Below, piece by piece: positions 1 to 64,000 of a stretch of DNA of 64,000 bases. The position numbers and the translations under genes are program-made. Position 1 is the first letter of the stretch. Each line of letters opens with the position of its first letter. Origin of the DNA: Nakazawaea peltata (Eukaryota > Ascomycota > Pichiomycetes > Alaninales > Pachysolenaceae). The stretch is from positions 2,545,135 to 2,609,134 of the forward strand of contig BCGQ01000001.1 in NCBI GenBank assembly GCA_001599355.1, given 5' to 3'. Below the pieces are notes generated by a model, which worked only from the letters and a program-made list of their open reading frames with translations, was not told the origin of the DNA and ran no database searches.

Positions 1-145
1 TTTGCAAATGGCTACGATCAATTCACTTACAACTAAGAAGAAGATATTCAACATTCAGCTTAGCTCAGGTACAGATGCTGAATTCCAGCTGGCAGTGGAA
101 AGGCTCTCGTTCGTCCTAGATGAATACTACAATGATAATTTATAA
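1..145 (+). CDS. 3' end of an unidentified protein gene (partial)
   Basis: Reading from base 2, this stretch is open to a TAA at 143-145 and encodes about 47 residues ending in EYYNDNL. The frame is open to the window edge, so the start lies outside. The tail has a short basic patch (TKKKIF) and then a mixed amphipathic segment (EFQLAVERLSFVLDEYY) that looks helical. I do not recognise the family. It converges on the kinesin gene, with only 9 bp between the two stop codons. It could also be a last exon. Confidence 0.5.
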   Translation, partial: LQMATINSLTTKKKIFNIQLSSGTDAEFQLAVERLSFVLDEYYNDNL

Positions 146-154
146 ATGCTGTCT

Positions 155-2854
155 TTAAAATATAGAACTAATATCTCCAAATAAACTCTTAGGTTCATTC
201 TCTTTGTAAGTTTCATCATCGGCTTGCATCATATCGGAAGTTTCAAAGAAACCTTTCTCTTTAGAAAGTTCTGGGGTGTCCTGTCCTTCTTTAGCCTCTT
301 CTTCATCGTGTTTCTCGGGTGATACATTAATATCAAGTCTTCTTGGTTGAAGAGTTCTTTTAGGAGGACCCAAATTGAATTTCGCCAAAGGTGTAGAATC
401 AGGGTCATCACCACGATGTTTCACCGGATCAGGAGGAACTAACTTTCGAGATGTAAGAGACGTACTTTTCAACTTAAACTGTTTCAAGCCATTGAAAGAT
501 TTACTGTTCTTTGGGGGTGCAGAAATGTTCATCTTCTCTTGAAGACTTTGATGCAATGGAGTATCCTTCAGATCATCATCAGACATATCATCATCGTTCT
601 CGAAATCCGAATATGACTCAGATGATTCAGACTCACTATCTTTATGAGGAACCTGCCAACGAACCCGTTTCGGTTTGGATTCCTGAATTCTTGCAGGCGA
701 TCTGGATTTGGTTATTTTAGCTGGGGATTTATGTAATGGAGAAGGAGCCCGTTTGAAACTTCTTCTTTTAGGATTTAAAGAAGGAAAGCCACCTGTAGAA
801 AGAGAATTGATCCCAGATGATTCTGAATAATCATTCAAAGGAACCTCAAGCGGAATATTGGCTTCAATCAAAGTGTCTAAAGCATTTGAAACGTCAGAAA
901 CAATACTTTTCAAATTCTCAACCTTGATCGAATCATGCTCAAGACAAGATTTCAAGAGTCTCAAGAAATTCATACTCTGGAACTTGAAAGAAGACAATAC
1001 TGAAACGGACTCGTCGAAGATAACCGAACTCTCATATAATATCTCCCTCTCTACGGAACTTCTCAATCTTTCAATATGGATTTCAAAGTTGATAGTATCG
1101 AAGGAAGACCAACATTCATCTTCTGATAATCTCTTCAATATGGATTTCGGAGTATTGTTCAAAATATGATCCAATTGAGTTTCTCCAGCATACAGTTTTT
1201 CTAAATCGTCGATTTGTAAGAGATACTTTGTATGTAAAGTCTCAGCTTTGTGAACAATAGAGCTAAAACCGGGAACAATAGAATCAAGCTCTAAAAGATC
1301 ATCCTCCTCTTCTCGAATATTGAAGATTTTATCAAAAGACAGAACGAAATCCCCAACTTCATGAGCTAACACTTTCAAGATCTTCCGTTTGGCGAGTACG
1401 AACAGCTTCTGCTTCTTTATGATGCTATGATTGTCGATAGCATGAGCAATTTCATCCAAACCTTCAATTGCCAGCTTTTGGATCCTCTCATATTGCATTG
1501 ATTGTTGAGACAATGCCTGTTCTACAGCCTTCTTCTCTTTATTTCTCAAAAGTTCGATCTCTTGCTTCTGTTCAGTGATCATTTTCAAATATGAACCGAC
1601 ATGTCGATTCAAATTGTGTCTATTTCTAATCACTTTAGTCTTGATCTCTTTAGCTCGATTGGCATATTTCAAAGTATTCAATGTCTCATCATAATGCTCA
1701 GAAGAAGGGGATACACAAACAATCATTACAGTTTTACAATTGCCCCCAAGCGAGAACTTCAATAATCTAGTCAACTTGGAGTCTCTGTAAGGCACATGGT
1801 TACGTCTTTTAGGGTCGCATAAAGCATTTATACAGTTTCCAAGTGCCAATAAAGATCTGTTAATATTAGCACCTTCTTGTAATCTTTCGCCAGTGTTCTT
1901 GGTGGCAGCAGCTCTTTCACTTCCAGCAAGATCAATGATCGACAAGGTAGCAAAAGTATGTTCTTCTGTCAATCCTGAACCTTTAGGCCGAGAATCAATA
2001 TTAATTTGTAACACAGCATGTGATCTGGATGATGTAGCATTCAGCTGAGTAGGAGAGACAGTTCTTCTTGAATTACCTAAAAGAATAAGATCCATAACCT
2101 GACCAACGGAATTTGGCTGGAAACTTGATAAGTTCGACACCGTTATTCTTTTATTCTCATCCTCTCTAATACTCAATTGTTTCTTCTCCCCTTCTGGTAC
2201 CAACAAATCATGGAGATTCTCATTGTAAATCTCTAAATAACTTAAGGTCAAGTCTACTATATGAGAGTCTCTTTTAGCTTCAATCTTTTCGAAAAGCTCA
2301 TTCATTGTGGAGAAAATGATCCCGGGATTCTCTGGGGTCCCTGAGATAGTGTGGGTCTTACCGCAACCGGTCGCCCCATATGCAAAAACAGTGGAATTGT
2401 ATCCATCTAAAACATTATCTAGTAATGCTCTAGTAGTTCCTATATAAACGGATTCTTGAGACGCGGTCTCGTCGAAAAGTCGGTCGAATATGAACCGATG
2501 TTCTCGCACCCGACTCGACACAGCTCTATTCTTTGTAGGTGTTATGTTTTGAGGCCTGTTGGGAGTCGAAATCGAGCCTGAACCAGCGCTATTTCCAGCC
2601 AGAGCTTCCTCTAACTGAGTAGATGGAGCAGGATCGAAAATCAATAACCGATCATCAACAACGTTCAAGATCTTTCGTAACCCTTTCGGTTGTGTATACC
2701 CCCTATTTGAATCTGGTGAACTCAACCCACCCCCAAACGATGGCCCTACTGGCTCTGCAGTGGGTTGGATCAAATGAAGTCGCTCTTTCTCGGTGAAAGG
2801 TCGAACTCTTATACAGACAGCTATAGACGATTGCAGCGGTTTCTCGGTAGACAT
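155..2854 (-). CDS. KIP3: Kinesin-8 family motor protein (Kip3-like)
   Basis: An 899-aa kinesin with an N-terminal motor domain. The P-loop GATGCGKTHT lies near residues 160-169, followed by the switch motifs NATSSRSHA and DLAGSERA and the motor end HYDETLNTLKYANRAKEI. The motor contains a long Ser/Asn-rich loop between RVRPF and the HRFIFDRLFDE strand, typical of fungal Kip3. The neck (NLNRHVGSYLKMITEQKQEIELL) matches kinesin-8, which depolymerises microtubule plus ends and positions the spindle. The tail is basic and Ser/Pro-rich with an acidic patch. The first ATG giving MSTEKPLQ is at 2854; the upstream in-frame extension to 2899 would need a GTG start and is rejected. Confidence 0.88.
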   Translation of the reverse strand: MSTEKPLQSSIAVCIRVRPFTEKERLHLIQPTAEPVGPSFGGGLSSPDSNRGYTQPKGLRKILNVVDDRLLIFDPAPSTQLEEALAGNSAGSGSISTPNRPQNITPTKNRAVSSRVREHRFIFDRLFDETASQESVYIGTTRALLDNVLDGYNSTVFAYGATGCGKTHTISGTPENPGIIFSTMNELFEKIEAKRDSHIVDLTLSYLEIYNENLHDLLVPEGEKKQLSIREDENKRITVSNLSSFQPNSVGQVMDLILLGNSRRTVSPTQLNATSSRSHAVLQINIDSRPKGSGLTEEHTFATLSIIDLAGSERAAATKNTGERLQEGANINRSLLALGNCINALCDPKRRNHVPYRDSKLTRLLKFSLGGNCKTVMIVCVSPSSEHYDETLNTLKYANRAKEIKTKVIRNRHNLNRHVGSYLKMITEQKQEIELLRNKEKKAVEQALSQQSMQYERIQKLAIEGLDEIAHAIDNHSIIKKQKLFVLAKRKILKVLAHEVGDFVLSFDKIFNIREEEDDLLELDSIVPGFSSIVHKAETLHTKYLLQIDDLEKLYAGETQLDHILNNTPKSILKRLSEDECWSSFDTINFEIHIERLRSSVEREILYESSVIFDESVSVLSSFKFQSMNFLRLLKSCLEHDSIKVENLKSIVSDVSNALDTLIEANIPLEVPLNDYSESSGINSLSTGGFPSLNPKRRSFKRAPSPLHKSPAKITKSRSPARIQESKPKRVRWQVPHKDSESESSESYSDFENDDDMSDDDLKDTPLHQSLQEKMNISAPPKNSKSFNGLKQFKLKSTSLTSRKLVPPDPVKHRGDDPDSTPLAKFNLGPPKRTLQPRRLDINVSPEKHDEEEAKEGQDTPELSKEKGFFETSDMMQADDETYKENEPKSLFGDISSIF

Positions 2855-3101
2855 GACAAACTGGTACCGTGGTATCGTACCTACCTCTGATATGACCACG
2901 CCAATGCTCTTCTACTAAGTCGTGTCTGTCTGTCTGTTTGTGTACCCGATTTGTACTTTTTTTTACCCTTTTGATCGATCTTTGTTTACTTTTAGGAAGC
3001 TCTTCGCGCACCCCCAAAATGGATAATTGGGGGCAGAATCGAGCGAAATCCTGTCCCGATTTAGCTTTTATTAGAAAACACTAAAGTTTATTATATGTAA
3101 A

Positions 3102-4253
3102 TTATTGTAAGGGAGCGTATAGTATTTGAGTAGCATACTTACGCTGGTATCTAACGACACTGGCTACGGCTAAAGTGTTGTGCTTGATACTGGTGGTGGC
3201 CAAATGGTTCAAAACAACGTGGTTAGGAATAGGAAGCGAACCAGAATTGTTATCTTTATCGGTGTTGAAATTATTCAAGATGACACTTTCTAAATGAGGA
3301 GGTAACAGAGGAGGAATGAGCCATTGACTGTTGGTGTTATTCTGCTGGTTGTTGTCCAAGGTTTGATAGTATTGTTCCATGACTTTAGGGTCGGTGAAAA
3401 TAGGAGGAATCGATTGGATATAATCCTTTGGTTGTGGGGTAGGATTTTCTTCCTCATCATGATAACGCGAGTACCCGCCTCCCATGTCATCATCGTCATT
3501 CGTAAGTTTATCAATGGTAGCAACACTTTTAGAACCTTTACTAGATTCGCTTAAACCGTAATCACCCAATTTCTCATTGAGTTGGTCAACTGCTTTGTTA
3601 TGCTGCTGTTCAACTTCGATATAATTGACAAAATTACCCATTTGATCGGTAGCTGTAGGTAAGAAATCACTGAATCGTAATTCATTGTCTACGATAAATC
3701 TAAAACGATGAGTTCCTGGTGGTAAAGATAATTTCAAGCCGAAAGAACCGTCTTCAAAAGGTCCATTCATGGCGATCATCTTTCTCCAAGCAGTGAAAGA
3801 ACCGGTAATGAAAACTTTATTACCACCTTGTCTCCATTGTAACTCTATAGGTATTAAATTAGGAGCATTAGCCAAGTTCTTAGGCTTTCTTTCGTCTAAT
3901 TCGTCATTCTCGGTCATCTTCTCATCTTCATCTTGTACTTTATCATCTGTCAAAATCAATGTGGATTTTCTTTTGTTATAAAGAGAGGAGGCTTCATCTT
4001 CCATTTCATCCAAATTCATGGCACTGGCCGTCTTGGACAGAGACTCGGAGGATCCGGAAGTCGACGACTGATTGGCCATATCGACCATCGAGACATCTTT
4101 GGTGATATCTTCGGTATGTTCGGATTCTGGAACGTCCATACCTGATTGGTTTTCGTGCGGAACTGAGCTGGCTATCAGCGGTTGTTTGTGACGAGGGATG
4201 TGGTGATGTGAAGTGGACTTCTGGTTATGGGACGACGACGACGTATTACCCAT
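3102..4253 (-). CDS. GAL83: SNF1/AMPK complex beta subunit (Gal83/Sip2 type)
   Basis: A 383-aa scaffold and targeting subunit of the Snf1 kinase complex. It begins MGNTSS, a likely N-myristoylation signal. Residues about 134-214 form a CBM48 glycogen-binding module (ELQWRQGGNKVFITGSF, then GTHRFRFIVDNELRFSDFLPT). Residues about 280-383 form the ASC domain that binds Snf1 and the gamma subunit, ending in the diagnostic RYQRKYATQILYAPLQ. A single beta gene of this type is common outside Saccharomyces, so GAL83 versus SIP2 is a naming choice. Immediately upstream is an extremely purine-rich + strand tract, so the leader is C/T-rich in the sense of this gene. Confidence 0.92.
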   Translation of the reverse strand: MGNTSSSSHNQKSTSHHHIPRHKQPLIASSVPHENQSGMDVPESEHTEDITKDVSMVDMANQSSTSGSSESLSKTASAMNLDEMEDEASSLYNKRKSTLILTDDKVQDEDEKMTENDELDERKPKNLANAPNLIPIELQWRQGGNKVFITGSFTAWRKMIAMNGPFEDGSFGLKLSLPPGTHRFRFIVDNELRFSDFLPTATDQMGNFVNYIEVEQQHNKAVDQLNEKLGDYGLSESSKGSKSVATIDKLTNDDDDMGGGYSRYHDEEENPTPQPKDYIQSIPPIFTDPKVMEQYYQTLDNNQQNNTNSQWLIPPLLPPHLESVILNNFNTDKDNNSGSLPIPNHVVLNHLATTSIKHNTLAVASVVRYQRKYATQILYAPLQ

Positions 4254-4390
4254 AAAGTGATTTTCGACAGTCCAAACAATTAGGCGGTCTTTTTTAAGTG
4301 TTTAGATGATGGATCGGCTGCTTATTATTAATGAGTAAGATGTTTCGTTCAATATTGAAAGGACAAAAAGACCAGCGGAGGGAGTTTGAT

Positions 4391-4500
4391 GACATTTGCG
4401 CGGGGCAGGAGGGGGCAGAAAAGGGGGGAAAGGGCAGAAATGAAGGGGGAGGACAGAGGGGAGGGGGGGAAAGGGGGAGGGGTAAGAGGAAGGGAGTAAA
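4391..4500. repeat. G/A-rich low-complexity tract upstream of GAL83
   Basis: On the + strand this is almost pure purine, with many runs of three to seven G. In the sense of the GAL83 gene (minus strand) it is a polypyrimidine tract about 140-250 bp before the start codon. G-quadruplex potential on the + strand is possible. Comparable coding-strand polypyrimidine tracts precede other genes in this window. Confidence 0.7.
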
Positions 4501-4552
4501 ACTAGTGAAGTAAGGAGTTACAGTTAAATTGAATATGGTTACCTATATGCAT

Positions 4553-5401
4553 TTATATATCTTCTTGAAGATACCTCGACTCATCGTCATCTCGTTTAAT
4601 ATCAACCCTCTGTTTATGCTCTTCATACACTACGTAGTACTGAAAAATAAAACAAAAATCAAAGAAAAAAGTCACCATACTAAGTCCAAATTTGCCCTTA
4701 TTATGAAGGATTTCTGACCATTTAAATGAATGGTCATTATCGATGAAATTATCTAGGATGAGCTGAATGATAGCAAAGGTTCCTCCGCTCAAATCGAGCC
4801 ATATTTGCATAATGGAAAATCCATGACACGATTTCCGGGCATAATTATGGTACATCTGGGGTATATACTTAAGGAAACTAATACAGATCTTGGTATAAGC
4901 GAGATTAATGGCGAAATCTACCCACTCGATGGACCCAGCATGAATCAGTAATAATTGTAATAACAGAGTCAGTCCAAAGAAGTATAATGCAAACTTAGTG
5001 TATGCATGTAATCTTCTATTAGCTGTCCTTGTATAATTCCATAAATAGAGCTGGCTCCCAATAATAAGATTAAGTACTAAACCATGAGCAGCATATGCTA
5101 TATCTATGACACTTAAAAGTGGATATTCACCGTATCGATTATGGAATTGGTCTCTCGTAGTCTTATCGTAAACTTGTAAGATCAAAGACGTCAAATAAGT
5201 GACATACCCAATAGTATTCAAATATAAGAAATCTATTGACACACCATCAGAAGATCTAAGCTTTATATTAAGTAGGAGCTGGGGGTAGAAAGAGATACTC
5301 TGGAGAAGTTAGTAAACAACCTGAAAAATCTGGCACAAAACACTTACCCAGCACAGGACATATGTCCAACCGATCGACAGAGATAACAATTTGAGCATCA
5401 T
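4553..5401 (-). CDS. ERS1: Cystinosin / Ers1-like PQ-loop transporter, two exons
   Basis: A seven-helix lysosomal/vacuolar cystine transporter of the PQ-loop family, 266 aa, from join(4553..5299, 5348..5401) on the minus strand. Exon 1 encodes MMLKLLSLSIGWTYVLCW. A 48-nt intron (donor GTAAGT, branch TACTAAC) follows, and exon 2 opens SISFYPQLLLNIKLRSSDGV, the first PQ loop (FYPQ). The second PQ loop is in KYIPQMYHNY, with the family signature GFSIMQIWLDLSGG after it. The uninterrupted frame alone would start at a GTG and lose the first helix, so the spliced model is preferred. It shares a divergent promoter with the DUF2433 gene. Confidence 0.87.
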
Positions 5402-5830
5402 CTCGTGGCCTTCCAGTCCTTCTCATCTTCCATCTCTCGGTTCATCTCTTTGACTGAGTGTTCCTTGCGCAGGCGAGGACTTCCAAGGAAAACTTAAACT
5501 GTGGTTATGAGCATTTTACGACAAACTGATTAGAAAATCATTGTGCGCTGGGTGTTTGTGCGCTTTGAGCCTGCGCTGGCTGGGAGCCCGCCGCCACCTC
5601 CCCCGCCAATCCGCCGCCAGTTCTCTGCGCATCCGCTCGCTTCGCGTAATTTGCCCCGCCCCCGCTTCCACTCCGGCGGCCCCACTGTGAACAGATTCGA
5701 CTACCTGAGCACTTAATGAGGCGAGACCTCACAAGGTGCTGCATAGAAAAAACTCAAACCCAAAACCACCCGGTCAGACCAGATTGATTACCAATACACA
5801 ACCTGAATCAATCACTAATTAGACTCCACA
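5402..5830. other. Divergent promoter region, ERS1 / DUF2433 gene
   Basis: 429 bp between divergent starts. It contains one GAGCANNNTACGA motif (5509-5521) and a GC-rich block at about 5545-5690 that stands out from the AT-rich surroundings. I see no gene here; the minus-strand frame through the GC-rich block has no recognisable features. Confidence 0.6.
5509..5521 (+). promoter_or_regulatory. GAGCANNNTACGA motif (GAGCATTTTACGA)
   Basis: Exact copy of a bipartite 13-bp motif found repeatedly in intergenic DNA of this window. It sits in the ERS1/DUF2433 divergent promoter. It is a candidate general regulatory factor site by recurrence only. Confidence 0.5.
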
Positions 5831-7369
5831 ATGACTATGGGAGCCGAGCAGCCGCGCGTGATACACAAGGACGGGATCAATATCTTGTTGGTGGCAGAAA
5901 TCCGAGGTGCCTTATCTGATATCAATGCTTTGGCTAAAGAATACGCTGCCGATGTTGTGGTGCACACGGGGAACTTTGGATTCTTTGATGAGGGCAGTAT
6001 CGAACGGATTCACGAATCGTATTTGAGACATATTGTAGAGTTCTCACCATTGTTATCGCATGAGTTATTGACATCCATTTCAAAGCTTTCCAAAGTCGAT
6101 GGTGATAGTGTGCAACACCTTTCTAATGACCAGACCAATTTGCGGAGTTTATTGGTTGGACATCCGATATCTGAATTTTGTGACTTCTTGAACGGTATCA
6201 AGCAGTTCGAAGTGCCTGTTTATGCTGTAAGTGGGATGTGTGAGGATTCTCTGGTGTTGAATAAATTGAAATATGGCATTTACAAGGTCCCTAATTTGCA
6301 TATAATAGACGAGGATCATATTTTCAACCTCCAAACACTGAATGGTACTGATATTTTATTCTTTGGAATCGGAGGATCTCTTTCGTATCACAAGTTATTC
6401 CATCATGGTACTGCTATTGATCTTGGAGTCGATGTGGCAGACTCAGAGTTCGTACCACAATCAGGTGATCCGGGAAATATTTGGATAACCATGTTACAAT
6501 TGGGGAAATTGATAGATACAGTGACCAAATTTGCTTCTGAGAACAGACAATTGATGACTCGTTCGGTCAAATTCTTCATTACACATCAGTCTCCTCTGAG
6601 GGAGCCTTTACTCGAGCATTTATCCATCTTGTTCAAAGCAGATTATACTGTTTCCAACGGATTACATTTCAAGTACCCATCGTCATACAATGAGCTCTCT
6701 ATCAATCCTAATTTTGAGAACTTCAAATACAAATTCAACGAGGCCAGACTTCGATTATCGATTATTTGGTCCAAAATATCAGGGGAGTTTGCCAAGCTCC
6801 TACAGAACATTGCTGATAAACACGAGTTGGAGAATTTAGTAAGATATATTTCATTGGCCCTCGATGTATATGATAAGATCCCTGTGAGTGCGAAGAATCA
6901 TGAAGAAATCTTACCCATCAAATTAGACCTTTCTACCAGTGATGTTCCGGAGCTTGCCGAGGCCCAAGCTCAGGTTAATGACACTATTGAGGATTCAAGT
7001 TCAGGTAAACTTCTCAGCTCCATCATTAGACAACTCAATGATCTCTATTATCTTTCATTTCAAAACACATGGCATTACAATTTATGTGACCTGTCTTATG
7101 GAGCACTCGTTATCGAGTTGAAGAATGGATCTTTTGCTATGAGAACACTTTCCAAAGGATTTGATTTCGAATTCCGTAAATTGGATCTGGAGCCGGCTAA
7201 TGAGAGTGATCTGAGTCGTGGGTCTTTGGATTCCAGCTCAAAGGATAGAAATAAACATAACGGGTCATTCAGAGGTAGAGGTGGTAGTCGTGGAAGAGGA
7301 GCTAGGGGATCATTTTCTTCTAGGGGTGGTCCTCGTGGTAGAGGTTCTCGTAGAGGATCAATAGATTAG
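5831..7369 (+). CDS. DUF2433 metallophosphoesterase-like protein with RGG tail
   Basis: A 512-aa fungal protein. The N-terminus (INILLVAEIRGALSDINALAKEY, then VVVHTGNFGFFDE) has the layout of calcineurin-like metallophosphatases in which metal-binding residues are degenerate (IRG in place of DxHG, TGNF in place of GDxxD), as in the DUF2433 family. A later ITHQSP segment matches the GH-like loop. The C-terminus, about residues 470-512, is an RGG/RGRG-rich tail typical of RNA-binding proteins. A catalytic role is doubtful given the altered metal ligands; RNA binding is inferred from the RGG tail. ATG at 5831 is used, with a second ATG two codons on. Confidence 0.75.
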   Translation: MTMGAEQPRVIHKDGINILLVAEIRGALSDINALAKEYAADVVVHTGNFGFFDEGSIERIHESYLRHIVEFSPLLSHELLTSISKLSKVDGDSVQHLSNDQTNLRSLLVGHPISEFCDFLNGIKQFEVPVYAVSGMCEDSLVLNKLKYGIYKVPNLHIIDEDHIFNLQTLNGTDILFFGIGGSLSYHKLFHHGTAIDLGVDVADSEFVPQSGDPGNIWITMLQLGKLIDTVTKFASENRQLMTRSVKFFITHQSPLREPLLEHLSILFKADYTVSNGLHFKYPSSYNELSINPNFENFKYKFNEARLRLSIIWSKISGEFAKLLQNIADKHELENLVRYISLALDVYDKIPVSAKNHEEILPIKLDLSTSDVPELAEAQAQVNDTIEDSSSGKLLSSIIRQLNDLYYLSFQNTWHYNLCDLSYGALVIELKNGSFAMRTLSKGFDFEFRKLDLEPANESDLSRGSLDSSSKDRNKHNGSFRGRGGSRGRGARGSFSSRGGPRGRGSRRGSID

Positions 7370-7440
7370 ATATAGCATTCTGAGATAATAAAGTAGTGAT
7401 TAAGTATTATGTAGGGATTGTGGGCTTAATGGGCTGAGCT

Positions 7441-7453
7441 GAGCATTTTACGA
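7441..7453 (+). promoter_or_regulatory. GAGCANNNTACGA motif (GAGCATTTTACGA), first of a pair
   Basis: Exact motif copy about 150 bp upstream of the PLP2 start codon and paired with another copy 23 bp downstream. Confidence 0.5.
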
Positions 7454-7463
7454 TATTTCAATT

Positions 7464-7476
7464 GAGCATTATACGA
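7464..7476 (+). promoter_or_regulatory. GAGCANNNTACGA motif (GAGCATTATACGA), second of a pair
   Basis: Second exact copy in the PLP2 promoter, same orientation, starts offset by 23 bp (about two helical turns). Confidence 0.5.
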
Positions 7477-7605
7477 ATTTTCTCTCAATCCTGGCAGACC
7501 CATCAGTTTCCTAAAACGGTAATAGGATGAAAAATCACCACGAACGACGAGAAGACACCTCAAATAGACTCGAACTACACTTTAAAGAAGCCCCTGACAG
7601 CCAAA

Positions 7606-8373
7606 ATGATGAACCCTAACGCTAAATTCCAAGTCCAGGTCGATCCTGACGAAGATACAGAGTGGAATGATATCTTACGTGCTCATGGTGTGATCCCAGA
7701 AAAACCTAAAGATCAAACCGAAGAATTCGAAGAGGCTCTTGAAGAGGCGGTGAAAAAACTGCATGATGAAAGGTTAGAAGGCAAAGATTTGGATGAGCTT
7801 GATGAACTTGAAGGTGAAGAAGACGAGGATTTCCTTAATTTCTACAAACAAAAGAGAATGAACGAGTTGAAGGAACTCCAACAGAGATCAAAATTCGGTA
7901 GAGTCTACCCTATAACTAAGCCAGAATATCAAGATGAAGTCACCAAGGCTTCGGAGAACACATATGTTTTTTTACACATGACTCTTCAGAGTAATCTTCA
8001 ATCTAGGTTATTGTCTCTGCTTATGGCTGATTTGCTGCTGAAATTCGCCGAGGTCAAGTTCGTCGAGATCCCTGCCAATAGAGCCGTGGAAAATTACCCG
8101 GACTCAAATTGTCCTACTATTTTGATCTACCATAAAGGTGATGTGGTGAAACAGTATATTACATTGACTCAATTGGGAGGAAACAGCACTACAAAGAACG
8201 ACTTGGAGAAGGTCTTGGTCCTGGTAGGTGTCACCACCAATAAAGACCCAAGGCTTATCATGAACCAAGAGGAAGGAGAACAGGAATGGCAAGAACGTAA
8301 ATTGAGGTTTGCCCAGACTTCTATCAGAAATAGAAATACCGGCAGTGATGAAGACGAAGATTTCTTCGATTGA
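7606..8373 (+). CDS. PLP2: Phosducin-like protein 2 (Plp2), CCT chaperonin cofactor
   Basis: A 255-aa phosducin family protein with an acidic N-terminal helix (DPDEDTEWNDILRAHGVIP), then DEDFLNFYKQKRMNELKEL and a thioredoxin-fold domain (KFVEIPANRAVENYPDSNCPTILIYHKGD). Plp2 is an essential cofactor for CCT-mediated folding of actin and tubulin. Tandem CTG codons at 8035-8040 (residues 144-145) fall where relatives have Ala-Ser in TLASKFPDVKF, which fits CUG read as Ala. The tail is acidic (DEDEDFFD). Two GAGCANNNTACGA motifs lie upstream. Confidence 0.9.
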   Translation: MMNPNAKFQVQVDPDEDTEWNDILRAHGVIPEKPKDQTEEFEEALEEAVKKLHDERLEGKDLDELDELEGEEDEDFLNFYKQKRMNELKELQQRSKFGRVYPITKPEYQDEVTKASENTYVFLHMTLQSNLQSRLLSLLMADLLLKFAEVKFVEIPANRAVENYPDSNCPTILIYHKGDVVKQYITLTQLGGNSTTKNDLEKVLVLVGVTTNKDPRLIMNQEEGEQEWQERKLRFAQTSIRNRNTGSDEDEDFFD

Positions 8374-8392
8374 TGCGATTAATGTATTCATT

Positions 8393-10070
8393 TTATATAT
8401 TCCGTGCAATGTAGTACAATAAATAAGCCTTGGTGCTTAATACTTCCTCTTTGGACACTAGTGAGATTTTGGCATCGTCGAAACGGAACCAATTATTGTC
8501 TCTATTCTTGATCAAACTAATGTAGTGGCCGGTATTTACTGATCCAATGTGACATACAACGGCAAAGAGTTCGTAGGTGAGTTCTTGGTCTTTTGGTGGT
8601 TCCAGATCCTCGGATTCCAATACATAATTCTTCATATCTAAAATCAATGGGAACAGTACATGAGTTTCGATTTTGGACGAGACAGAAGAATGTTCGAATC
8701 TCTTCAACTGGATCGCCAAGACGATAGGCAATTTACGGATCTGAAGCTGTTTATAGGCCATTGTCTTGTGACCACAGGTCTCACAATTGTATAAAACGTC
8801 CAATTTTTCGGGCTGAGTGAATCTTTCGAGACAATCTTGTAATTTAATAGATGTTCCAGGTAATGATTTGCCGGCATATTTCTTAGGGGAATGTTGGGCC
8901 ACTTCAAGTGAGAGATCCAACATCATATCAGCAGTCTTAGTGACAATATCACACTTTGAGCATCTGATCGAACTAAGAAGTGATCCTGAAAAGGTCGTGT
9001 GCACAATACAAGGACAATCCGATGAGGCGATAGATCTCCTATGTAACCCTGAAGTATCTTCTAAAAGCTTTAATTCTGATTTATGAACCTCATCAAGGAT
9101 AAATTGCCAAAATTCATGAGCGTCTTGTTCGGAATAACCGGCTAAAGACCGTTTGACTTTCCAAGCAGCCGCAAGTAATGAGGTTAAACCATACCCAGTG
9201 GTTTCGTCTTCGGTATAAAATGCAGTAAACACCTCGTCTAAACAACACAGAATGCAAGCCGTCGGATCATCTTGGCATTTGAAATGTTTGGCGGCCAAAA
9301 AATGGTCTCTAATAAGAGGGTTATGAATTAAAGTCTGAATGATAGAAGACATGAAACAAGTGGCACCCATATTGACGAGTCCACGAAGCCCAGTAGTAGC
9401 TTTATAAGACGGAATTATAGTATGTTGAAGGATCTTATCGGAGATTTCAGCAGTGGATTTCCCAATTGGCTGAATCGAATGTACTTAATTGCAGTTAGTA
9501 AAAAATCGTAGATTATATGGACATGAATATCCAACTTACTATTAGTCACCCTTGAGTCTCTGAGATGCTTAACACGCAGCTGTTCTAACAATTCATGACT
9601 GACATAATTCCCACATCTGAAACAAAATAAATTCCCCGAAGTCGAATCAATCCCTTGATTTGTTAGTATGAAATGGTCGTGAAAATGAATTTCAGGTACT
9701 TACCGAAAACATGGCCGGCACTTTTCGCATGACTGAAAGCATGGCCCTTCTTAAAACATCCCATATGATTACACTGTAAACACATATGAAGCGAGCCACA
9801 GTTCCCGGAACAGATCTTGCACTTCAACACTTTTGATCTAAGCGCCAAAATGTCACGATGCTCGATGGCGGAGGAATGTGGAGAATTCTTCGGGATAAAC
9901 TCCTGCAGTATCGAGACTGATGACACATTCAATGCAAGTTTGTAATTCTTAAGCGCCGTTACCTTGGCCAGTGTAGACATCACTTGTTCCAAATGTTGGC
10001 AAGGATCAAAACTCGTATATTTAACGCCGGTGCCTGATGGGCTGGGCGCTTGATCTATGGAGGATGACAT
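8393..10070 (-). CDS. UBP8: SAGA deubiquitinase Ubp8, three exons
   Basis: Spliced join(8393..9483, 9540..9653, 9704..10070) on the minus strand gives 523 aa. The introns are 56 and 50 nt, each with a GTAAGT donor and a TACTAAC branch. Exons 1-2 encode the ZnF-UBP domain (DPCQHL; CKICSGNCGSLHMCLQC; GHAFSHAKSAGHVFG; NLFCFRCGNYV), which anchors Ubp8 in the SAGA DUB module with Sgf11/Sus1/Sgf73. Exon 3 carries the USP fold: Cys box GLVNMGATCFMSS with catalytic Cys about 203, a zinc-binding CxxC pair (IRCSKC; CETCGH), and His box SVNTGHYIS at about 480. It removes ubiquitin from histone H2B. All splice junctions keep phase and join the zinc-finger ligands across the exons. Confidence 0.93.
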
Positions 10071-10424
10071 TGGGAGTAAATTGGACAGAATTTCGCAAAT
10101 AGGTTTGGAATCTGGTGTATAATCCGAATCTTCAACTCAAATCACACTCCAACTTGTCTACTTCGGTTTTCTACCACCACCTCTAACTGGTCTGCCCCTT
10201 CTTTAAAGTGACAGCTTAGGAACGAGAAGAAGAAAAAATTGATCTTGGAGAGATGGTCGTGCGCGGATGTCTGAAAAATAAAGTATTACCGTTTTGGGCC
10301 TAAAGAGGCACAAAGGGGGTTTTTGAGTTGGCGGTATAAAGAGTAAAGAGGGGCGTAAAGGGTACCATAAAGGGAATTCATTCAATATTCATAAACAAAG
10401 ATCTGAGTGTTATTTGAGATTAAT
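10071..10424. other. Divergent promoter region, UBP8 / FKS gene
   Basis: 354 bp between divergent starts. No motif was recognised apart from A/T-rich stretches. A GTG that would extend the FKS frame by six codons lies at 10407 and is not used. Confidence 0.5.
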
Positions 10425-13400
10425 ATGGACAACTTTGATCTGTTTAACGATTATAGCGCTTATATGTATGGTTATGGGGAGAATGGTTACGGCGCTAATG
10501 AAGGTCTGGAGTCCAGTCACGCCGATGCTACGTCTCTGTATTATGGATGGGATAATAGTGGAATGGGATACACTGGAGATCAAGTGAATTATGAGACTGC
10601 TGATTTACTTCTGAATTTTGATCTTGAGGAAAAATATCCATCTTGGGTTAAAGATGAGACTGCCCCTTTGACTAAAGAAGAGATTTATCATATCTTTGAG
10701 ACTATTCAACTGCTGTTAGGCTTCCAGCGCGATTCCAGTCATAATATGTATGAGCTTTTGATGTCTCAATTAGAATCTAGAACTTGTCGATTCCCTGCTT
10801 GTGATGCTTTAGTGTCTTTACATTCGGATTACATTGGTGGTCCAAATGCTAATTACCGGAAATGGTACTTCTCTGCCCAATTAGATTTGGATGAACACGT
10901 AGGTCTTCTGACGCCCAGGAATTCCAAGGAAATGGCTACCCCATTGACCAAACTGCAAATCAAAAAACTTTCCAAACCTACAAGTCCAGTCAATCTAGAC
11001 TCGGCAATGTTCAGATGGAAACTCAAAATGAGTAAATACACACCAACAGATATGGTCAATCAATTATGTCTTTATCTTTTGATTTGGGGTGAAGCAAATC
11101 AAGTCAGGTACCTCCCTGAATGTATTTGCTATTTATACAAATGTGCCAGCGATTACTTATTTTTGGAGGATGGACAGATGAATGACCAACTTGGTTTACA
11201 TCAAGAATATGACTTTCTCAACACCGTCATTGGACCTCTCTACAAATTCATGAAAGATCAACAGTACGAGAAAATTAAGGGTAAAGATGTCAGAAGGGAT
11301 AAAGATCATGATTCCATTATAGGATATGATGATATGAACCAATTGTTTTGGTATCCCTCTGGAATCGCTAGGATAGTCACTACTGACGGGTATTATCTTG
11401 TCAACTTCCCAAAGAGTAAAAGGTACACGAAGCTTTCAAAGGTAGACTGGTCAAAGGTTTTCTACAAGACATATTATGAGTCAAGAAGTTGGTTGCACTT
11501 CTTTACAAACTTCAGCAGAATTTGGATCATTCATATAGCTCTGTTCTGGTTCGCAACATCTGTTAATTCTTCTCCATTATATACCCCCGGATACCACCAA
11601 CTACTAGATAATCCACCAACTCCTCAGGCAAGATGGGCAGTTCCTTCTTTGGCTGGTCTATGGTGTTGTATTATTCATCTCATTGCCATTTTAGGAGAGA
11701 TCTTATTTGTTCCAAAACAATGGCCTGGAAGAGAGAAATGCCGCTACAAACTCCTATTTGCCATTTTCTTACTCTCTATTAATGTGATCCCTCCCATTTA
11801 CGTATTCTTTATTCTTCCAGTCAACGTTTATTCCTTGAGTGGTTACTGTGTTTCCATCGCTCACTTTGTCATTTCTTTGACTACAGTTTTATTTCTACTG
11901 CTGAAACCATTGGGCGGTCTATTTGGTTCATATTTGACCAGAGGACGGCAGTTTGTTTCTTCTCAAACCTTTACCGCCTCTTTTCCACAATTATCGCCTT
12001 CGGATAGAATATCCTCAATATTACTTTGGGTCGCCGTCTTTACATGCAAGTTTATGGAGTCATATTACTTCCTTACGCTTTCTGTAAAGGATCCAATAAG
12101 AAACCTTTGGACTATTTCTCTTACAAGATGTCACGGAGATGCTTTACTTGGGAGTACGCTATGCAAGTTTCAGTCAATAATTGTTCTTCTGTTAATTCTC
12201 ACTGTCGAGCTAATCTTGTTCTTCTTGGATACTTATTTATGGTACGTGATATGCAACTGTCTTTTTTCGATCCTGCTTTCTTTCGCTAGTGGCATATCAG
12301 TGTTCTCTCCTTGGAGAAATATATTTATCAGACTTCCACAAAGAATGGCTATAAAACTACTAGACCCAGGATTAAGTGAGGTCTCAGATACTGATCCGAA
12401 ACTTGCAATTTCACAATTATGGAACACCATAATTCTTAGTATGTTTCAAGAGCACTTACTATCAAAGGAACAAGCTTTCAATTTATTGTATCGAGGACGG
12501 AATCTACAGGGAAAGGGGGTTGATGAAGTAGATGCTCCTTCTTTTTTCCTTCATCAGGATGATGGGTCTGGTCGGAAATCAGATTACTTCCCTCCTTCCT
12601 CTGAAGCTGAGAGAAGACTTTCTTTCTTCGCTCATTCATTATCCATGAATGTCACAGATCCTGTTCCAATTAACTGTCTACCTGCTTTTACAGTAATTGT
12701 TCCTCATTATTCTGAAAAGATCATTCTCCGATTGAGAGATATAATCAAAGAAGACAAATTCTCACGCATATCCCTTCTTGAGTATTTGAGACTGCTACAT
12801 AAACCAGAATGGGTCAACTTTGTTGAAGATTCCAAAGAGTTGAACAAACTTGAACTGGAATCGTCAAAAGATAATACCTATAAAATTCCTACTGACCCAT
12901 CAACGGATAATATTCAAGACTTACCTCTTTACTGTGTGGGATTTAAATCCAGTTCACCGGCAAAAATTTTGAGAACTAGAATTTGGGCTTCCTTGAGAAC
13001 ACAGACCTTGTATCGAACTGCTGCAGGTTTCAGTAAGTACTGGGATGCAATCAAACTTCTCTACAGAATCGAAGAGTTTGATAATTGTGCAGAAGGTGCA
13101 GCTGATTCTGATTTGGAGAAGCTCTTATTCCGCTTGGCATCTAATAAGCTGGGCCTATTGATATCAATGCAACGATATCAGCAATTCACTCCTGATGAGC
13201 ATGAGCAGGTCAACATATTGATTCGTAGGTACCCACACATCAGAATAGCTGTCTTGGAAAAGGTGGATTCGGAAACCGAGGATAGAGATCCTGAATATTA
13301 TTCGTGTCTTTTAGGAGCAAATCCTTCTCCTGGAGAAGGGGGTTTGTCTCTCATCTATAGGATCAAACTCTCAGGAAACCCTATCATGGGTGATGGAAAG

Positions 13401-15782
13401 TCGGACAATCAAAACCACTCATTAATTTTCTACCGTGGAGAATATATTCAAGTTGTAGATGCTAATCAAGATATGTATCTTGAGGAATGTTTGAAAATTC
13501 GATCCATATTGAGTGAATTTGAAGAGATGACAATTTCAAATACTGACCATATATATGATCCCACTTACTCTAGCACAAATATAGATCCTGTGGCAGTTGT
13601 AAGTGCAAGGGAACATATTTTCACAGAGCAGTTCGGTGTCCTTGGTGATATTGCTGCCGGTAAAGAGAAGACCTTTGGCACATTGTTCGCGAGAACCATG
13701 GCTACTATAGGGTGTAAATTGCACTATGGACACCCAGACTTCCTCAACGGAATATTTATGACAACCAGAGGAGGTATATCCAAAGCACAGAAAGGGATAC
13801 ATCTTAATGAGGACATTTATGCAGGAATGACTGCAGTCTGTAGAGGGGGTAGAATTAAACATTGTGATTTCTTTCAGTGTGGTAAAGGAAGAGATTTAGG
13901 TTTTGATTCTATTTTAAATTTCACCACTAAAATTGGTAGTGGTATGGGAGAACAATTGCTATCGAGAGAGTATTTTTATTTGGGTACTCAACTTCCAACG
14001 GATCGGTTTCTCTCTTTTTATTATGCACATCCAGGATTTCATATCAATAATGTCTTGATTACATTGTCAGTTCAATTATTTATGTTATTATTGATAAATC
14101 TCGGGTCAATGAACCACGAGTTGATTAAATGTGTTTACGACAAAGATGTTCCCTTTACAGATCTACAGAAGCCCTTGGGATGTTACAATTTGGTACCTGT
14201 TTTAGATTGGATCAGTAGGTTTGTAGTTTCAATTTGTCTTTGTTTTCTCGTTTCGTTTATGCCCCTATTGGTCCAGGAATTCTCTGAAAAAGGCTTCTGG
14301 AAAGCTTCGACCAGATTCTTATCCCATTTAGTGTCATTAAGCCCAATATTTGAAGTATTTGTATGCCAAATATATTCTTCGTCCTTCGTCAATAACCTCA
14401 CATTTGGGGGTGCAAAATATATACCTACAGGAAGAGGTCTAGCAACGGGAAGGTCCAGTTTTACAAGACTTTATAGTAGTTATGCAGGATCAACTCTTTA
14501 TGTTGGGCTCCGACTTGGTCTAATGTTGTTGTTTGTAACACTAACTATGTGGCAGGTCTCGTTGATATGGTTTTGGATAACTGTGTTCTCGTTGTGTCTT
14601 TGTCCTTTCATTTTCAATCCTAACAATTTCGCCTTTTCGGACTTCTATTTGGACTACAGAGAATTCCTCAGATGGCTCACCAGGGGAAATTCAGTTTTCC
14701 ACTCCAACTCCTGGATAACGTTTACTAGGTCTTCAAGGTCCAAGATCAGTGGAGTCAAAAGAAAGAATACAAGATTTTGGAGACAAGCTGAAACTATACC
14801 CTTGCTGAACAAAGTTACATTTACAAATGCACTTTTCTCAGAGTTGGGTTTCCCTTTATTCCAGCTGATCTTCTCCTTCTTCAGCTACATCTTTATCAAT
14901 TCTCAAACCGGAGTTTTGGATCCAGAGACTGTTCAGTTGATTATACGTCTTGGCCTCATCATCTTTTTACCAATTATTGTTAATTCCGTGATCGTGATTA
15001 TTAGTTTTGGCATATCTTGTTTGTTAGGGCCATTACTTGTATTGTGTGGTCTCAGAAGGCTTGGGGGGTTCAATGCAGCCGTAGTTCATGGATTATGCGT
15101 GTTGAACCATATTTTATTTTTCGAGGTTACAATGTTCTTAGAAGGTTGGAATGTCAAACGTGGTCTAGCCTGTCTGATTTGTTCGATATTTTTCCAAAGA
15201 TCATTCTTTCAATTGGTGAAAATCTTACTTCTCACTCGGGAATTATCAGTTAATTACTCTAATGACCTGTGGTGGTCTGGATTATGGTTCAAAAAAGAGG
15301 CAGGCACTCTTACAATTAGTCAACCTCTTCGAGAATTCGTTGTGAAGATCATGGAGATGAGTTTATTCACTGTCGACTTTCTATTTGGGCATATATTATT
15401 TTTGGTGATGACCCCCTTTGTGTTCATTCCCTGTATTGATGTACTACACACTGGTATGTTATTCTGGATGAAGCCAGGGAACTATTTCAGGGATAGCATA
15501 TTAAGTCGGAAGCAAACTAAAGTGAGAAGACGGAGAGTTGGTGTGTATTTCGTTCTCTATTTTGTGATAATGATCATATTAGTGGGGGTAATTGTTGGAC
15601 CTATCGTGATTGGTAAAACTATGAATTTTAATAGGGAGTACTTCGGAGATATTGCAGAAGGGATAGTTGTGGAGTTAGTACAACCAGATAAGCAAAATTC
15701 TAATGACACCGGTTCAAATGCTCCTTTAAGTATAGTCACATATAAGCCGTCTTGGAAGAAGTACTCTACACATCCATTTTAG
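10425..15782 (+). CDS. Beta-1,3-glucan synthase catalytic subunit (FKS family, Fks3-like size)
   Basis: A 1785-aa polytopic GT48 enzyme that makes cell-wall beta-1,3-glucan from UDP-glucose at the plasma membrane. Family blocks are present in order: SLHSDYIGGPNANYRKWYF, GYDDMNQLFWYPSGIARIV, SQTFTASFPQLSP, FFLDTYLWYVICN, TLRTRIWASLRTQTLYRT-like, NPIMGDGKSDNQNH, VLGDIAAGKEKTFGTLFAR, GGRIKHCDFFQCGKGRDLGF and FLSFYYAHPGFH. Hot spot 1 reads FLTLSVKDP (Fks1 FLxLSLRDP) and hot spot 2 DWISRFVV (Fks1 DWVRRYTL). The length equals that of S. cerevisiae Fks3 and is shorter than Fks1, so it may be a divergent paralogue. CTG codons at 12273 and 15267 align with Gly/Ala and Ala of relatives. Confidence 0.9.
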   Translation: MDNFDLFNDYSAYMYGYGENGYGANEGLESSHADATSLYYGWDNSGMGYTGDQVNYETADLLLNFDLEEKYPSWVKDETAPLTKEEIYHIFETIQLLLGFQRDSSHNMYELLMSQLESRTCRFPACDALVSLHSDYIGGPNANYRKWYFSAQLDLDEHVGLLTPRNSKEMATPLTKLQIKKLSKPTSPVNLDSAMFRWKLKMSKYTPTDMVNQLCLYLLIWGEANQVRYLPECICYLYKCASDYLFLEDGQMNDQLGLHQEYDFLNTVIGPLYKFMKDQQYEKIKGKDVRRDKDHDSIIGYDDMNQLFWYPSGIARIVTTDGYYLVNFPKSKRYTKLSKVDWSKVFYKTYYESRSWLHFFTNFSRIWIIHIALFWFATSVNSSPLYTPGYHQLLDNPPTPQARWAVPSLAGLWCCIIHLIAILGEILFVPKQWPGREKCRYKLLFAIFLLSINVIPPIYVFFILPVNVYSLSGYCVSIAHFVISLTTVLFLLLKPLGGLFGSYLTRGRQFVSSQTFTASFPQLSPSDRISSILLWVAVFTCKFMESYYFLTLSVKDPIRNLWTISLTRCHGDALLGSTLCKFQSIIVLLLILTVELILFFLDTYLWYVICNCLFSILLSFASGISVFSPWRNIFIRLPQRMAIKLLDPGLSEVSDTDPKLAISQLWNTIILSMFQEHLLSKEQAFNLLYRGRNLQGKGVDEVDAPSFFLHQDDGSGRKSDYFPPSSEAERRLSFFAHSLSMNVTDPVPINCLPAFTVIVPHYSEKIILRLRDIIKEDKFSRISLLEYLRLLHKPEWVNFVEDSKELNKLELESSKDNTYKIPTDPSTDNIQDLPLYCVGFKSSSPAKILRTRIWASLRTQTLYRTAAGFSKYWDAIKLLYRIEEFDNCAEGAADSDLEKLLFRLASNKLGLLISMQRYQQFTPDEHEQVNILIRRYPHIRIAVLEKVDSETEDRDPEYYSCLLGANPSPGEGGLSLIYRIKLSGNPIMGDGKSDNQNHSLIFYRGEYIQVVDANQDMYLEECLKIRSILSEFEEMTISNTDHIYDPTYSSTNIDPVAVVSAREHIFTEQFGVLGDIAAGKEKTFGTLFARTMATIGCKLHYGHPDFLNGIFMTTRGGISKAQKGIHLNEDIYAGMTAVCRGGRIKHCDFFQCGKGRDLGFDSILNFTTKIGSGMGEQLLSREYFYLGTQLPTDRFLSFYYAHPGFHINNVLITLSVQLFMLLLINLGSMNHELIKCVYDKDVPFTDLQKPLGCYNLVPVLDWISRFVVSICLCFLVSFMPLLVQEFSEKGFWKASTRFLSHLVSLSPIFEVFVCQIYSSSFVNNLTFGGAKYIPTGRGLATGRSSFTRLYSSYAGSTLYVGLRLGLMLLFVTLTMWQVSLIWFWITVFSLCLCPFIFNPNNFAFSDFYLDYREFLRWLTRGNSVFHSNSWITFTRSSRSKISGVKRKNTRFWRQAETIPLLNKVTFTNALFSELGFPLFQLIFSFFSYIFINSQTGVLDPETVQLIIRLGLIIFLPIIVNSVIVIISFGISCLLGPLLVLCGLRRLGGFNAAVVHGLCVLNHILFFEVTMFLEGWNVKRGLACLICSIFFQRSFFQLVKILLLTRELSVNYSNDLWWSGLWFKKEAGTLTISQPLREFVVKIMEMSLFTVDFLFGHILFLVMTPFVFIPCIDVLHTGMLFWMKPGNYFRDSILSRKQTKVRRRRVGVYFVLYFVIMIILVGVIVGPIVIGKTMNFNREYFGDIAEGIVVELVQPDKQNSNDTGSNAPLSIVTYKPSWKKYSTHPF

Positions 15783-16434
15783 ATATATAAATTATATATA
15801 TTTTTTAGATGAATTATTGAAATATTAGGAATAAAACAAGAGAATGAATTAACCAATAAGAGAGACCGTAGTCATCCATAAGCAAAAGCACCACAGCAGC
15901 TAACTTCGTTATCATTGTAATACCTACTTCTTACAGTCCAATTATAATAATATAGTATACACAATAAACTTAAAGTACAATAAGATATAAATGTTAAAAA
16001 TAAAAACACAACAAAAAGAATTAAGAGAGGTCAAAAGGGAGCGAAAAACCAAGTATTTCTGATGCATACTAATAAGGATCCATATTTGGATTACATCTTC
16101 AAACCATCATGACCCCTTTTGTTATCACCTTATGCGGCTCATAATTACACTCTAGGTGGAAATATGAGAACTGAAAAGTCGTGCAAATACCAAATAAATT
16201 TCGTACATATCACCACAATTGCTCAGGTAAGAAAAAAGGGGGTCACAAAAAAGTAAACAAACCAAGTCGCGAGGGTCAAAGAAGGTGCAGATCCAAAGTT
16301 GTGGAGTCCTCAATTAGCAAACAAGTCTAAAAGGAACAACGTACGTTGGTCATGAGAGTAATAATTGATTTTTAGTAAAACATGGAGAAATGAAAAAAGG
16401 TTGGGTGGGTATCTCTCTCTTATAAAAAAGCTGT
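15783..16434. other. Convergent 3' region between FKS and HHO1
   Basis: 652 bp of AT-rich DNA between two gene 3' ends. TATATA/ATATAT elements right after the FKS stop look like yeast polyadenylation efficiency signals. No ORF or RNA gene was recognised. The spacing is unusually wide for convergent genes here. Confidence 0.5.
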
Positions 16435-17012
16435 TTATTTCTTAGACTTCTTTGGAGCGGCCTTCTTTGGGGCAGCCTTCTTTGGAGCGGCGGCCTTCTT
16501 TGTTACCTTCTTGGCAGCTGGCTTAGCTGGAGCGGCCTTCTTCGTTACCTTCTTGGCAGCTGGCTTCTTTGGAGCGGCGGCCTTCTTTGGAGCAGCTTTC
16601 TTAGCAGCTGGCTTCTTAGCGACTGGCTTCTTAGCAGCTGGCTTCTTTGGAGCAGCCTTCTTTTCCTTCTTTACTAACTTAACTGGACCACTGGAACCCT
16701 TTGGTTGAGAGAAGTCACCGGCCTTAACACCTCTGCTCAAAGCCAAGTTGAATTGTGTGTCAAAGTTAGCACCGACTGGGAAGGTGGAAGCAATGTACTT
16801 CTTAATGGCTTGACGACTAAAAACGAATGTTAGTATATTTCCATTGAATTACAATTTTCAATTACTTACCTAGAACCGTTTCTGTCCTTCAAAGCGGCAA
16901 TAGCGGCCGAAATCATTTCTAAATTCGAGTTAGTCGTCTGAAAGTGTACCTAAAATAAAACCAACATACCATTGTAAGTCTTCTTAGCGACTGGGGCAGT
17001 TTTTGGAGCCAT
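16435..17012 (-). CDS. HHO1: Linker histone H1, three exons
   Basis: Spliced join(16435..16816, 16870..16918, 16970..17012) on the minus strand gives 157 aa. The introns are 53 and 51 nt. Exons 1-3 encode one winged-helix (H15) globular domain: [28 protein letters not shown], then FNLALSRGVKAGDFSQPKGSSGPVKL. A C-terminal tail of about 75 residues follows, made of KKAAPKKP/PAAKK repeats. Unlike S. cerevisiae Hho1, it has a single globular domain. Codon use is strongly biased with no in-frame CTG, as expected for a highly expressed gene. The uninterrupted frame alone would miss most of the H15 fold. Confidence 0.92.
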
Positions 17013-18514
17013 CTTGATAGTGAATTATATTAAGTCTTAAGTACGATTATACTGTTAGATCTGTATCAAAAGAAAAGAAACAGAAATATGTTTACAATTA
17101 GTTGGAAGAGAAATGCATAAATATATATACAAAACACGCAGAGGGAAGAAAAAGAAAACAAAACAAAAAAACATAAACAAAGCGTACAAAGTCACTAAGA
17201 TTAGGACGACGCAGGGAGAAAACACGGCAAGTAATGAATTTACGCATACACGAAAAAAGGGAGAAGGAAAAATGGGAAAGGGGATAAAGGAAGGAAGGAA
17301 GGGAAAGGATTGAGGGATAGATTGAGAGGTAGGGGTGAATTTCGGATATTAATTTGGAGGGGACGGAGTTTGGACATTCGAGGTTAGGGGATATAGACAG
17401 AAATGATCGGATTAATGGAGAGGGAAGGGTATGAAGTGATCTACTGACCGTATTGAAGAGATTTGAGATTTACTAAATATTTTCTGGCAGCCGTATGCAG
17501 AGCATATTTGAATTCAAATAATGAGCGAGCGAACTGCTAAGAAATATTGTGCTCACAATTTTGGGGGTGACAAATCAGTGTGTGCAGATAAATTGGAATT
17601 GTTATGATTAGAGGGTGACAAATAAAAACAATTGGGAATTTGAAAGCAGGTGAGATTGATGTTGTATTGTAGAGAATTGTGTGAATTATAGAAAATTGTA
17701 GAAAATTGTAGAGAATAGTGAATGTAGTTCAAATGATACTAGGATTATGGTCAGCTAAGGTTGAGGTAATACCCAGATAATGTGTAGATAAACACTTAGA
17801 TATGATCCGATAATACTATTTAGACTCAAATCAACTACAGTTAGCCATATATAGTTTCAAAGACTCTAATTCTGTCCGCCATATCAAGTTTGGTCAATGT
17901 CTGAAGTTTATTTCTATAAATCCCGGATCTGATATTCACCTTGTTGTTGTTATGAGTTTTTCAAATCTAATTTTTCACAAGCATAAATTTCAGCACATGT
18001 GTAAAACAGGTAACAGGTGAATTAATCTTGGTAAGAATGTGAACGCGATGCGCAGTAAAGTGCTGAGGATTATGAGGGGAAGGTGAAGTTTAAAATATAT
18101 AGGAAGGAGTAGAAGGGAAGAGTAGCAGAGTAGTAAAGCAGAGGAGTAAATCAGAGGAGTAGATATGAAAGAGAAACATTATACCACCACTTCGGACACT
18201 CTTGTATACAATACAAATGTAGTGACCTCCACATGCAGTAACTTCTACAGACTATCTATCGTTTTTGTAGTGGTGTCTCTCACAAGTTCCCCGTCCCTCT
18301 CTGATCCCCTGTTCCCTCCCTCCACCTGCCTTTTTCCTTCTTCTTTCCCTTCCCCTTCCCCTTCTCCTTTCCCTTCCCTCCACCTGCCTTTCCCTGCTTT
18401 CTCCCTTTCTTTCCCTTCCTTCCTCTGCGCATCCCACCAAAATAAATCCAAAACAAAGTAAACAAAGCCAGGTCAAGATCACATCAACACCATCTATCAT
18501 CAAAGTAGTAAACC
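17013..18514. other. Large divergent intergenic region HHO1 / TBF1
   Basis: 1.5 kb, the longest gene-free stretch in the window. On the HHO1 side there is a purine-rich block (about 17241-17315; pyrimidine-rich in HHO1 sense). At about 17670-17720 a short degenerate repeat of the type GAATTGTAGA occurs. On the TBF1 side there is a pyrimidine-rich block at about 18285-18425. No tRNA, snoRNA or conserved ORF was recognised, but the size would allow an unannotated non-coding RNA. Confidence 0.5.
18285..18425 (+). repeat. Polypyrimidine tract upstream of TBF1
   Basis: About 140 bp of nearly pure C/T on the TBF1 sense strand (CCCTTCC-type runs), ending about 90 bp before the start codon. It matches a pattern seen before other genes here. 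Confidence 0.7.
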
Positions 18515-21109
18515 ATGACTGATACACAGCCTGTGGATCCATCTTTACACGGCGCCATAGTATCTAATGATGATTCTCAACTGAAATCATTCGATATCCC
18601 AACTGCTTCGTCCCAACCCGATGGAGGCGATGAAAATTCTTCAAAAAGAACTTTAGATGATTCAAATACCGAATGGGAGCTGGGACTGTCACAAACAGGG
18701 TCTAACCCGATAACCAAAAAGATCAAATTGTTCAATGGAAACTTCGACGATGACTCTGACGATGACGAGGATGAAGAAGAGCCGGATTCTACTAAGGGCG
18801 CTCTGACACAAACAGAAGGAGTACGGCGTTTATCACAATCAATCGATAAAGATAACTTTGCGATTCCTCTGGATTCGGAGTTATTGAAAAAGAACACTGC
18901 ATTGAAGACATATACCAATTATTTGAACGAGAACTCATCGGTCACTGTTACTGCTGCTCGTCTGCAAGAAGCTGAGAATGATAAACGACTGTCGACTTCT
19001 AATCTGCCTTCAATCCTGTCGTCCATTGTACAAGCACAACTTGCAAGTGTGCCATTGAACCTTCCAGCCCCAGATTATTTGCCTCCAAACATTCAATTAT
19101 TGATCAATACCGTCCCTCTGTTGGATAATTTGGCTACTCAAATCTTAAGACTTATAGTACTGAATCCTTACCAGAAGATTTTAGACTTGGTTCTGAATCC
19201 AGAAACATTGGCTGGTATGACGTATCATACTTTGATCAATTTATTCGATAATATCAAGCAATTATACTCATCCGATGAACCTTTCTTATCAGTGGAACAT
19301 TTGACATTTGGGTTATGGAAGGAGGATTCCACTCTGCCTTTATTTTTGAGGGGTAAAGAAGATGCCGTGCAAAGTACACTTCGAAAAGTGAACTTGGCTA
19401 CATTCCTCAATGCCACTTTAGGTACTATCGACATTGGTTTCTTCTATTTGAATGAATCTTTTTTGGACGTTTTTTGTCCTGATATGTCTTTAGATCCTAA
19501 TTATACCATTGGGTCATTATCTGGGTCGCATGCCGAGTCTCATCCAGGCTCCGTTACGTCGGCTCAATTCCCAGCTCCTACTTCTTTACCAAGTTCTGTC
19601 TCTGCATCTCGTTCAAATTTGGGCAAACTCTTGAAAGTTCAAACCGTGCTATATTTGGAGTTGAAAACTCAGCTGTATATCTCGGCTCTGGAAGCTCATG
19701 AGAGATCAAGAGAAGAAATTTTGAACGATATTTTCCCAGATGATTTGGACCAGATTTTGATCAGGAGAAAACAAAGATTGCAACATCATCATCCTTCGGA
19801 TATCACATCTGCTCTTTCCTCTGTAGAATTAGATTTTATTACTCGCTGTCAACAGAGAAAACTGAATTTATTACATCTGGATCCTTCCGAAGATTTGAGT
19901 GAACAATACGATTGGTTAACGTTCTTAAAAGATTTCTTCGAATTCGCTAGAAAGAACATGGGATATCTTATTTGGGGTAACAAAAACGTCCCAGATGTTA
20001 TCAAACCTAAGATTCTCTCTCAATCGAAGATTCAACAAAGAGATTCTGAAGCTCCTTCTGCTTCTCTGGGAACTGCCGCATCTTCAAACACTCCTGCGTT
20101 CGTAAAGAATGGAGTGGAAGTTAAATATAACCCGGAGCTCTTGCCTTCTGAGATTCTTATGAGCCATCGTGAGATGCTGTTCTCTTCTCATAATAGCAAC
20201 TTGAAACAATTCAATCGTAGACTTTGGACATCTGCCGAAGAGCATCTGTTGAAAGAACTGTTAAAATTGAAGGGACCTCAATGGTCTCAAATCTTGGAAA
20301 TGCATGGCCCTGGAGGAACAGTATCTGAAATCTTAAAGAACAGAAACCAGGTGCTGTTGAAAGATAAGCTGAGAAATTGGAAGATTTTCTTCCTTAGACA
20401 TAATTTACCACTTCCTGACTATTTGAAAAATGTCACAGGAGATCTCGAATCAAAGTCTGGTGGAGGAAGACGTTATAAACGTAATAATGCCGCTAATACG
20501 GAACAATCTGAATCTAGAGGCAATAGACCTCCTCGTATTGAACAGAAGCACGTGGATGCGGCTAATGCTGCAGCTGTAGCCGAGCAAGAAGCATCTAATG
20601 ACCAGGAGAAGAGTGTTGCTTCAGCTACCGCCCCAGTATCTGTTCCTCTGGACAAGGGAAAAGAACAGACAGCCCCCGAACCAGTTCCTGTAGAATCGAA
20701 TTATTTTGCTGCTACTGAGTCAGAAACTAAATCTGAAGAGAAAACGAAATCTACTGAGGAACAAAAAGGTCCAGAAAATAGTGATGAGACTGCTGCTCAA
20801 ACTACAATGACAGAACCTCAACCTGTAACCGAAGAACCAGTCCAACAAGTAGATGAAGTTGCGGAACCACCTACGGAGACTGGAGATGAGGTCCCAGATT
20901 ACGATAATATCTTGAAAAATTTGATCGACCAAGCCACCGATGCCACCGATGCCACTGCAACTGGAATGGAATCAGAATCTGCGACCGCAGAAGTCAAACA
21001 ACCAACCATTGAAGAACCTCATGAATCCGAAATGGATGCCGATGTTCAAAGGTTAGTCGATGAGGTTATGAAAGAACAAGAACAACAAGCCCAAAGCGAG
21101 AATCAATGA
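18515..21109 (+). CDS. TBF1: Telobox (Myb) DNA-binding protein Tbf1
   Basis: An 864-aa protein with an acidic N-terminus, a TRF-homology-like dimerisation region at about residues 165-470 (begins NLPSILSSIVQAQLASVPLN), and a single Myb/telobox at about 568-640: RRLWTSAEEH, GPQWSQIL, then KNRNQV-x-LKDK-x-RNWK. Tbf1 binds TTAGGG-type sites, acts as a barrier and general regulatory factor, and in many non-Saccharomyces yeasts controls ribosomal protein genes. Four CTG codons in the Myb domain (20246, 20258, 20354, 20369) fall at positions that are Ala or Gly/variable in relatives, notably LKDKARNWK. The C-terminal third is Ala/Glu/Thr-rich and disordered. Confidence 0.92.
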   Translation: MTDTQPVDPSLHGAIVSNDDSQLKSFDIPTASSQPDGGDENSSKRTLDDSNTEWELGLSQTGSNPITKKIKLFNGNFDDDSDDDEDEEEPDSTKGALTQTEGVRRLSQSIDKDNFAIPLDSELLKKNTALKTYTNYLNENSSVTVTAARLQEAENDKRLSTSNLPSILSSIVQAQLASVPLNLPAPDYLPPNIQLLINTVPLLDNLATQILRLIVLNPYQKILDLVLNPETLAGMTYHTLINLFDNIKQLYSSDEPFLSVEHLTFGLWKEDSTLPLFLRGKEDAVQSTLRKVNLATFLNATLGTIDIGFFYLNESFLDVFCPDMSLDPNYTIGSLSGSHAESHPGSVTSAQFPAPTSLPSSVSASRSNLGKLLKVQTVLYLELKTQLYISALEAHERSREEILNDIFPDDLDQILIRRKQRLQHHHPSDITSALSSVELDFITRCQQRKLNLLHLDPSEDLSEQYDWLTFLKDFFEFARKNMGYLIWGNKNVPDVIKPKILSQSKIQQRDSEAPSASLGTAASSNTPAFVKNGVEVKYNPELLPSEILMSHREMLFSSHNSNLKQFNRRLWTSAEEHLLKELLKLKGPQWSQILEMHGPGGTVSEILKNRNQVLLKDKLRNWKIFFLRHNLPLPDYLKNVTGDLESKSGGGRRYKRNNAANTEQSESRGNRPPRIEQKHVDAANAAAVAEQEASNDQEKSVASATAPVSVPLDKGKEQTAPEPVPVESNYFAATESETKSEEKTKSTEEQKGPENSDETAAQTTMTEPQPVTEEPVQQVDEVAEPPTETGDEVPDYDNILKNLIDQATDATDATATGMESESATAEVKQPTIEEPHESEMDADVQRLVDEVMKEQEQQAQSENQ

Positions 21110-21432
21110 TCCGCTTCCTAAGCATTTATATACCTGTATTTTAGCTAAACATGACTGTATGTTTATCTCTTCAACTGTACGGGCAACTCGCTTCTCTCCA
21201 ACCAACCCACCCGAAGTGCGAGGACCCTTCTTTTTCTCTTGCCCTGCAAAACCCCCAATTTTTTATGCAACTTTTTGGGGCAACCTGCAGCTGCATCTGA
21301 AGGGGGAAAACCCCCCTTCTCAAACAAGATCTGAAGGGCAAGGTGGAACTGGTGGAGGTGTGGAAGTTTAATGGTTCCGATATAAGAGAGGTGGAGAAGC
21401 CTAGAAATAGAGAAGAAATCAAGGAGACAGAA
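21110..21432. other. Intergenic region TBF1 to Gbeta gene
   Basis: 323 bp between tandem genes. There are C-rich runs (CCCCCC, CCCCCAATTTTTT) and no recognised motif. A frame open from GTG at 21343 is continuous with the Gbeta gene but is not needed. Confidence 0.5.
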
Positions 21433-22740
21433 ATGAGTGCTGGAATTGAGAAATACCTGGGATTTAAGAGTGATGTCATGGATGAAAGACTGGTGGTAAT
21501 GGAGCAAAGAATAGGAGAGGCAAGAAAGATGCGGGAGGCTTTGAAGATGCAGATCGAGAAGTTGCGGGCTCGGTTTAGGGACGAGTTGTTATCGGAGACG
21601 TCATACAATGTGATGCAATTGAAATATAGTGGGGGTGATCAATTAAAGTTACATACAACTTTAGGTGGACATAGGGAGAAAATAGCTCAGATCCGTTGGG
21701 GGGCAGATTCAAGGCATGTTTTATCGGTATCTCAGGATGGGTTTTTGATTGTTTGGGATGCTGTTACGGGATTCAAAACCAATGCCATAATGTTGGAATC
21801 GGAGTGGGTATTGACATGTGCATATTCTCCAGATGGAAGACTTGGACTGTCAGCTGGACTCCAGAACAAATGTGTAGTCTACAACTTGAGGACTCCTGAT
21901 CAGTCAATGGACGCCTCTGATTTCGGCACTAATCCACGACATAAAGCACAATATACGCAGAACAAAATGGAACTATCAAATTTACAATCTACAAAACTGT
22001 TTTTGAAGGGGCATAGATGTTATATTTCAGACTGTGATTTCTTGGATAATAATACTATTGTGACACTGTCAGGGGATTTGACTTGTGGGGTTTGGGATAT
22101 TGCTAAGAGTTTCAGGATTTCGGAATCGTCAAGACATTTTGGGGATGTTCTCTGTTTGGGGTTACCAAATCGCCAAGATCAGAATTACAATCCTAACATA
22201 TTTATATCTGGAGCCTCAGATGGATACTCAAGGGTATGGGATATCAGACATCCACTTGCTGCACATCAATTCTTTGTCTCCCAGAATGACTGTACCCAGA
22301 CCAAGTTTTTTCCAGACAATCTCTGCTTCGCTGCTGGATCTGACGATGGGGTTGTGCGAATGTTCGATTTGAGGGCTGATTGTCTTTTGAATGAGTACCA
22401 TCTCCCCACTCATAAGATCCCGGAACCTACAATGATATTCGGAAGGACCAGAACTACCGATAATTACCTCAATTCACCATTTCTCGGTTCAGAGTCATTA
22501 TCAACATCTTCCGATATAGACACATTGGGGGTGTTATCTATAGATTTCTCCAGAAGTGGGAGACTTATGTACGTTTGCTATCCAGAAGCGGGATGCTTGA
22601 TCTGGGATGTATTAAAAGGCGAGAAAATAGGCGAAATTATAGGGCATGGGTCAAGAATCAATCAGGTCAGTACGAGTCCAGATGGAATCGCCGTCGCTAC
22701 AGCTTCTTGGGACACATCTATAAAGATCTGGTCAGTTTAA
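21433..22740 (+). CDS. STE4: Heterotrimeric G-protein beta subunit (Ste4-type)
   Basis: A 435-aa WD40 beta-propeller with an N-terminal coiled-coil helix (KMREALKMQIEKLRARFRDEL) that pairs with Ggamma, followed by seven WD repeats (RWGADSRHVLSVSQDGFLIVWD, DLTCGVWDI, ASDGYSRVWDIR, SDDGVVRMFDLR, ASWDTSIKIWSV). In yeasts this subunit transmits the pheromone signal to Ste20/Ste5 and Far1. There are insertions before repeat 4 (about residues 155-190) and in repeat 6 (about 320-360). CTG at 21847 and 22066 align with Ala of VACGGLDN and TASGD in other Gbetas. The first ATG (MSAGIEKYL) is used; upstream GTG extension rejected. Confidence 0.88.
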   Translation: MSAGIEKYLGFKSDVMDERLVVMEQRIGEARKMREALKMQIEKLRARFRDELLSETSYNVMQLKYSGGDQLKLHTTLGGHREKIAQIRWGADSRHVLSVSQDGFLIVWDAVTGFKTNAIMLESEWVLTCAYSPDGRLGLSAGLQNKCVVYNLRTPDQSMDASDFGTNPRHKAQYTQNKMELSNLQSTKLFLKGHRCYISDCDFLDNNTIVTLSGDLTCGVWDIAKSFRISESSRHFGDVLCLGLPNRQDQNYNPNIFISGASDGYSRVWDIRHPLAAHQFFVSQNDCTQTKFFPDNLCFAAGSDDGVVRMFDLRADCLLNEYHLPTHKIPEPTMIFGRTRTTDNYLNSPFLGSESLSTSSDIDTLGVLSIDFSRSGRLMYVCYPEAGCLIWDVLKGEKIGEIIGHGSRINQVSTSPDGIAVATASWDTSIKIWSV

Positions 22741-22883
22741 CAAGAAAACAAATGGACAATTTAATTTAGATATACAATAAATGAACACAATACTCTAAAA
22801 TAACACTAAGATACCAATAATTAGGAGGCCCAAAGAGTCATTTTTTCATTTTTTAAGGGTTTTTCAATGATGATCTTTTTAAT

Positions 22884-23674
22884 TCAAACACGTTTCTTTA
22901 CGTATTCATCTAAACTTCTTAATAATCCATCAGGGAGAGTAAACAAATCCATTGTGAACTCGCCTTCGTCAACATTATTCTTGATATTCATTTCTGGGGT
23001 TCTATTATCTGTGACCATTTGAACAACACCGAGCAAATCATCCTCACTCAATTTAGTCAAACCTTCAGCTAACTTCTCCAAGTCAACGTTGCCTTTAACG
23101 GCCACACTCTTAGTTTTCTTGTTCTTGGCAGTAGCAGCAGTGGCCGAACTTTCATTCTTACGCTTAACTCCAGTAGCAGCTCCATCACCGACAGGACCTG
23201 TCTCGGCCAACAACTTGACCAAACCAGGCTTAGTAGTTGGGATGCTGATTTCATGGTCATTGACATACTTTTCACTAAGGAAGTTCAAATCATGACTCAA
23301 CTTTCTGTCACCACCTTTCTCTGCAAGTGTCAATTGGATCACCATATCAAATTCACCCCATCCTTGCTCCTCTATTTTGAATGGCGGTTTCTTGATGCTC
23401 CGTACTGGATTTACAAATGTAGGATGTAAATGATATGTAACCTTGTCGAAAATATTGGCTGGTACCTCTTTACCATTGGAATCCAACATACTGATTTCGA
23501 TCCACCAACTTCTCATTGGGAATCCCTCTTGTACAGGTGGAATGTCCTTTAAGACATGCTGATGTGTCGTGATACGAACAGTACGTTTTACCTGGTGTTG
23601 TTAGTATATGCAATGGAGTCAATGGATCCAATCAATCTATCAATCATGCACTATAGTCTACATACCTCAGACAT
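22884..23674 (-). CDS. TAF14: YEATS-domain protein Taf14, two exons
   Basis: Spliced join(22884..23591, 23666..23674) on the minus strand gives 238 aa, close to Taf14 (244). Exon 1 encodes only MSE. A 74-nt intron (GTATGT, TACTAAC) follows, then VKRTVRITTHQHVLKDIPPV begins the YEATS domain (SWWIEISMLD, VTYHLHPTF, GWGEFDM). The YEATS domain binds acylated lysine. The C-terminal ET-type domain (about 165-235: NVDLEKLAEGLTKLSEDDLL, EFTMDLFTLPDGLLRSLDEYV) recruits partners in TFIID, TFIIF, INO80, SWI/SNF and NuA3. Arp4, which is in INO80 too, is encoded about 11 kb away. Confidence 0.93.
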
Positions 23675-23896
23675 CGCGATTTATTATGTACAAATCAAGA
23701 CTCTTTCGATCACTTTTCCGAGCCCAACTCCTTCTTGTAATCAGCCCTTTTTAAACTTCAAAAGGCTTTTTTGTTTTCCCGTGTTTTTTTCAGGAGGGAG
23801 AGAAAATTTTTAGGTGAGATTTCCTGATTGGGATAATTGGAGATCGGCGCACGTACTTTTATAAAGGGGGTAAGTGGATCATAAAGGATATTAACA

Positions 23897-24259
23897 TTAA
23901 AGTATTAAGCAGATTAAAAATAGAAGTAGAATGCTATGCTGTAAGATGGGGATCGGAGTTAAGTGATGAGCATAACTTCGGACTTTCCGGAAAGGAAAGA
24001 ACATTGATTTGTTGTGTATGAGTTTGTCTGGGTAAGAGAGAAACGAACTCGGTGATTCATGTTTGACGATTGTGGTTATCTCTGTAATTGTAGATATCAC
24101 AGTTATAGTGTGATTGGTATGAGTGATGGCTTGAGTACTAGATCCTGTCGTATTTAGGATATTAGGACTGTAGTTGAAATGGGCGGTGTAAAATATGAGT
24201 GTATCGGCGGTAACTTTTAACGATAGCGCTATTAATAGAGCACAAACGTTGAAACGCAT
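23897..24259 (-). CDS. Small predicted secreted or GPI-anchored protein
   Basis: A 120-aa ORF with an N-terminal hydrophobic signal (MRFNVCALLIALSLKVTA), a Thr-rich middle with N-glycosylation sites (NTT, NHT), and a hydrophobic C-terminal stretch (ILLLFLICLIL) running to the stop, the layout of a GPI-attachment signal. The start resembles that of the CAP protein at 28751 (signal followed by ADT and aromatic/His residues). A TATAAATA element lies about 80 bp upstream (24339-24346). No family recognised. It could be spurious, but the signal-plus-tail architecture and a promoter element support a real gene. Confidence 0.5.
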   Translation of the reverse strand: MRFNVCALLIALSLKVTADTLIFYTAHFNYSPNILNTTGSSTQAITHTNHTITVISTITEITTIVKHESPSSFLSYPDKLIHNKSMFFPFRKVRSYAHHLTPIPILQHSILLLFLICLIL

Positions 24260-24470
24260 CAGAAGTAATCACCAAGTGCAAAGTATTCGGCCCGTAATAG
24301 TGACAGAGCTGATCTTTGTCTTTACCACAATAACAATCTATAAATAGTAAAGAGGCTTACCCCTTTTTTGATTAAAAGGGAAAAAGAAAACCAAGTTCGG
24401 AGATATCAAGTGCCTAAGAGGAGAGAAATCGAGAAACCGAAAAACCGAGGGGCGAGGGTAAGACATCGAG

Positions 24471-24506
24471 GGTACGACCGAAGGTACGACCGAGGGTACG
24501 ACCGAG
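24471..24506 (+). repeat. Tandem repeat, 3 copies of 12 bp (GGTACGACCGAR)
   Basis: Three consecutive 12-bp units, GGTACGACCGAA then GGTACGACCGAG twice, with partial flanking similarity upstream. It lies about 210 bp upstream of the small secreted-protein gene and just past the 3' end of the 85-aa gene. GC-rich relative to its surroundings. Confidence 0.85.
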
Positions 24507-24530
24507 AATATATACAAGTGGTCACAACCC

Positions 24531-24788
24531 TTACCAATAAAGACTCTTAAAATCTTTCAAATCATTGATAAAAATCTCTCTAAGTTGTTGGTTATCGGCA
24601 AAATAAACATCACAAAGCCCTTGAACATATGATTTGAAGTGACTTCTTGGAACACAGTCAGAATCTCTGGAGCTATAAATATAAAACTTTAACATTCTTG
24701 AGACTGTCTCCAAATCCAGCAAGTCCTCCTTAGTAGGTTGGTATGGGGTATTATTGTTCAGTTGAGTGAAATCAAGTTGAGAATCCAT
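24531..24788 (-). CDS. Small hypothetical protein (85 aa)
   Basis: An 85-aa ORF from ATG 24788 (MDSQLDFTQLNNN; an alternative ATG at 24800 adds four residues). It reads as a compact helical protein: EDLLDLETVSRMLKFYIYSS, then SHFKSYVQGLCDVYFADNQQLREIFINDLKDFKSL. It shares a short divergent promoter with DID2. The stop overlaps a GGTAAG sequence that could be a splice donor, so the gene may be longer than it appears. I do not recognise the family. Composition and a clean start suggest it is real. Confidence 0.5.
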   Translation of the reverse strand: MDSQLDFTQLNNNTPYQPTKEDLLDLETVSRMLKFYIYSSRDSDCVPRSHFKSYVQGLCDVYFADNQQLREIFINDLKDFKSLYW

Positions 24789-25340
24789 GGTGATGAGCAT
24801 CGATATCCTGTCAACTTCCTAAATGCAGGGCTGCCGGCTTCTTTATATACTTTACTTCTATTATTAAGCAAAAAGATCTCTCGGATGCTAATCTGCATCT
24901 CGGGTTTAGCGTCGTACGTCATAAATACCGAATTTTCGGGAATAACGCGCACAAAAAGATCACTTAGTCAGCATGGAAACAAAAAGAAACATTTTTTGAG
25001 AGCATCTCAGTTAAAACCGAATAGGATCCGAGTACGATTACGAATCGTTTGTCAGCAGAATAGTGACTTCAATGAATTGGGGTAGGCCTTGATACGGCTG
25101 AAATACGTACTTTAATCATTAGGTAAACCCACTTCTGACATCATTTCTTCTCGCCTTTCCCTTTTGCCTTCTCTTCTTCTCTGCGTTCGTCTCTGCCTCT
25201 GCCTCTGCCTCAAAAAGGTCGTGCACAACCAATTTCCAGAACAGCTTCAGCGGCTCACTATCTGCGATATCTAATAGATAAAGTAGCCGAAGGCGTTAAC
25301 GTAGAGTAGACAATTAGATTCATCCATCGGTAGTTAAAAT
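24789..25340. other. Divergent promoter region, 85-aa gene / DID2
   Basis: 552 bp between divergent starts. The DID2-proximal part (about 25140-25215) is pyrimidine-rich, with repeated CTCTGCCT. I see no coding signal on either strand; an open + strand frame across 24738-25085 lacks conserved features. Confidence 0.5.
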
Positions 25341-26134
25341 ATGGCAAGTTTAGAGAGTAAGTGCTGAAGTTAAGGGTAGACTACAAGTCTACAAGGGCAT
25401 TGATAAATTGACGATTACTAACTAGCTGATAGATTCCCTTTTCCAACTCAAAGTAGGTTAAATATTGGAATTGATTTGATGATATAATACTGACTCTATT
25501 TTAGTTCACATCTAAGCAGTTAACCAAGCAGGCTCTGCGTGCTGGTAAGGAATCAGAACTGGAGAAGAAGAAAGTCAAAAAGGTAAGTGAGTCTTGTGAT
25601 ACCACAAATATGACATTTTACTGACTACTAATATAGGCTATGGTCCTGGGAACTAATGATGTTGCTCAATTATATGCTCAAAATGCGATTAGAAAGCAAA
25701 ATGAGAGATTGAATCTCATTAAATTGCTGTCAAGAATTGATCTGGTGGCGTCTAGAATCCAGACTGCCGTCACCATGAGAACAGTATCGGGAAATATGGT
25801 TGGAGTCATCAAAGGTATGGACAAACTGTTACAGACGATGAATTTAGAGAGAATCGCCTTAGTCATGGAGAAATTTGAGCAACAATTTGAAGATTTGGAC
25901 AGCTCTACTCAATACTATGAGGGTGTCACTAACGATATCAGTGCAAGCACACAGCCTCAAGAAGAAGTTGACTTGTTGATGAACCAAGTTGCTGATGAGG
26001 CTGGATTGGAGTTAAGACATGACTTGAATGATGTGAGTGTCGATACTGCTCTGATTGAGGAGCCACTCAAGGTTCAAGCCACTGAAGAACAAGAAGATAA
26101 ATTGACCGAAAGATTGAGAGCTTTACGTAATTAG
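25341..26134 (+). CDS. DID2: ESCRT-III-associated Did2 (CHMP1), four exons
   Basis: join(25341..25356, 25433..25452, 25505..25582, 25637..26134) gives 203 aa, matching Did2 (204). Introns are 76, 52 and 54 nt; exon 2 is only 20 nt (AT TCC CTT TTC CAA CTC AAA, completing NSLFQLK). The protein opens MASLENSLFQLKFTSKQL and continues YAQNAIRKQNERLNLIK, then QTAVTM and EQQFEDLD. It ends in the MIM1 motif EDKLTERLRALRN, which binds the Vps4 and Vta1 MIT domains. Did2 recruits Vps4 to dismantle ESCRT-III on endosomes. CTG codons at 25727, 25742 and 25826 match Ala in human CHMP1 ASRVDAVASK and DKAL. Confidence 0.93.
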
Positions 26135-26455
26135 TGTATATGATATTAATTGAGAGAATCTGTAAGTTTGGATGTAGGAGGTTGAGATGCTGAGGTGGGT
26201 CCTGGATATCTTCATTGACTCCACTCAACCATCATCCGTCAACTGGACCATTTGCAACGACTTGAAACGACTTCGCTTAATTTTCAACCACCGCCCCTAA
26301 ATTTCCTAATACGTAAATCAAACTATTTTCTGCCCCTCTTTATCAACCAAGGGCAATTCGCCCTTATTTGGGCAGGAATCGACTGGTTGTTTTATCGAGT
26401 TATTCAAGTTGAACGAGTAGCACAACAGCTCATATTTGGCAACACCAAACTTGAT
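26135..26455. other. Intergenic region DID2 to EAF gene
   Basis: 321 bp between tandem genes. The frame upstream of the EAF start is open from 26252 but begins at a non-ATG codon and has no conserved content. Confidence 0.45.
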
Positions 26456-27778
26456 ATGAGTAATACAAAGGTGGACCTGCTTAAAGGGAAAATCGGACTT
26501 CCCGACGGAGAATACGATATCGATGTGTTCGGTCTCCTACAAAACTCGAAATATGAGGAGTATTTCGGGATAAGATGTGAGTTAATTAGTGGAATGATGA
26601 GATTAGATAAGGAATACTAATGATGAGATGTAGTTGGATTTGTACCTGAGTCTGTGAATGACGAATCTCCATTTGAATTGGTCAAAGATACCACCAATTC
26701 CAACGCATTGGAAGAGTCTTATATACTTGAAGCGGACTCTACGCTGACCAATCAAGATCGGGTGTATTTTGAGGGCACTTTAGGTAAGGCTGGGGTCGGA
26801 AGTTCTTCTAACGTGTCGTCCAACGATGATTACATACTCATATATGATGATGTGGCCAAAGCATTCAAATTGGAGAAGTTCACCGGGGTAATTAGGATGA
26901 ATAAGTCTAGAAATGAGTCTACTTTAAAGAAGAAGGTGGCTGAATTGGACCAAGAGAATAAAGATCATATACTGTCGTTCCAGAGATCGGTGGATGGGTT
27001 GTCTGTACTAAGGCAGAGGTCTCTTACAAGGGAAGTCGGAGGTAAGACTTCTCAGAGGGATTCTCAGAGAAATCCCCAAAGAGATGGACCGTCTTTCAAG
27101 TCTTCTCCATTGATTAAAAGTTATACTCAAGGATCCCCTGAAGTAAGTGGATCTGATATTGATGAACTCGATTTAACAAGAAAGAGTGTCGTACGGGAAA
27201 CTAAAAGCAGACAGAACAATTTATTACTGCAACTGACCCCAGAGGTAGCAACACCTGTATTGAATGAATCCGGGACAAAAGATGATGACTCAGACTCAGA
27301 CTTGGGATCTCTTCTGTTCGAATTAGAACTGGAGTTAGAAAGTCCAGACCAGAATGCCAAGGTCGAGCAAGCTGATCCTAATGTTGATGATGATGAAGAA
27401 TGGGGGATTAATACTATGGATTGGGATGATTTAAGTGAGGATGATTTCGAGGTGATGGATGTAGATGAAGATATCGAGAAAAATAAAGTATTATCACAAG
27501 ATACAGCTAAGAGAAAGGGGGATATATTCAATAATGTGGAACTGATCAGAGAGAAGACACCGATCTCCGGTCCTATAAGTATGAAAGAGTTGGCCAGCAC
27601 ATTTACTCGTGCTGAGAGTCTGCCTGCCAATCCTGCCCCAGCTCCAACTTCCAAGAAATCAACTCCTAAGACCTTTTCCAATTCTCCGGCACCTATTCCC
27701 GTGATGCCACGTTTACCTAAAATCAGTGTAACAAGAACTTCTTGGGAAGATACCGAAGATATCAGCGAGGAAGAGTGA
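26456..27778 (+). CDS. ELL-associated factor (EAF) family elongation factor, two exons
   Basis: join(26456..26576, 26634..27778) gives 421 aa; the 57-nt intron has GTGAGT and TACTAAT. The N-terminus (VDLLKGKIGLPDGEYDIDVF, then GIRFGFVPESV) and DDYILIYDDVAKAFKLEKF..RMNKSR match the EAF N-terminal domain (human VLIxxHDTGEYxLEKLxxxIxVKKTR). The rest is acidic and disordered with a late basic/proline segment. In S. pombe Eaf1 works with Ell1 and Ebp1 in RNA polymerase II elongation; S. cerevisiae has no clear EAF. The splice join restores the strand FGIRFGFVP, which neither single frame contains. Confidence 0.72.
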
Positions 27779-27882
27779 GACCTCTATAGAATGCATATAA
27801 TAAATACTGTCTTATCCAATAAATGAAGAATTGGTAACTACGTACACTGTAAATGTGTTTTAGAGGGTCCAGAACCTTAATG

Positions 27883-27895
27883 GAGCATATTACGA
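27883..27895 (+). promoter_or_regulatory. GAGCANNNTACGA motif (GAGCATATTACGA)
   Basis: Exact motif copy, about 105 bp after the EAF stop codon and 855 bp before the CAP gene start, so its target is unclear. Confidence 0.45.
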
Positions 27896-28674
27896 GGGAC
27901 AAAATTTGTTCAATGGTTTTATACCTAAACCATTTTATGTGTCTCTGATCTGTTCAAATCAAGAAAGGAAACTGGGGGAGCATGGCGGCTAAAGAAGGGG
28001 GTTGTAGTGTTGCGGGTGCTGGGAAACGGTTTAGCGGTGGTGAGGTGCATTCCAGATCATAATTCTTCAGATCCATTCAGATCACACCACTCATAACCTC
28101 AATTCTCATCTCATTAATTTCCCTTTCCATCCCCTTCCAGCCAACTTTTAACGGCTCCCACCCACTGCAGCTGCGAGCCCAGACGGCTTCTGCGCGCGCA
28201 AGCTCCTGCAAAAGGGAAAAAATAAATCAAGTTCAGCCATTTTTTTGCAGCTGTTTTTGTCCATAATAAGTCCCAAAAGGGAAAAGTAATGAGATGCGCA
28301 CCCTCTTTTCGGAGCTGACAAAGGGGGTCGATTTGGCGAAATCGAGGAGGAGAGGTTAGAGATGCAGAAGAGAGAACTGCAGATTATTGGATCGGGGAGG
28401 AATGAGGTACCAGCCATGCCATTGAGGTATTGATCTGAATAACGCTTGGATCGAAATCAATCCGAATCGGGGAACCACTGCTGTCAGCCTAGATTTGGAT
28501 CCATCTTCCACTTGTTTGATATATAAACAACTACCGATGTCTCTTGATCTTGTTTCAAATGTCCTTTTAATTAAAATTTGTTATTAATTAAGACAGCCAA
28601 ATTAACCAAGAATCGTAAAAAGATTATTAGACCAACTAATAAACTTTTACTGCTGACCATATTCATTCTTTTGA

Positions 28675-28682
28675 TATAAATA
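28675..28682 (+). promoter_or_regulatory. TATA box of the CAP gene (TATAAATA)
   Basis: TATAAATA 69 bp upstream of the ATG at 28751, a consistent distance for a short yeast leader. Confidence 0.55.
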
Positions 28683-28750
28683 TCCAACTCAAAGTCACTC
28701 ATTTTTATTTGCCGTTTGGTACCTTAGATTCATTTTCAACAAACAAAAAC

Positions 28751-29548
28751 ATGAAGTTCTCATTAGCCATTTTGACCGCTTTAGCTGCTGCCTGTGCTGC
28801 TGACACCATCACTCATTACCACACTGTTTATCACACTGTTGTTCATACTCACACTGTTAAATCTACTCACATTGTAACACTTAACGGTGCTGATGGTCAA
28901 CCAACAACTTCTACTTCAGTAAGTACTTCTACTGGAACTGAAGCCCCACTGCTGGAAACTACTTCCACTTCTTCTACCTCTACTCTTGCTGCTGCCACCA
29001 CCACTGCTCAAGAAACTACTGAGGCCACTACTACTGCCGAGCCAACTACCACTAGCTCAACTTCATCCACCTCCTCCACCAGTACTACAAGCACTTCTGC
29101 TTCAAGCAGTCCAACTTCCGACTTTGCCTCATCTATCTTGGCTGAGCACAACAAGAAGAGAGCTTTGAACGGTGTTGCTAATTTGACTTGGAGTACCGAG
29201 CTTGAAGAATATGCCCAAAACTACGCCGACAATTACGACTGTGATTCCGGTACTTTAACTCACTCCGGTGGTCCATACGGTGAAAACTTGGCCCTTGGTT
29301 ACGACACTATCCCAGCTGTCGATGCTTGGTACGATGAGATTAAGGACTACGATTTCTCTAACCCAGGCTTCAGTGAATCCACTGGTCACTTCACCCAACT
29401 TGTATGGAAGTCTTCCACTGAATTGGGATGTGGTTACAAATACTGTGGCTCTTACTACGGTCAATATACCATCTGTTCCTACAACCCAGCTGGTAATGTT
29501 ATTGGTGAATTTGCTGAGAATGTCTTGCCTTTGGTCTCTTCTAGTTAA
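28751..29548 (+). CDS. Secreted CAP-superfamily protein (Pry1/Rbt4-like)
   Basis: A 265-aa secreted protein. It has a signal peptide (MKFSLAILTALAAACAA), a His/Val/Thr segment (HYHTVYHTVVHTHTV), a Ser/Thr-rich linker of about 65 residues that should be O-mannosylated, and a CAP (SCP/PR-1) domain from about residue 128. CAP landmarks: ILAEHNKKRALNGV, LTHSGGPYGENLALG, GHFTQLVWKSSTELGCG and YTICSYNPAGN. Yeast Pry proteins bind sterols and fatty acids and export them. Tandem CTG codons in TEAP-xx-ETT lie in an Ala-rich low-complexity stretch. Start at ATG 28751 puts the signal peptide first. Confidence 0.93.
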   Translation: MKFSLAILTALAAACAADTITHYHTVYHTVVHTHTVKSTHIVTLNGADGQPTTSTSVSTSTGTEAPLLETTSTSSTSTLAAATTTAQETTEATTTAEPTTTSSTSSTSSTSTTSTSASSSPTSDFASSILAEHNKKRALNGVANLTWSTELEEYAQNYADNYDCDSGTLTHSGGPYGENLALGYDTIPAVDAWYDEIKDYDFSNPGFSESTGHFTQLVWKSSTELGCGYKYCGSYYGQYTICSYNPAGNVIGEFAENVLPLVSSS

Positions 29549-29902
29549 GACCCTCGACTTGTACATTATATTTCTTCTATTTCAACACGCTAAAAATCGG
29601 AACTGGTGGTTTTCCGATTAGGTTTTTTCATGACTTCATTCATTCATTTCGGCTTTACTTTTATTTATAACGATTCACTCCTTGAACACTAAATATACAT
29701 ATACTCTGATCAAAATTTAAACGTTGTAGAAACACTATTTGTAGATTTTATCCAACTTTACTTGGTCTTTAAGTGATTTTCCTGCTTATAATTGGGGGTT
29801 TACCGAAAAGAGAGGTGCGAAAAAATTCTCTGTGAAATTTTTTTTCCAGTTAGAAGAGGTGTCGATCTTGCTCCGAGGGCTAGTTAAGTTGAACATTTGA
29901 AG
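29549..29902. other. Intergenic region CAP gene to SET gene
   Basis: 354 bp between tandem genes, AT-rich. The 3' side of the CAP gene has TTTTTTCATG and TATATTTC-like sequences. No other feature seen. Confidence 0.45.
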
Positions 29903-31681
29903 ATGGCAACAACTACGAACGTGGAGGGATTGCTCGAGTTTTTCCGGGATCCTGAGAACCAGTGTTTCTGGAATGAAGAAGTTTTGGAATTGAAGGTCTC
30001 TCCTTTGGGAGGTATAGGTGTTTTTGCATTGACAGACATAGAAGAGGGTGATGAGGAGAGTTTATTATTGAGAATCTCGAAGGAGAGTATTTTAAGTGCG
30101 AAGAACTGTTGTATTGCTAACTTATTACATGATAATGGGATTAGTGGGATCCATGGTATGATTCTCCTGTACATATATGAGAGTTCTATTGGAGAAATGT
30201 CTCCATGGTATCATTATATTGCGTCGATCAATTATAGAGATGAGGAAGGGGAATTGATTTTACCTCCTTCTCTTTGGTCAGAAGAGGAGAAGGAATTACT
30301 TAAAGGAACTGAAGCTGAGGTCTTAGGTGCTACTGATCCAACTGAATCACAAGAATTCTTTGCTGTATCAGTTCAGTTTGCCAAGGATATCAGTGACCTT
30401 GTGCTGATTCCAGATGTTCTTAATTGTAGTGATTTGGGAAGCGTTCAGGAGGAAAAGTATAGTGAGTTTGTAGCTATATGTGCTGCTATACTGTCTAGAG
30501 CTTTTGCTATTGACAATTATCATGAAGTTGCTTTAGTTCCTGGAGCTGATTTATTTAATCATTCAAGTAACCATGATGAAAATGTTCATTTTGAGACTAT
30601 TAATGATGTTTGCCCGTTCTGTGGAAGTTCAGACGAGTGTGGACATGTTAAGTTTGGGCCACCAGATAGTGAGGAGGAAGAGGAAGATGGAGAAGAAGAG
30701 GAAGAGAAAATAACTGAAATCACTATGGAGTATATTGATAAAATGGAGGCTGAATTGGAAGCTGAGAGATTACTGGAAGAAGAGGAGGAGGAGGAAGAAG
30801 AAGAAGAAGAGGAAGAAGATGATGATGAAGAGGAAGATGACCAAGAAATGGATGTAGACGGACTCGAAGATGATGACGACGGGTTGCTTCTCATCCCAGA
30901 TGATTGTGTAGATATTGTTGTTAGAAGATCCGTGAAGAAAGGTGAAGAAATCTTCAACACCTACGGTAATCTCTCTAACTCAGTTTTAATTTCTCGTTAT
31001 GGATTTTGTACTGAGATGAATCCTAATGATTGTGTAGGTTTGGGAAGACAAGCATTGAAATCTGCTAAGCTTCCAAAATGGAAAGAACATTTCAAGTTTT
31101 GGGACGAGCAAGGTTATGAGATATTCCAGGATTATTTGAAGATGAAAAAGATGTCAGAGAAGGGATGTGGAGATGGATGCGGTAGTGATTGTGAAGATTG
31201 TGAGGATGATCATGACCATGACCATGACCATGAACATGACGGTTGCAATGACTCCGATTGTAATGACAGTTGTTGTGATGACTCTGACTCTGAAGACTCA
31301 GATTCCGACGATGAACCATGGGAATTAGAACTTAAAATGAACTCCCAAGGAGCTCCCTCTGAATCTACATATGCTCTCGCAAACTTACTCACAGTCTCCA
31401 CAAAAGAATTATCTAGTATCAAGAAACTTATCGACCAACCGGAGATCTTGATCGACAGATTCCATCAACTTACAGAACCAAACCAAGCAGCATACAAAAT
31501 TCTTCTTGATTGGTGTAAAGAACGTTCGAAGTTATACAATGACGGAGGATTATCGAGTTCTCAGTACTCTCAACTGAGCTCCAACATCAAATCCTCCCAT
31601 ATCCGGAACATCTCCCTCCTCATTCAATCAGAGAAGGCCATCTTAGAAAGAGCCCTCGGAGAACTCGCTAGTCGTGTCTGA
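29903..31681 (+). CDS. SET-domain protein lysine methyltransferase (Rubisco LSMT type)
   Basis: A 592-aa protein with a split SET domain as in the yeast Rkm/Efm lysine methyltransferases that modify ribosomal proteins and elongation factors. The N-terminal SET half shows VSPLGGIGVFALTDIEEGDE. The catalytic core is ALVPGADLFNHSSNHDENVHFE, interrupted by a zinc-like insert (CPFCGSSDECGH) and an acidic block of Glu/Asp (about residues 255-320), then resumes with GEEIFNTYGNLSNSVLISRYGF. A second Cys/His/Asp-rich low-complexity segment (about 415-470) precedes the helical Rubisco-LSMT substrate-binding domain. The exact orthologue (Rkm1, Rkm2 or Efm1) is unclear. ATG 29903 is used. Confidence 0.8.
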   Translation: MATTTNVEGLLEFFRDPENQCFWNEEVLELKVSPLGGIGVFALTDIEEGDEESLLLRISKESILSAKNCCIANLLHDNGISGIHGMILLYIYESSIGEMSPWYHYIASINYRDEEGELILPPSLWSEEEKELLKGTEAEVLGATDPTESQEFFAVSVQFAKDISDLVLIPDVLNCSDLGSVQEEKYSEFVAICAAILSRAFAIDNYHEVALVPGADLFNHSSNHDENVHFETINDVCPFCGSSDECGHVKFGPPDSEEEEEDGEEEEEKITEITMEYIDKMEAELEAERLLEEEEEEEEEEEEEEDDDEEEDDQEMDVDGLEDDDDGLLLIPDDCVDIVVRRSVKKGEEIFNTYGNLSNSVLISRYGFCTEMNPNDCVGLGRQALKSAKLPKWKEHFKFWDEQGYEIFQDYLKMKKMSEKGCGDGCGSDCEDCEDDHDHDHDHEHDGCNDSDCNDSCCDDSDSEDSDSDDEPWELELKMNSQGAPSESTYALANLLTVSTKELSSIKKLIDQPEILIDRFHQLTEPNQAAYKILLDWCKERSKLYNDGGLSSSQYSQLSSNIKSSHIRNISLLIQSEKAILERALGELASRV

Positions 31682-31865
31682 ATCAATAATCCCGAAACGG
31701 AAGGTCACACGGGATTCCCAATTAGGAAATTATTGGGGGCCTGCGAAGAGCAAAGAAAAACAGGAATTAGGACAGCTTTTGTATAAATAAAAAGGGTAGA
31801 TAAGAGAATTGAGAGGGCGGTTAATAAAGTATTTTACGATAGATTGTGTTGATTTGTAGATTAGG

Positions 31866-32633
31866 ATGAGTGGAATACATGGAGATACCAAGTTTGGTCA
31901 ATTTAAATTAGTCTTATTGGGTAAGTGTGGACAGAATGAGGGGCGGTTAATAAGGAGGCGATGATGGGCTGAATACTAACTGAGAACAGGAGAAAGTGGC
32001 GTTGGAAAGGTGAGTGAAAGAGGTTTGGGGGTGGTTTTAAGAGAGTTTTTGAGCGAGTCTTGAGAGAGTTTGTTACTAACAGTGTAGTCATCGATTGTCC
32101 ATAGATTTGTCAAGGATTCGTTTGATGATTTCAGAGAATCCACGATCGGAGCAGCCTTTTTAACCCAAACAATTCAATTAAATGATCAAACAACGATAAA
32201 ATTCGAGATTTGGGATACTGCCGGTCAAGAAAGATATAAATCTTTACTGCCTATGTATTACAGAAATGCCAATTGTGCCTTAGTTACATATGATATCACT
32301 GATGAATCGTCTTTGGAGAGAGCTAAATCATGGGTTAAAGAGTTGCAAAGACAATTAAGTTCCGATATAATCATTGCATTGGCTGGTAATAAGTTGGATT
32401 TGGATCTGCAGAGAAAGATCGACACCGAAACTGGATCCCTATATGCTTCGGAACTTGGTCTTTTATTCAGTGAGGTTAGTGCTAAGACTGGTGAGAACGT
32501 ATTGGAACTTTTCCAGGAGATTGCAAGTAAATTGGAACCAAAGATTGAGACTAAACGTGCATCTGGATCTCAAGCAAGACGTAATATTGATTTGAAACAA
32601 TCAGCTGGTGCTTCGGCTAACGGATGTTGTTAA
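31866..32633 (+). CDS. VPS21: Rab5-family GTPase (Vps21/Ypt52-like), three exons
   Basis: join(31866..31920, 31990..32009, 32088..32633) gives 206 aa. Introns are 69 and 78 nt with TACTAAC branch points; exon 2 is 20 nt and carries the P-loop (GESGVGK). The G motifs are TIGAAF effector loop, [16 protein letters not shown] and SAKTGEN; the C-terminus NGCC is for geranylgeranylation. Rab5 GTPases drive early-endosome fusion. Switch II reads YKSL-[CTG 32247]-PMYYRNA; this residue (79) is an essentially invariant Ala in Rab5 proteins (SLAPMYYR), the clearest single case for CUG read as Ala. Choice among Vps21/Ypt52/Ypt53 is uncertain. Confidence 0.93.
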
Positions 32634-32713
32634 CAAATCTTGCTCATCTGCTTGTTATCTTTGCATTTAATTCTAGCTATAAGTACTTTTATAAATGAGA
32701 TATTTATTGTTTG

Positions 32714-34114
32714 TTATGTATTAAATGCGTCCATTGGATTATTCACCATTTTAATCATGCCATTCTTCTTCATCTTATCGAAGGTGTCCATCAATTTCTC
32801 CCACTCCTGTTCTTTCTCCTCTTCGGTCAATTCCGGTAGAGTTTCTTCGACTTTACGGTTCTCCAGGATGAGATCATAGTGCAGAGGATATAAAGAGGTA
32901 TCACCATTCTTCAGACCCAACTCGTCTTGGGCGAAGGTCTTGAGATTCTTGCCAGTTTTGAGTTTCATGAAGTCCATCGACAATAACAATCCCACCTCAC
33001 GTACAAATGACTCGATATTGTTCCCCATAAGTTTGAGATACAACTCCAATACTAAATCTTTGATCAATTTCGGGTTACTGGTGGAGTCGGACTTTGTTGG
33101 GAACAACAATGGAGGTTGAGAGTCGGAGTTGTTCTTGGATAGAAGGTATTTCATGAGTGTGGTGTATACAAGTGGTACTGATGGAGGTTGGGTGTCGTCA
33201 TTAGGGACGAATTCCGTCACTAACTGTAAGAAAAGCAGCTTGTCTCCATTGAGGAACAAGGTTTCGGAGATCTCCGAAAGGTGTTTGAAGAAATGCAAGA
33301 GACTGATGGTATCGCTGTCTTTAGAATCTGAAAGGAAGTTGATGAGTATAGGGACACATTTGGATGAGAATTCAGTCAATGTCGAGTTGTATTTGACAAC
33401 TTCTTCCAGAGGAACAAACGAGAGGAAATTGGAGTATTGAGTGATCAAAGAAGGGTCTGTTTCTCGATTCAGTAACGATATAATCAGATCCACAGTATTA
33501 GTAGTATAATTATTGGAACTGAAATGCAATAAACTGTATCCTATCTTTATTAAATCGACCAATATGAGTCCATTGGAAGTCTTATCAATGCCATGTTTCA
33601 GAATATTGGGCAATTGTTTGTCTAAGATCAGAAGTATAGATGTGATGGTTTGTGGGGGTAAACTTTGTATGGAGAAGTTGTCGACACAAACCAAATATAA
33701 GAGCCTGACATGTGCTAATACAGTAGGAACCAGATTAGAGTCTTTGAAAATGGTCGGAGTGATCAATGTAGTCTCTAATTGAGCGATCACACTATCGACG
33801 AGCAGAAGCAAGGGCAAACCTTCATTAAGAATTGACGATTTCAAGATAGTTCGGTTCAGAAGTATGATATTTGAAACAGATGCTACCAATGAGCATACTA
33901 CCGCATTACTTTTCTCAAATGACAAAGATAACACAAGTTCCACTATTTGGTTCAACATCTGAGGAGTAATCACGTCTTGACATAATTTGGAGTCTCTGCC
34001 CCAAGTTCGGAGTTGAGATACAGGGGTATTTAATTTCAGCAAATCTTGTCCATCGGATACGATTTCACGACAATTCCTGATAAGGGAGTCTAATTGATCT
34101 TGGGTCACGGTCAT
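32714..34114 (-). CDS. RIC8/synembryn-like G-alpha chaperone and exchange factor
   Basis: A 466-aa all-helical repeat protein. The armadillo-like body (VELVLSLSFEKSNAVVCSLVASVSN, LVDLIKIGYSLLHF) ends in a C-terminal block YPLHYDLILENRKVEETLPELT-EEEKEQEWEKLMDTFDKMKKNGMIK that resembles the Ric8 C-terminus (TEEEKExEAxxLxxLxxxLxxxG). Ric8 folds G-alpha subunits and promotes nucleotide exchange; it is not found in S. cerevisiae. A Gbeta gene lies about 10 kb away. ATG 34114 (MTVTQDQLDSLIRN) is preferred over ATG 34183, whose extension is hydrophobic and overlaps likely promoter DNA (TATAT). Confidence 0.65.
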   Translation of the reverse strand: MTVTQDQLDSLIRNCREIVSDGQDLLKLNTPVSQLRTWGRDSKLCQDVITPQMLNQIVELVLSLSFEKSNAVVCSLVASVSNIILLNRTILKSSILNEGLPLLLLVDSVIAQLETTLITPTIFKDSNLVPTVLAHVRLLYLVCVDNFSIQSLPPQTITSILLILDKQLPNILKHGIDKTSNGLILVDLIKIGYSLLHFSSNNYTTNTVDLIISLLNRETDPSLITQYSNFLSFVPLEEVVKYNSTLTEFSSKCVPILINFLSDSKDSDTISLLHFFKHLSEISETLFLNGDKLLFLQLVTEFVPNDDTQPPSVPLVYTTLMKYLLSKNNSDSQPPLLFPTKSDSTSNPKLIKDLVLELYLKLMGNNIESFVREVGLLLSMDFMKLKTGKNLKTFAQDELGLKNGDTSLYPLHYDLILENRKVEETLPELTEEEKEQEWEKLMDTFDKMKKNGMIKMVNNPMDAFNT

Positions 34115-34729
34115 TAGTCCACCAACTTGTATTCTCACCGTCAAGTACCACGGGTAATATATTTTGATATAAAGTAGCCGCATGCCGCAAAAAAAGCATC
34201 AAAAGAAGCTTAGATTGGGGGCAGGGAGGGAGTGAAAATTTCCTAAAGGGGAAAGAGGGGGGGCAGATCACGAGACATACAAGGAGCGGAGGAGCGTAGT
34301 GGGCATAATAAGGAGCCATTGATAGTTGCTGGGAGGGCAAATCTTTGGATGCAGCAGGAAAGTGACGAATGCGGTCTAGCGTAGGAGAGATTTGATGGGC
34401 ATAACTTGTACGTCAGTGCATTGTACCAATTTAGAACATCATGACACCAATTGAGAACGTTACCAATTAAGAACATCATAACACCAACCGGGAACATCAC
34501 TACACCACTACACCACTACACCACTACATACTCAACTGCGTACTACCTACTTTACTACCTACTCTACTCCATACTCTACCACCTACTGCACCCTACTTCC
34601 TACTATGCCTACCACCTACTGCACTCTACTTCCTACTATGCCTACCACCTACTGCACTCTACTTCCTACTATGCCTACCACCTACTATGCCTACCACTTA
34701 CAATACCACAGTCTATCTATCCTATCAAT
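34115..34729. other. RIC8 promoter and ARP4 3' region with repeats
   Basis: 615 bp. The RIC8-proximal part is G-rich on the + strand (GGGGGGGC at about 34258). From 34430 on it is composed of simple and tandem repeats: imperfect AACATCATNACACCAA units at about 34434-34500, CACTACAC units at about 34500-34530, and then 33-bp units. Confidence 0.7.
34578..34700 (+). repeat. Minisatellite, 33-bp unit, three full copies plus partial
   Basis: Units start at 34578, 34611 and 34644, each beginning ACCACCTACTGCACYCTACT; the first differs by one base from the next two. A truncated fourth starts at 34677. The unit is made of smaller TACTACC/CTACT-like elements that continue upstream to 34500. Because 33 is a multiple of three, all frames stay open and produce spurious ORFs. 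Confidence 0.9.
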
Positions 34730-36314
34730 TCATTTAAATCTTCTTAAGAATAATCTATCGGCCCCAATCTCTTCATACTCCTGTTTACTAACCCACAATT
34801 GATGGAAAGTACCTAAACTACCCAACACCGAAGATCCAATAAAACTAGCATATTTCCTCTCATAAACATTACCAGAAGCATGAATTCTAATCTTCAAAGA
34901 AGGATTCATTAACACCAATTCATTGTGTAATCTTTGTACTAAGCCTGGGATCATGGAAGTTGCACCTGTCAAGATGATATTATTCAGAACTTGAGCTTTT
35001 AAATCCACATCAATCGATGTTAATACTGTAGTGATCAAATCACTGACACCACGATACTCTGGAGATTCTCCAGACCCCAAATCTTCGTTATTTTGAACCT
35101 CATCCGTATCTTTACGTACTCTTCTAATAGGTTTATAGTCATTTCTGATATTGTGTTCCTCGGTGAATTCGAATTCACCATTTTCTGGAGTTTCAAATCC
35201 TTCAACAACACCTGCCTCTGCCGGAGTGAATAATGAGTTGGCAATATCGAATCTTTCCTTATCTAATTGAACATTGTATCCATTTGGCAACTCAAAGTAT
35301 CTAGATTCATCCTCATCGGCATCGTCAACCTTCATTGATGTCTCCAGTGGAGTAGAATCGGCCAGTTCAGGCTCCTCAGATGCTGTGGAAGACACGGCAT
35401 TATTGGAAGTAGTTGTAGTTCCCAGTTTTGTCACATGTAATACAGTCTCTTTCATCTCATTGAGGATTCTTTCTGTGTGGAATTCATCGAACGATTTGGT
35501 GATATGATATTGGAAATCTTTAGACTCCCATTTCAGTGGAGGTTCATATGTTGGAATCTTGGATTTGATCTTATAAGTAGGGATGATTTCAGCTTCTTTC
35601 TTGCTGAGTAATTGTTTCAATTGTTGGTTCAAGAATTTACCGGCATAATGAGTCTTCAAGGCACTCTTAATCAAACATAATCCATCAATCACCGGTGTGA
35701 CAGTAGTTATATCATGACCCATGTCCACAACAAGACAGTTAGGTCTTCCATTGGAGAAAGATACACTTGTTCCATTCTTTACAGCATAAAACAGCGGGAA
35801 TTTGAAATATTCAAAAGCAGCTTCCATAGATCCAACCTTGTTCTTCTTACTATTCCATATTGGTTCTGTCATTAATAAAGGTTGTTCATCGAAATCCACA
35901 CTCAACTTATTGAACGACCACTCCCATTGTTCTAAAGCAGCATCCCACTCTTGAATAATACTGTCTTGTAATATCGGTCTTATATTGAAGTCGCCAGGTC
36001 TTGGAGTATACAATAAATTCTCGTCAAATACCTTCATTCTACCACTAGAACTCTTATCTCTGACGGAAGAATCTTCTGTCTCCATGGTATCAGGTACTAC
36101 ACCTTCATATTCACCATAATACGATGGTAATACAATACGTGGAACGTCCTCTCCAGCGTATCCAATTCTAGTAGTATGAGATCCGGGATCTAAAATGATA
36201 GCCGCGATATCGTCTATAAAATGGGGTAGTTAGTAGGGTGATTCATCGTCAATTTTCGATATTATGGTACTTACCACCTCCATAAACCTGTGGAGCAACA
36301 TTAGCAGATGCCAT
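34730..36314 (-). CDS. ARP4: Actin-related protein Arp4, two exons
   Basis: Spliced join(34730..36213, 36275..36314) on the minus strand gives 507 aa; the 61-nt intron has GTAAGT and TACTAAC. Exon 1 encodes MASANVAPQVYGG and exon 2 opens DDIAAIILDPGSHTTRIGYAG, the actin phosphate-1 loop. Arp4 hallmarks follow: EWDAALEQWEWSF, PLLMTEPIWN, PNCLVVDMGHDITTVTPV and the end SLGTFHQLWVSKQEYEEIGADRL, with a long acidic insert (about 240-390). Arp4 is a nuclear actin-related subunit shared by NuA4, SWR1 and INO80. Without exon 1 the protein would lack its first actin strand. Confidence 0.95.
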
Positions 36315-37244
36315 TTTGGGTGTTTATTGATCTAGATATGGTGGTAAATTATGGTGTTGTCGTCTTGAAGAAAGTCACGAAAATAATTGAAGATTTTCGG
36401 ATCGAGGAAGGTAGTGCGCTGGGGGAGAATTTCCGTAATCGGTATTGATGCGGCGAGATTTAATTTTAAGGGATACTTGGAGGGGGGAGGCATCGAGGGG
36501 GTGGTAAAAATGGGAAGGAGAGATGATGGAGACAAAATAATACATCTGTTGGATACCTGTTTGTGGTTATATGCTTTGTTCAAAATTTCTAGCCTCCAAA
36601 TAGTCTCTTCGTTGAGTAATTAATTTCTATTTGAAATCCAAAGTAGTGCACAATATCACAATCTCCCAATTAGGAGTAGGGGAGGCAGTAACCCAGCAAG
36701 GGGGCGACACAAGGGGATGAATGAACGGAGGGGTGAAGGTGGTTCAACCCAAGTAGAGTACGGAAGTAATGTGCAATTTGGGAGTATTTTTGAGCTATTA
36801 GAAGCGAATCAACTTGTATTAACCTCAGTAAACCTTCTTTCGTTCCGCATATCATCCATTTGCATCTCCCCTTCCCCTTCCCCCTCCCTTCCCCTTCCTC
36901 CTCCCCCTTTTTCCTTCCCTTCCTTCCTTACTTCGCTCCCCTTTTTTCTCTTTCCCCTTCCCCTTCCCTTCCCTTTGAGGGAATTTGGAAGAAAAAAAGA
37001 GGGAAAAAAAAACAAAGATCAACCCCTTTTCAAGATTAAAAAGACCAAAGACATAGGGGCGAACTAATAGCGGTCGACCAAGACTTGAGATTTTGGAGGT
37101 TTGGGTCTACTATTCAGATCACTAAGGGTATTTAGAAAGTATTAAAACCGCAATACCGCCGCAGATCCACACTTTTTGAAAAGGGGTGTCATTCAGCAAA
37201 CAGACCATTAATTTTATTCAACAGCGGGAGTTTTATAGTTCACA
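36315..37244. other. Divergent intergenic region ARP4 / C2H2 gene
   Basis: 930 bp. It includes a pyrimidine-rich tract on the C2H2 sense strand at about 36865-36980 and several purine-rich patches. The region 37000-37100 has A-runs. No RNA gene or conserved ORF was recognised. Confidence 0.5.
36865..36980 (+). repeat. Polypyrimidine tract upstream of the C2H2 gene
   Basis: About 115 bp of CCCTTCC/CTTCCTT runs on the coding strand, ending about 265 bp before the start codon, similar to the tracts before TBF1 and RIM9. Confidence 0.7.
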
Positions 37245-38654
37245 ATGTCTCTCATAATGGACGACTCAAGCTTCAGTAAGATGGAAAAACCATTGTACAA
37301 GATTGTTCAGTGCAATTTATGTGACAAAGAGATGACCATCACCCATTTGGCTCGACATATGAAGGAGATTCATAATACCAAACGAGTCAAATGTTATATA
37401 TGTCCTAAATCTTTTAAGAGGAAGGAGAAGGCTATTAATCATTTGCGGAATATCCACGATATTAAGATGGCAGATATCAAGAGACTGTTGTTGAAAGAGG
37501 TGGAGGTTCCTTTAGTGAAGAATAATAAGATTAAACCAAGGGAATATAAGAGAAAGATGGTTAAATTGAAGGATGGAGAGAATTTTGAGGGAGTTTTGAA
37601 TAGTAACCAAATACACAGTGAATTTATTAAGGACAAGATATTACAGGATGATACTCATGATAGAAGAAAGTATCTGAATTTGACTGAAGAGGAGGCTAGA
37701 ATGTTGAAAGAACAGAGACGGAAGAAATGGAAATCTTGGGATCAACACAGTTCTTCTAGGTCTAGTTCTCCTCCAAAGAGAGCTAGTGCAAGGCTTCAAA
37801 CTAAGGGATCGAGAGGGTATTCTGAGATGGAGGATTATGATGATGACGACGATGATGATGACGATGACGATGACGATGATGATGATGATGATGACGATGA
37901 TGAATTTGATGAGAGTTTCGATTATTCTGAAATCCTCGGTAGATCCAATTCAAAGTCTAGTATATCAGGCAAAGATGACACACCATTATCAAGAGAATCG
38001 ACATTTACAGATGTCACTGAGCCTGTGAATCCTCCAGCTAAAGTGGAAAGAAGAGGCAGAAAACGTAAGAATCCTCTTCCGGAGACTATAGAAACCCCAG
38101 AGAAACTGATAGACGCACCTCCTAAGAAGAAAAGAGGAAGAAAACCTAAGAATTGGGTACCTCCTCCTTCAGAAGTGCCGACTGAACAAGATGTAGTGGT
38201 GGAAAATCCAGAGGTGGAGGTATTTGAAGGCGATTTGGAAGAAGACGATGATGACGCTAACGTATCTGATATAGATTCAACTGCTTCATCCTTCAAAGTT
38301 GCTCGTAACGAAAAAGCCGTACCGTTACCTTATGATGTACATGAAAAAGTACGGTTAGTTTCGTACCATATCTCCAACGACATTGGTACGTCAAAACTGA
38401 CGGTTTCTTTCCAATTTTTGACCAAAAAAGGACGGCCATTGACAGTTCATCTTTTACGTGATCATGAAATCAAGTTATTCTTCAACCAAATATCCCCCTC
38501 TGAAAGTTTCTTTGAAAGACTCGATGAAATGATCTCAAATTTCGAGCTCTTGGACAGCATCTGTGTAACTAATGGTGAAATCATCACTACGGAGAATTTT
38601 GGACTTCGGTACAAGACATTCTGTTGGACTAATATCAATGACTTCATGAAATAG
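37245..38654 (+). CDS. C2H2 zinc-finger, AT-hook-like nuclear protein
   Basis: A 469-aa protein. Two N-terminal C2H2 fingers are visible (CNLCDKEMTITHLARHMKEIH at about 24-44 and CYICPKSFKRKEKAINHLRNIH at about 50-71). A basic region follows, then a run of about 30 Asp with one Glu (about 200-230). Two AT-hook-like segments come next (RRGRKRKNP and KKKRGRKPKNW) and a folded-looking C-terminal domain of about 120 residues. It is probably a DNA-binding nuclear factor. No orthologue recognised. The Asp run comes from a GAT/GAC repeat that is likely length-variable. Confidence 0.75.
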   Translation: MSLIMDDSSFSKMEKPLYKIVQCNLCDKEMTITHLARHMKEIHNTKRVKCYICPKSFKRKEKAINHLRNIHDIKMADIKRLLLKEVEVPLVKNNKIKPREYKRKMVKLKDGENFEGVLNSNQIHSEFIKDKILQDDTHDRRKYLNLTEEEARMLKEQRRKKWKSWDQHSSSRSSSPPKRASARLQTKGSRGYSEMEDYDDDDDDDDDDDDDDDDDDDDDEFDESFDYSEILGRSNSKSSISGKDDTPLSRESTFTDVTEPVNPPAKVERRGRKRKNPLPETIETPEKLIDAPPKKKRGRKPKNWVPPPSEVPTEQDVVVENPEVEVFEGDLEEDDDDANVSDIDSTASSFKVARNEKAVPLPYDVHEKVRLVSYHISNDIGTSKLTVSFQFLTKKGRPLTVHLLRDHEIKLFFNQISPSESFFERLDEMISNFELLDSICVTNGEIITTENFGLRYKTFCWTNINDFMK

Positions 38655-38687
38655 AATAGCATTTATTCTTTTATTTATATGTAGTAA

Positions 38688-39953
38688 TTATGACTTTTGC
38701 AGCTCTACCAATCGTAAGATATCTGCCAGTAAATACAAACTGCCGCATACCACGACCGGGTTAGAGGTTTGAGACAGTAATGAAAGAGCGTCGAGGACAT
38801 TGGTAGAAGGAGAGACATTGTCAGTGTAAGCAGAGATTTGATTCAGTAATTTAGAAGGGTCCACGGAGTTTATCCAAGGCATACCCTCCACAGGGCCGAA
38901 TTCTGTCGTGATAACGGTATCAGAACCACGTACTAATGGTCGAAGAAGTGGATCTAGAGTCTTCCCCTCGGTCACAGCCATTATATAGGTGATCCCATGC
39001 AGTTTAGGTGTTCTCAAATGTGATTGTATATACTTGGAGAGTTCCTGAGCGGCAGATCCGTTATGAGCACCATCAAGAAGTAACGATATTGGAGCTCTAT
39101 TAGGATCGTAACTTAGATCTGTTATTTGTTGTAATCTTCCAGGCCAACTAACGTTGGCAATTCCCTTCTTTATGGATTCCAAAGTTATCTGATGTGAATA
39201 TTTGGACTTTGCAAAGTTGGCCAACTGTAAAGAGACAGCTAAATTCGCCCATTGATATTCACCTAACAAAGGAGTAGTGAAATCAGTAGCTTTAAGTCCA
39301 TCAATAATTGAATCTGGTACGGCTACCGTAAGAGGCAGACCTCTCTCTTTACAAATCCCAGTGATCGTATCTATCACATCAGAGTGATTAGTCCCATCTA
39401 TTACACATGGTACTCCCTTCTTAATTATTCCACCCTTCTCTGTAGCTATCTCCAGTAATGTTGACCCCAATATACCTTCATGATCAAGTCCTATTTTACT
39501 TATAGCACAACCTAGAAGTCCATGGCCAGATATCTCAGAAGGTTCTAAAACATTAGTTGCATCTAAACGACCACCTAACCCCACCTCGACAACAGCAATA
39601 TCAACCTTCTGCTGACTGAACATTTGCATCGCCGTACAAGCCAAAATCTCAAACTCTGAACATCCTATACTAAGTCTTCTATCAAGATCACGGACCCCCA
39701 GTTCAGTTTCAAGAAATTCGGTATTATCACACGGAATCCCATCCAAAATAACCGAATCGGAACGACGAATCAAATGCGGCGACACAAATTTACCAGTACG
39801 AAGCCCTGACAGTCCCATAATCGAAGAAACATAAGAACAAATAGAACCTTTCCCATTGGTTCCAGCGACATGAAGAGAATCGAAATTGCGATGCGGATTG
39901 CCCAATGCGCCAAGGATCTGCACGATCCTCTCTAAACCCAATCTGATGCTCAT
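38688..39953 (-). CDS. FOL3: Dihydrofolate synthetase (Fol3)
   Basis: A 421-aa Mur-ligase-family enzyme that joins glutamate to dihydropteroate to make dihydrofolate. The ATP P-loop HVAGTNGKGS is at residues 28-37. Further landmarks are KFVSPHLIRRSDSV, VEVGLGGRLDATNV, ISKIGLDHEGILGSTLLEIATEKGGIIK and LLLDGAHNGSAAQEL. Length and the short form without a mitochondrial presequence favour Fol3 (427 aa) over the folylpolyglutamate synthase Met7. CTG at 39810-39812 (residue 48) sits at the Ala of the SSIxxAAGxRTG helix. It shares a 254-bp divergent promoter with beta-adaptin that holds two Tbf1-type sites. Confidence 0.9.
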   Translation of the reverse strand: MSIRLGLERIVQILGALGNPHRNFDSLHVAGTNGKGSICSYVSSIMGLSGLRTGKFVSPHLIRRSDSVILDGIPCDNTEFLETELGVRDLDRRLSIGCSEFEILACTAMQMFSQQKVDIAVVEVGLGGRLDATNVLEPSEISGHGLLGCAISKIGLDHEGILGSTLLEIATEKGGIIKKGVPCVIDGTNHSDVIDTITGICKERGLPLTVAVPDSIIDGLKATDFTTPLLGEYQWANLAVSLQLANFAKSKYSHQITLESIKKGIANVSWPGRLQQITDLSYDPNRAPISLLLDGAHNGSAAQELSKYIQSHLRTPKLHGITYIMAVTEGKTLDPLLRPLVRGSDTVITTEFGPVEGMPWINSVDPSKLLNQISAYTDNVSPSTNVLDALSLLSQTSNPVVVCGSLYLLADILRLVELQKS

Positions 39954-39963
39954 GTCTTGGTCC

Positions 39964-39982
39964 AGCCCTAATCAAGCCCTAA
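39964..39982 (-). promoter_or_regulatory. Pair of Tbf1-type sites (AGCCCTAA) between FOL3 and APL2
   Basis: AGCCCTAA occurs at 39964-39971 and 39975-39982, with related CCCTA/CCCT elements up to about 40045. ARCCCTAA is the known Tbf1 core. TBF1 itself is encoded in this window, so these are plausible targets. The sites lie 11-30 bp upstream of the FOL3 ATG. Confidence 0.6.
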
Positions 39983-40207
39983 CTCCAGTTATGCCCTAGC
40001 TATGCCCTGCTAATAGCCTGAGCCCTCCCTAAACAGTAACCCTCTCTTTTCGGGATCTGCCCCTGTGCTTTTTCGTAGTTTGCTCATCCCAAAATGCCAG
40101 CGCAAATTCAAACCCAAAAGCAGGATCAAAGCGGCGCTTAACTAAACAATTTCACCACCAGAGGAACTCGAAAGACATTGACTTGATCCATTCCTTCAGT
40201 TGTCACA

Positions 40208-42301
40208 ATGTCGTCGCTTGAGAAAAGATTGAAAAGGATCTTCTCATCCACACCCAGAAAAGGTGAGGCCTTCGAATTACGTGGAGGCTTGGTCAGCCAA
40301 TACGCCGACCAACGTAAGGACGCGATCAAGAAGGTGATTCTGGCCATGACTGTTGGGAAAGATGTTTCGTCGTTGTTTCCAGACGTGTTGAAGAACATTG
40401 CCACCCATGATTTGGAGCAGAAGAAGTTGGTCTACTTATATTTGATGAACTACGCTAAGACCAACCCAGAGTTGTGTATATTGGCGGTTAACACGTTTGT
40501 CCAAGACACCGAGGACCCTAATCCTTTGGTCAGAGCATTGGCTATCCGTACTATGGGATGTATTAGAGTTGATAAGGTGGTGGATTATATGGAAATCCCG
40601 TTGTCACGTACTTTGACCGATGAGAATCCTTATGTTAGAAAGACTGCTGCTATTTGTGTGGCTAAATTGTACGATTTGAATAGTGAAGTGTGTGTTGAAA
40701 ATGGATATATCGACCGGTTATTGGCTTTAGTCGATGATTCTAATCCTATGGTAGTTGCCAATGCTATCTCTGCCATTCAACTGATCCAACATTCGAGCAA
40801 TGGTGAGTTCTTCCAGCTTAATGATAAGGTATTGAAGAAGTTGTTGATCACTTTGAATGAGTGTACCGAATGGGGTAGAATCACCATATTGACTGCATTG
40901 GCTGATTATGTTGCTAATTCACATGATGAAGCTTCTCATATCATTGACAGAGTGACTCCTCAATTGCAACATGAGAATCCGGCCGTTGTATTGGCTGCTA
41001 TCAAGGTGATAATTAATCATTTCGAGGTTTTACCTTCTGAGGAACTGCAAGATGCCATTTTAAAGAAGATTTGTCTGCCTCTTGTATCGTTGCTTGCTAC
41101 ACCACCGGAGATGCAATACGTTGCCTTAAGAAATATCAGAATTATCTTGGAGAAATACCCGAAATTACTCGGGAAGAAGATGTTTTCTCGTGAATTGAGA
41201 GTTTTCTTCATTAAATATTCCGATTCTTTGTATTTGAAGTTGGAGAAATTGGAATTACTTGTAAGATTGGCCAATGATACCAATGCTTCTTTGGTTTTAT
41301 CTGAATTGAAAGAGTATTCCATGGAGGTTGATAAAGAATTTGTCACTCGTTCCATTAAAGCCATTGGTCAGGTTGCTATTAAGTTACCTAAATCTTCTAA
41401 GTTGGCCATCGATGTGTTATATGATTTGTTCACAACTAGAGCAGCTTCTGTTGCTGATGAAGGTGTCGTAGTTTTACAGAATATCTTACGTCGTTACCCA
41501 ACTCAATACATCACCACCGTGATTCCAATAGTCGCCGACTTGTCTATAGAGGATCTTGAGAATCCGGAGTCGATGGCTGCATACATTTGGATTATCGGAC
41601 AATATTCCAAGGAAATTCCACACTTGGCCGATAAATTGGATACTATTGTTGGTGGATTCCTTGAGGCTGAAGCCAACATTCAATTGGCAATTTTGACATG
41701 TATTGTAAAGATTAATTTAGTTAAACCTTCCTCGGCCACTCAAGATTATTTGCAAAAAGTATTAAATATGGCTACTCAAGAAGTTGAAAATCCAGATGTT
41801 CGTGATAAAGCATACATTTATTGGAGATTATTATCTACAAACTCTGAACTGTCGACTGCTGTGTTATTAAAACCACTTCCTATTTTGGAGTCTACTATTG
41901 AGACTATCCCACCACATGCTCTTGATCAATTGATCCGTGAGTTATCTACTTTGGCTTCTGTATACCATCGTCCTGCTTCTATGTTCATTACTGAACCTAA
42001 ACTGGTGGCTACTTCCAAGTATGTTCAGCATAGTAAGAATAGAAACATTGAAGATTTACAGCAATTGGCTAAATCGGAGATTGTCAATAGTGTCAAGGCT
42101 GAGAATTTATTGGACTTTGATGATGATATCTTGCCAAGTGAGACTCAGGGTCTGACTTCTGGAGGTTCTAGTAATGTATTAGATGAGTTGAATGATTTAT
42201 TTGCAGGTCTTAGTTCTACACCGGCACTGCAACCACCAGTTGGTGAGACTCAGACATCACAAGGTAGTAAACCAAGTGAAGATTTATTGAGTCTTTTTTA
42301 A
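40208..42301 (+). CDS. APL2: AP-1 adaptor complex beta subunit (beta1-adaptin)
   Basis: A 697-aa large adaptin with the HEAT-repeat trunk: MTVGKDVSSLFPDVLKNIAT, KKLVYLYLMNYAKTNPELCILAVNTF, DPNPLVRALAIRTMGCIRVDKV and NPYVRKTAAICVAKLYDLN. The trunk ends DNPxxRDxxYIYWRLL-like. The C-terminal hinge is short and acidic (LLDFDDDILP, ELNDLFAGL, EDLLSLF) with clathrin-box-like LLDFD and DLLSLF, and there is no ear domain, as in yeast Apl2. It works in clathrin sorting between trans-Golgi and endosomes. CTG at 40340 (residue 45) matches Ala of human VIASMTVGKDVS. Confidence 0.92.
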   Translation: MSSLEKRLKRIFSSTPRKGEAFELRGGLVSQYADQRKDAIKKVILAMTVGKDVSSLFPDVLKNIATHDLEQKKLVYLYLMNYAKTNPELCILAVNTFVQDTEDPNPLVRALAIRTMGCIRVDKVVDYMEIPLSRTLTDENPYVRKTAAICVAKLYDLNSEVCVENGYIDRLLALVDDSNPMVVANAISAIQLIQHSSNGEFFQLNDKVLKKLLITLNECTEWGRITILTALADYVANSHDEASHIIDRVTPQLQHENPAVVLAAIKVIINHFEVLPSEELQDAILKKICLPLVSLLATPPEMQYVALRNIRIILEKYPKLLGKKMFSRELRVFFIKYSDSLYLKLEKLELLVRLANDTNASLVLSELKEYSMEVDKEFVTRSIKAIGQVAIKLPKSSKLAIDVLYDLFTTRAASVADEGVVVLQNILRRYPTQYITTVIPIVADLSIEDLENPESMAAYIWIIGQYSKEIPHLADKLDTIVGGFLEAEANIQLAILTCIVKINLVKPSSATQDYLQKVLNMATQEVENPDVRDKAYIYWRLLSTNSELSTAVLLKPLPILESTIETIPPHALDQLIRELSTLASVYHRPASMFITEPKLVATSKYVQHSKNRNIEDLQQLAKSEIVNSVKAENLLDFDDDILPSETQGLTSGGSSNVLDELNDLFAGLSSTPALQPPVGETQTSQGSKPSEDLLSLF

Positions 42302-42764
42302 AATAAATGATATAAGTTTATGTGATTGTATTTTGGTTATCTCTAAATAGTCTATACCTGCCATATATACCCTATCTCGTATGTGTTTATACAGTCTATG
42401 TAATTCTACTGTGTGTTCGACCTACATTTCCCGATTTTTCCCCTAGTTTCCCCTATTTTCCCTCTATTTTCCCTCTATGTTTCCTCACGTTTCTTAACTA
42501 TGTGCTTCTTACTATGTGTTTCTTAACTATGTGTTTCTTAACTATGTGTTTCTTAACTATGTGTTTTTTACTATGTGTTTCTCATTTTTTTCTCTTTACT
42601 ATGCGTTTTTACTATTTTTCCTCTTAACTATGCGACTCCATTCCTCTCCTTCCCTCACTATCTGTTCCTGAATTGCTCAGATGCGCATGAAAAATCTCGA
42701 TCTTTACCGATTTTTCACCAGGATGATCTCAACTCATCGTATACCAAACGCGTCAACACCACCA
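42302..42764. other. Intergenic region APL2 to CMR1
   Basis: 463 bp between tandem genes: pyrimidine-rich (TTTCCCC runs) at about 42425-42490 and a 15-bp tandem repeat at about 42490-42630. An in-frame ATG at 42681 would extend CMR1 by 28 codons but is not conserved. Confidence 0.6.
42490..42630 (+). repeat. Degenerate 15-bp tandem repeat (ACTATGTGTTTCTTA)
   Basis: About six to eight copies of ACTATGTGTTTCTTA, the central three perfect and the outer ones diverged (ACTATGTGCTTCTT, ACTATGCGTTTTT). It lies in the CMR1 promoter/leader. The unit is pyrimidine-rich and creates an artefactual open frame encoding repeated CFLTM. Confidence 0.85.
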
Positions 42765-44414
42765 ATGCCGCCACTTTCAGATTTCGAAAAGCAACGTCAG
42801 GCTAATATTGCCAGAAACAAACTGTTATTACAGAAATTGAACCTCAACTCAATCTCAAATGACATTTACTCCGATATCAAAACTGAGGAAGCGCGTTCCG
42901 CCCCTCCAAAGAGAAGAAAGACAGAACCAAAGAAGAAACCACTGGAACCTGTAGGTCCAACAAGAAGATCCAGAAGAATTGCAGGGATCAAATTGGAAGA
43001 CACAGAAGAGGGTCGTAAATTGTTACTGGCCCAAGAAGAACAGAGGAGGAAAAATGAAGAGATGGAACGGTTGAAAAATGTAAGATTAAGTGGTGATTTG
43101 AGATTAGTCGACTTATTAGCCGACTCTCATGGCACAAAAGTGGAGACCTTGGATAACGAAGATGATTCCCTGTTATTAGGAAAATTCAGTGAGATTGGAA
43201 AATCGATCTCTATGGGTGATTTTTATGAGACTGTAGTGAAGAGAAATATTGATAAAGATGATAAATCGATTACTCAATTAAGAGAATCTTTTGATAAGTT
43301 GGAAGTTTGGCCGGATTTCAACCCATTGGATGTCAAACTTACTCCAAATAGAGTCACCTCGATATCTTTTCATCCTTCCATAGATCAAAGAATAGTAGCT
43401 GCTGGTGATACAAACGGGTTCTTAGGATTATGGTCGGTAGACTCTAAACTGAAAGATCGTGACGGTGAAGACCTGCCAGATATCACAATTCTTAAACTTC
43501 ATGGTAAATCTATTGCAAAGATCACAATGAACCGATCTGATCCACTGAAAATTTATTCGGCTTCATATGATGGTTCCATCCGTTCCATCGATTTGAAGAC
43601 TATGAAAACTGATGAAATTTATTCCGTAGATGATCTGTATGGAGATGCTCTTGGAGTTTCAGATATAAATTTCTCCCACCAAGATCCTAATTTATGTTAT
43701 TTCACAACTCTTTCTGGTGAATTCAACATCCGGGACTTACGTATGAAACCTCAACAGCTGGTGCATTCTCAGTTATTAAGGTTACATGATAAAAAAATCG
43801 GTTCTTTCCTGATTAATCCGAATTTCGATCGTCAGATCGCTTCTCTGTCTTTAGATAGGTCTTTGAAAATCTGGGATTTACGTAATATTTGTAAACTGAA
43901 GTATACCCAATTCACCGATGACCCAGCTAAGCAACCTCATCTTATTGGAGCTTATGCTTCCAGATTGTCTGTAAGTTGTGCCGATTGGAATAGCAGCGGA
44001 GACATTGTATGTAACGGGTATGATGATTCTATTAATGTGTTTAATTTAGGAGACACTTCTACTGTTGCTAAGAATTTCCAATATGAAGAAATCCCTAATT
44101 CCAGTATGAGTTCAGATCTGACTCCAATGGTCAACCTTAAACCTGATCAAAAATTACGTCATAACTGTCAAACAGGTCGTTGGGTTTCAATTTTGAAATC
44201 TAAATGGCATCAAAATCCTAAAGATGGAGTCGAGAAATTCGTAATTGCCAATATGAATCGTTATTTTGACATTTATACGCTGAACGGTGTTCAAATCCTG
44301 CATATTGGTGATCGTGAAACTATGGGAGCTGTTCCTGCTGTAGTGCTGTTGCATCCTACTGAGAATTGGATAGTTGGAGCAAGTGCCAGTGGTAAAGGAT
44401 ATTTGTATATTTAA
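42765..44414 (+). CDS. CMR1: WD40 DNA-damage response protein Cmr1
   Basis: A 549-aa protein with the Cmr1 N-terminus (MPPLSDFEKQRQANIARNK, then PTRRSRRIAGI with a basic NLS, and a coiled EEQRRKNEEMERL) and a C-terminal beta-propeller (VTSISFHPSIDQRIVAAGD, LGLWSVD, LHGKSIAKITMN, SLDRSLKIWDLRN, IYTLNGVQILHIGD). Cmr1 binds damaged DNA and gathers in intranuclear quality-control foci under replication stress. ATG 42765 matches the start of other Cmr1 proteins; upstream ATGs at 42681 and 42723 are in frame. In S. cerevisiae it is YDL156W, next to YDL157C; a YDL157C-like gene lies 2.3 kb further on. Confidence 0.92.
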   Translation: MPPLSDFEKQRQANIARNKLLLQKLNLNSISNDIYSDIKTEEARSAPPKRRKTEPKKKPLEPVGPTRRSRRIAGIKLEDTEEGRKLLLAQEEQRRKNEEMERLKNVRLSGDLRLVDLLADSHGTKVETLDNEDDSLLLGKFSEIGKSISMGDFYETVVKRNIDKDDKSITQLRESFDKLEVWPDFNPLDVKLTPNRVTSISFHPSIDQRIVAAGDTNGFLGLWSVDSKLKDRDGEDLPDITILKLHGKSIAKITMNRSDPLKIYSASYDGSIRSIDLKTMKTDEIYSVDDLYGDALGVSDINFSHQDPNLCYFTTLSGEFNIRDLRMKPQQLVHSQLLRLHDKKIGSFLINPNFDRQIASLSLDRSLKIWDLRNICKLKYTQFTDDPAKQPHLIGAYASRLSVSCADWNSSGDIVCNGYDDSINVFNLGDTSTVAKNFQYEEIPNSSMSSDLTPMVNLKPDQKLRHNCQTGRWVSILKSKWHQNPKDGVEKFVIANMNRYFDIYTLNGVQILHIGDRETMGAVPAVVLLHPTENWIVGASASGKGYLYI

Positions 44415-44746
44415 GAATATTGAGAAATTTGAGTGTATTGGACTGTAGATCGCGGAGTTAGGTGTTTATATTGGGTGGTAGATGGTCTCCAAGCATCTCT
44501 CATTGATGAGATTTGGGGGTGATTTTGGGGGTAATAAAGTCGTGTACCACCAATTATCCGTAATAGGAATGCTTACGTAACCAAACAACTATAGGGTTCT
44601 TTGAAGAAGGATCGGTTCAGGTCGGTGAGCTGGACTAGAACTCAAGTTCAGTGACCCAAGTGGTCCTCTATGACTCTATCTACAGCCCCCACCCATAGAT
44701 CTACATTTTCCACATCTTTTAACTGTATCTTCTATTAATTATGTAT
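44415..44746. other. Convergent 3' region CMR1 / ADE4
   Basis: 332 bp between gene 3' ends. No ORF, tRNA-like fold or repeat was recognised. Confidence 0.45.
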
Positions 44747-46402
44747 TTAACTACTATGGTAATCTCCGGAATTGTAAATTGAAATATCATTCTCGGCCTT
44801 GACATCTACGATACCATTAATGGCAGCGCCAGCTTCTCTGATTCTTTGATTAGAAGCACGGATCTCTTCTAATTCGGCAAGGTAACGATCTTCAGCTCCA
44901 GTGATGTATTCTCCGGTGAATACACCAACCTCAAAGCCGGTTATACCAGGAGCTGGGCCTTGGAGAGCAATTGGACTGTCAACTGGTGGTCTCGAAGGTT
45001 CTAAAAGAGTGTCGTCATCCTCATCTGGTTGACAACAAGAGACCAAATCTTCCAAATTTTGATAGAATACTTTGTCAGCATGTATTATCTCGGCAATCTC
45101 CTCGACACTTCTATTATAACCGACAAGCATCTTGGTATCGGCCAAATCAATACCATAGATATGGTTGTATCTTATTACTGGGGAACAAGAAGCGAAGTAA
45201 ACTCTCTTGGCACCGGCTTCTTTGGCCATAGAAACAATTTCTTTAGAAGTTGTTCCTCTGACGATGGAATCATCGACTAAAAGAACAGATTTGTTGTAGA
45301 ATTCACTTTGCATGGCATTCAATTTACGACGAACCGACGAGGTTCTCTCTTTTTGGTCTGGCATAATGAAAGTTCTACCGACATATCTGTTCTTAACGAA
45401 ACCTTCTCTGTAAGGTAATTTCAAACGGTTAGCACATTCAAGCAGAGAATGACGAGAAGTATCTGGGACAGGGATAACGACATCGATTTCATCCTCGACG
45501 CGTTTACCTTCTTTCAAGAATTGTTTGTCGATTCTAGCGGCCAATTTTTCACCCATCTTAATACGAGATCTGTACACAGAAAGACCTTCCAAGACGGAAT
45601 CAGGTCTGGCAAAATAGACGTATTCAAAGATATCTGGAGTATAACTTTGGATCTCGGCAACTTGCTTGAACTCTGGGATCATAGTATCCTTTGGAATAAT
45701 CACAGCTTCACCTGGAAGAATATCTCTGAAAGTATCAAATCTATGAGCTTTCAAGACGACACTCTCGGAGGCCAACATATAATCTTTGGAGCCATCTTCG
45801 TTGGTTCTTTCTCCGATCAATAACGGTCTGATACCGTTAGGATCTCTGAACCCGATCAAACCGTATCCGGCCAACATCAGTGTACAAGCATAAGCACCTC
45901 TACATTCACGATAGACACCTTCTAAAGCTTTGAAGATATCGTTGGAGTTCACTCTGGCCTTGTCGTATTTCTCCAATTCCAGGGCGAAGATGTTCAACAA
46001 GAGCTCGGAATCAGAGTCGGTGTTGATATGTCTATGCACGGTCTCGTCAAGGTATTTTCTCAACTCGGCGGCGTTAACCAAATTTCCATTATGGGACATC
46101 GAAATACCATATGGAGAGTTGACGTAGAAAGGTTGAGCTTCTGATCCAGCACTGGATCCTGCGGTTGGGTAACGTAAATGAGCAATACCCATGTTACCGA
46201 TCAACCCAGTCATTCTCAGCTGGGTGAAAACGTCCCTAGCCATACCATTACCTTTGCATTGGTAAAAACGACCACGCTGAGCACAGGTTACGATACCGGC
46301 GGCGTCTTGACCTCTATGTTGCAAGAACATAGCGGCGTCCAACAACTCTGGGGCGACATTTCTTTCTGGTCTGGCGACTACCAAGCCCAAAATACCACAC
46401 AT
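44747..46402 (-). CDS. ADE4: Amidophosphoribosyltransferase (Ade4)
   Basis: A 551-aa enzyme of the first committed step of purine synthesis (PRPP + glutamine to phosphoribosylamine). It starts MCGILGLV, so Cys2 is free to be the glutaminase nucleophile after Met removal. The glutaminase domain shows QHRGQDAAGI, LRYPTAGSSAGSEAQPF and SHNGNLVNA; the phosphoribosyltransferase domain shows GFRDPNGIRPL, VPDTSRHS and the PRPP loop VLLVDDSIVRGTTS at about 373-386. CTG at 45443-45445 (residue 320) falls at the conserved Ala of DTARTCALECAN. Three TGACTC boxes lie just upstream. Confidence 0.96.
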   Translation of the reverse strand: MCGILGLVVARPERNVAPELLDAAMFLQHRGQDAAGIVTCAQRGRFYQCKGNGMARDVFTQLRMTGLIGNMGIAHLRYPTAGSSAGSEAQPFYVNSPYGISMSHNGNLVNAAELRKYLDETVHRHINTDSDSELLLNIFALELEKYDKARVNSNDIFKALEGVYRECRGAYACTLMLAGYGLIGFRDPNGIRPLLIGERTNEDGSKDYMLASESVVLKAHRFDTFRDILPGEAVIIPKDTMIPEFKQVAEIQSYTPDIFEYVYFARPDSVLEGLSVYRSRIKMGEKLAARIDKQFLKEGKRVEDEIDVVIPVPDTSRHSLLECANRLKLPYREGFVKNRYVGRTFIMPDQKERTSSVRRKLNAMQSEFYNKSVLLVDDSIVRGTTSKEIVSMAKEAGAKRVYFASCSPVIRYNHIYGIDLADTKMLVGYNRSVEEIAEIIHADKVFYQNLEDLVSCCQPDEDDDTLLEPSRPPVDSPIALQGPAPGITGFEVGVFTGEYITGAEDRYLAELEEIRASNQRIREAGAAINGIVDVKAENDISIYNSGDYHSS

Positions 46403-46447
46403 TCTCGATGATACTGGAGATCTATTTCGGTTAACGATGGGTTGAAA

Positions 46448-46548
46448 TGACTCCGTCTAAATTTTTCAGAGGTCATACAAAAATTTGGTGTGGAAAAATT
46501 TTTTGCGATAAAGAAAATTGACTCTGATCGGGATGGGGAAATTGACTC
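46448..46548. promoter_or_regulatory. Three TGACTC (Bas1/Gcn4-type) boxes upstream of ADE4
   Basis: TGACTC at 46448-46453, 46519-46524 and 46543-46548, that is about 46 to 146 bp upstream of the ADE4 ATG (minus-strand gene). In S. cerevisiae TGACTC boxes bind Bas1-Pho2 and Gcn4 and couple ADE genes to adenine and amino-acid supply. An A/T-rich AAAATTTTTT element lies between them. Confidence 0.7.
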
Positions 46549-46697
46549 TGTTCTGAGCGGAATACGAAAGGGAGAAATTAAGGTTTATTTTATATACAGG
46601 GTCGTGCGGGAAATGCAGATTAGTGGCAAAGAGTGAGTGGGTGCAAGGTGGATGGGTCAAGGTGTGGGTCATGGTGTGGGTCATGGTGAGGGGTCAC

Positions 46698-46979
46698 TTA
46701 AGGCTTGTATTCATGATCCTTATCCCATAACCACCCTTGTCCTCCTCTGTATATACCATACCCGATCATTACAGCTCCAGCTGTACGGATACTTCTTTTC
46801 CACCACATTGGATTATCACCTGGTTTCTCTCCTATAAACATCTTACCACTAGTTAAATACAGACCACCCAGGATCCCGGTGAAAGTTGCCATAAGTTGAC
46901 ATGGGAGACAATCTTTGAGTTCCTCGTCAGAGAGATCTCTTGATTTTGGGGGATTAAAGATGTCGAGTATATTAGACAT
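46698..46979 (-). CDS. Small DUF4536/DMAC1-type mitochondrial membrane protein (YDL157C-like)
   Basis: A 93-aa protein with a CLPCQ motif (KDCLPCQLMATFTGILGGLYLTSG) followed by two predicted membrane helices (LMATFTGILGGLYLTSG and RTAGAVMIGYGIYRGGQGWLW). The CLPCQ plus GxxYL layout is that of the small DUF4536 family, including S. cerevisiae YDL157C, a mitochondrial protein. It is separated from CMR1 only by ADE4, whereas YDL157C is the direct neighbour of CMR1 in S. cerevisiae, which supports the assignment. Confidence 0.7.
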   Translation of the reverse strand: MSNILDIFNPPKSRDLSDEELKDCLPCQLMATFTGILGGLYLTSGKMFIGEKPGDNPMWWKRSIRTAGAVMIGYGIYRGGQGWLWDKDHEYKP

Positions 46980-47778
46980 GGGTGAACGGTAAGTGAGTGA
47001 TTAGTGGTGAGATTTAGTGGTGATGAGATGAAAATTAAAATGCAGAAATTGAAAGAGAAAAATCTGAAAGGAAGGAGCAGAAAATTAAATAATGATCTGA
47101 ACTGATAATACTCATGGCGCGAGTTACATAAGGTCGTGTATAATGAACAAATCAAACAGCAATTAAACAGTATAGAGTAGGCAATTAAGCATAAGGGAGG
47201 GGTAGATGACAGAAGAATCATTCATATTTCAGATGTCTGTCAATTTATACACAGCCCGAATTCCAGTTTCCTGGCGCGCCTTCCCACCTTATCCCCTCCC
47301 TTACTTCTATTCCCTTACTTTCCTCCCTTACTTTCCTCCCTTATTTTTCTTCCCTTACCTTACTTTTCCTCCCACAGCCTCACCTTTCCTTCGGCAAAAA
47401 AATCCACGCTAAAGCCGCGTGTTGCTTTTGTGTGTTTGTACGTGTCTCGACTAGGCTATAAATAGAAGGGTGAAAACAATAAAGATAACGAGTCGGATTG
47501 TTTTGAATTGCTCTTCATGTAAGAGCCTGTAAATTCCAGTGTAAATTCCAATTGTACCATCTCTTCCATCTCGTACCATCTCTTCCCCAAACTCCTCCCA
47601 AATTATCTCCCAAATCTTCTGCTCATCTTCCCCTCCGCCTCCCCGTCTCTCTTATCATTTGGCGTTTCCCGCACCAATTCCCCCAAACAAATCAATAAAA
47701 AAAAAAAAAAAAATCAAAACCCTTGCTGCTTTAATTAAAATTCAACCAACTCACAAAGTTACCACAATCCTCATAGAT
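46980..47778. other. Divergent intergenic region, DUF4536 gene / RIM9
   Basis: 799 bp. It contains a coding-strand pyrimidine tract for RIM9 at about 47280-47390 (CTTACTTTCCTCCC repeats), C/T-rich sequence again at 47560-47650, and a run of 17 A at 47697-47713 about 65 bp before the RIM9 ATG. No ORF with conserved content. Confidence 0.6.
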
Positions 47779-49311
47779 ATGGGCGCTTTTTCTCTCATTG
47801 GAAGCTTCTTCCATATCGGCGCTTTGGCCTTGCTTTTACTAGGCACGCTTACCGCCTCGGTCACTCGTTCTCTTTACTTGGCTCAAGATGGCGATTACAC
47901 TTTTGGACTTTTTGGGTATTGTGTCTCTGGGAAGAGCTCATGTTCGACGGCCAAGCTCGCTAATTACTCGTTTGAGAACCTCAATCTCAGCTCAGATTAC
48001 TTGTTTGACACCGACAAGAGGGACACTTTTTTGAAGATCCTTCTCGTGTATCCAATTCTGTGTGGGTTGACTTTTGTTAGTTTTATTTTGGCGTTAATTA
48101 ATTTGAGACGCTCTGTACTGATCTCGCTGATTTCAATTACATTTGCCGTGCTTCTGTTTGTCGCCGCTGCCCTTTGTTGTGTATTCACTTTCCTTGTATT
48201 CTATCCACATGTTAAATGGGGAGCTTGGATTCAAATTGGAAGTGCTGTTTTGAATCTTATTGCTTTGGTATTTATGATTATCAATTTGAAATTATCACAG
48301 GGATCTTCTGGGGATGATATTACAAGTATGGAAGGGGGTGTGGAGAAACTTGATGATGAGTATATGGGATCATCTGCTTTTGCTGGTGATACTACTGCTG
48401 CTTCTAATGTTCCTATCAATTCGAATTTCAGAATGCCTCCTAAATCTACATTCAATAATGGGTCATTTAAGTCGAGTGATTCTTCTTCGATTACTGAGAA
48501 GAAGTCTATTAATGATATAACTGTCCAACAGAACAGGTTTCCTTCGTCTAATTCTCAGCTTACGAATAATTCGCTGAACAAGATGTATGGAGGTGTTGGT
48601 GCTGGTGTTGTTGGAGCCGGTGCAGCTGTAGCTGGTGCTACTGGTGCAGCCGCAGCTTCTAGTTCTTCTGCTAACCCAGGAAGATCTATCCCAAGAGAAC
48701 CAACTTTACCCCAAATTTCAAACCCTTACGAATCCTCAGATGATAGAAATATCTTAAGAGTCGATGCTCAAGAATATAATGATCCAAATTTGGAAGATAA
48801 TAATTCATTTGAAGCCGATTCTGATTTCACTAGTGTCTCTCAAAGAGCTGTTAATCCTAGATATTATCATGGAGCCAATGCCCCAAGATCACAACAACCT
48901 CAGGGGCCACCTCATCCAGTCCAAGGTCCGGTCCAAGGCCAACCAATGCCAATGCAAGGTCCTCCTCAACAATACGGTCAACCACCTCGTCAAAATCCAA
49001 ACTTTGGTCCTCCTCCTCAACAATATATGATGCAACAAAACCCTTACGCTCGTACAGCTCCAATTCAACAACAATATCGTCCTCCACATGCCAACAGACC
49101 TCCAAGAGCCAACTCATCCGATTTGATCTTGCAAACAAGCCCCGATTTTATCGGAAGCAATAAACCATACAATAGATATGGTGGAAATGGCGGACAGCAG
49201 TTCCAACAACAACCTAGAATGGGTCTGAACTACAAGACCAGACAGCAGAAACAACCTCAATTACCTCCTCTGTCCATGACAAGAGATAGTCCTTATAGTT
49301 CTTTTACCTAA
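47779..49311 (+). CDS. RIM9: Rim9/PalI-type four-helix membrane protein of pH signalling
   Basis: A 510-aa SUR7/PalI family protein. The N-terminal 190 residues hold four membrane helices: AFSLIGSFFHIGALALLLLG; an extracellular loop with DGDYTFGLFGYCVSGKSSC; ILLVYPILCGLTFVSFILAL; LISITFAVLLFVAAALCCVF; and WIQIGSAVLNLIALVFMIIN. A long cytoplasmic tail is rich in Ser/Asn and then Gln/Pro (repeats of PQQ, QGP). Rim9 chaperones the Rim21 alkaline pH sensor at the plasma membrane. ATG 47779 starts right at the first helix; the in-frame extension to 47659 needs a TTG start and runs through a Lys-coding poly(A) stretch. Confidence 0.85.
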   Translation: MGAFSLIGSFFHIGALALLLLGTLTASVTRSLYLAQDGDYTFGLFGYCVSGKSSCSTAKLANYSFENLNLSSDYLFDTDKRDTFLKILLVYPILCGLTFVSFILALINLRRSVLISLISITFAVLLFVAAALCCVFTFLVFYPHVKWGAWIQIGSAVLNLIALVFMIINLKLSQGSSGDDITSMEGGVEKLDDEYMGSSAFAGDTTAASNVPINSNFRMPPKSTFNNGSFKSSDSSSITEKKSINDITVQQNRFPSSNSQLTNNSLNKMYGGVGAGVVGAGAAVAGATGAAAASSSSANPGRSIPREPTLPQISNPYESSDDRNILRVDAQEYNDPNLEDNNSFEADSDFTSVSQRAVNPRYYHGANAPRSQQPQGPPHPVQGPVQGQPMPMQGPPQQYGQPPRQNPNFGPPPQQYMMQQNPYARTAPIQQQYRPPHANRPPRANSSDLILQTSPDFIGSNKPYNRYGGNGGQQFQQQPRMGLNYKTRQQKQPQLPPLSMTRDSPYSSFT

Positions 49312-49399
49312 GCTGACGTTTGATTTGATTTTTTATTTAGTTATTGGTGTATTATATCGCTTTGTTAAATCATTATATACATATTTAGTTATTAAATTG

Positions 49400-50554
49400 C
49401 TAGTGAAAGTCGTTTGTAGAAGGGATGGTTGGGCGGGAGTCGACTAGGTCAGCGTCAACGTTTGTATCGACATTTGTATCAACATTGGTATCAACGTTAG
49501 TGTCTCCTGTAGCACCGGAAGCACCCGTAGTATCCTTACTTCCATTTGAAGAATCCACCTCATGCTCCACAACAACCCTCCTTGGTCTCATCATCACAAT
49601 CAAAAAAAGCAGAAATACAACCAACGAAAGAAGGAAGATCAATCTACATTTCTGTGTCCTCTTCTGTGTCTTACTTGATACAATGAACTCTTTATCCAGA
49701 GCCCTAAGATCCACAACTACATTCTCTAGATTATAGTCGATTCTATCCAAAATGGTACCTTGATCTATGACCATATTCTCTAATTCTTTGAAGATGGTGG
49801 AAATTTCAATGACTCCCATAGCAATTTTAGATATTTCTTCCTCTCTTTGTTTCAATTCCTCTCTGTTACCATTGTACATTACCTGCTGTTGTTGCTGTTC
49901 TTCATCTAGAAGTAATACAGACTGTGATTGGGCAAGCAGTTCTCTGGAATATGACTCGATATCGTCGGCCGTATCCACCTCAAGATCGACTAAATCTGGC
50001 GGATTCGACTGCTCCTTGTTATATAATTCATAATCTTCATCGTCTCGAAGAAACTTAATGTAGTTATTCTGTAGCTTCCTGAACCTTTGACTTAACAGCT
50101 GGGTTTGGATCAGTAACTTTTTCTTAACGTTCTCACACATGACCAGATCGTCATGCCTGTCCAAATCATGTTTCATCCGATCCAATTGTCGGATCATATT
50201 GTACGACTTCTGGAAGTTCTTGGTGATCTGGAAAGTAAGGTCATCGATCTTCTTGACATCGTCGGAATTGTCGTGGAATCCGGGCAAAAGGTTTTTTTTG
50301 TACAAAAAATTCAATTCATTGGTCTTTTTATCGATGAATTGAGATATTTCTTCAACTTCTTGCGCTAGGTCTAAGAACCTTGGGGGGAGTGATTGTAATT
50401 CTATGCCTGAGTCGCCTCCGAATTCGTTGCCTACATCGATGAGCCCTTCTTCTTCTTCTCTTTGGAGATCGAATCTGGATTCGTGGTCAAGAACATTGTG
50501 ATGGGGGATCGTTCGACGATACGAGATGAATAAATTGGTTCTGTCTCTAAACAT
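49400..50554 (-). CDS. TLG2: Syntaxin-like t-SNARE Tlg2
   Basis: A 384-aa Qa-SNARE of trans-Golgi/endosome fusion (binds Vps45). The N-terminus MFRDRTNLFISYRRTIPHH is the Tlg2 N-peptide. It is followed by an Habc-like helical region (LPPRFLDLAQEVEEISQFIDKK), the SNARE motif (ISKIAMGVIEISTIFKELEN to DRIDYNLENVV) and a membrane helix at about 305-323. A lumenal tail of about 55 residues holds tandem NVDT repeats. A Gln run precedes the SNARE motif. CTG at 49697-49699 (residue 286) matches Ala of KSADKEL in other Tlg2 proteins. Upstream are a TCACGTGA element and a GAGCANNNTACGA motif. Confidence 0.92.
   Translation of the reverse strand: MFRDRTNLFISYRRTIPHHNVLDHESRFDLQREEEEGLIDVGNEFGGDSGIELQSLPPRFLDLAQEVEEISQFIDKKTNELNFLYKKNLLPGFHDNSDDVKKIDDLTFQITKNFQKSYNMIRQLDRMKHDLDRHDDLVMCENVKKKLLIQTQLLSQRFRKLQNNYIKFLRDDEDYELYNKEQSNPPDLVDLEVDTADDIESYSRELLAQSQSVLLLDEEQQQQQVMYNGNREELKQREEEISKIAMGVIEISTIFKELENMVIDQGTILDRIDYNLENVVVDLRALDKEFIVSSKTQKRTQKCRLIFLLSLVVFLLFLIVMMRPRRVVVEHEVDSSNGSKDTTGASGATGDTNVDTNVDTNVDTNVDADLVDSRPTIPSTNDFH
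49450..49505 (-). repeat. 12-bp coding repeat in the TLG2 lumenal tail
   Basis: About four units of 12 bp encoding NVDT in the last part of TLG2 (DTNVDTNVDTNVDTNVDAD). The third codon positions differ among units, so the repeat is not very recent. Probably an unstructured lumenal extension. Confidence 0.75.
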
Positions 50555-50675
50555 ATTCTTGCGGTGTATATAGCGGTATGTGTTGATAATGACAGGTAGT
50601 TTTATTTAGTACTGATATAATTGATATATTGCTGAGGGGAATTTGATATGATGAGCATTTTATTGATTATGTAGG

Positions 50676-50683
50676 TCACGTGA
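50676..50683. promoter_or_regulatory. TCACGTGA E-box (Cbf1-type) upstream of TLG2
   Basis: Perfect 8-bp palindrome TCACGTGA, the high-affinity Cbf1 core, 122 bp upstream of the TLG2 ATG and 19 bp from a GAGCANNNTACGA motif. Confidence 0.5.
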
Positions 50684-50701
50684 TGTACACGAGACATATG
50701 T

Positions 50702-50714
50702 GAGCATTATACGA
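50702..50714 (+). promoter_or_regulatory. GAGCANNNTACGA motif (GAGCATTATACGA)
   Basis: Exact copy 148 bp upstream of the TLG2 start. A partial copy (GAGCATTTTATTG) occurs at 50653. Confidence 0.5.
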
Positions 50715-50733
50715 AATCACGAGATATGGGTCG

Positions 50734-53514
50734 TCACTTCTTCTTATGTAAAAAGTTCAAGCTCATCGATGAATGAGATTTCTTTCCCAAGCTTAAGAAA
50801 CTTGGGGATCTTGATGGTTGTTGAGATTTCATATCTTGGCCTGCTGAGGTAGCTGAGATAGCTGTTTTATTATGGCTTGTGGTGGAACTTGAATTATGAA
50901 GGTGAGCATGAATTGGAGCCGAAGGTTGAGGTGAGGACAGTAATGGGGTCATTCCAGAGAGACCTGAGAGTCCGCTGTTCATACGAGAAGGAGATTTCGA
51001 TCCAGAATGAGAAAGTGAATGAGCATGTTGTTGTGGTGGAGCTGTAGAGACAAAGGCCTGTGATGACGAGGAGGCTTGCAGTTGTGGTTGACTGAACTTT
51101 GGAAGTTTGGTGCTACTGCTGCTGTTTGAAGTATTGAATCCGAATAAATTGGAAGACGATTGGTTTCTGGATACAGCAGGAGAAGAATTAGTTGATGAAC
51201 CACGTGACTTGGCAAGTTCAAAAGTGATTGGATTTCCGTCTGTCATGAATGTGGTTCTCTTCAAATGAGATTTGTTACGTTTGATATTCAGTGGAGATTG
51301 CGACAGAGACAGTGCCAGAGATTTCTGTTTCAGTTCCTCAGCCAATAATCTACGGTTCAATAATTGTAAATCAATGGAAGAACCAGGTAATGGAGGTTCG
51401 TACAGAGGCAGGAACTCGTCATTCAATTGGGATTTCAATGCTACTGTGTATGATGGAACTTTAGACATGACAGTATCGTCCCAATTAGAAGGTCCTGCAG
51501 AACCGGTGTCAGGTGGAGATGGGCTTCCCAGATGAAGATCCGAGACAGAGTTCGAACGCGATAAATGCTGGACAGGACTTTGGATACCTGGAGATAAAAG
51601 GACTCCCAAGTTTGGTATGCCTGGAGTTTGCAGCAGTAAAGTACCGGTGGTCATTGCTGGACCAACAGTATTACCTGTGGAACTGTCGCCGGTCGTCTTG
51701 AACGAGAAATAGTCTGGTTCTTCGTTATCTTCCGACAGTAAAGTGAACTTTGGTCTACGACGTTCTTCTGCGGGTGTGACAATTGAATTCAATGTCAAGT
51801 CATCCATGGACTGTTGATTGGCCTCTCTCTGTAAATGCAAGAGTCTCAAATTCTCTACTAATTGGGTGTTATTCAAGGTGAAATGCTGGTTGGAAGATGG
51901 AGCTGAGTGAATAACAGCTGATTGAGGAGCGGAATGGGTAGCGAAAGGTGTAGAATCACCCGAATGTTCGATCAGAGGTGTATTAATACCTGAATTGAAA
52001 GCGGAGTCAACTGGAGAAGCAACGTCACTCCATAATCTGTCATAAATTCTGTTCTCATAGTTAGGTGGAGCCATCAAATCTTGAGTATCGGTAGCTATAG
52101 GCAGTTGACCATTGACAGGAGTCAGACTGGCACCTGGAGAAGCCAAATCGGCATCTGTAGAAAACAATAAATCACCAGCATCAAGCTCTTCAGGCACACT
52201 AACATCTTCCACAGTAGAATTGAATGGTTCATCCAATGTTGGCTCCAATTTCTTAGCAGCCAAGGCAACAAATGGACTAATAAACAAGATAATTGGAAGT
52301 GTAGCACGAAGTTCACTCACATGGCCATCAGGATTAACCAACCCAATGACAAATTTCAACTTATGTCTGACTTTGACATTAGAAAGAACGTCACAATCTT
52401 GAGTACAGATGCTTAAAGAGGCTGGGATTTGTAAATGAGTAGTGATATTCCATCTATCAGGAGATAATTCTATTTCTCCATCGTTATAGAAGTTCCCATC
52501 TAAGCCTATATCCATTTCATCCCAGATATTCTTCCCATTTTCACCTTTAGGTTTCTTGATAGTCTTCTCAACTACTATTCTTTCGTCGGTATGACCTCCT
52601 ACATGGCCACAATAGGTGTAGTATTCTACAAGGGAGACCTTTATGTTGCCCAATCTCAAGCCTTTCAATAATGGCACGAGAAGCATATCGACTCTGGTAC
52701 TGGAACCGATAGCTACGGCTCTATTTGGGGCACTGATTGAGTAATCCACTTTCTTAGGCCAAGTATTATCAACTGCTATGGTCTCAGACAACTCAACAGC
52801 ATCGGAAGTCATTGTTCTGACTACTCTGATATGTTTCTTAGTGACTAAAGGTTGTGAGAAACGACCCCTCTCGATCGTTGATTGTAATTTGTAAACTAAT
52901 GAGCAACCTGGTAAACCCTCTATGGACTCTGGGATACTACCAGGTAAGATGGTGGAGAAAGGGAACTCGTAGTTGCCCTGGACCAAGATATGATCTTTAG
53001 CCTCCTGGTGGGTGGATGAAGAGCCGTGGGCATGTGTCAAATTGGCCAAAGAAGCAAATGATTGAGACAAATTGACCGAAGATTTGGAATGCTTTGGAAG
53101 CGATTTCAAACTGGAGCTGGAGGAGTTGTTGGAACGGTTCAAAGTCTCTTTACCGCTTGAAAGGCCTGGCAAGTCCCCAGTCGTGGTGTGTTCATATAAA
53201 TTTTTGCAGTAATCGTTGATATTCAAGGGATCCCAATTGAATTCGTACACTTTCTTCTCGTATTTCATTGGGCGGGCCACCTGGGACTTAACGCCCTGGT
53301 AATAATCGGTCCAATTCAACCTCAAAGTGCAGTATAACTTCAAGGTCAACTTCTTGATGGGGAGGGGCTCCAAAACGGACAAGACTATGACCCCTGATAG
53401 AAGCAGGGAGGAGGCGTCATTCTCCGGGCCCTTCAAGACGATGATGTTGTGGTCCAGAGACTTAACGCGGATGTCAAACAAGGAAGTTTGGCGGGTTTTT
53501 TTTGATTTCACCAT
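50734..53514 (-). CDS. ROD1: Arrestin-related trafficking adaptor (Rod1/Rog3 type)
   Basis: A 926-aa alpha-arrestin. The N-terminal arrestin fold begins FDIRVKSLDHNIIVLKG and contains KKLTLKLYCTLRLNW, then FPFSTILPGSIPESIEGLPG. Its C-terminal lobe (VRTMTSDAVELSETIAVDN, LVPLLKGLRLGNIKVSLVEYYTY) runs to about residue 420. The tail is Ser-rich, with a PPxY (APPNYENRIYDRLWSD) and an LPxY (LPLYEPPL) for Rsp5/Nedd4 binding. Rod1/Rog3 adaptors send sugar and other transporters for ubiquitination and endocytosis and are controlled by Snf1, whose beta subunit gene is in this window. The promoter is long and G-rich on the + strand. Confidence 0.87.
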   Translation of the reverse strand: MVKSKKTRQTSLFDIRVKSLDHNIIVLKGPENDASSLLLSGVIVLSVLEPLPIKKLTLKLYCTLRLNWTDYYQGVKSQVARPMKYEKKVYEFNWDPLNINDYCKNLYEHTTTGDLPGLSSGKETLNRSNNSSSSSLKSLPKHSKSSVNLSQSFASLANLTHAHGSSSTHQEAKDHILVQGNYEFPFSTILPGSIPESIEGLPGCSLVYKLQSTIERGRFSQPLVTKKHIRVVRTMTSDAVELSETIAVDNTWPKKVDYSISAPNRAVAIGSSTRVDMLLVPLLKGLRLGNIKVSLVEYYTYCGHVGGHTDERIVVEKTIKKPKGENGKNIWDEMDIGLDGNFYNDGEIELSPDRWNITTHLQIPASLSICTQDCDVLSNVKVRHKLKFVIGLVNPDGHVSELRATLPIILFISPFVALAAKKLEPTLDEPFNSTVEDVSVPEELDAGDLLFSTDADLASPGASLTPVNGQLPIATDTQDLMAPPNYENRIYDRLWSDVASPVDSAFNSGINTPLIEHSGDSTPFATHSAPQSAVIHSAPSSNQHFTLNNTQLVENLRLLHLQREANQQSMDDLTLNSIVTPAEERRRPKFTLLSEDNEEPDYFSFKTTGDSSTGNTVGPAMTTGTLLLQTPGIPNLGVLLSPGIQSPVQHLSRSNSVSDLHLGSPSPPDTGSAGPSNWDDTVMSKVPSYTVALKSQLNDEFLPLYEPPLPGSSIDLQLLNRRLLAEELKQKSLALSLSQSPLNIKRNKSHLKRTTFMTDGNPITFELAKSRGSSTNSSPAVSRNQSSSNLFGFNTSNSSSSTKLPKFSQPQLQASSSSQAFVSTAPPQQHAHSLSHSGSKSPSRMNSGLSGLSGMTPLLSSPQPSAPIHAHLHNSSSTTSHNKTAISATSAGQDMKSQQPSRSPSFLSLGKKSHSSMSLNFLHKKK

Positions 53515-53909
53515 GTTGGAGATGAGGGTGGGTTTGTATGGTGGGAGTAAATGATGATGATGCTGTGGTTGAAGTGTTGAATTAGTGGGGTTGTTTGAGT
53601 GTTTCTTTGTGGATTCGTTGGGTTGGAAGGGGAGAGTGTTTTTTTTCTTAGAGAAAGGCAGCCTTAGTTTGCTATGAACGGAGGGGCAAATCGAGGGAGA
53701 TTGGGGGGAGGAGGGGGATCGAATGGGGGGAGATAAGATGGGGTCGAGGGGGGAGCACGGTGGGGGGGACGGGTCCTCAATGAGATGTCAGGGGCTACAG
53801 CTACTCAATTGAGTTCATTCGTGGAAAAGAATGGGTGTTTTGAGTTTTCCATCTATACTTATCTACACTGCCATTACCTTGATATTGCCTGATATTGCCT
53901 GATGATTCT

Positions 53910-53922
53910 GAGCATTCTACGA
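53910..53922 (+). promoter_or_regulatory. GAGCANNNTACGA motif (GAGCATTCTACGA)
   Basis: Exact motif copy about 400 bp upstream of the arrestin ATG. Confidence 0.5.
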
Positions 53923-54433
53923 ATATGCCCTTTTTATGACAAATATTGAATTCCGTCGGAACTAAAGGGCAGATTTAAGCATACAGATTGAGGACAAGAA
54001 TTCAAAATAAGGACAGGCTCGGATCGGTTACTGATCGCACACGGTTTAGGTACAGATAACAAGATAACGATTTAGAAAATCTGAGTGCACAGAACTTAAT
54101 TCCTCCCCCAAAATAATCTACACCTAATTGTCTACATCTCCTTCTCTTAAGCCACAAATCGATTAAATTACGGAAAAATCTGCCATTTTACGTCAGATAT
54201 TCTGGGCACAGAAGCCTCAATTTGTATTTAATATTTATACCAATATACGACTCATCTCCCACCAATGGCGACTCTCCTCTGATTCTCATCCCACCAATGG
54301 AATCTCCTCTTTAACCCACTCAGCCCCTCCATTTTAGATCACGCACTCACAGCTCCTCCGATAACCAAAATCTTAAATTAGTTTAGTTTTTCCGGCATGA
54401 TCAAGTGCGGGGCTGGCCAATCAGAGGCTGCGC

Positions 54434-54482
54434 TGCGGCTACTTCACTGCGGCTACTTCACTGCGGGTACCTCACTGAGGCA
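54434..54482 (+). repeat. Short direct repeats (GCGGCTACTTCACT)
   Basis: GCGGCTACTTCACT occurs twice in tandem, then a diverged GCGGGTACCTCACT, spaced 16 bp apart, within a GC-rich patch downstream of the membrane-protein gene. Confidence 0.75.
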
Positions 54483-54532
54483 GCATGGATGAGATTGTGG
54501 GGATTGGCGTCTTTGTGCATATTGCGGAGATG

Positions 54533-56008
54533 TTATGGGGCTGACTCGTAGACTACAACACTGGCAAGTAAAATAGTCTCCACTATAAGCCAGAGATACG
54601 TTAGCACTATACACCTCCTGAGATATTGAGGGTCGGTGTCGTAGATAGTAGAAGAAGATGAGAGTTCGGTGGTCCCATAATTGCAGAATTCGAGATCATT
54701 GAACCTTCTATGTTCGTTCTTCATCTTTGTCACCAATAAAATGTATCTCCAGAATTCGTATTTGAGAGCCCCCCATGTAATTACTGCCGCTACTATCATC
54801 ACATGGCAACTTAGACTATCTTGAACCTCGAGTATATGAGGAATTCCTTTCCCAAGGTATGTAAGTGATAAAACGAGACATTCTGTAACGTTCCCACATG
54901 TAGATGCAAGTTTCCAAGGCACCACACAGTTGAAAATAGGTGTTTGTAAGAAAGTTTCGTAGAAAATGTTCGATATATCAAGGTCCTGCCTAGTGATACA
55001 AGGGATTTCCACGTTCAAGATATATTCTGGTACGTTAAATACTCCAATGATACTCAAGAATTTCAATTGTCTGTCGTCGTAGGGGTTTTCAAGTAAGTCC
55101 TCCTCGTATTCATTGAATACAATCTCATCCACTGCTTGTTCTGACGATGCAATTGCTTGAAGACTATCACTATTTGACAAAATCTCAGTAAGAGTCGATT
55201 CAGAAAGTGATCTCTCCTTTCCTTTTCTAGTTATTTTGGGTTTTCCACTTGGTTTCTTACGGTTAGGTGATTTGGAGTTATGCCTTTTTCCATTATCGTA
55301 TTCTATTCCACCTCCAAATCCCCCCTTGAGAGACCCCCCATTTGGGAGATCTACGTGACCTCCGAATCCACCACCAAATCCGAATCCTGGAGCCTTCTTA
55401 CCAGCGAATTCTGGAGACGTCCCACTGGCAGCAGAATCAGAAGAAAACTCCTCATCTGTAGAATAATATTTACGATTGATCTCCAGTTGCTTTAACTCGT
55501 TTTTCAATTTGTAGATCATCAGAATCGACGAGTTCTTGCGTTGTTGATTGTTTTCCATCGCATATTTATGTTCACGGAACTCCCTAGTAGTATAAAAGTT
55601 GAACAAAAGTGACTGTCTAGAGTACAGAAACACCAGATTTAGCACCATCTCAGTGAGACCCATTGTTATACCACACACAACCACTTCCAGCATGGTAACT
55701 TTCCACCACAATTGATCCAAAATAGTCACATCCAGTGTCTGTGGATACGAAAGTAACGTTAACGCCATTAATTTCACCCCCACTGTAGCTGCCCAGTACA
55801 CATGACTGATGATCCTGAACCCTCCCAAACTGTCGCCCAATTTATAGCATCCCAACTTGAAAACCTGTGATAATCCCGTCGAAATGAAACCTAGCACCAC
55901 AGCGCGCACATAATCACTACCCATAGGCGTATACTGTCCCTCTGACATGATCATCACTTGGTCTACCTGGCGTCTTGGTCCTCCAGTCCATCCACTCATC
56001 GTCCTCAT
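54533..56008 (-). CDS. Unidentified multi-pass membrane protein
   Basis: A 491-aa protein with about five predicted membrane segments: VRAVVLGFISTGLSQVF, HVYWAATVGVKLMALTLL, KVTMLEVVVCGITMGLTEMV, SCHVMIVAAVITWGAL near 410 and YLWLIVETILLASVVV at the end. A charged, Gly-rich central loop (about 170-300) contains FGFGGGFGGHVD and a basic stretch. ATG 56008 (MRTMSGWTGG) is used; later Mets at residues 4, 19 and 21 are alternatives. I do not recognise the family; CTG-to-Ala decoding would change several residues of the helices, which may hinder naive searches. A near-match GAGCA motif lies 79 bp upstream. Confidence 0.65.
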   Translation of the reverse strand: MRTMSGWTGGPRRQVDQVMIMSEGQYTPMGSDYVRAVVLGFISTGLSQVFKLGCYKLGDSLGGFRIISHVYWAATVGVKLMALTLLSYPQTLDVTILDQLWWKVTMLEVVVCGITMGLTEMVLNLVFLYSRQSLLFNFYTTREFREHKYAMENNQQRKNSSILMIYKLKNELKQLEINRKYYSTDEEFSSDSAASGTSPEFAGKKAPGFGFGGGFGGHVDLPNGGSLKGGFGGGIEYDNGKRHNSKSPNRKKPSGKPKITRKGKERSLSESTLTEILSNSDSLQAIASSEQAVDEIVFNEYEEDLLENPYDDRQLKFLSIIGVFNVPEYILNVEIPCITRQDLDISNIFYETFLQTPIFNCVVPWKLASTCGNVTECLVLSLTYLGKGIPHILEVQDSLSCHVMIVAAVITWGALKYEFWRYILLVTKMKNEHRRFNDLEFCNYGTTELSSSSTIYDTDPQYLRRCIVLTYLWLIVETILLASVVVYESAP

Positions 56009-56086
56009 CCAGCTTGAAAATGCCTCGTTTTCTGAAATTTTCCACAGTTTTCCGTTTTAGGAAATTTGTTGACATTCTGTGAATTT

Positions 56087-56099
56087 TCGTAATCTGCTA
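56087..56099 (-). promoter_or_regulatory. Near-match of the GAGCANNNTACGA motif, minus orientation
   Basis: TCGTAATCTGCTA on the + strand, i.e. one mismatch to the reverse complement of the motif, 79 bp upstream of the membrane-protein start at 56008. Confidence 0.35.
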
Positions 56100-56135
56100 C
56101 AGATGATCTGAAGGGAAGGTTTATTAAGTATATAG

Positions 56136-57257
56136 TCAGTTGGTTGGGGGGGTGTTGGAGGGAGAGAGGTATTGGGAACGGAATTCCTTACAGATGGAAG
56201 AGGAGAACAGTACTACCTCCTGGGTGGTGCTGGAACTGGAAAGTGGGATATAGAAAAGGTCATGTTCAGGCTTGAGACTTTCTTGTTGTTGGGGAGGATT
56301 GACGATGAGGGATCGTTTTTTAAAGGTTTGGGGGAAATTGAGTTTGATAGAGAGGTAATTAAGATTCTTCTCGAACTCTTTGTAATGATCGGCCATTTGC
56401 AGGAAAAGCTCTGGTAACGATTGAGTACGTTCAAATATTATTTCTTTCATTTTTGAGATTCTTTCAGCTGATTGTTCTTTGGAAATCTTAACGTTCAAGT
56501 TCTTGACTAATTCCATATTGATATGTATCAAATGTTGTAGATACAGCAGTTTCAAGAGTGATATCACTCCTAAAAGATATTTCGAATGATTTTCTTTCTT
56601 TGTATTTTGTTTAACGGTTTTTAATATACTGTCAGTGTAAGGGCCGAGGGTGGACCAGCTTTTGTCGGTCATCAACTTCTTTTCCACCACTCTTGACTTA
56701 TCTTCGTAATCAAATGATATCATGAACGTTATTACCGAGTCAATTGCCATTAGGATGGCTCTTTTGAAATCTTGAGCATGTGTTTTTAATCTGTCTGACT
56801 CTCTCTTTTTGGAGGCTGCCAAGTTACGGAAATGCTTGGATTTACCAATGAAAAGTTCGCTCTTCTTACGACGTTTCTCGGCTAAAGCAGCTTCGGCAGC
56901 TTCACGCGGATCAAGGCTCGTACGGTTAGACCTCGCAGGACTCAATTGAGATAAAGGCAGATCCTCGTCAATTTCGTCATTAGAATCCCGTTTAGTTGGG
57001 GCTGAAATTCCCAAACCTACCCTATTTTCACCATTTGTCATCACACGTTTAGGTAACTTGAGCGTCACCATGAATTGGGGTGGATTAGTGGGAACTTCCG
57101 ACCCAAGCGCCATCTCAGGCGGCGATTCCAGTTGGATCGAACTAAATATGGGCGGCAATGTCGGTGACAACATCGGCGGGAGAACTCCGCGACTCACATA
57201 CAGATATTCACCTGGATCAGATGTCTTGGACAAGAAGATACTCGATTTGATGGACAT
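56136..57257 (-). CDS. Possible AFF4/Ebp1-like (AF4 homology) protein
   Basis: A 373-aa protein. The N-terminus has LPPMLSPTLPPIF and is otherwise disordered. The C-terminal 200 residues are helical: KRRKKSELFIGKSKHFRNLA, SDRLKTHAQDFKRAILMAIDSVITFMI, YTDSILKTVKQN and LLGVISLLKLLYLQHLIHINM. This order (a residue-rich start helix, then a long amphipathic hairpin bundle) resembles the C-terminal homology domain of AF4/FMR2 proteins, whose S. pombe relative Ebp1 partners Ell1-Eaf1. An EAF homologue is in the window. The assignment rests on helix pattern and weak motif similarity only; it may be an unrelated fungal protein. Confidence 0.4.
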   Translation of the reverse strand: MSIKSSIFLSKTSDPGEYLYVSRGVLPPMLSPTLPPIFSSIQLESPPEMALGSEVPTNPPQFMVTLKLPKRVMTNGENRVGLGISAPTKRDSNDEIDEDLPLSQLSPARSNRTSLDPREAAEAALAEKRRKKSELFIGKSKHFRNLAASKKRESDRLKTHAQDFKRAILMAIDSVITFMISFDYEDKSRVVEKKLMTDKSWSTLGPYTDSILKTVKQNTKKENHSKYLLGVISLLKLLYLQHLIHINMELVKNLNVKISKEQSAERISKMKEIIFERTQSLPELFLQMADHYKEFEKNLNYLSIKLNFPQTFKKRSLIVNPPQQQESLKPEHDLFYIPLSSSSTTQEVVLFSSSICKEFRSQYLSPSNTPPTN

Positions 57258-57374
57258 GGTGGTTGTTCTGTGATTGTTCTTTGGATTGTCTTGTCTTATC
57301 GTGAAGGTTTAATTAAAGTAGAGGGAGATGTTAGCAAATTACAAATTTAGTGAGGACTCTACAGGGATGGTGGT

Positions 57375-57387
57375 GAGCAGAATACGA
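57375..57387 (+). promoter_or_regulatory. GAGCANNNTACGA motif (GAGCAGAATACGA)
   Basis: Exact copy in a divergent promoter, 189 bp before the THP3 ATG and 118 bp before the AFF-like ATG. Confidence 0.5.
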
Positions 57388-57420
57388 ATATTAGTGGACC
57401 GTTGTTGGTGTTATGATGTT

Positions 57421-57433
57421 GAGCAGAATATGA
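57421..57433 (+). promoter_or_regulatory. Variant GAGCA motif (GAGCAGAATATGA)
   Basis: One mismatch (TATGA for TACGA). Same spacer GAA as the exact copy 46 bp upstream; the flanking TTGAGCAGAAT is partly shared as well. Confidence 0.4.
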
Positions 57434-57563
57434 ATTATTGTAGGATGTCCAGCCAAAATTAGGCGGGGATTCTCTGCCTGGAAGAGTTTTTTTGTAAGGA
57501 AGTTCCTTAGGAAATTTGGGCAGGGTTTATTAGAGAAGTCTTGGATTGGAGATACAGATCAAG

Positions 57564-59015
57564 ATGAATCGAAATGCAGTCGCTCCGGTGAAATTAGGTA
57601 GCCGAAGCTCGGCAGGACCCACTAAGAATTACAGGGATCCGAAAAATTGGCCCTCATCGCTCCAACAGTTCATCACTCGGTGCTTCACCAAGTCGAACCA
57701 GCTCAATTTCACTAAGGAATTGAAGGACCAGTTCCAGTTGCAATTGAAGAAGATCATAGACAAAGCTATAGAGGAGAATAAGGTGGAAGAGAATGATTGG
57801 GATGCTCAGCGATTGCCTATATTTGATTATTCATGTAAACAATTGGAGCTTGAGTGCAATATGCCGAAGAAGGTGGTTGTGGAGCGTGTGAAGAGGCCGT
57901 CACAGTCGCCTTCGCCGGTTCCACAGACGGGATTTTCGTCGTCTTTGTCTTCTAAGACGATGGGATCACCGTCTTCGCCGGTCATATCTTCTCCTCAGCC
58001 GAAGAGAGCACTTCTGCAGCCGGAATCACTGAAACTGCAGAAGAAACTGAGACTTCTGAGGTTTCTGCAAGAAGAAAGGGCACTTGGATCACCATCTCCG
58101 GTGTCTGCGACCCCAGAACCTAGCATATTAGACGATAGTCCTTTAGTGGGAACATGTCAGAAGCTTGAAAAAGACTATTTGAGGTTGACATCGGCTCCAA
58201 ATCCTGAATTGGTGCGGCCTCTTCCCATTTTAAAGAAGACATTGAAGCTTTTACGGAAGAAATTCGAGCTGGAACATGATTATAACTACCTTAAGAACCA
58301 ATTGAAGTCTCTACGACAAGATTTGACCGTCCAACATATCAAATGTCCCTTCACAGTCAAGGTTTATGAGTTCAATTCCAAGGTTGCAATAGAGTTTGGT
58401 GATTTGGGAGAGTTTAACCAGTGTCAATCTCAGTTAAAACAGCTCTATCTGGCCCCATTAGAGACTGTGTCTCCTTACAAATACGAATTCTTAGGGTATA
58501 GGATCATTTATTTCATAATAACTAGAGATTTTCCAGCTTTGGCGACGTTGAAATTGTCTTTATTGAAAGATAAAGAGCTGATGAAGAGCGAGTTCATTAT
58601 TCTTGCGTTCAAATTCTGGGATTACTCGCTCACTTACAACTATCATGACTTCTTCCAACTACTTGGTAACTTGATAGAGCTCGATAAGCAAACGGTGAAC
58701 GATCAAGAGGTGCTTGTGAGGAATTTACAATGCTCAAAGTTCCATTTCTTCATTAAAATGTTGACGGAATTCATTGTGGAGCGGAATTTGGTCTCGACAT
58801 TCTTGACTATGGCCAAGAGTTACCGTAAAGTGAGTATCAGCTTCCTAGTTGAGGAGCTCTTCCTTGGTGACAAGTCAAAACTTGATGAGTTCCTAGGGCA
58901 GAAAGGATTGGAACAGTTTGTACAGAATGATTTCTTCGAGTTTGCCCAGGCCCGGGCCATGATCAACGACTTAGCTAATAGTAACCGTAAGATCGATATC
59001 AAAGGTCAAATATAA
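57564..59015 (+). CDS. THP3: SAC3/GANP-domain protein Thp3 (LENG8-like)
   Basis: A 483-aa protein. A basic, Ser/Pro-rich N-terminal half contains WPSSLQQFITRCF. The SAC3/GANP domain follows from about residue 205: LEKDYLRLTSAPNPELVRPL, NYLKNQLKSLRQDLTVQHIK, FTVKVYEFNSKVAIEFGDLGEFNQCQSQL and LTYNYHDFFQLL, the signature of the Thp3/LENG8 subgroup. Thp3 with Csn12 couples transcription elongation and pre-mRNA processing. The start MNRNAVAPV at 57564 is the first ATG; the longer frame from 57546 uses TTG. Confidence 0.87.
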   Translation: MNRNAVAPVKLGSRSSAGPTKNYRDPKNWPSSLQQFITRCFTKSNQLNFTKELKDQFQLQLKKIIDKAIEENKVEENDWDAQRLPIFDYSCKQLELECNMPKKVVVERVKRPSQSPSPVPQTGFSSSLSSKTMGSPSSPVISSPQPKRALLQPESLKLQKKLRLLRFLQEERALGSPSPVSATPEPSILDDSPLVGTCQKLEKDYLRLTSAPNPELVRPLPILKKTLKLLRKKFELEHDYNYLKNQLKSLRQDLTVQHIKCPFTVKVYEFNSKVAIEFGDLGEFNQCQSQLKQLYLAPLETVSPYKYEFLGYRIIYFIITRDFPALATLKLSLLKDKELMKSEFIILAFKFWDYSLTYNYHDFFQLLGNLIELDKQTVNDQEVLVRNLQCSKFHFFIKMLTEFIVERNLVSTFLTMAKSYRKVSISFLVEELFLGDKSKLDEFLGQKGLEQFVQNDFFEFAQARAMINDLANSNRKIDIKGQI

Positions 59016-59813
59016 TCAATCAAAGGCAGGACCTAATCCCATTAGAGAGAAGTTCATTTTATTTGCCTCGTCAGCGAGGTCCATGTAGTGTAAAATCTTT
59101 TGAGTGACTGCCGGTTGGGAAAGGATATCTGAGGGTGAGTCAGGGTCCGTGATGGCTGGCCCCAAGTTGACAGCAGCCTTTCTTCTCCCGTCCAATTCGT
59201 AGATGTAGTCGTTGTGTTTGATGAAGGTGATGAAATGGAGATCGACAGGGTCATCCAGAGGAGGTGCTTCGGTTTGCCCCTGAGTGGCATGTTCATCGTA
59301 TAAAACGTTTGATTTGGTGATTAAATCTTCGACTAGTTTGGCATTTGCTTGGTCATCATTGGGTGAGACGGTAGAACGGAAATGGTCGATGAGAGAATCC
59401 ATCAGGATGAAGCTTGGTGATAAGTTGCAAAGGATGTGTAAAAGGGCGTAGAAACCACAGGCGTTGCGGACGATCTGCGGAAACCATTGAGCGGTGAGGG
59501 GCAGGGACGGACGGGCAGTGAGGCCGGGATTCAGGCCGGGATTCGGGCCAGGCAGGCCCCGCGATTGGTCCGGATCAGTTGCAGCTGATTCGCCTAAAGT
59601 TGCCTCCTCTTGTTTCCTTTCTGCTTCAAAAGCCTCTGTTATCGGGAATAACAAGATAAGGGCATAAATTGGTCTTGGGATCATTTCGAGTAAGGCAGGC
59701 TCGGTGAGTGAGTAGACATCGTGGAAGGCGAGGATGGTGGATAAACCTAGTTTATGGGCGAATTGGGTGAAGATATCTGGATTTGATTCTAATGGGATGA
59801 CTGAGGAGGTCAT
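59016..59813 (-). CDS. YUH1: Ubiquitin C-terminal hydrolase Yuh1 (UCH family)
   Basis: A 265-aa cysteine protease that removes small adducts from ubiquitin and Rub1. The active site is complete: Gln113 and Cys119 in FPQIVRNACGFYALLH, His193 in VDLHFITFI, Asp208 in YELDGRRKAAVNLG. The N-terminus LESNPDIFTQFAHKLG is typical. An insert at about 82-105 is Gly/Pro-rich (GLPGPNPGLNPGLTARP), encoded by GC-rich repetitive DNA at about 59505-59575. Its 3' end is tail-to-tail with THP3, with the two stop codons directly adjacent. Confidence 0.93.
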   Translation of the reverse strand: MTSSVIPLESNPDIFTQFAHKLGLSTILAFHDVYSLTEPALLEMIPRPIYALILLFPITEAFEAERKQEEATLGESAATDPDQSRGLPGPNPGLNPGLTARPSLPLTAQWFPQIVRNACGFYALLHILCNLSPSFILMDSLIDHFRSTVSPNDDQANAKLVEDLITKSNVLYDEHATQGQTEAPPLDDPVDLHFITFIKHNDYIYELDGRRKAAVNLGPAITDPDSPSDILSQPAVTQKILHYMDLADEANKMNFSLMGLGPAFD

Positions 59814-60262
59814 TGTGGGGTGAATGGTGAGATTGTTCAGAGCTTGTTAATGCTAGTTAAGTAAGGAGGGGAAGGGGCAGTTTTTTTTTTTTATAAGAAG
59901 CGAATTTTTGTGCCCCTGCGCACGCCTCTCTTAGCGGGAAGGGGGTGATTGGGGGTTATTTGGGGGCTAGCACTATGGAAGGGAGGAGGAGGAGGAGTAT
60001 GGGTGGCCATTGAGGGAGATACAGAGATCCAACTGTGTATAGAAGTGGTATAAGGAAGTCTGATAAGTCAAATAATCAAATTAAAAGATTTAACTCTACA
60101 TTATAAAGTAATTTTCCGGGAAATCACCCCCAATTTGATATATTTTATATATAATGATAGTGGATATGATAGAAGATATGGTAATACATACGATAGTAGA
60201 TATGAGAGTGGATATGATAGTAGATATGAGAAGATATGTAGTAGACATGTGAGTGTGGATCA
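59814..60262. other. YUH1 promoter and Zn2Cys6 gene 3' region
   Basis: 449 bp. A T12 run (59881-59892; A-tract in YUH1 sense) lies about 70 bp upstream of the YUH1 ATG, probably nucleosome-free DNA. From about 60150 to 60250 it is a degenerate tandem array of GATAGTAGATATGA-type units. No gene seen. Confidence 0.65.
60150..60250 (+). repeat. Degenerate GATAGTAGATATGA repeat array
   Basis: Six or so imperfect units such as GATAGTGGATATGATAG, GATAGTAGATATGAGAG and GATAGTAGATATGAGAA. They sit just beyond the stop of the Zn2Cys6 gene and may overlap its 3' UTR. Confidence 0.7.
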
Positions 60263-62761
60263 TCAATTCAATATATACGTCAATTTAAACCGGTTCTGCT
60301 GATCTTGTTCATTAGGCGATGCTGTTTTCTGTGGAATAATTCCCCTGTCACTCAGCAACTCAGCAGCAGTGACTGTAGTACCACTAGGGGTTTCAGGTCT
60401 GGCATGCTGTAAATGGCTAAGTAACTTGGTCAACCTCGCAAGATTGTCATTCCATTTAATGTCTTTTATTATAAGCGGATTCGATTGCAGAAGTTCACTA
60501 AATTTCAGCACCATTTCAAAAGCATCATTGGCATAAGAATCGGTGATTACGAGGGTCCGTGATTGGTTAATTACGTTGGAATGGAAACATAATTGATCGA
60601 ATTGCAGCAATGAGAGATCAAAAACGTTCTGGCAGTCGAGCTTAGTATGTTTCAAACCTGTGGTATCATAAGTCCTAACAATTCCATTCTTATTCCAGGC
60701 ATAATTGGCAAAAATTGAATTCCCAATCACGCTCATGAAGGTGAAGAAACTTGTCTTTAATTTATTTAATACCAAATTATAGGTTAATGGACTGGTAAAT
60801 AACGAATTATGGTTCTGGAGACACCAAGTCATTACGGAGATCATATAACAAGCATGAAGCACGGCATTATTCATGAATTGATCAGCAAGTTCTCTAGTTG
60901 CTTTAATATCATCCAAGCTGAGATCTGTCTGGTCTACATTGACAGGATCTTTTGGTGACAGATATGAGTAATAAAGCTGACAATTGATCACCGTGGCCAA
61001 TTCAAGAATTTCTACACTATACAAAAGTCTTAAATCATCAGTCAAAGTAGCTACCTCCCAGAAATTTTCTCCCGGTTTTCTCAAATTTGAACTGAGATAA
61101 TCAGCCAACCGACAGAGATCTTCTTCCATTCTTTTCCTGGTGAGAAGGTTGGTATTCTCACTATCGATGATATCTTCTAAATGGGACACCATTGGACCAG
61201 TGAAAAGGGAATAATCAGCTGCCATTTGACGCATTAAAGAAATATGATTTAATTGGAGGTCGCTATTACTACGATCATAGCCTGTGAACAGTGGTAAAAT
61301 AAGAGGTTCACCATGTAGAAGAGCTTGTTTATAGTCGAGCATAAGCATAACTCGCCAAAGATTATGATGAATATCTTTAGTTAAATATCCTTCGTCTACA
61401 GAAGCCGGATCTTTGGTGAAATCCGGAACATCTTTGAAATTCAGCTGGAGTCCAAGATGAACCAGTAAATGCCACAGGTATTTTAATCTGATCGGGAGAT
61501 CAAGACGTGGACTCAGTAAATGAATCTCTTCTCCACAGTCTTCCGGGTTCACCATCTTCATGAACTCCGGGAAAAGAGTCAATAAGAGTCCGATTACTGA
61601 GCAATTTACACACAGACCACCAAAATACCAGCATATAAGAGCGTATCTTGGGATCAAACGGTTACATTCATCCAATTTTGAACGGTCTGAATCTATGGAA
61701 TCACTTTCTTCCGGGTGTAATAAGATTCCCAGCTTAATGAACAACAAAATTATCCCCAAACGGACAATCTCAAAATGATAGTCACGGTCTGGGGAGTATA
61801 TATTTATTTCTACGGTGCCTTTCTTGGTCTTACGGAAGAGACGATAGAAGTCTCTGCGTATTTCCTCGATGTTGAAGAAGTCAAAGAAAGGACAGGCGGA
61901 TTTATCTAAGTTTAAGAAGAAGAGGAACTTCTTCTCCAGGATTTTAAAAGATGGGAAGGTTTTTGCTAGTTCTTGGATCTTTTTGCCGAAAAGATCGTTG
62001 CGATCAGGGGCATGAGATTCCAATACAAGCTTGGAATATCGTTTATCAATACTCATGGTGTGATAAATAGTACGCCAATCCATGAAATCGTTGGTGAGAG
62101 ACTCAAAACTTTGAATTTTGGCTCTATTTTGTTCTCTAATGGCACGACCATAGGGCTCAAATAAGCGAACGACGGTTTCTGACAGCAAACCTGGTCTATC
62201 ACATATGGCTTGCCATGTTAAGGGACCGAAAGTACGAAGAATAGTCCGGTCTGTGCTCTGTGAAACGATGGCCATATGCTTGATATCAAGGGCAGATTCT
62301 TTATACTTGAGATAGATGGAGTCATGAGTAGTGAGACCGTACTTTTTCTTGAGATCTATGGTGTTCTGGGTGGGCACAGAGTCTGGATCTGAACCTTGAG
62401 TCAAGATATCATTCACCAGGGCATCATAATCTCGTTTCATCTTCTCAGTATCGAGGCGTCTTTTCTTAATCAGGGCAGAGAGCGACTCATTGGAGCGCTC
62501 TAACTCCTCTATTTCAGCCTTTAGTTCCTGTTCATTCACATACAGAGGTACATACAGTGTATCATGATACACACACAAGTGAATGGGCACGTTGTTCTTC
62601 TTACAAGCTTCACAAATGGGCCTTGCCCTGTCACATTTGATCTTCCTCTTACGACAGGAGGTACAAGGGATGGATTTTTTGTCGCGTTGATGTTTTCTGG
62701 AGAGCTGATCGTGCTCCGATATGCTGGAGGGGGTCTCTGAATCAGCTGGAGACAATGACAT
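60263..62761 (-). CDS. Zn2Cys6 fungal-specific transcription factor
   Basis: An 832-aa regulator. The Zn2Cys6 binuclear cluster is at residues 33-63 (Cys33, 36, 43, 50, 53, 63: IPCTSCRKRKIKCDRARPIC, then EACKKNN). A coiled-coil dimerisation helix follows (QELKAEIEELERSNESLSALIKK). The middle homology region (about 250-700) has the helical layout of fungal_trans domains. No strong match to a named regulator is recognised; Rsc3/Rsc30-type and lipid regulators share the general form. The spacing of 9 residues before the last Cys is slightly long but within known limits. Confidence 0.82.
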   Translation of the reverse strand: MSLSPADSETPSSISEHDQLSRKHQRDKKSIPCTSCRKRKIKCDRARPICEACKKNNVPIHLCVYHDTLYVPLYVNEQELKAEIEELERSNESLSALIKKRRLDTEKMKRDYDALVNDILTQGSDPDSVPTQNTIDLKKKYGLTTHDSIYLKYKESALDIKHMAIVSQSTDRTILRTFGPLTWQAICDRPGLLSETVVRLFEPYGRAIREQNRAKIQSFESLTNDFMDWRTIYHTMSIDKRYSKLVLESHAPDRNDLFGKKIQELAKTFPSFKILEKKFLFFLNLDKSACPFFDFFNIEEIRRDFYRLFRKTKKGTVEINIYSPDRDYHFEIVRLGIILLFIKLGILLHPEESDSIDSDRSKLDECNRLIPRYALICWYFGGLCVNCSVIGLLLTLFPEFMKMVNPEDCGEEIHLLSPRLDLPIRLKYLWHLLVHLGLQLNFKDVPDFTKDPASVDEGYLTKDIHHNLWRVMLMLDYKQALLHGEPLILPLFTGYDRSNSDLQLNHISLMRQMAADYSLFTGPMVSHLEDIIDSENTNLLTRKRMEEDLCRLADYLSSNLRKPGENFWEVATLTDDLRLLYSVEILELATVINCQLYYSYLSPKDPVNVDQTDLSLDDIKATRELADQFMNNAVLHACYMISVMTWCLQNHNSLFTSPLTYNLVLNKLKTSFFTFMSVIGNSIFANYAWNKNGIVRTYDTTGLKHTKLDCQNVFDLSLLQFDQLCFHSNVINQSRTLVITDSYANDAFEMVLKFSELLQSNPLIIKDIKWNDNLARLTKLLSHLQHARPETPSGTTVTAAELLSDRGIIPQKTASPNEQDQQNRFKLTYILN

Positions 62762-63030
62762 TGGGTTGTAGGTGGGGTTTTAGGTGGAGTTGGGGTGGAG
62801 TATTTTGATGGGATAGTTGATTTGAAAGGTTTGGGCGGGATCTTTTCCGGAGATGGAAGGGCAGGAATTGGAGGCAGGAAAGGGGGCAGAAATATCAGGG
62901 GAAGGCAGATAAATTGCCGGGGATAAGAAGATTGCAGGGCCGGGGCAAAAAATACAGAAAATAGGGAGAATTTGATAGTACAGGGCAGATATTAAGAGAC
63001 AAGATATGGCAGGCAGTAGACTGGCGATTA

Positions 63031-63060
63031 GACGACAAGAGACGACAAGAGACGACAAGA
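63031..63060 (+). repeat. Perfect tandem repeat, 3 copies of GACGACAAGA
   Basis: Three identical 10-bp units followed by GACTGGAGG; purine-rich, in the RPL4 upstream region, about 380-410 bp from the start codon. Confidence 0.9.
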
Positions 63061-63372
63061 GACTGGAGGAACCGACTTTACCACTTGACTCAACCACTAT
63101 CACAGCATACCAACCAAGTACCACCAAATACTCACTCGGGAAATCTATTCACCTTCGGAATAATTCACCCAGGCTTAGCTCTCACTTCGTCTAGACTTAC
63201 CCTATCAGTGCCTCGAAATCTGCCCCGGTGAAATGACCGCTCACAAAATTGGAAACCGTTGTAGTCGTGGCAGAAAAAAATTATCTCCGTGTCACTAATG
63301 GCAGATGCAAACTCTTCTCCCGTGTCAATACCAAATTTTTCACAACGAAAAATTTTTCACCTTTCCCTTCTC

Positions 63373-63380
63373 TATAAAAA
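63373..63380 (+). promoter_or_regulatory. TATA-like element of RPL4 (TATAAAAA)
   Basis: TATAAAAA 66 bp upstream of the RPL4 ATG, downstream of a GAAAAATTTTTC block. Confidence 0.45.
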
Positions 63381-63438
63381 AATTTCAATCATCTTTTGAA
63401 TTGTTCAGTTGATCGATATCAAAATTAATACATCGGAA

Positions 63439-64000
63439 ATGTCTTCCCGTCCACAAGTTACTGTTATTTCTGCTCAAGGTGAATCCACCTCTGCTTCTTT
63501 GCCATTGCCAGCTGTCTTCAAGGCTCCAATCAGAGCTGACATTGTTCACTCTGTTTTCACCAGAGTCAACAAGAACAAGAGACAAGCTTACTCTGTCTCT
63601 GAGAAGGCTGGTCACCAAACCTCTGCTGAATCCTGGGGTACTGGTAGAGCTGTTGCCCGTATTCCAAGAGTAGGTGGTTCTGGTACTCACCGTGCCGGAC
63701 AGGGTGCTTTCGGTAACATGTGTCGTGGTGGTCGTATGTTCGCCCCAACCAAGATCTGGAGAAAATGGCACGTCAAGGTCAACCACAACGAGAAGCGTTA
63801 CGCTACTGCCTCTGCTATTGCTGCTTCCGCTGTCCAATCTTTGGTTTTGGCCAGAGGTCACAAGATCGAGAACATTCCAGAGATTCCATTGGTTGTCTCC
63901 AAGGATGTCGAGTCTATCCAAAAGACCAAGGAGGCTGTTGCCGTCTTGAAGGCTGTTGGTGCTCACAAGGATGTCATCAAGGTCATCAAGTCCAAGAAGT
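63439..64000 (+). CDS. RPL4: 60S ribosomal protein L4 (uL4), 5' part
   Basis: The first 187 residues of uL4, cut by the window edge (family length about 360). Conserved blocks are [50 protein letters not shown] and [20 protein letters not shown], the last being the extended loop lining the peptide exit tunnel. Codon usage is extremely biased toward GCT/GTC/AAG/TTG with no in-frame CTG seen, as expected for a highly expressed gene avoiding a reassigned or rare codon. No intron near the start. Confidence 0.97.

Follow-up and report, generated by a model that had tools for sequence, protein, structure and literature searches.

A 64-kb Stretch of Budding-Yeast Nuclear DNA in Which CTG Very Probably Encodes Alanine

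Introduction

Budding yeasts of several groups have moved the codon CUG off leucine. In the Ser1 (Candida) and Ser2 (Ascoidea, Saccharomycopsis) groups it is read as serine, with Ascoidea asiatica reported to decode it as both serine and leucine, and in Pachysolen tannophilus, whose genome is clearly AT-richer than the DNA described here (G+C 40.8%), it is read as alanine. According to PMC5951914 and PMC8645108, alanine at CUG is the published nuclear code of the clade that comprises Pachysolen, Nakazawaea and Peterozyma, and the former study applied LC-MS/MS to 18 yeasts.

The window, by which is meant the whole 64-kb stretch of DNA that was analysed, appears from its sequence to be budding-yeast nuclear DNA in which CTG in mRNA is decoded as alanine (NCBI table 26), a reading to which we give a probability of about 0.95. 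The find holds up, yet it is not new, this code having been published for one yeast group. The window shares with the P. tannophilus code not only alanine at CTG, but also the standard meaning of the other sense codons and the use of TAA, TGA and TAG as stops (14, 9 and 5, respectively, in 28 window ORFs). With the alanine clade of Nakazawaea and Peterozyma (Alaninales) it has the same codon and the same amino acid in common, and its G+C content is near the 42.3% of Nakazawaea ambrosiae (PMC10106607, Table 2). The Ser1 and Ser2 codes, in contrast, give serine, whereas the window tallies favour alanine. The Pachysolen-type table 26 code proposed in the initial annotation agrees with PMC5951914.

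CTG Columns in Nine Genes

A tally in which the CTG sites were not picked was made over nine genes, namely a FOL3-like dihydrofolate synthase (FolC; 38691..39953, minus strand, 9 CTG), an ADE4-like amidophosphoribosyltransferase (purF; 44750..46402, minus strand, 4 CTG), a beta-adaptin (AP-1/AP-2 beta subunit; 40208..42298, plus strand, 8 CTG), a STE4-like G-protein beta (Gbeta; 21433..22737, plus strand, 5 CTG), the main exon of a CHMP1/DID2-like ESCRT-III gene aligned with CHMP1A and CHMP1B (25640..26131, plus strand, 5 CTG), a PLP2-like phosducin (7606..8370, plus strand, 5 CTG), an ARP4-like actin-related gene (34733..36085, minus strand, 6 CTG), a TLG2-like Qa-SNARE (49403..50554, minus strand, 6 CTG) and an FKS-like 1,3-beta-glucan synthase (10425..15779, plus strand, 20 CTG). 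Together they hold 68 CTG codons, 51 of which landed in aligned columns. For purF and folC, at least eight homologues were required in a column. The PDB chains in the tally were 2 of the 22 listed for adaptin, 1 of 8 for purF, 2 of the 60 shown for Gbeta, 2 of 4 for CHMP1, 1 of 6 for FKS, 2 of 12 each for Plp2 and Arp4, 2 of 28 for Tlg2 and 0 of 10 for FolC, those left out being near-identical or distant. The FKS alignment extends to about residue 985, with 4 of the 20 CTG codons beyond it, and a Cmr1-like WD40 protein with only weak PDB repeat matches was omitted. A scan of contigs with the Ade4 protein gave seven bacterial or archaeal relatives, and a search of prokaryotic genomes for glucan synthase matched none of four genomes and none of 14 controls.

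With all 20 residues compared, the BLOSUM62 sums over the 51 columns were 43.0 for alanine, 14.2 for serine, -14.3 for glutamine, -20.6 for threonine and -67.3 for leucine, and alanine was top in 4917 of 5000 bootstraps. In the same tally the remaining 60 sense codons came out with their standard meaning in 57 cases, the exceptions being CGG (Lys, 9 columns), AGC (Asn, 10) and ACG (Ser, 18). Random draws of 51 columns made alanine best once in 2000 when taken from Ser codons, and never in 2000 when taken from Leu codons. Empirical residue profiles, trained on the remaining codons of the window and applied to the CTG columns, likewise placed alanine best, with serine 12.1 bits and leucine 87.4 bits below it; when each codon with at least 15 columns was left out in turn, 50 of 51 were called correctly (GTG, called Ile, was the sole miss). 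The majority residue was alanine in 21 of the 51 CTG columns, serine in 3, leucine in 1 and another residue in 26. In the same genes, columns at Ala codons had an alanine majority in 50% and a serine majority in 7% (n = 210), those at Ser codons had serine in 26% and alanine in 24% (n = 275), and those at the other Leu codons had leucine in 57% (n = 398). A Fisher test of the alanine-to-serine ratio at CTG gave 2.7e-4 against Ser codons and 1.0 against Ala codons. CTG occupies positions that are alanine in homologues about as often as true Ala codons do, and it is not leucine-like.

The initial annotation had named 13 positions at which CTG was said to stand for a conserved alanine, and every one is an in-frame CTG on the strand it gave. 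Ten could be compared with homologues (Rab5 32247, Tbf1 20369 and FKS 15267, the last beyond the FKS alignment, lie outside), and no other residue outnumbered alanine in any of these columns, several of which were built from only one or two homologues. Alanine is the aligned residue in both AP1 and AP2 beta at beta-adaptin 40340, in 97% of aligned homologues at Ade4 45443-45445, in 67% of bacterial FolC (30 loci matched) at Fol3 39810-39812, in both homologues used at Plp2 8035 and in the one homologue at Tlg2 49697-49699. The CHMP1 columns gave alanine at 25742, a tie with serine at 25727 and a tie with threonine at 25826, and those of Gbeta gave alanine at 21847 and a tie with serine at 22066. 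That list had been picked for alanine, as is evident from the 51-column majorities above. Single genes also vary. All three aligned CTG columns of the ARP4-like gene have alanine; when the empirical profiles are fitted gene by gene, serine is best in Gbeta with alanine 0.7 bits lower, and glutamine is best over the five Plp2 columns with alanine and serine equal. In FKS, compared with one FKS1 chain, alanine occurs in 1 of 16 CTG columns, asparagine fits best and serine exceeds alanine by 3.1 bits.

Protein-Family Scores

The second scoring, which overlaps the first, used protein-family profiles and compared alanine, serine and leucine only. Twenty-eight proteins were scanned with CTG as alanine, and 21 of them provided the 23 family rows that were summed. 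Alanine scored 25.5 bits above serine (bootstrap 9.4 to 44.4; 14 rows for, 8 against, 1 tie) and 83.7 bits above leucine (19 for, 3 against, 1 tie). One family, the top scorer, was kept per domain; the overlapping weaker families that were dropped, some leaning the other way, include UCH_1 (77.5/77.4/78.6 bits for Ala/Ser/Leu, the order used throughout), Microtub_bd (83.8/83.9/84.0), Cnd1 (196.5/198.0/194.9) and, on the Cmr1-like protein, WD40_CDC20-Fz (39.4/41.1/32.8). AMPK1_CBM and FKS1_dom1 were omitted as domains without CTG. Seven proteins are outside the sum; five of them, scanned with CTG as alanine alone, matched Pfam (SET, zinc finger, Zn_clus, CAP and a partial Rab), and two had no match.

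For the genes of the column tally, the scores were 296.1/292.7/284.8 bits for FolC (NCBIfam folC TIGR01499), 424.5/421.4/419.9 for purF (TIGR01134), 55.1/52.5/44.8 for Phosducin, 322.0/320.0/318.3 for Actin and 36.8/29.5/30.5 for SNARE. Serine was slightly ahead in Adaptin_N (427.0/428.6/420.6), and the remaining scores were 251.2/251.3/247.0 for WD40_Gbeta, 31.3/32.1/28.9 for Snf7 in the CHMP1-like gene and 1199.5/1199.7/1198.4 for Glucan_synthase.

Other genes, such as those for Ric8, kinesin, a Ubp8-like protein and Tbf1, contributed through family scores only. The Ric8-like gene (32714..34183, minus strand, 13 CTG) gave 50.4/50.1/43.8 bits, a SUR7/PalI-family membrane protein gene (47779..49308, plus strand, 7 CTG) gave 68.3/65.7/60.2 with SUR7, and the WD40 protein gene that is presumably CMR1 (42681..44411, plus strand, 16 CTG) gave 46.5/44.3/40.2 with Beta-prop_THOC3, the family that ranked first for it whether CTG was taken as alanine, serine or leucine. 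The TRF/Myb gene that we take to be TBF1 (18515..21106, plus strand, 24 CTG, with that at 20369 confirmed) gave 257.2/256.6/254.0 with TRF, and a family C12 ubiquitin C-terminal hydrolase gene (59019..59813, minus strand, 5 CTG) gave 174.4/174.7/171.4 with Peptidase_C12. For the kinesin motor (158..2854, minus strand, 8 CTG), alanine and leucine were not separated (Kinesin, 374.4/373.3/374.4). The Rab5/VPS21-like gene (31866..32633, plus strand; exons 31866-31920, 31990-32009 and 32088-32633) has two CTG codons, including 32247, and its spliced frame matches the Pfam Ras model at 194.1 bits with alanine, 194.2 with serine, 195.2 with threonine and 191.1 with leucine, so that the readings are not separated.

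A homologue-free test, which set the residues around CTG beside those flanking the codons of each amino acid, lent alanine no support, ranking it 11th, below T, K, S, P, Q, L, R, N, E and I, at 42 bits under threonine and 39 under serine. It was given no weight because its own controls failed, only 11 of 45 being right. One ORF (46853-47221, 4 CTG) that looks non-coding was left out of that test.

Alternative Readings

The least likely alternative, by some distance, is that CTG keeps its standard meaning of leucine and that the alanine-like sites reflect chance or variable positions. It could draw on the 26 of 51 columns in which the majority residue is none of alanine, serine or leucine, and on the families in which leucine is 0.1 to 0.5 bits above alanine (SAC3, Ebp1_C and Arrestin_C) or ties with it (Kinesin). 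However, CTG avoids conserved leucine positions, with a leucine majority in 1 of 51 columns, and there at only 32%, versus 57% of the 398 columns at other Leu codons; leucine ranks 17th of 20 candidates in the empirical profiles, 87 bits down, and receives 0.00 (interval 0 to 0.08) in a mixture estimate. Unless the alignments are wrong throughout, columns and families already refute leucine, and on that footing the window tallies exclude it. Serine, as in the Ser1 or Ser2 clades, is rejected less strongly by these sequence comparisons and is still very improbable. It is second best in both column tallies, equals or exceeds alanine in 9 of the 23 families and is preferred by Pfam in 8, and alanine and serine are easily confused, since a 2014 position analysis first put Pachysolen among the serine readers (PMC4986446). 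What tells against serine is that alanine leads by 12 bits in the columns and 25.5 bits in the families, and that the alanine-to-serine majorities at CTG are 21:3 versus about 1:1 at true Ser codons, the probability of at least 21 alanines among 24 such columns at the Ser-codon ratio (from rounded shares) being 6.5e-5. Serine thus fits less often than alanine, as had been claimed, and is not the best match to CTG.

A mixed decoding, mainly alanine with some serine, cf. the serine and leucine of A. asiatica, seems less probable still than serine outright. The mixture estimate at CTG is 0.90 alanine (interval 0.51 to 1.00) and 0.10 serine (up to 0.49), but Ala codons themselves show a similar serine share (7% of column majorities), so a serine component is unneeded. 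In PMC8645108, Pachysolen is reported to have more than 99% alanine at CUG, and the 10% leucine of another study is called mistaken. A minor serine share at CTG may be present. Alanine is preferred: in a codon-against-consensus tally of the kind that the initial annotation had suggested, run on nine genes of the window, alanine was best, neither leucine nor serine overtook it, and alanine was first, with leucine far behind, in both overlapping scorings.

Decoder, Host and Implications

A tRNA search of the 64-kb window found none, and an Rfam scan of it at gathering scores gave no match, so the CTG decoder, expected for this code to be a tRNA-Ala with anticodon CAG and a G3:U70 pair, is not seen there. 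From the literature, the decoder would be a tRNA-Ala whose anticodon has changed to CAG, charged by alanyl-tRNA synthetase, an enzyme that needs no particular anticodon bases, and loss of the ancestral tRNA-Leu(CAG) would have preceded the capture by alanine. The most probable host is a member of the Pachysolenaceae (order Alaninales), a placement drawn from the code alone. G+C content hints, as no more than a guess, at Nakazawaea or Peterozyma in preference to Pachysolen. There is a very small chance that it is a yeast outside the known alanine clade, in which alanine would have captured CUG independently a second time, or an alanine-clade species with a residual serine share.

As the window shows, as little as 64 kb of DNA can suffice to call a sense-codon reassignment, decisively for alanine versus leucine and with fair confidence for alanine versus serine. 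In 29 window ORFs, a chosen subset of 41, the 234 CTG codons make up about a quarter of the alanine codons. If either table 12 or the standard code were used to annotate this genome, its CTG-bearing proteins would be mistranslated. In one Nakazawaea genome paper (PMC10106607), gene prediction was referenced to Saccharomyces cerevisiae and the terms codon, CUG and genetic code are absent from the main text, so CTG translation errors may sit in databases.

CTG codons and alanine positions

The initial annotation had named 13 CTG sites at positions where protein families have alanine, and proposed from these a nuclear code in which CUG is read as alanine. An in-frame CTG is indeed found at all 13, and alanine ranks first or joint first at every one of the 10 that have homologues for a column comparison (Rab5 32247, Tbf1 20369 and FKS 15267 were left out). 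As the sites had been picked because they fit, the list alone carries no weight as evidence for a code change, and an unpicked tally was therefore required.

The initial annotation had also suggested a tally of CTG codons against homologues, and this was run on nine genes of the window, translated with X for CTG and aligned to PDB chains. The purF (ADE4-like) and folC (FOL3-like) genes were also compared with 37 and 30 prokaryotic loci, at median identities of 41% and 33%, respectively. Usable columns were available for 51 of the 68 CTG codons, many with only one or two homologues behind them. Summed BLOSUM62 scores in these columns were 43.0 for alanine, 14.2 for serine, −14.3 for glutamine, −20.6 for threonine and −67.3 for leucine, and the 60 other sense codons, treated alike as a control, came out with their standard meaning in 57 cases, the misses being CGG (9 columns), AGC (10) and ACG (18). 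Resampling the CTG columns left alanine on top in 4917 of 5000 bootstraps; with 51 columns per draw, it was top in 1 of 2000 draws from serine codons and in 0 of 2000 from leucine codons. The same columns were also scored without BLOSUM62, using residue profiles derived from the remaining codons of the window, a scheme that called 50 of 51 codons correctly when each was left out of its own profile. Alanine was again top, with serine 12.1, cysteine 32.4 and leucine 87.4 bits behind, so that serine ranks second in both scorings. The majority residue at CTG was alanine in 21 of the 51 columns, serine in 3 and leucine in 1. In the same genes, alanine codons have an alanine majority in 50% and a serine majority in 7% of columns, and serine codons in 24% and 26%; at the serine-codon ratio, the probability of at least 21 alanine columns among 24 with either majority is 6.5e-5.

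Profile scores were also summed over 23 families, from 21 of 28 scanned proteins, with CTG translated as alanine, serine or leucine (NCBI tables 26, 12 and 1), the only three residues in this tally. Alanine led serine by 25.5 bits (family bootstrap 9.4 to 44.4), with 14 families in favor, 8 in which serine outscored it and 1 tie, and led leucine by 83.7 bits (53.5 to 116.3), with 19 for, 3 against and 1 tie. The largest gains were in SNARE (7.3 bits), folC (3.4) and purF (3.1) over serine, and in folC (11.3), Phosducin (10.3) and SUR7 (8.1) over leucine. The two tallies share genes and are not independent, and the weaker overlapping families excluded here include some that favor serine or leucine.

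Serine as a competing reading

Individual genes also depart from alanine. Serine fits the CTG columns of Gbeta (STE4-like) best, glutamine those of the PLP2-like gene, and asparagine those of the FKS-like gene, where the CTG sites are poorly conserved (16 columns, one homologue). The spliced Rab5-like protein scores 194.1 with alanine, 194.2 with serine, 195.2 with threonine and 191.1 with leucine, a comparison that does not tell the readings apart. A mixture fit at CTG gave 0.90 alanine, 0.10 serine and 0.00 leucine; as the alanine interval is wide (0.51 to 1.00), a minor serine share alongside alanine is compatible with the 64 kb. Caution between the two residues is also due because a position analysis of 2014, before alanine was known, is reported to have placed Pachysolen among the serine readers (PMC4986446). 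With alanine top by column and by profile, both the observation and the interpretation of the initial annotation are supported. A neighbor-context test, which placed alanine 11th, was discarded, its own controls having failed.

Gene content and codon usage

The window resembles nuclear DNA of a budding yeast, and with table 26 it contains 41 predicted ORFs that are 100 codons long or longer. In 29 of these, selected by the authors, CTG accounts for 234 of 14,968 codons, more than GCC (219), GCA (129) or the scarce GCG (36), and only GCT (356) is higher. Read as alanine, CTG would make up 24% of alanine codons (234/974); the reassigned codon is not avoided in these 64 kb.

The Rab5/VPS21-like gene (31866-32633) forms a single continuous frame once two introns are taken out, with three exons, the middle one (31990-32009) of only 20 bases. 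CTG 32247 sits in exon 3, upstream of the first ATG (32253) of the listed ORF. The CHMP1/DID2-like ORF (25640-26134) begins within its conserved domain, entering the Snf7 profile at position 38, and the Ubp8-like ORF (8393-9370) at its domain's very start (UCH profile position 6), so that an exon further upstream may exist for one of them or for both. A SET-domain protein gene (29903-31681) encodes long acidic runs and a stretch rich in Cys, His and Asp with the look of a metal-binding insertion. Some 10 kb separate a Ric8 (synembryn) family gene (32714-34183; 50.4 bits) from the Gbeta gene (21433-22737); Saccharomyces cerevisiae is not known to have Ric8.

An already known code

The reading of CTG as alanine here exemplifies a known code rather than a new one. 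It is reported as discovered in 2016 in Pachysolen tannophilus, with the clade later widened to Nakazawaea and Peterozyma by BLAST comparisons covering 52 yeasts and by LC-MS/MS at key positions in 18 species (PMC5951914). Another account likewise gives alanine for Pachysolen, cited at >99%, and Nakazawaea (PMC8645108). NCBI taxonomy places all three genera under the order Alaninales. The decoder of the clade is described as a novel tRNA with anticodon CAG that arose by anticodon mutation of a pre-existing gene, alanyl- and seryl-tRNA synthetases needing no particular anticodon bases (PMC5951914). Over the 64 kb, ARAGORN returned 0 tRNAs and Rfam, at gathering scores, 0 matches; the alanine reading rests on column and profile evidence, and we infer the tRNA decoder of CTG and its charging in this genome.

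The G+C content of the window (40.8%) is close to that of Nakazawaea ambrosiae (42.3%; PMC10106607, Table 2), which speaks only weakly for Nakazawaea as the source. The genes of that genome were predicted with S. cerevisiae as the reference, and the main text of the paper mentions neither codon, CUG nor genetic code (PMC10106607); judging from this text rather than from the proteins themselves, the deposited N. ambrosiae proteins may therefore carry leucine at CTG.
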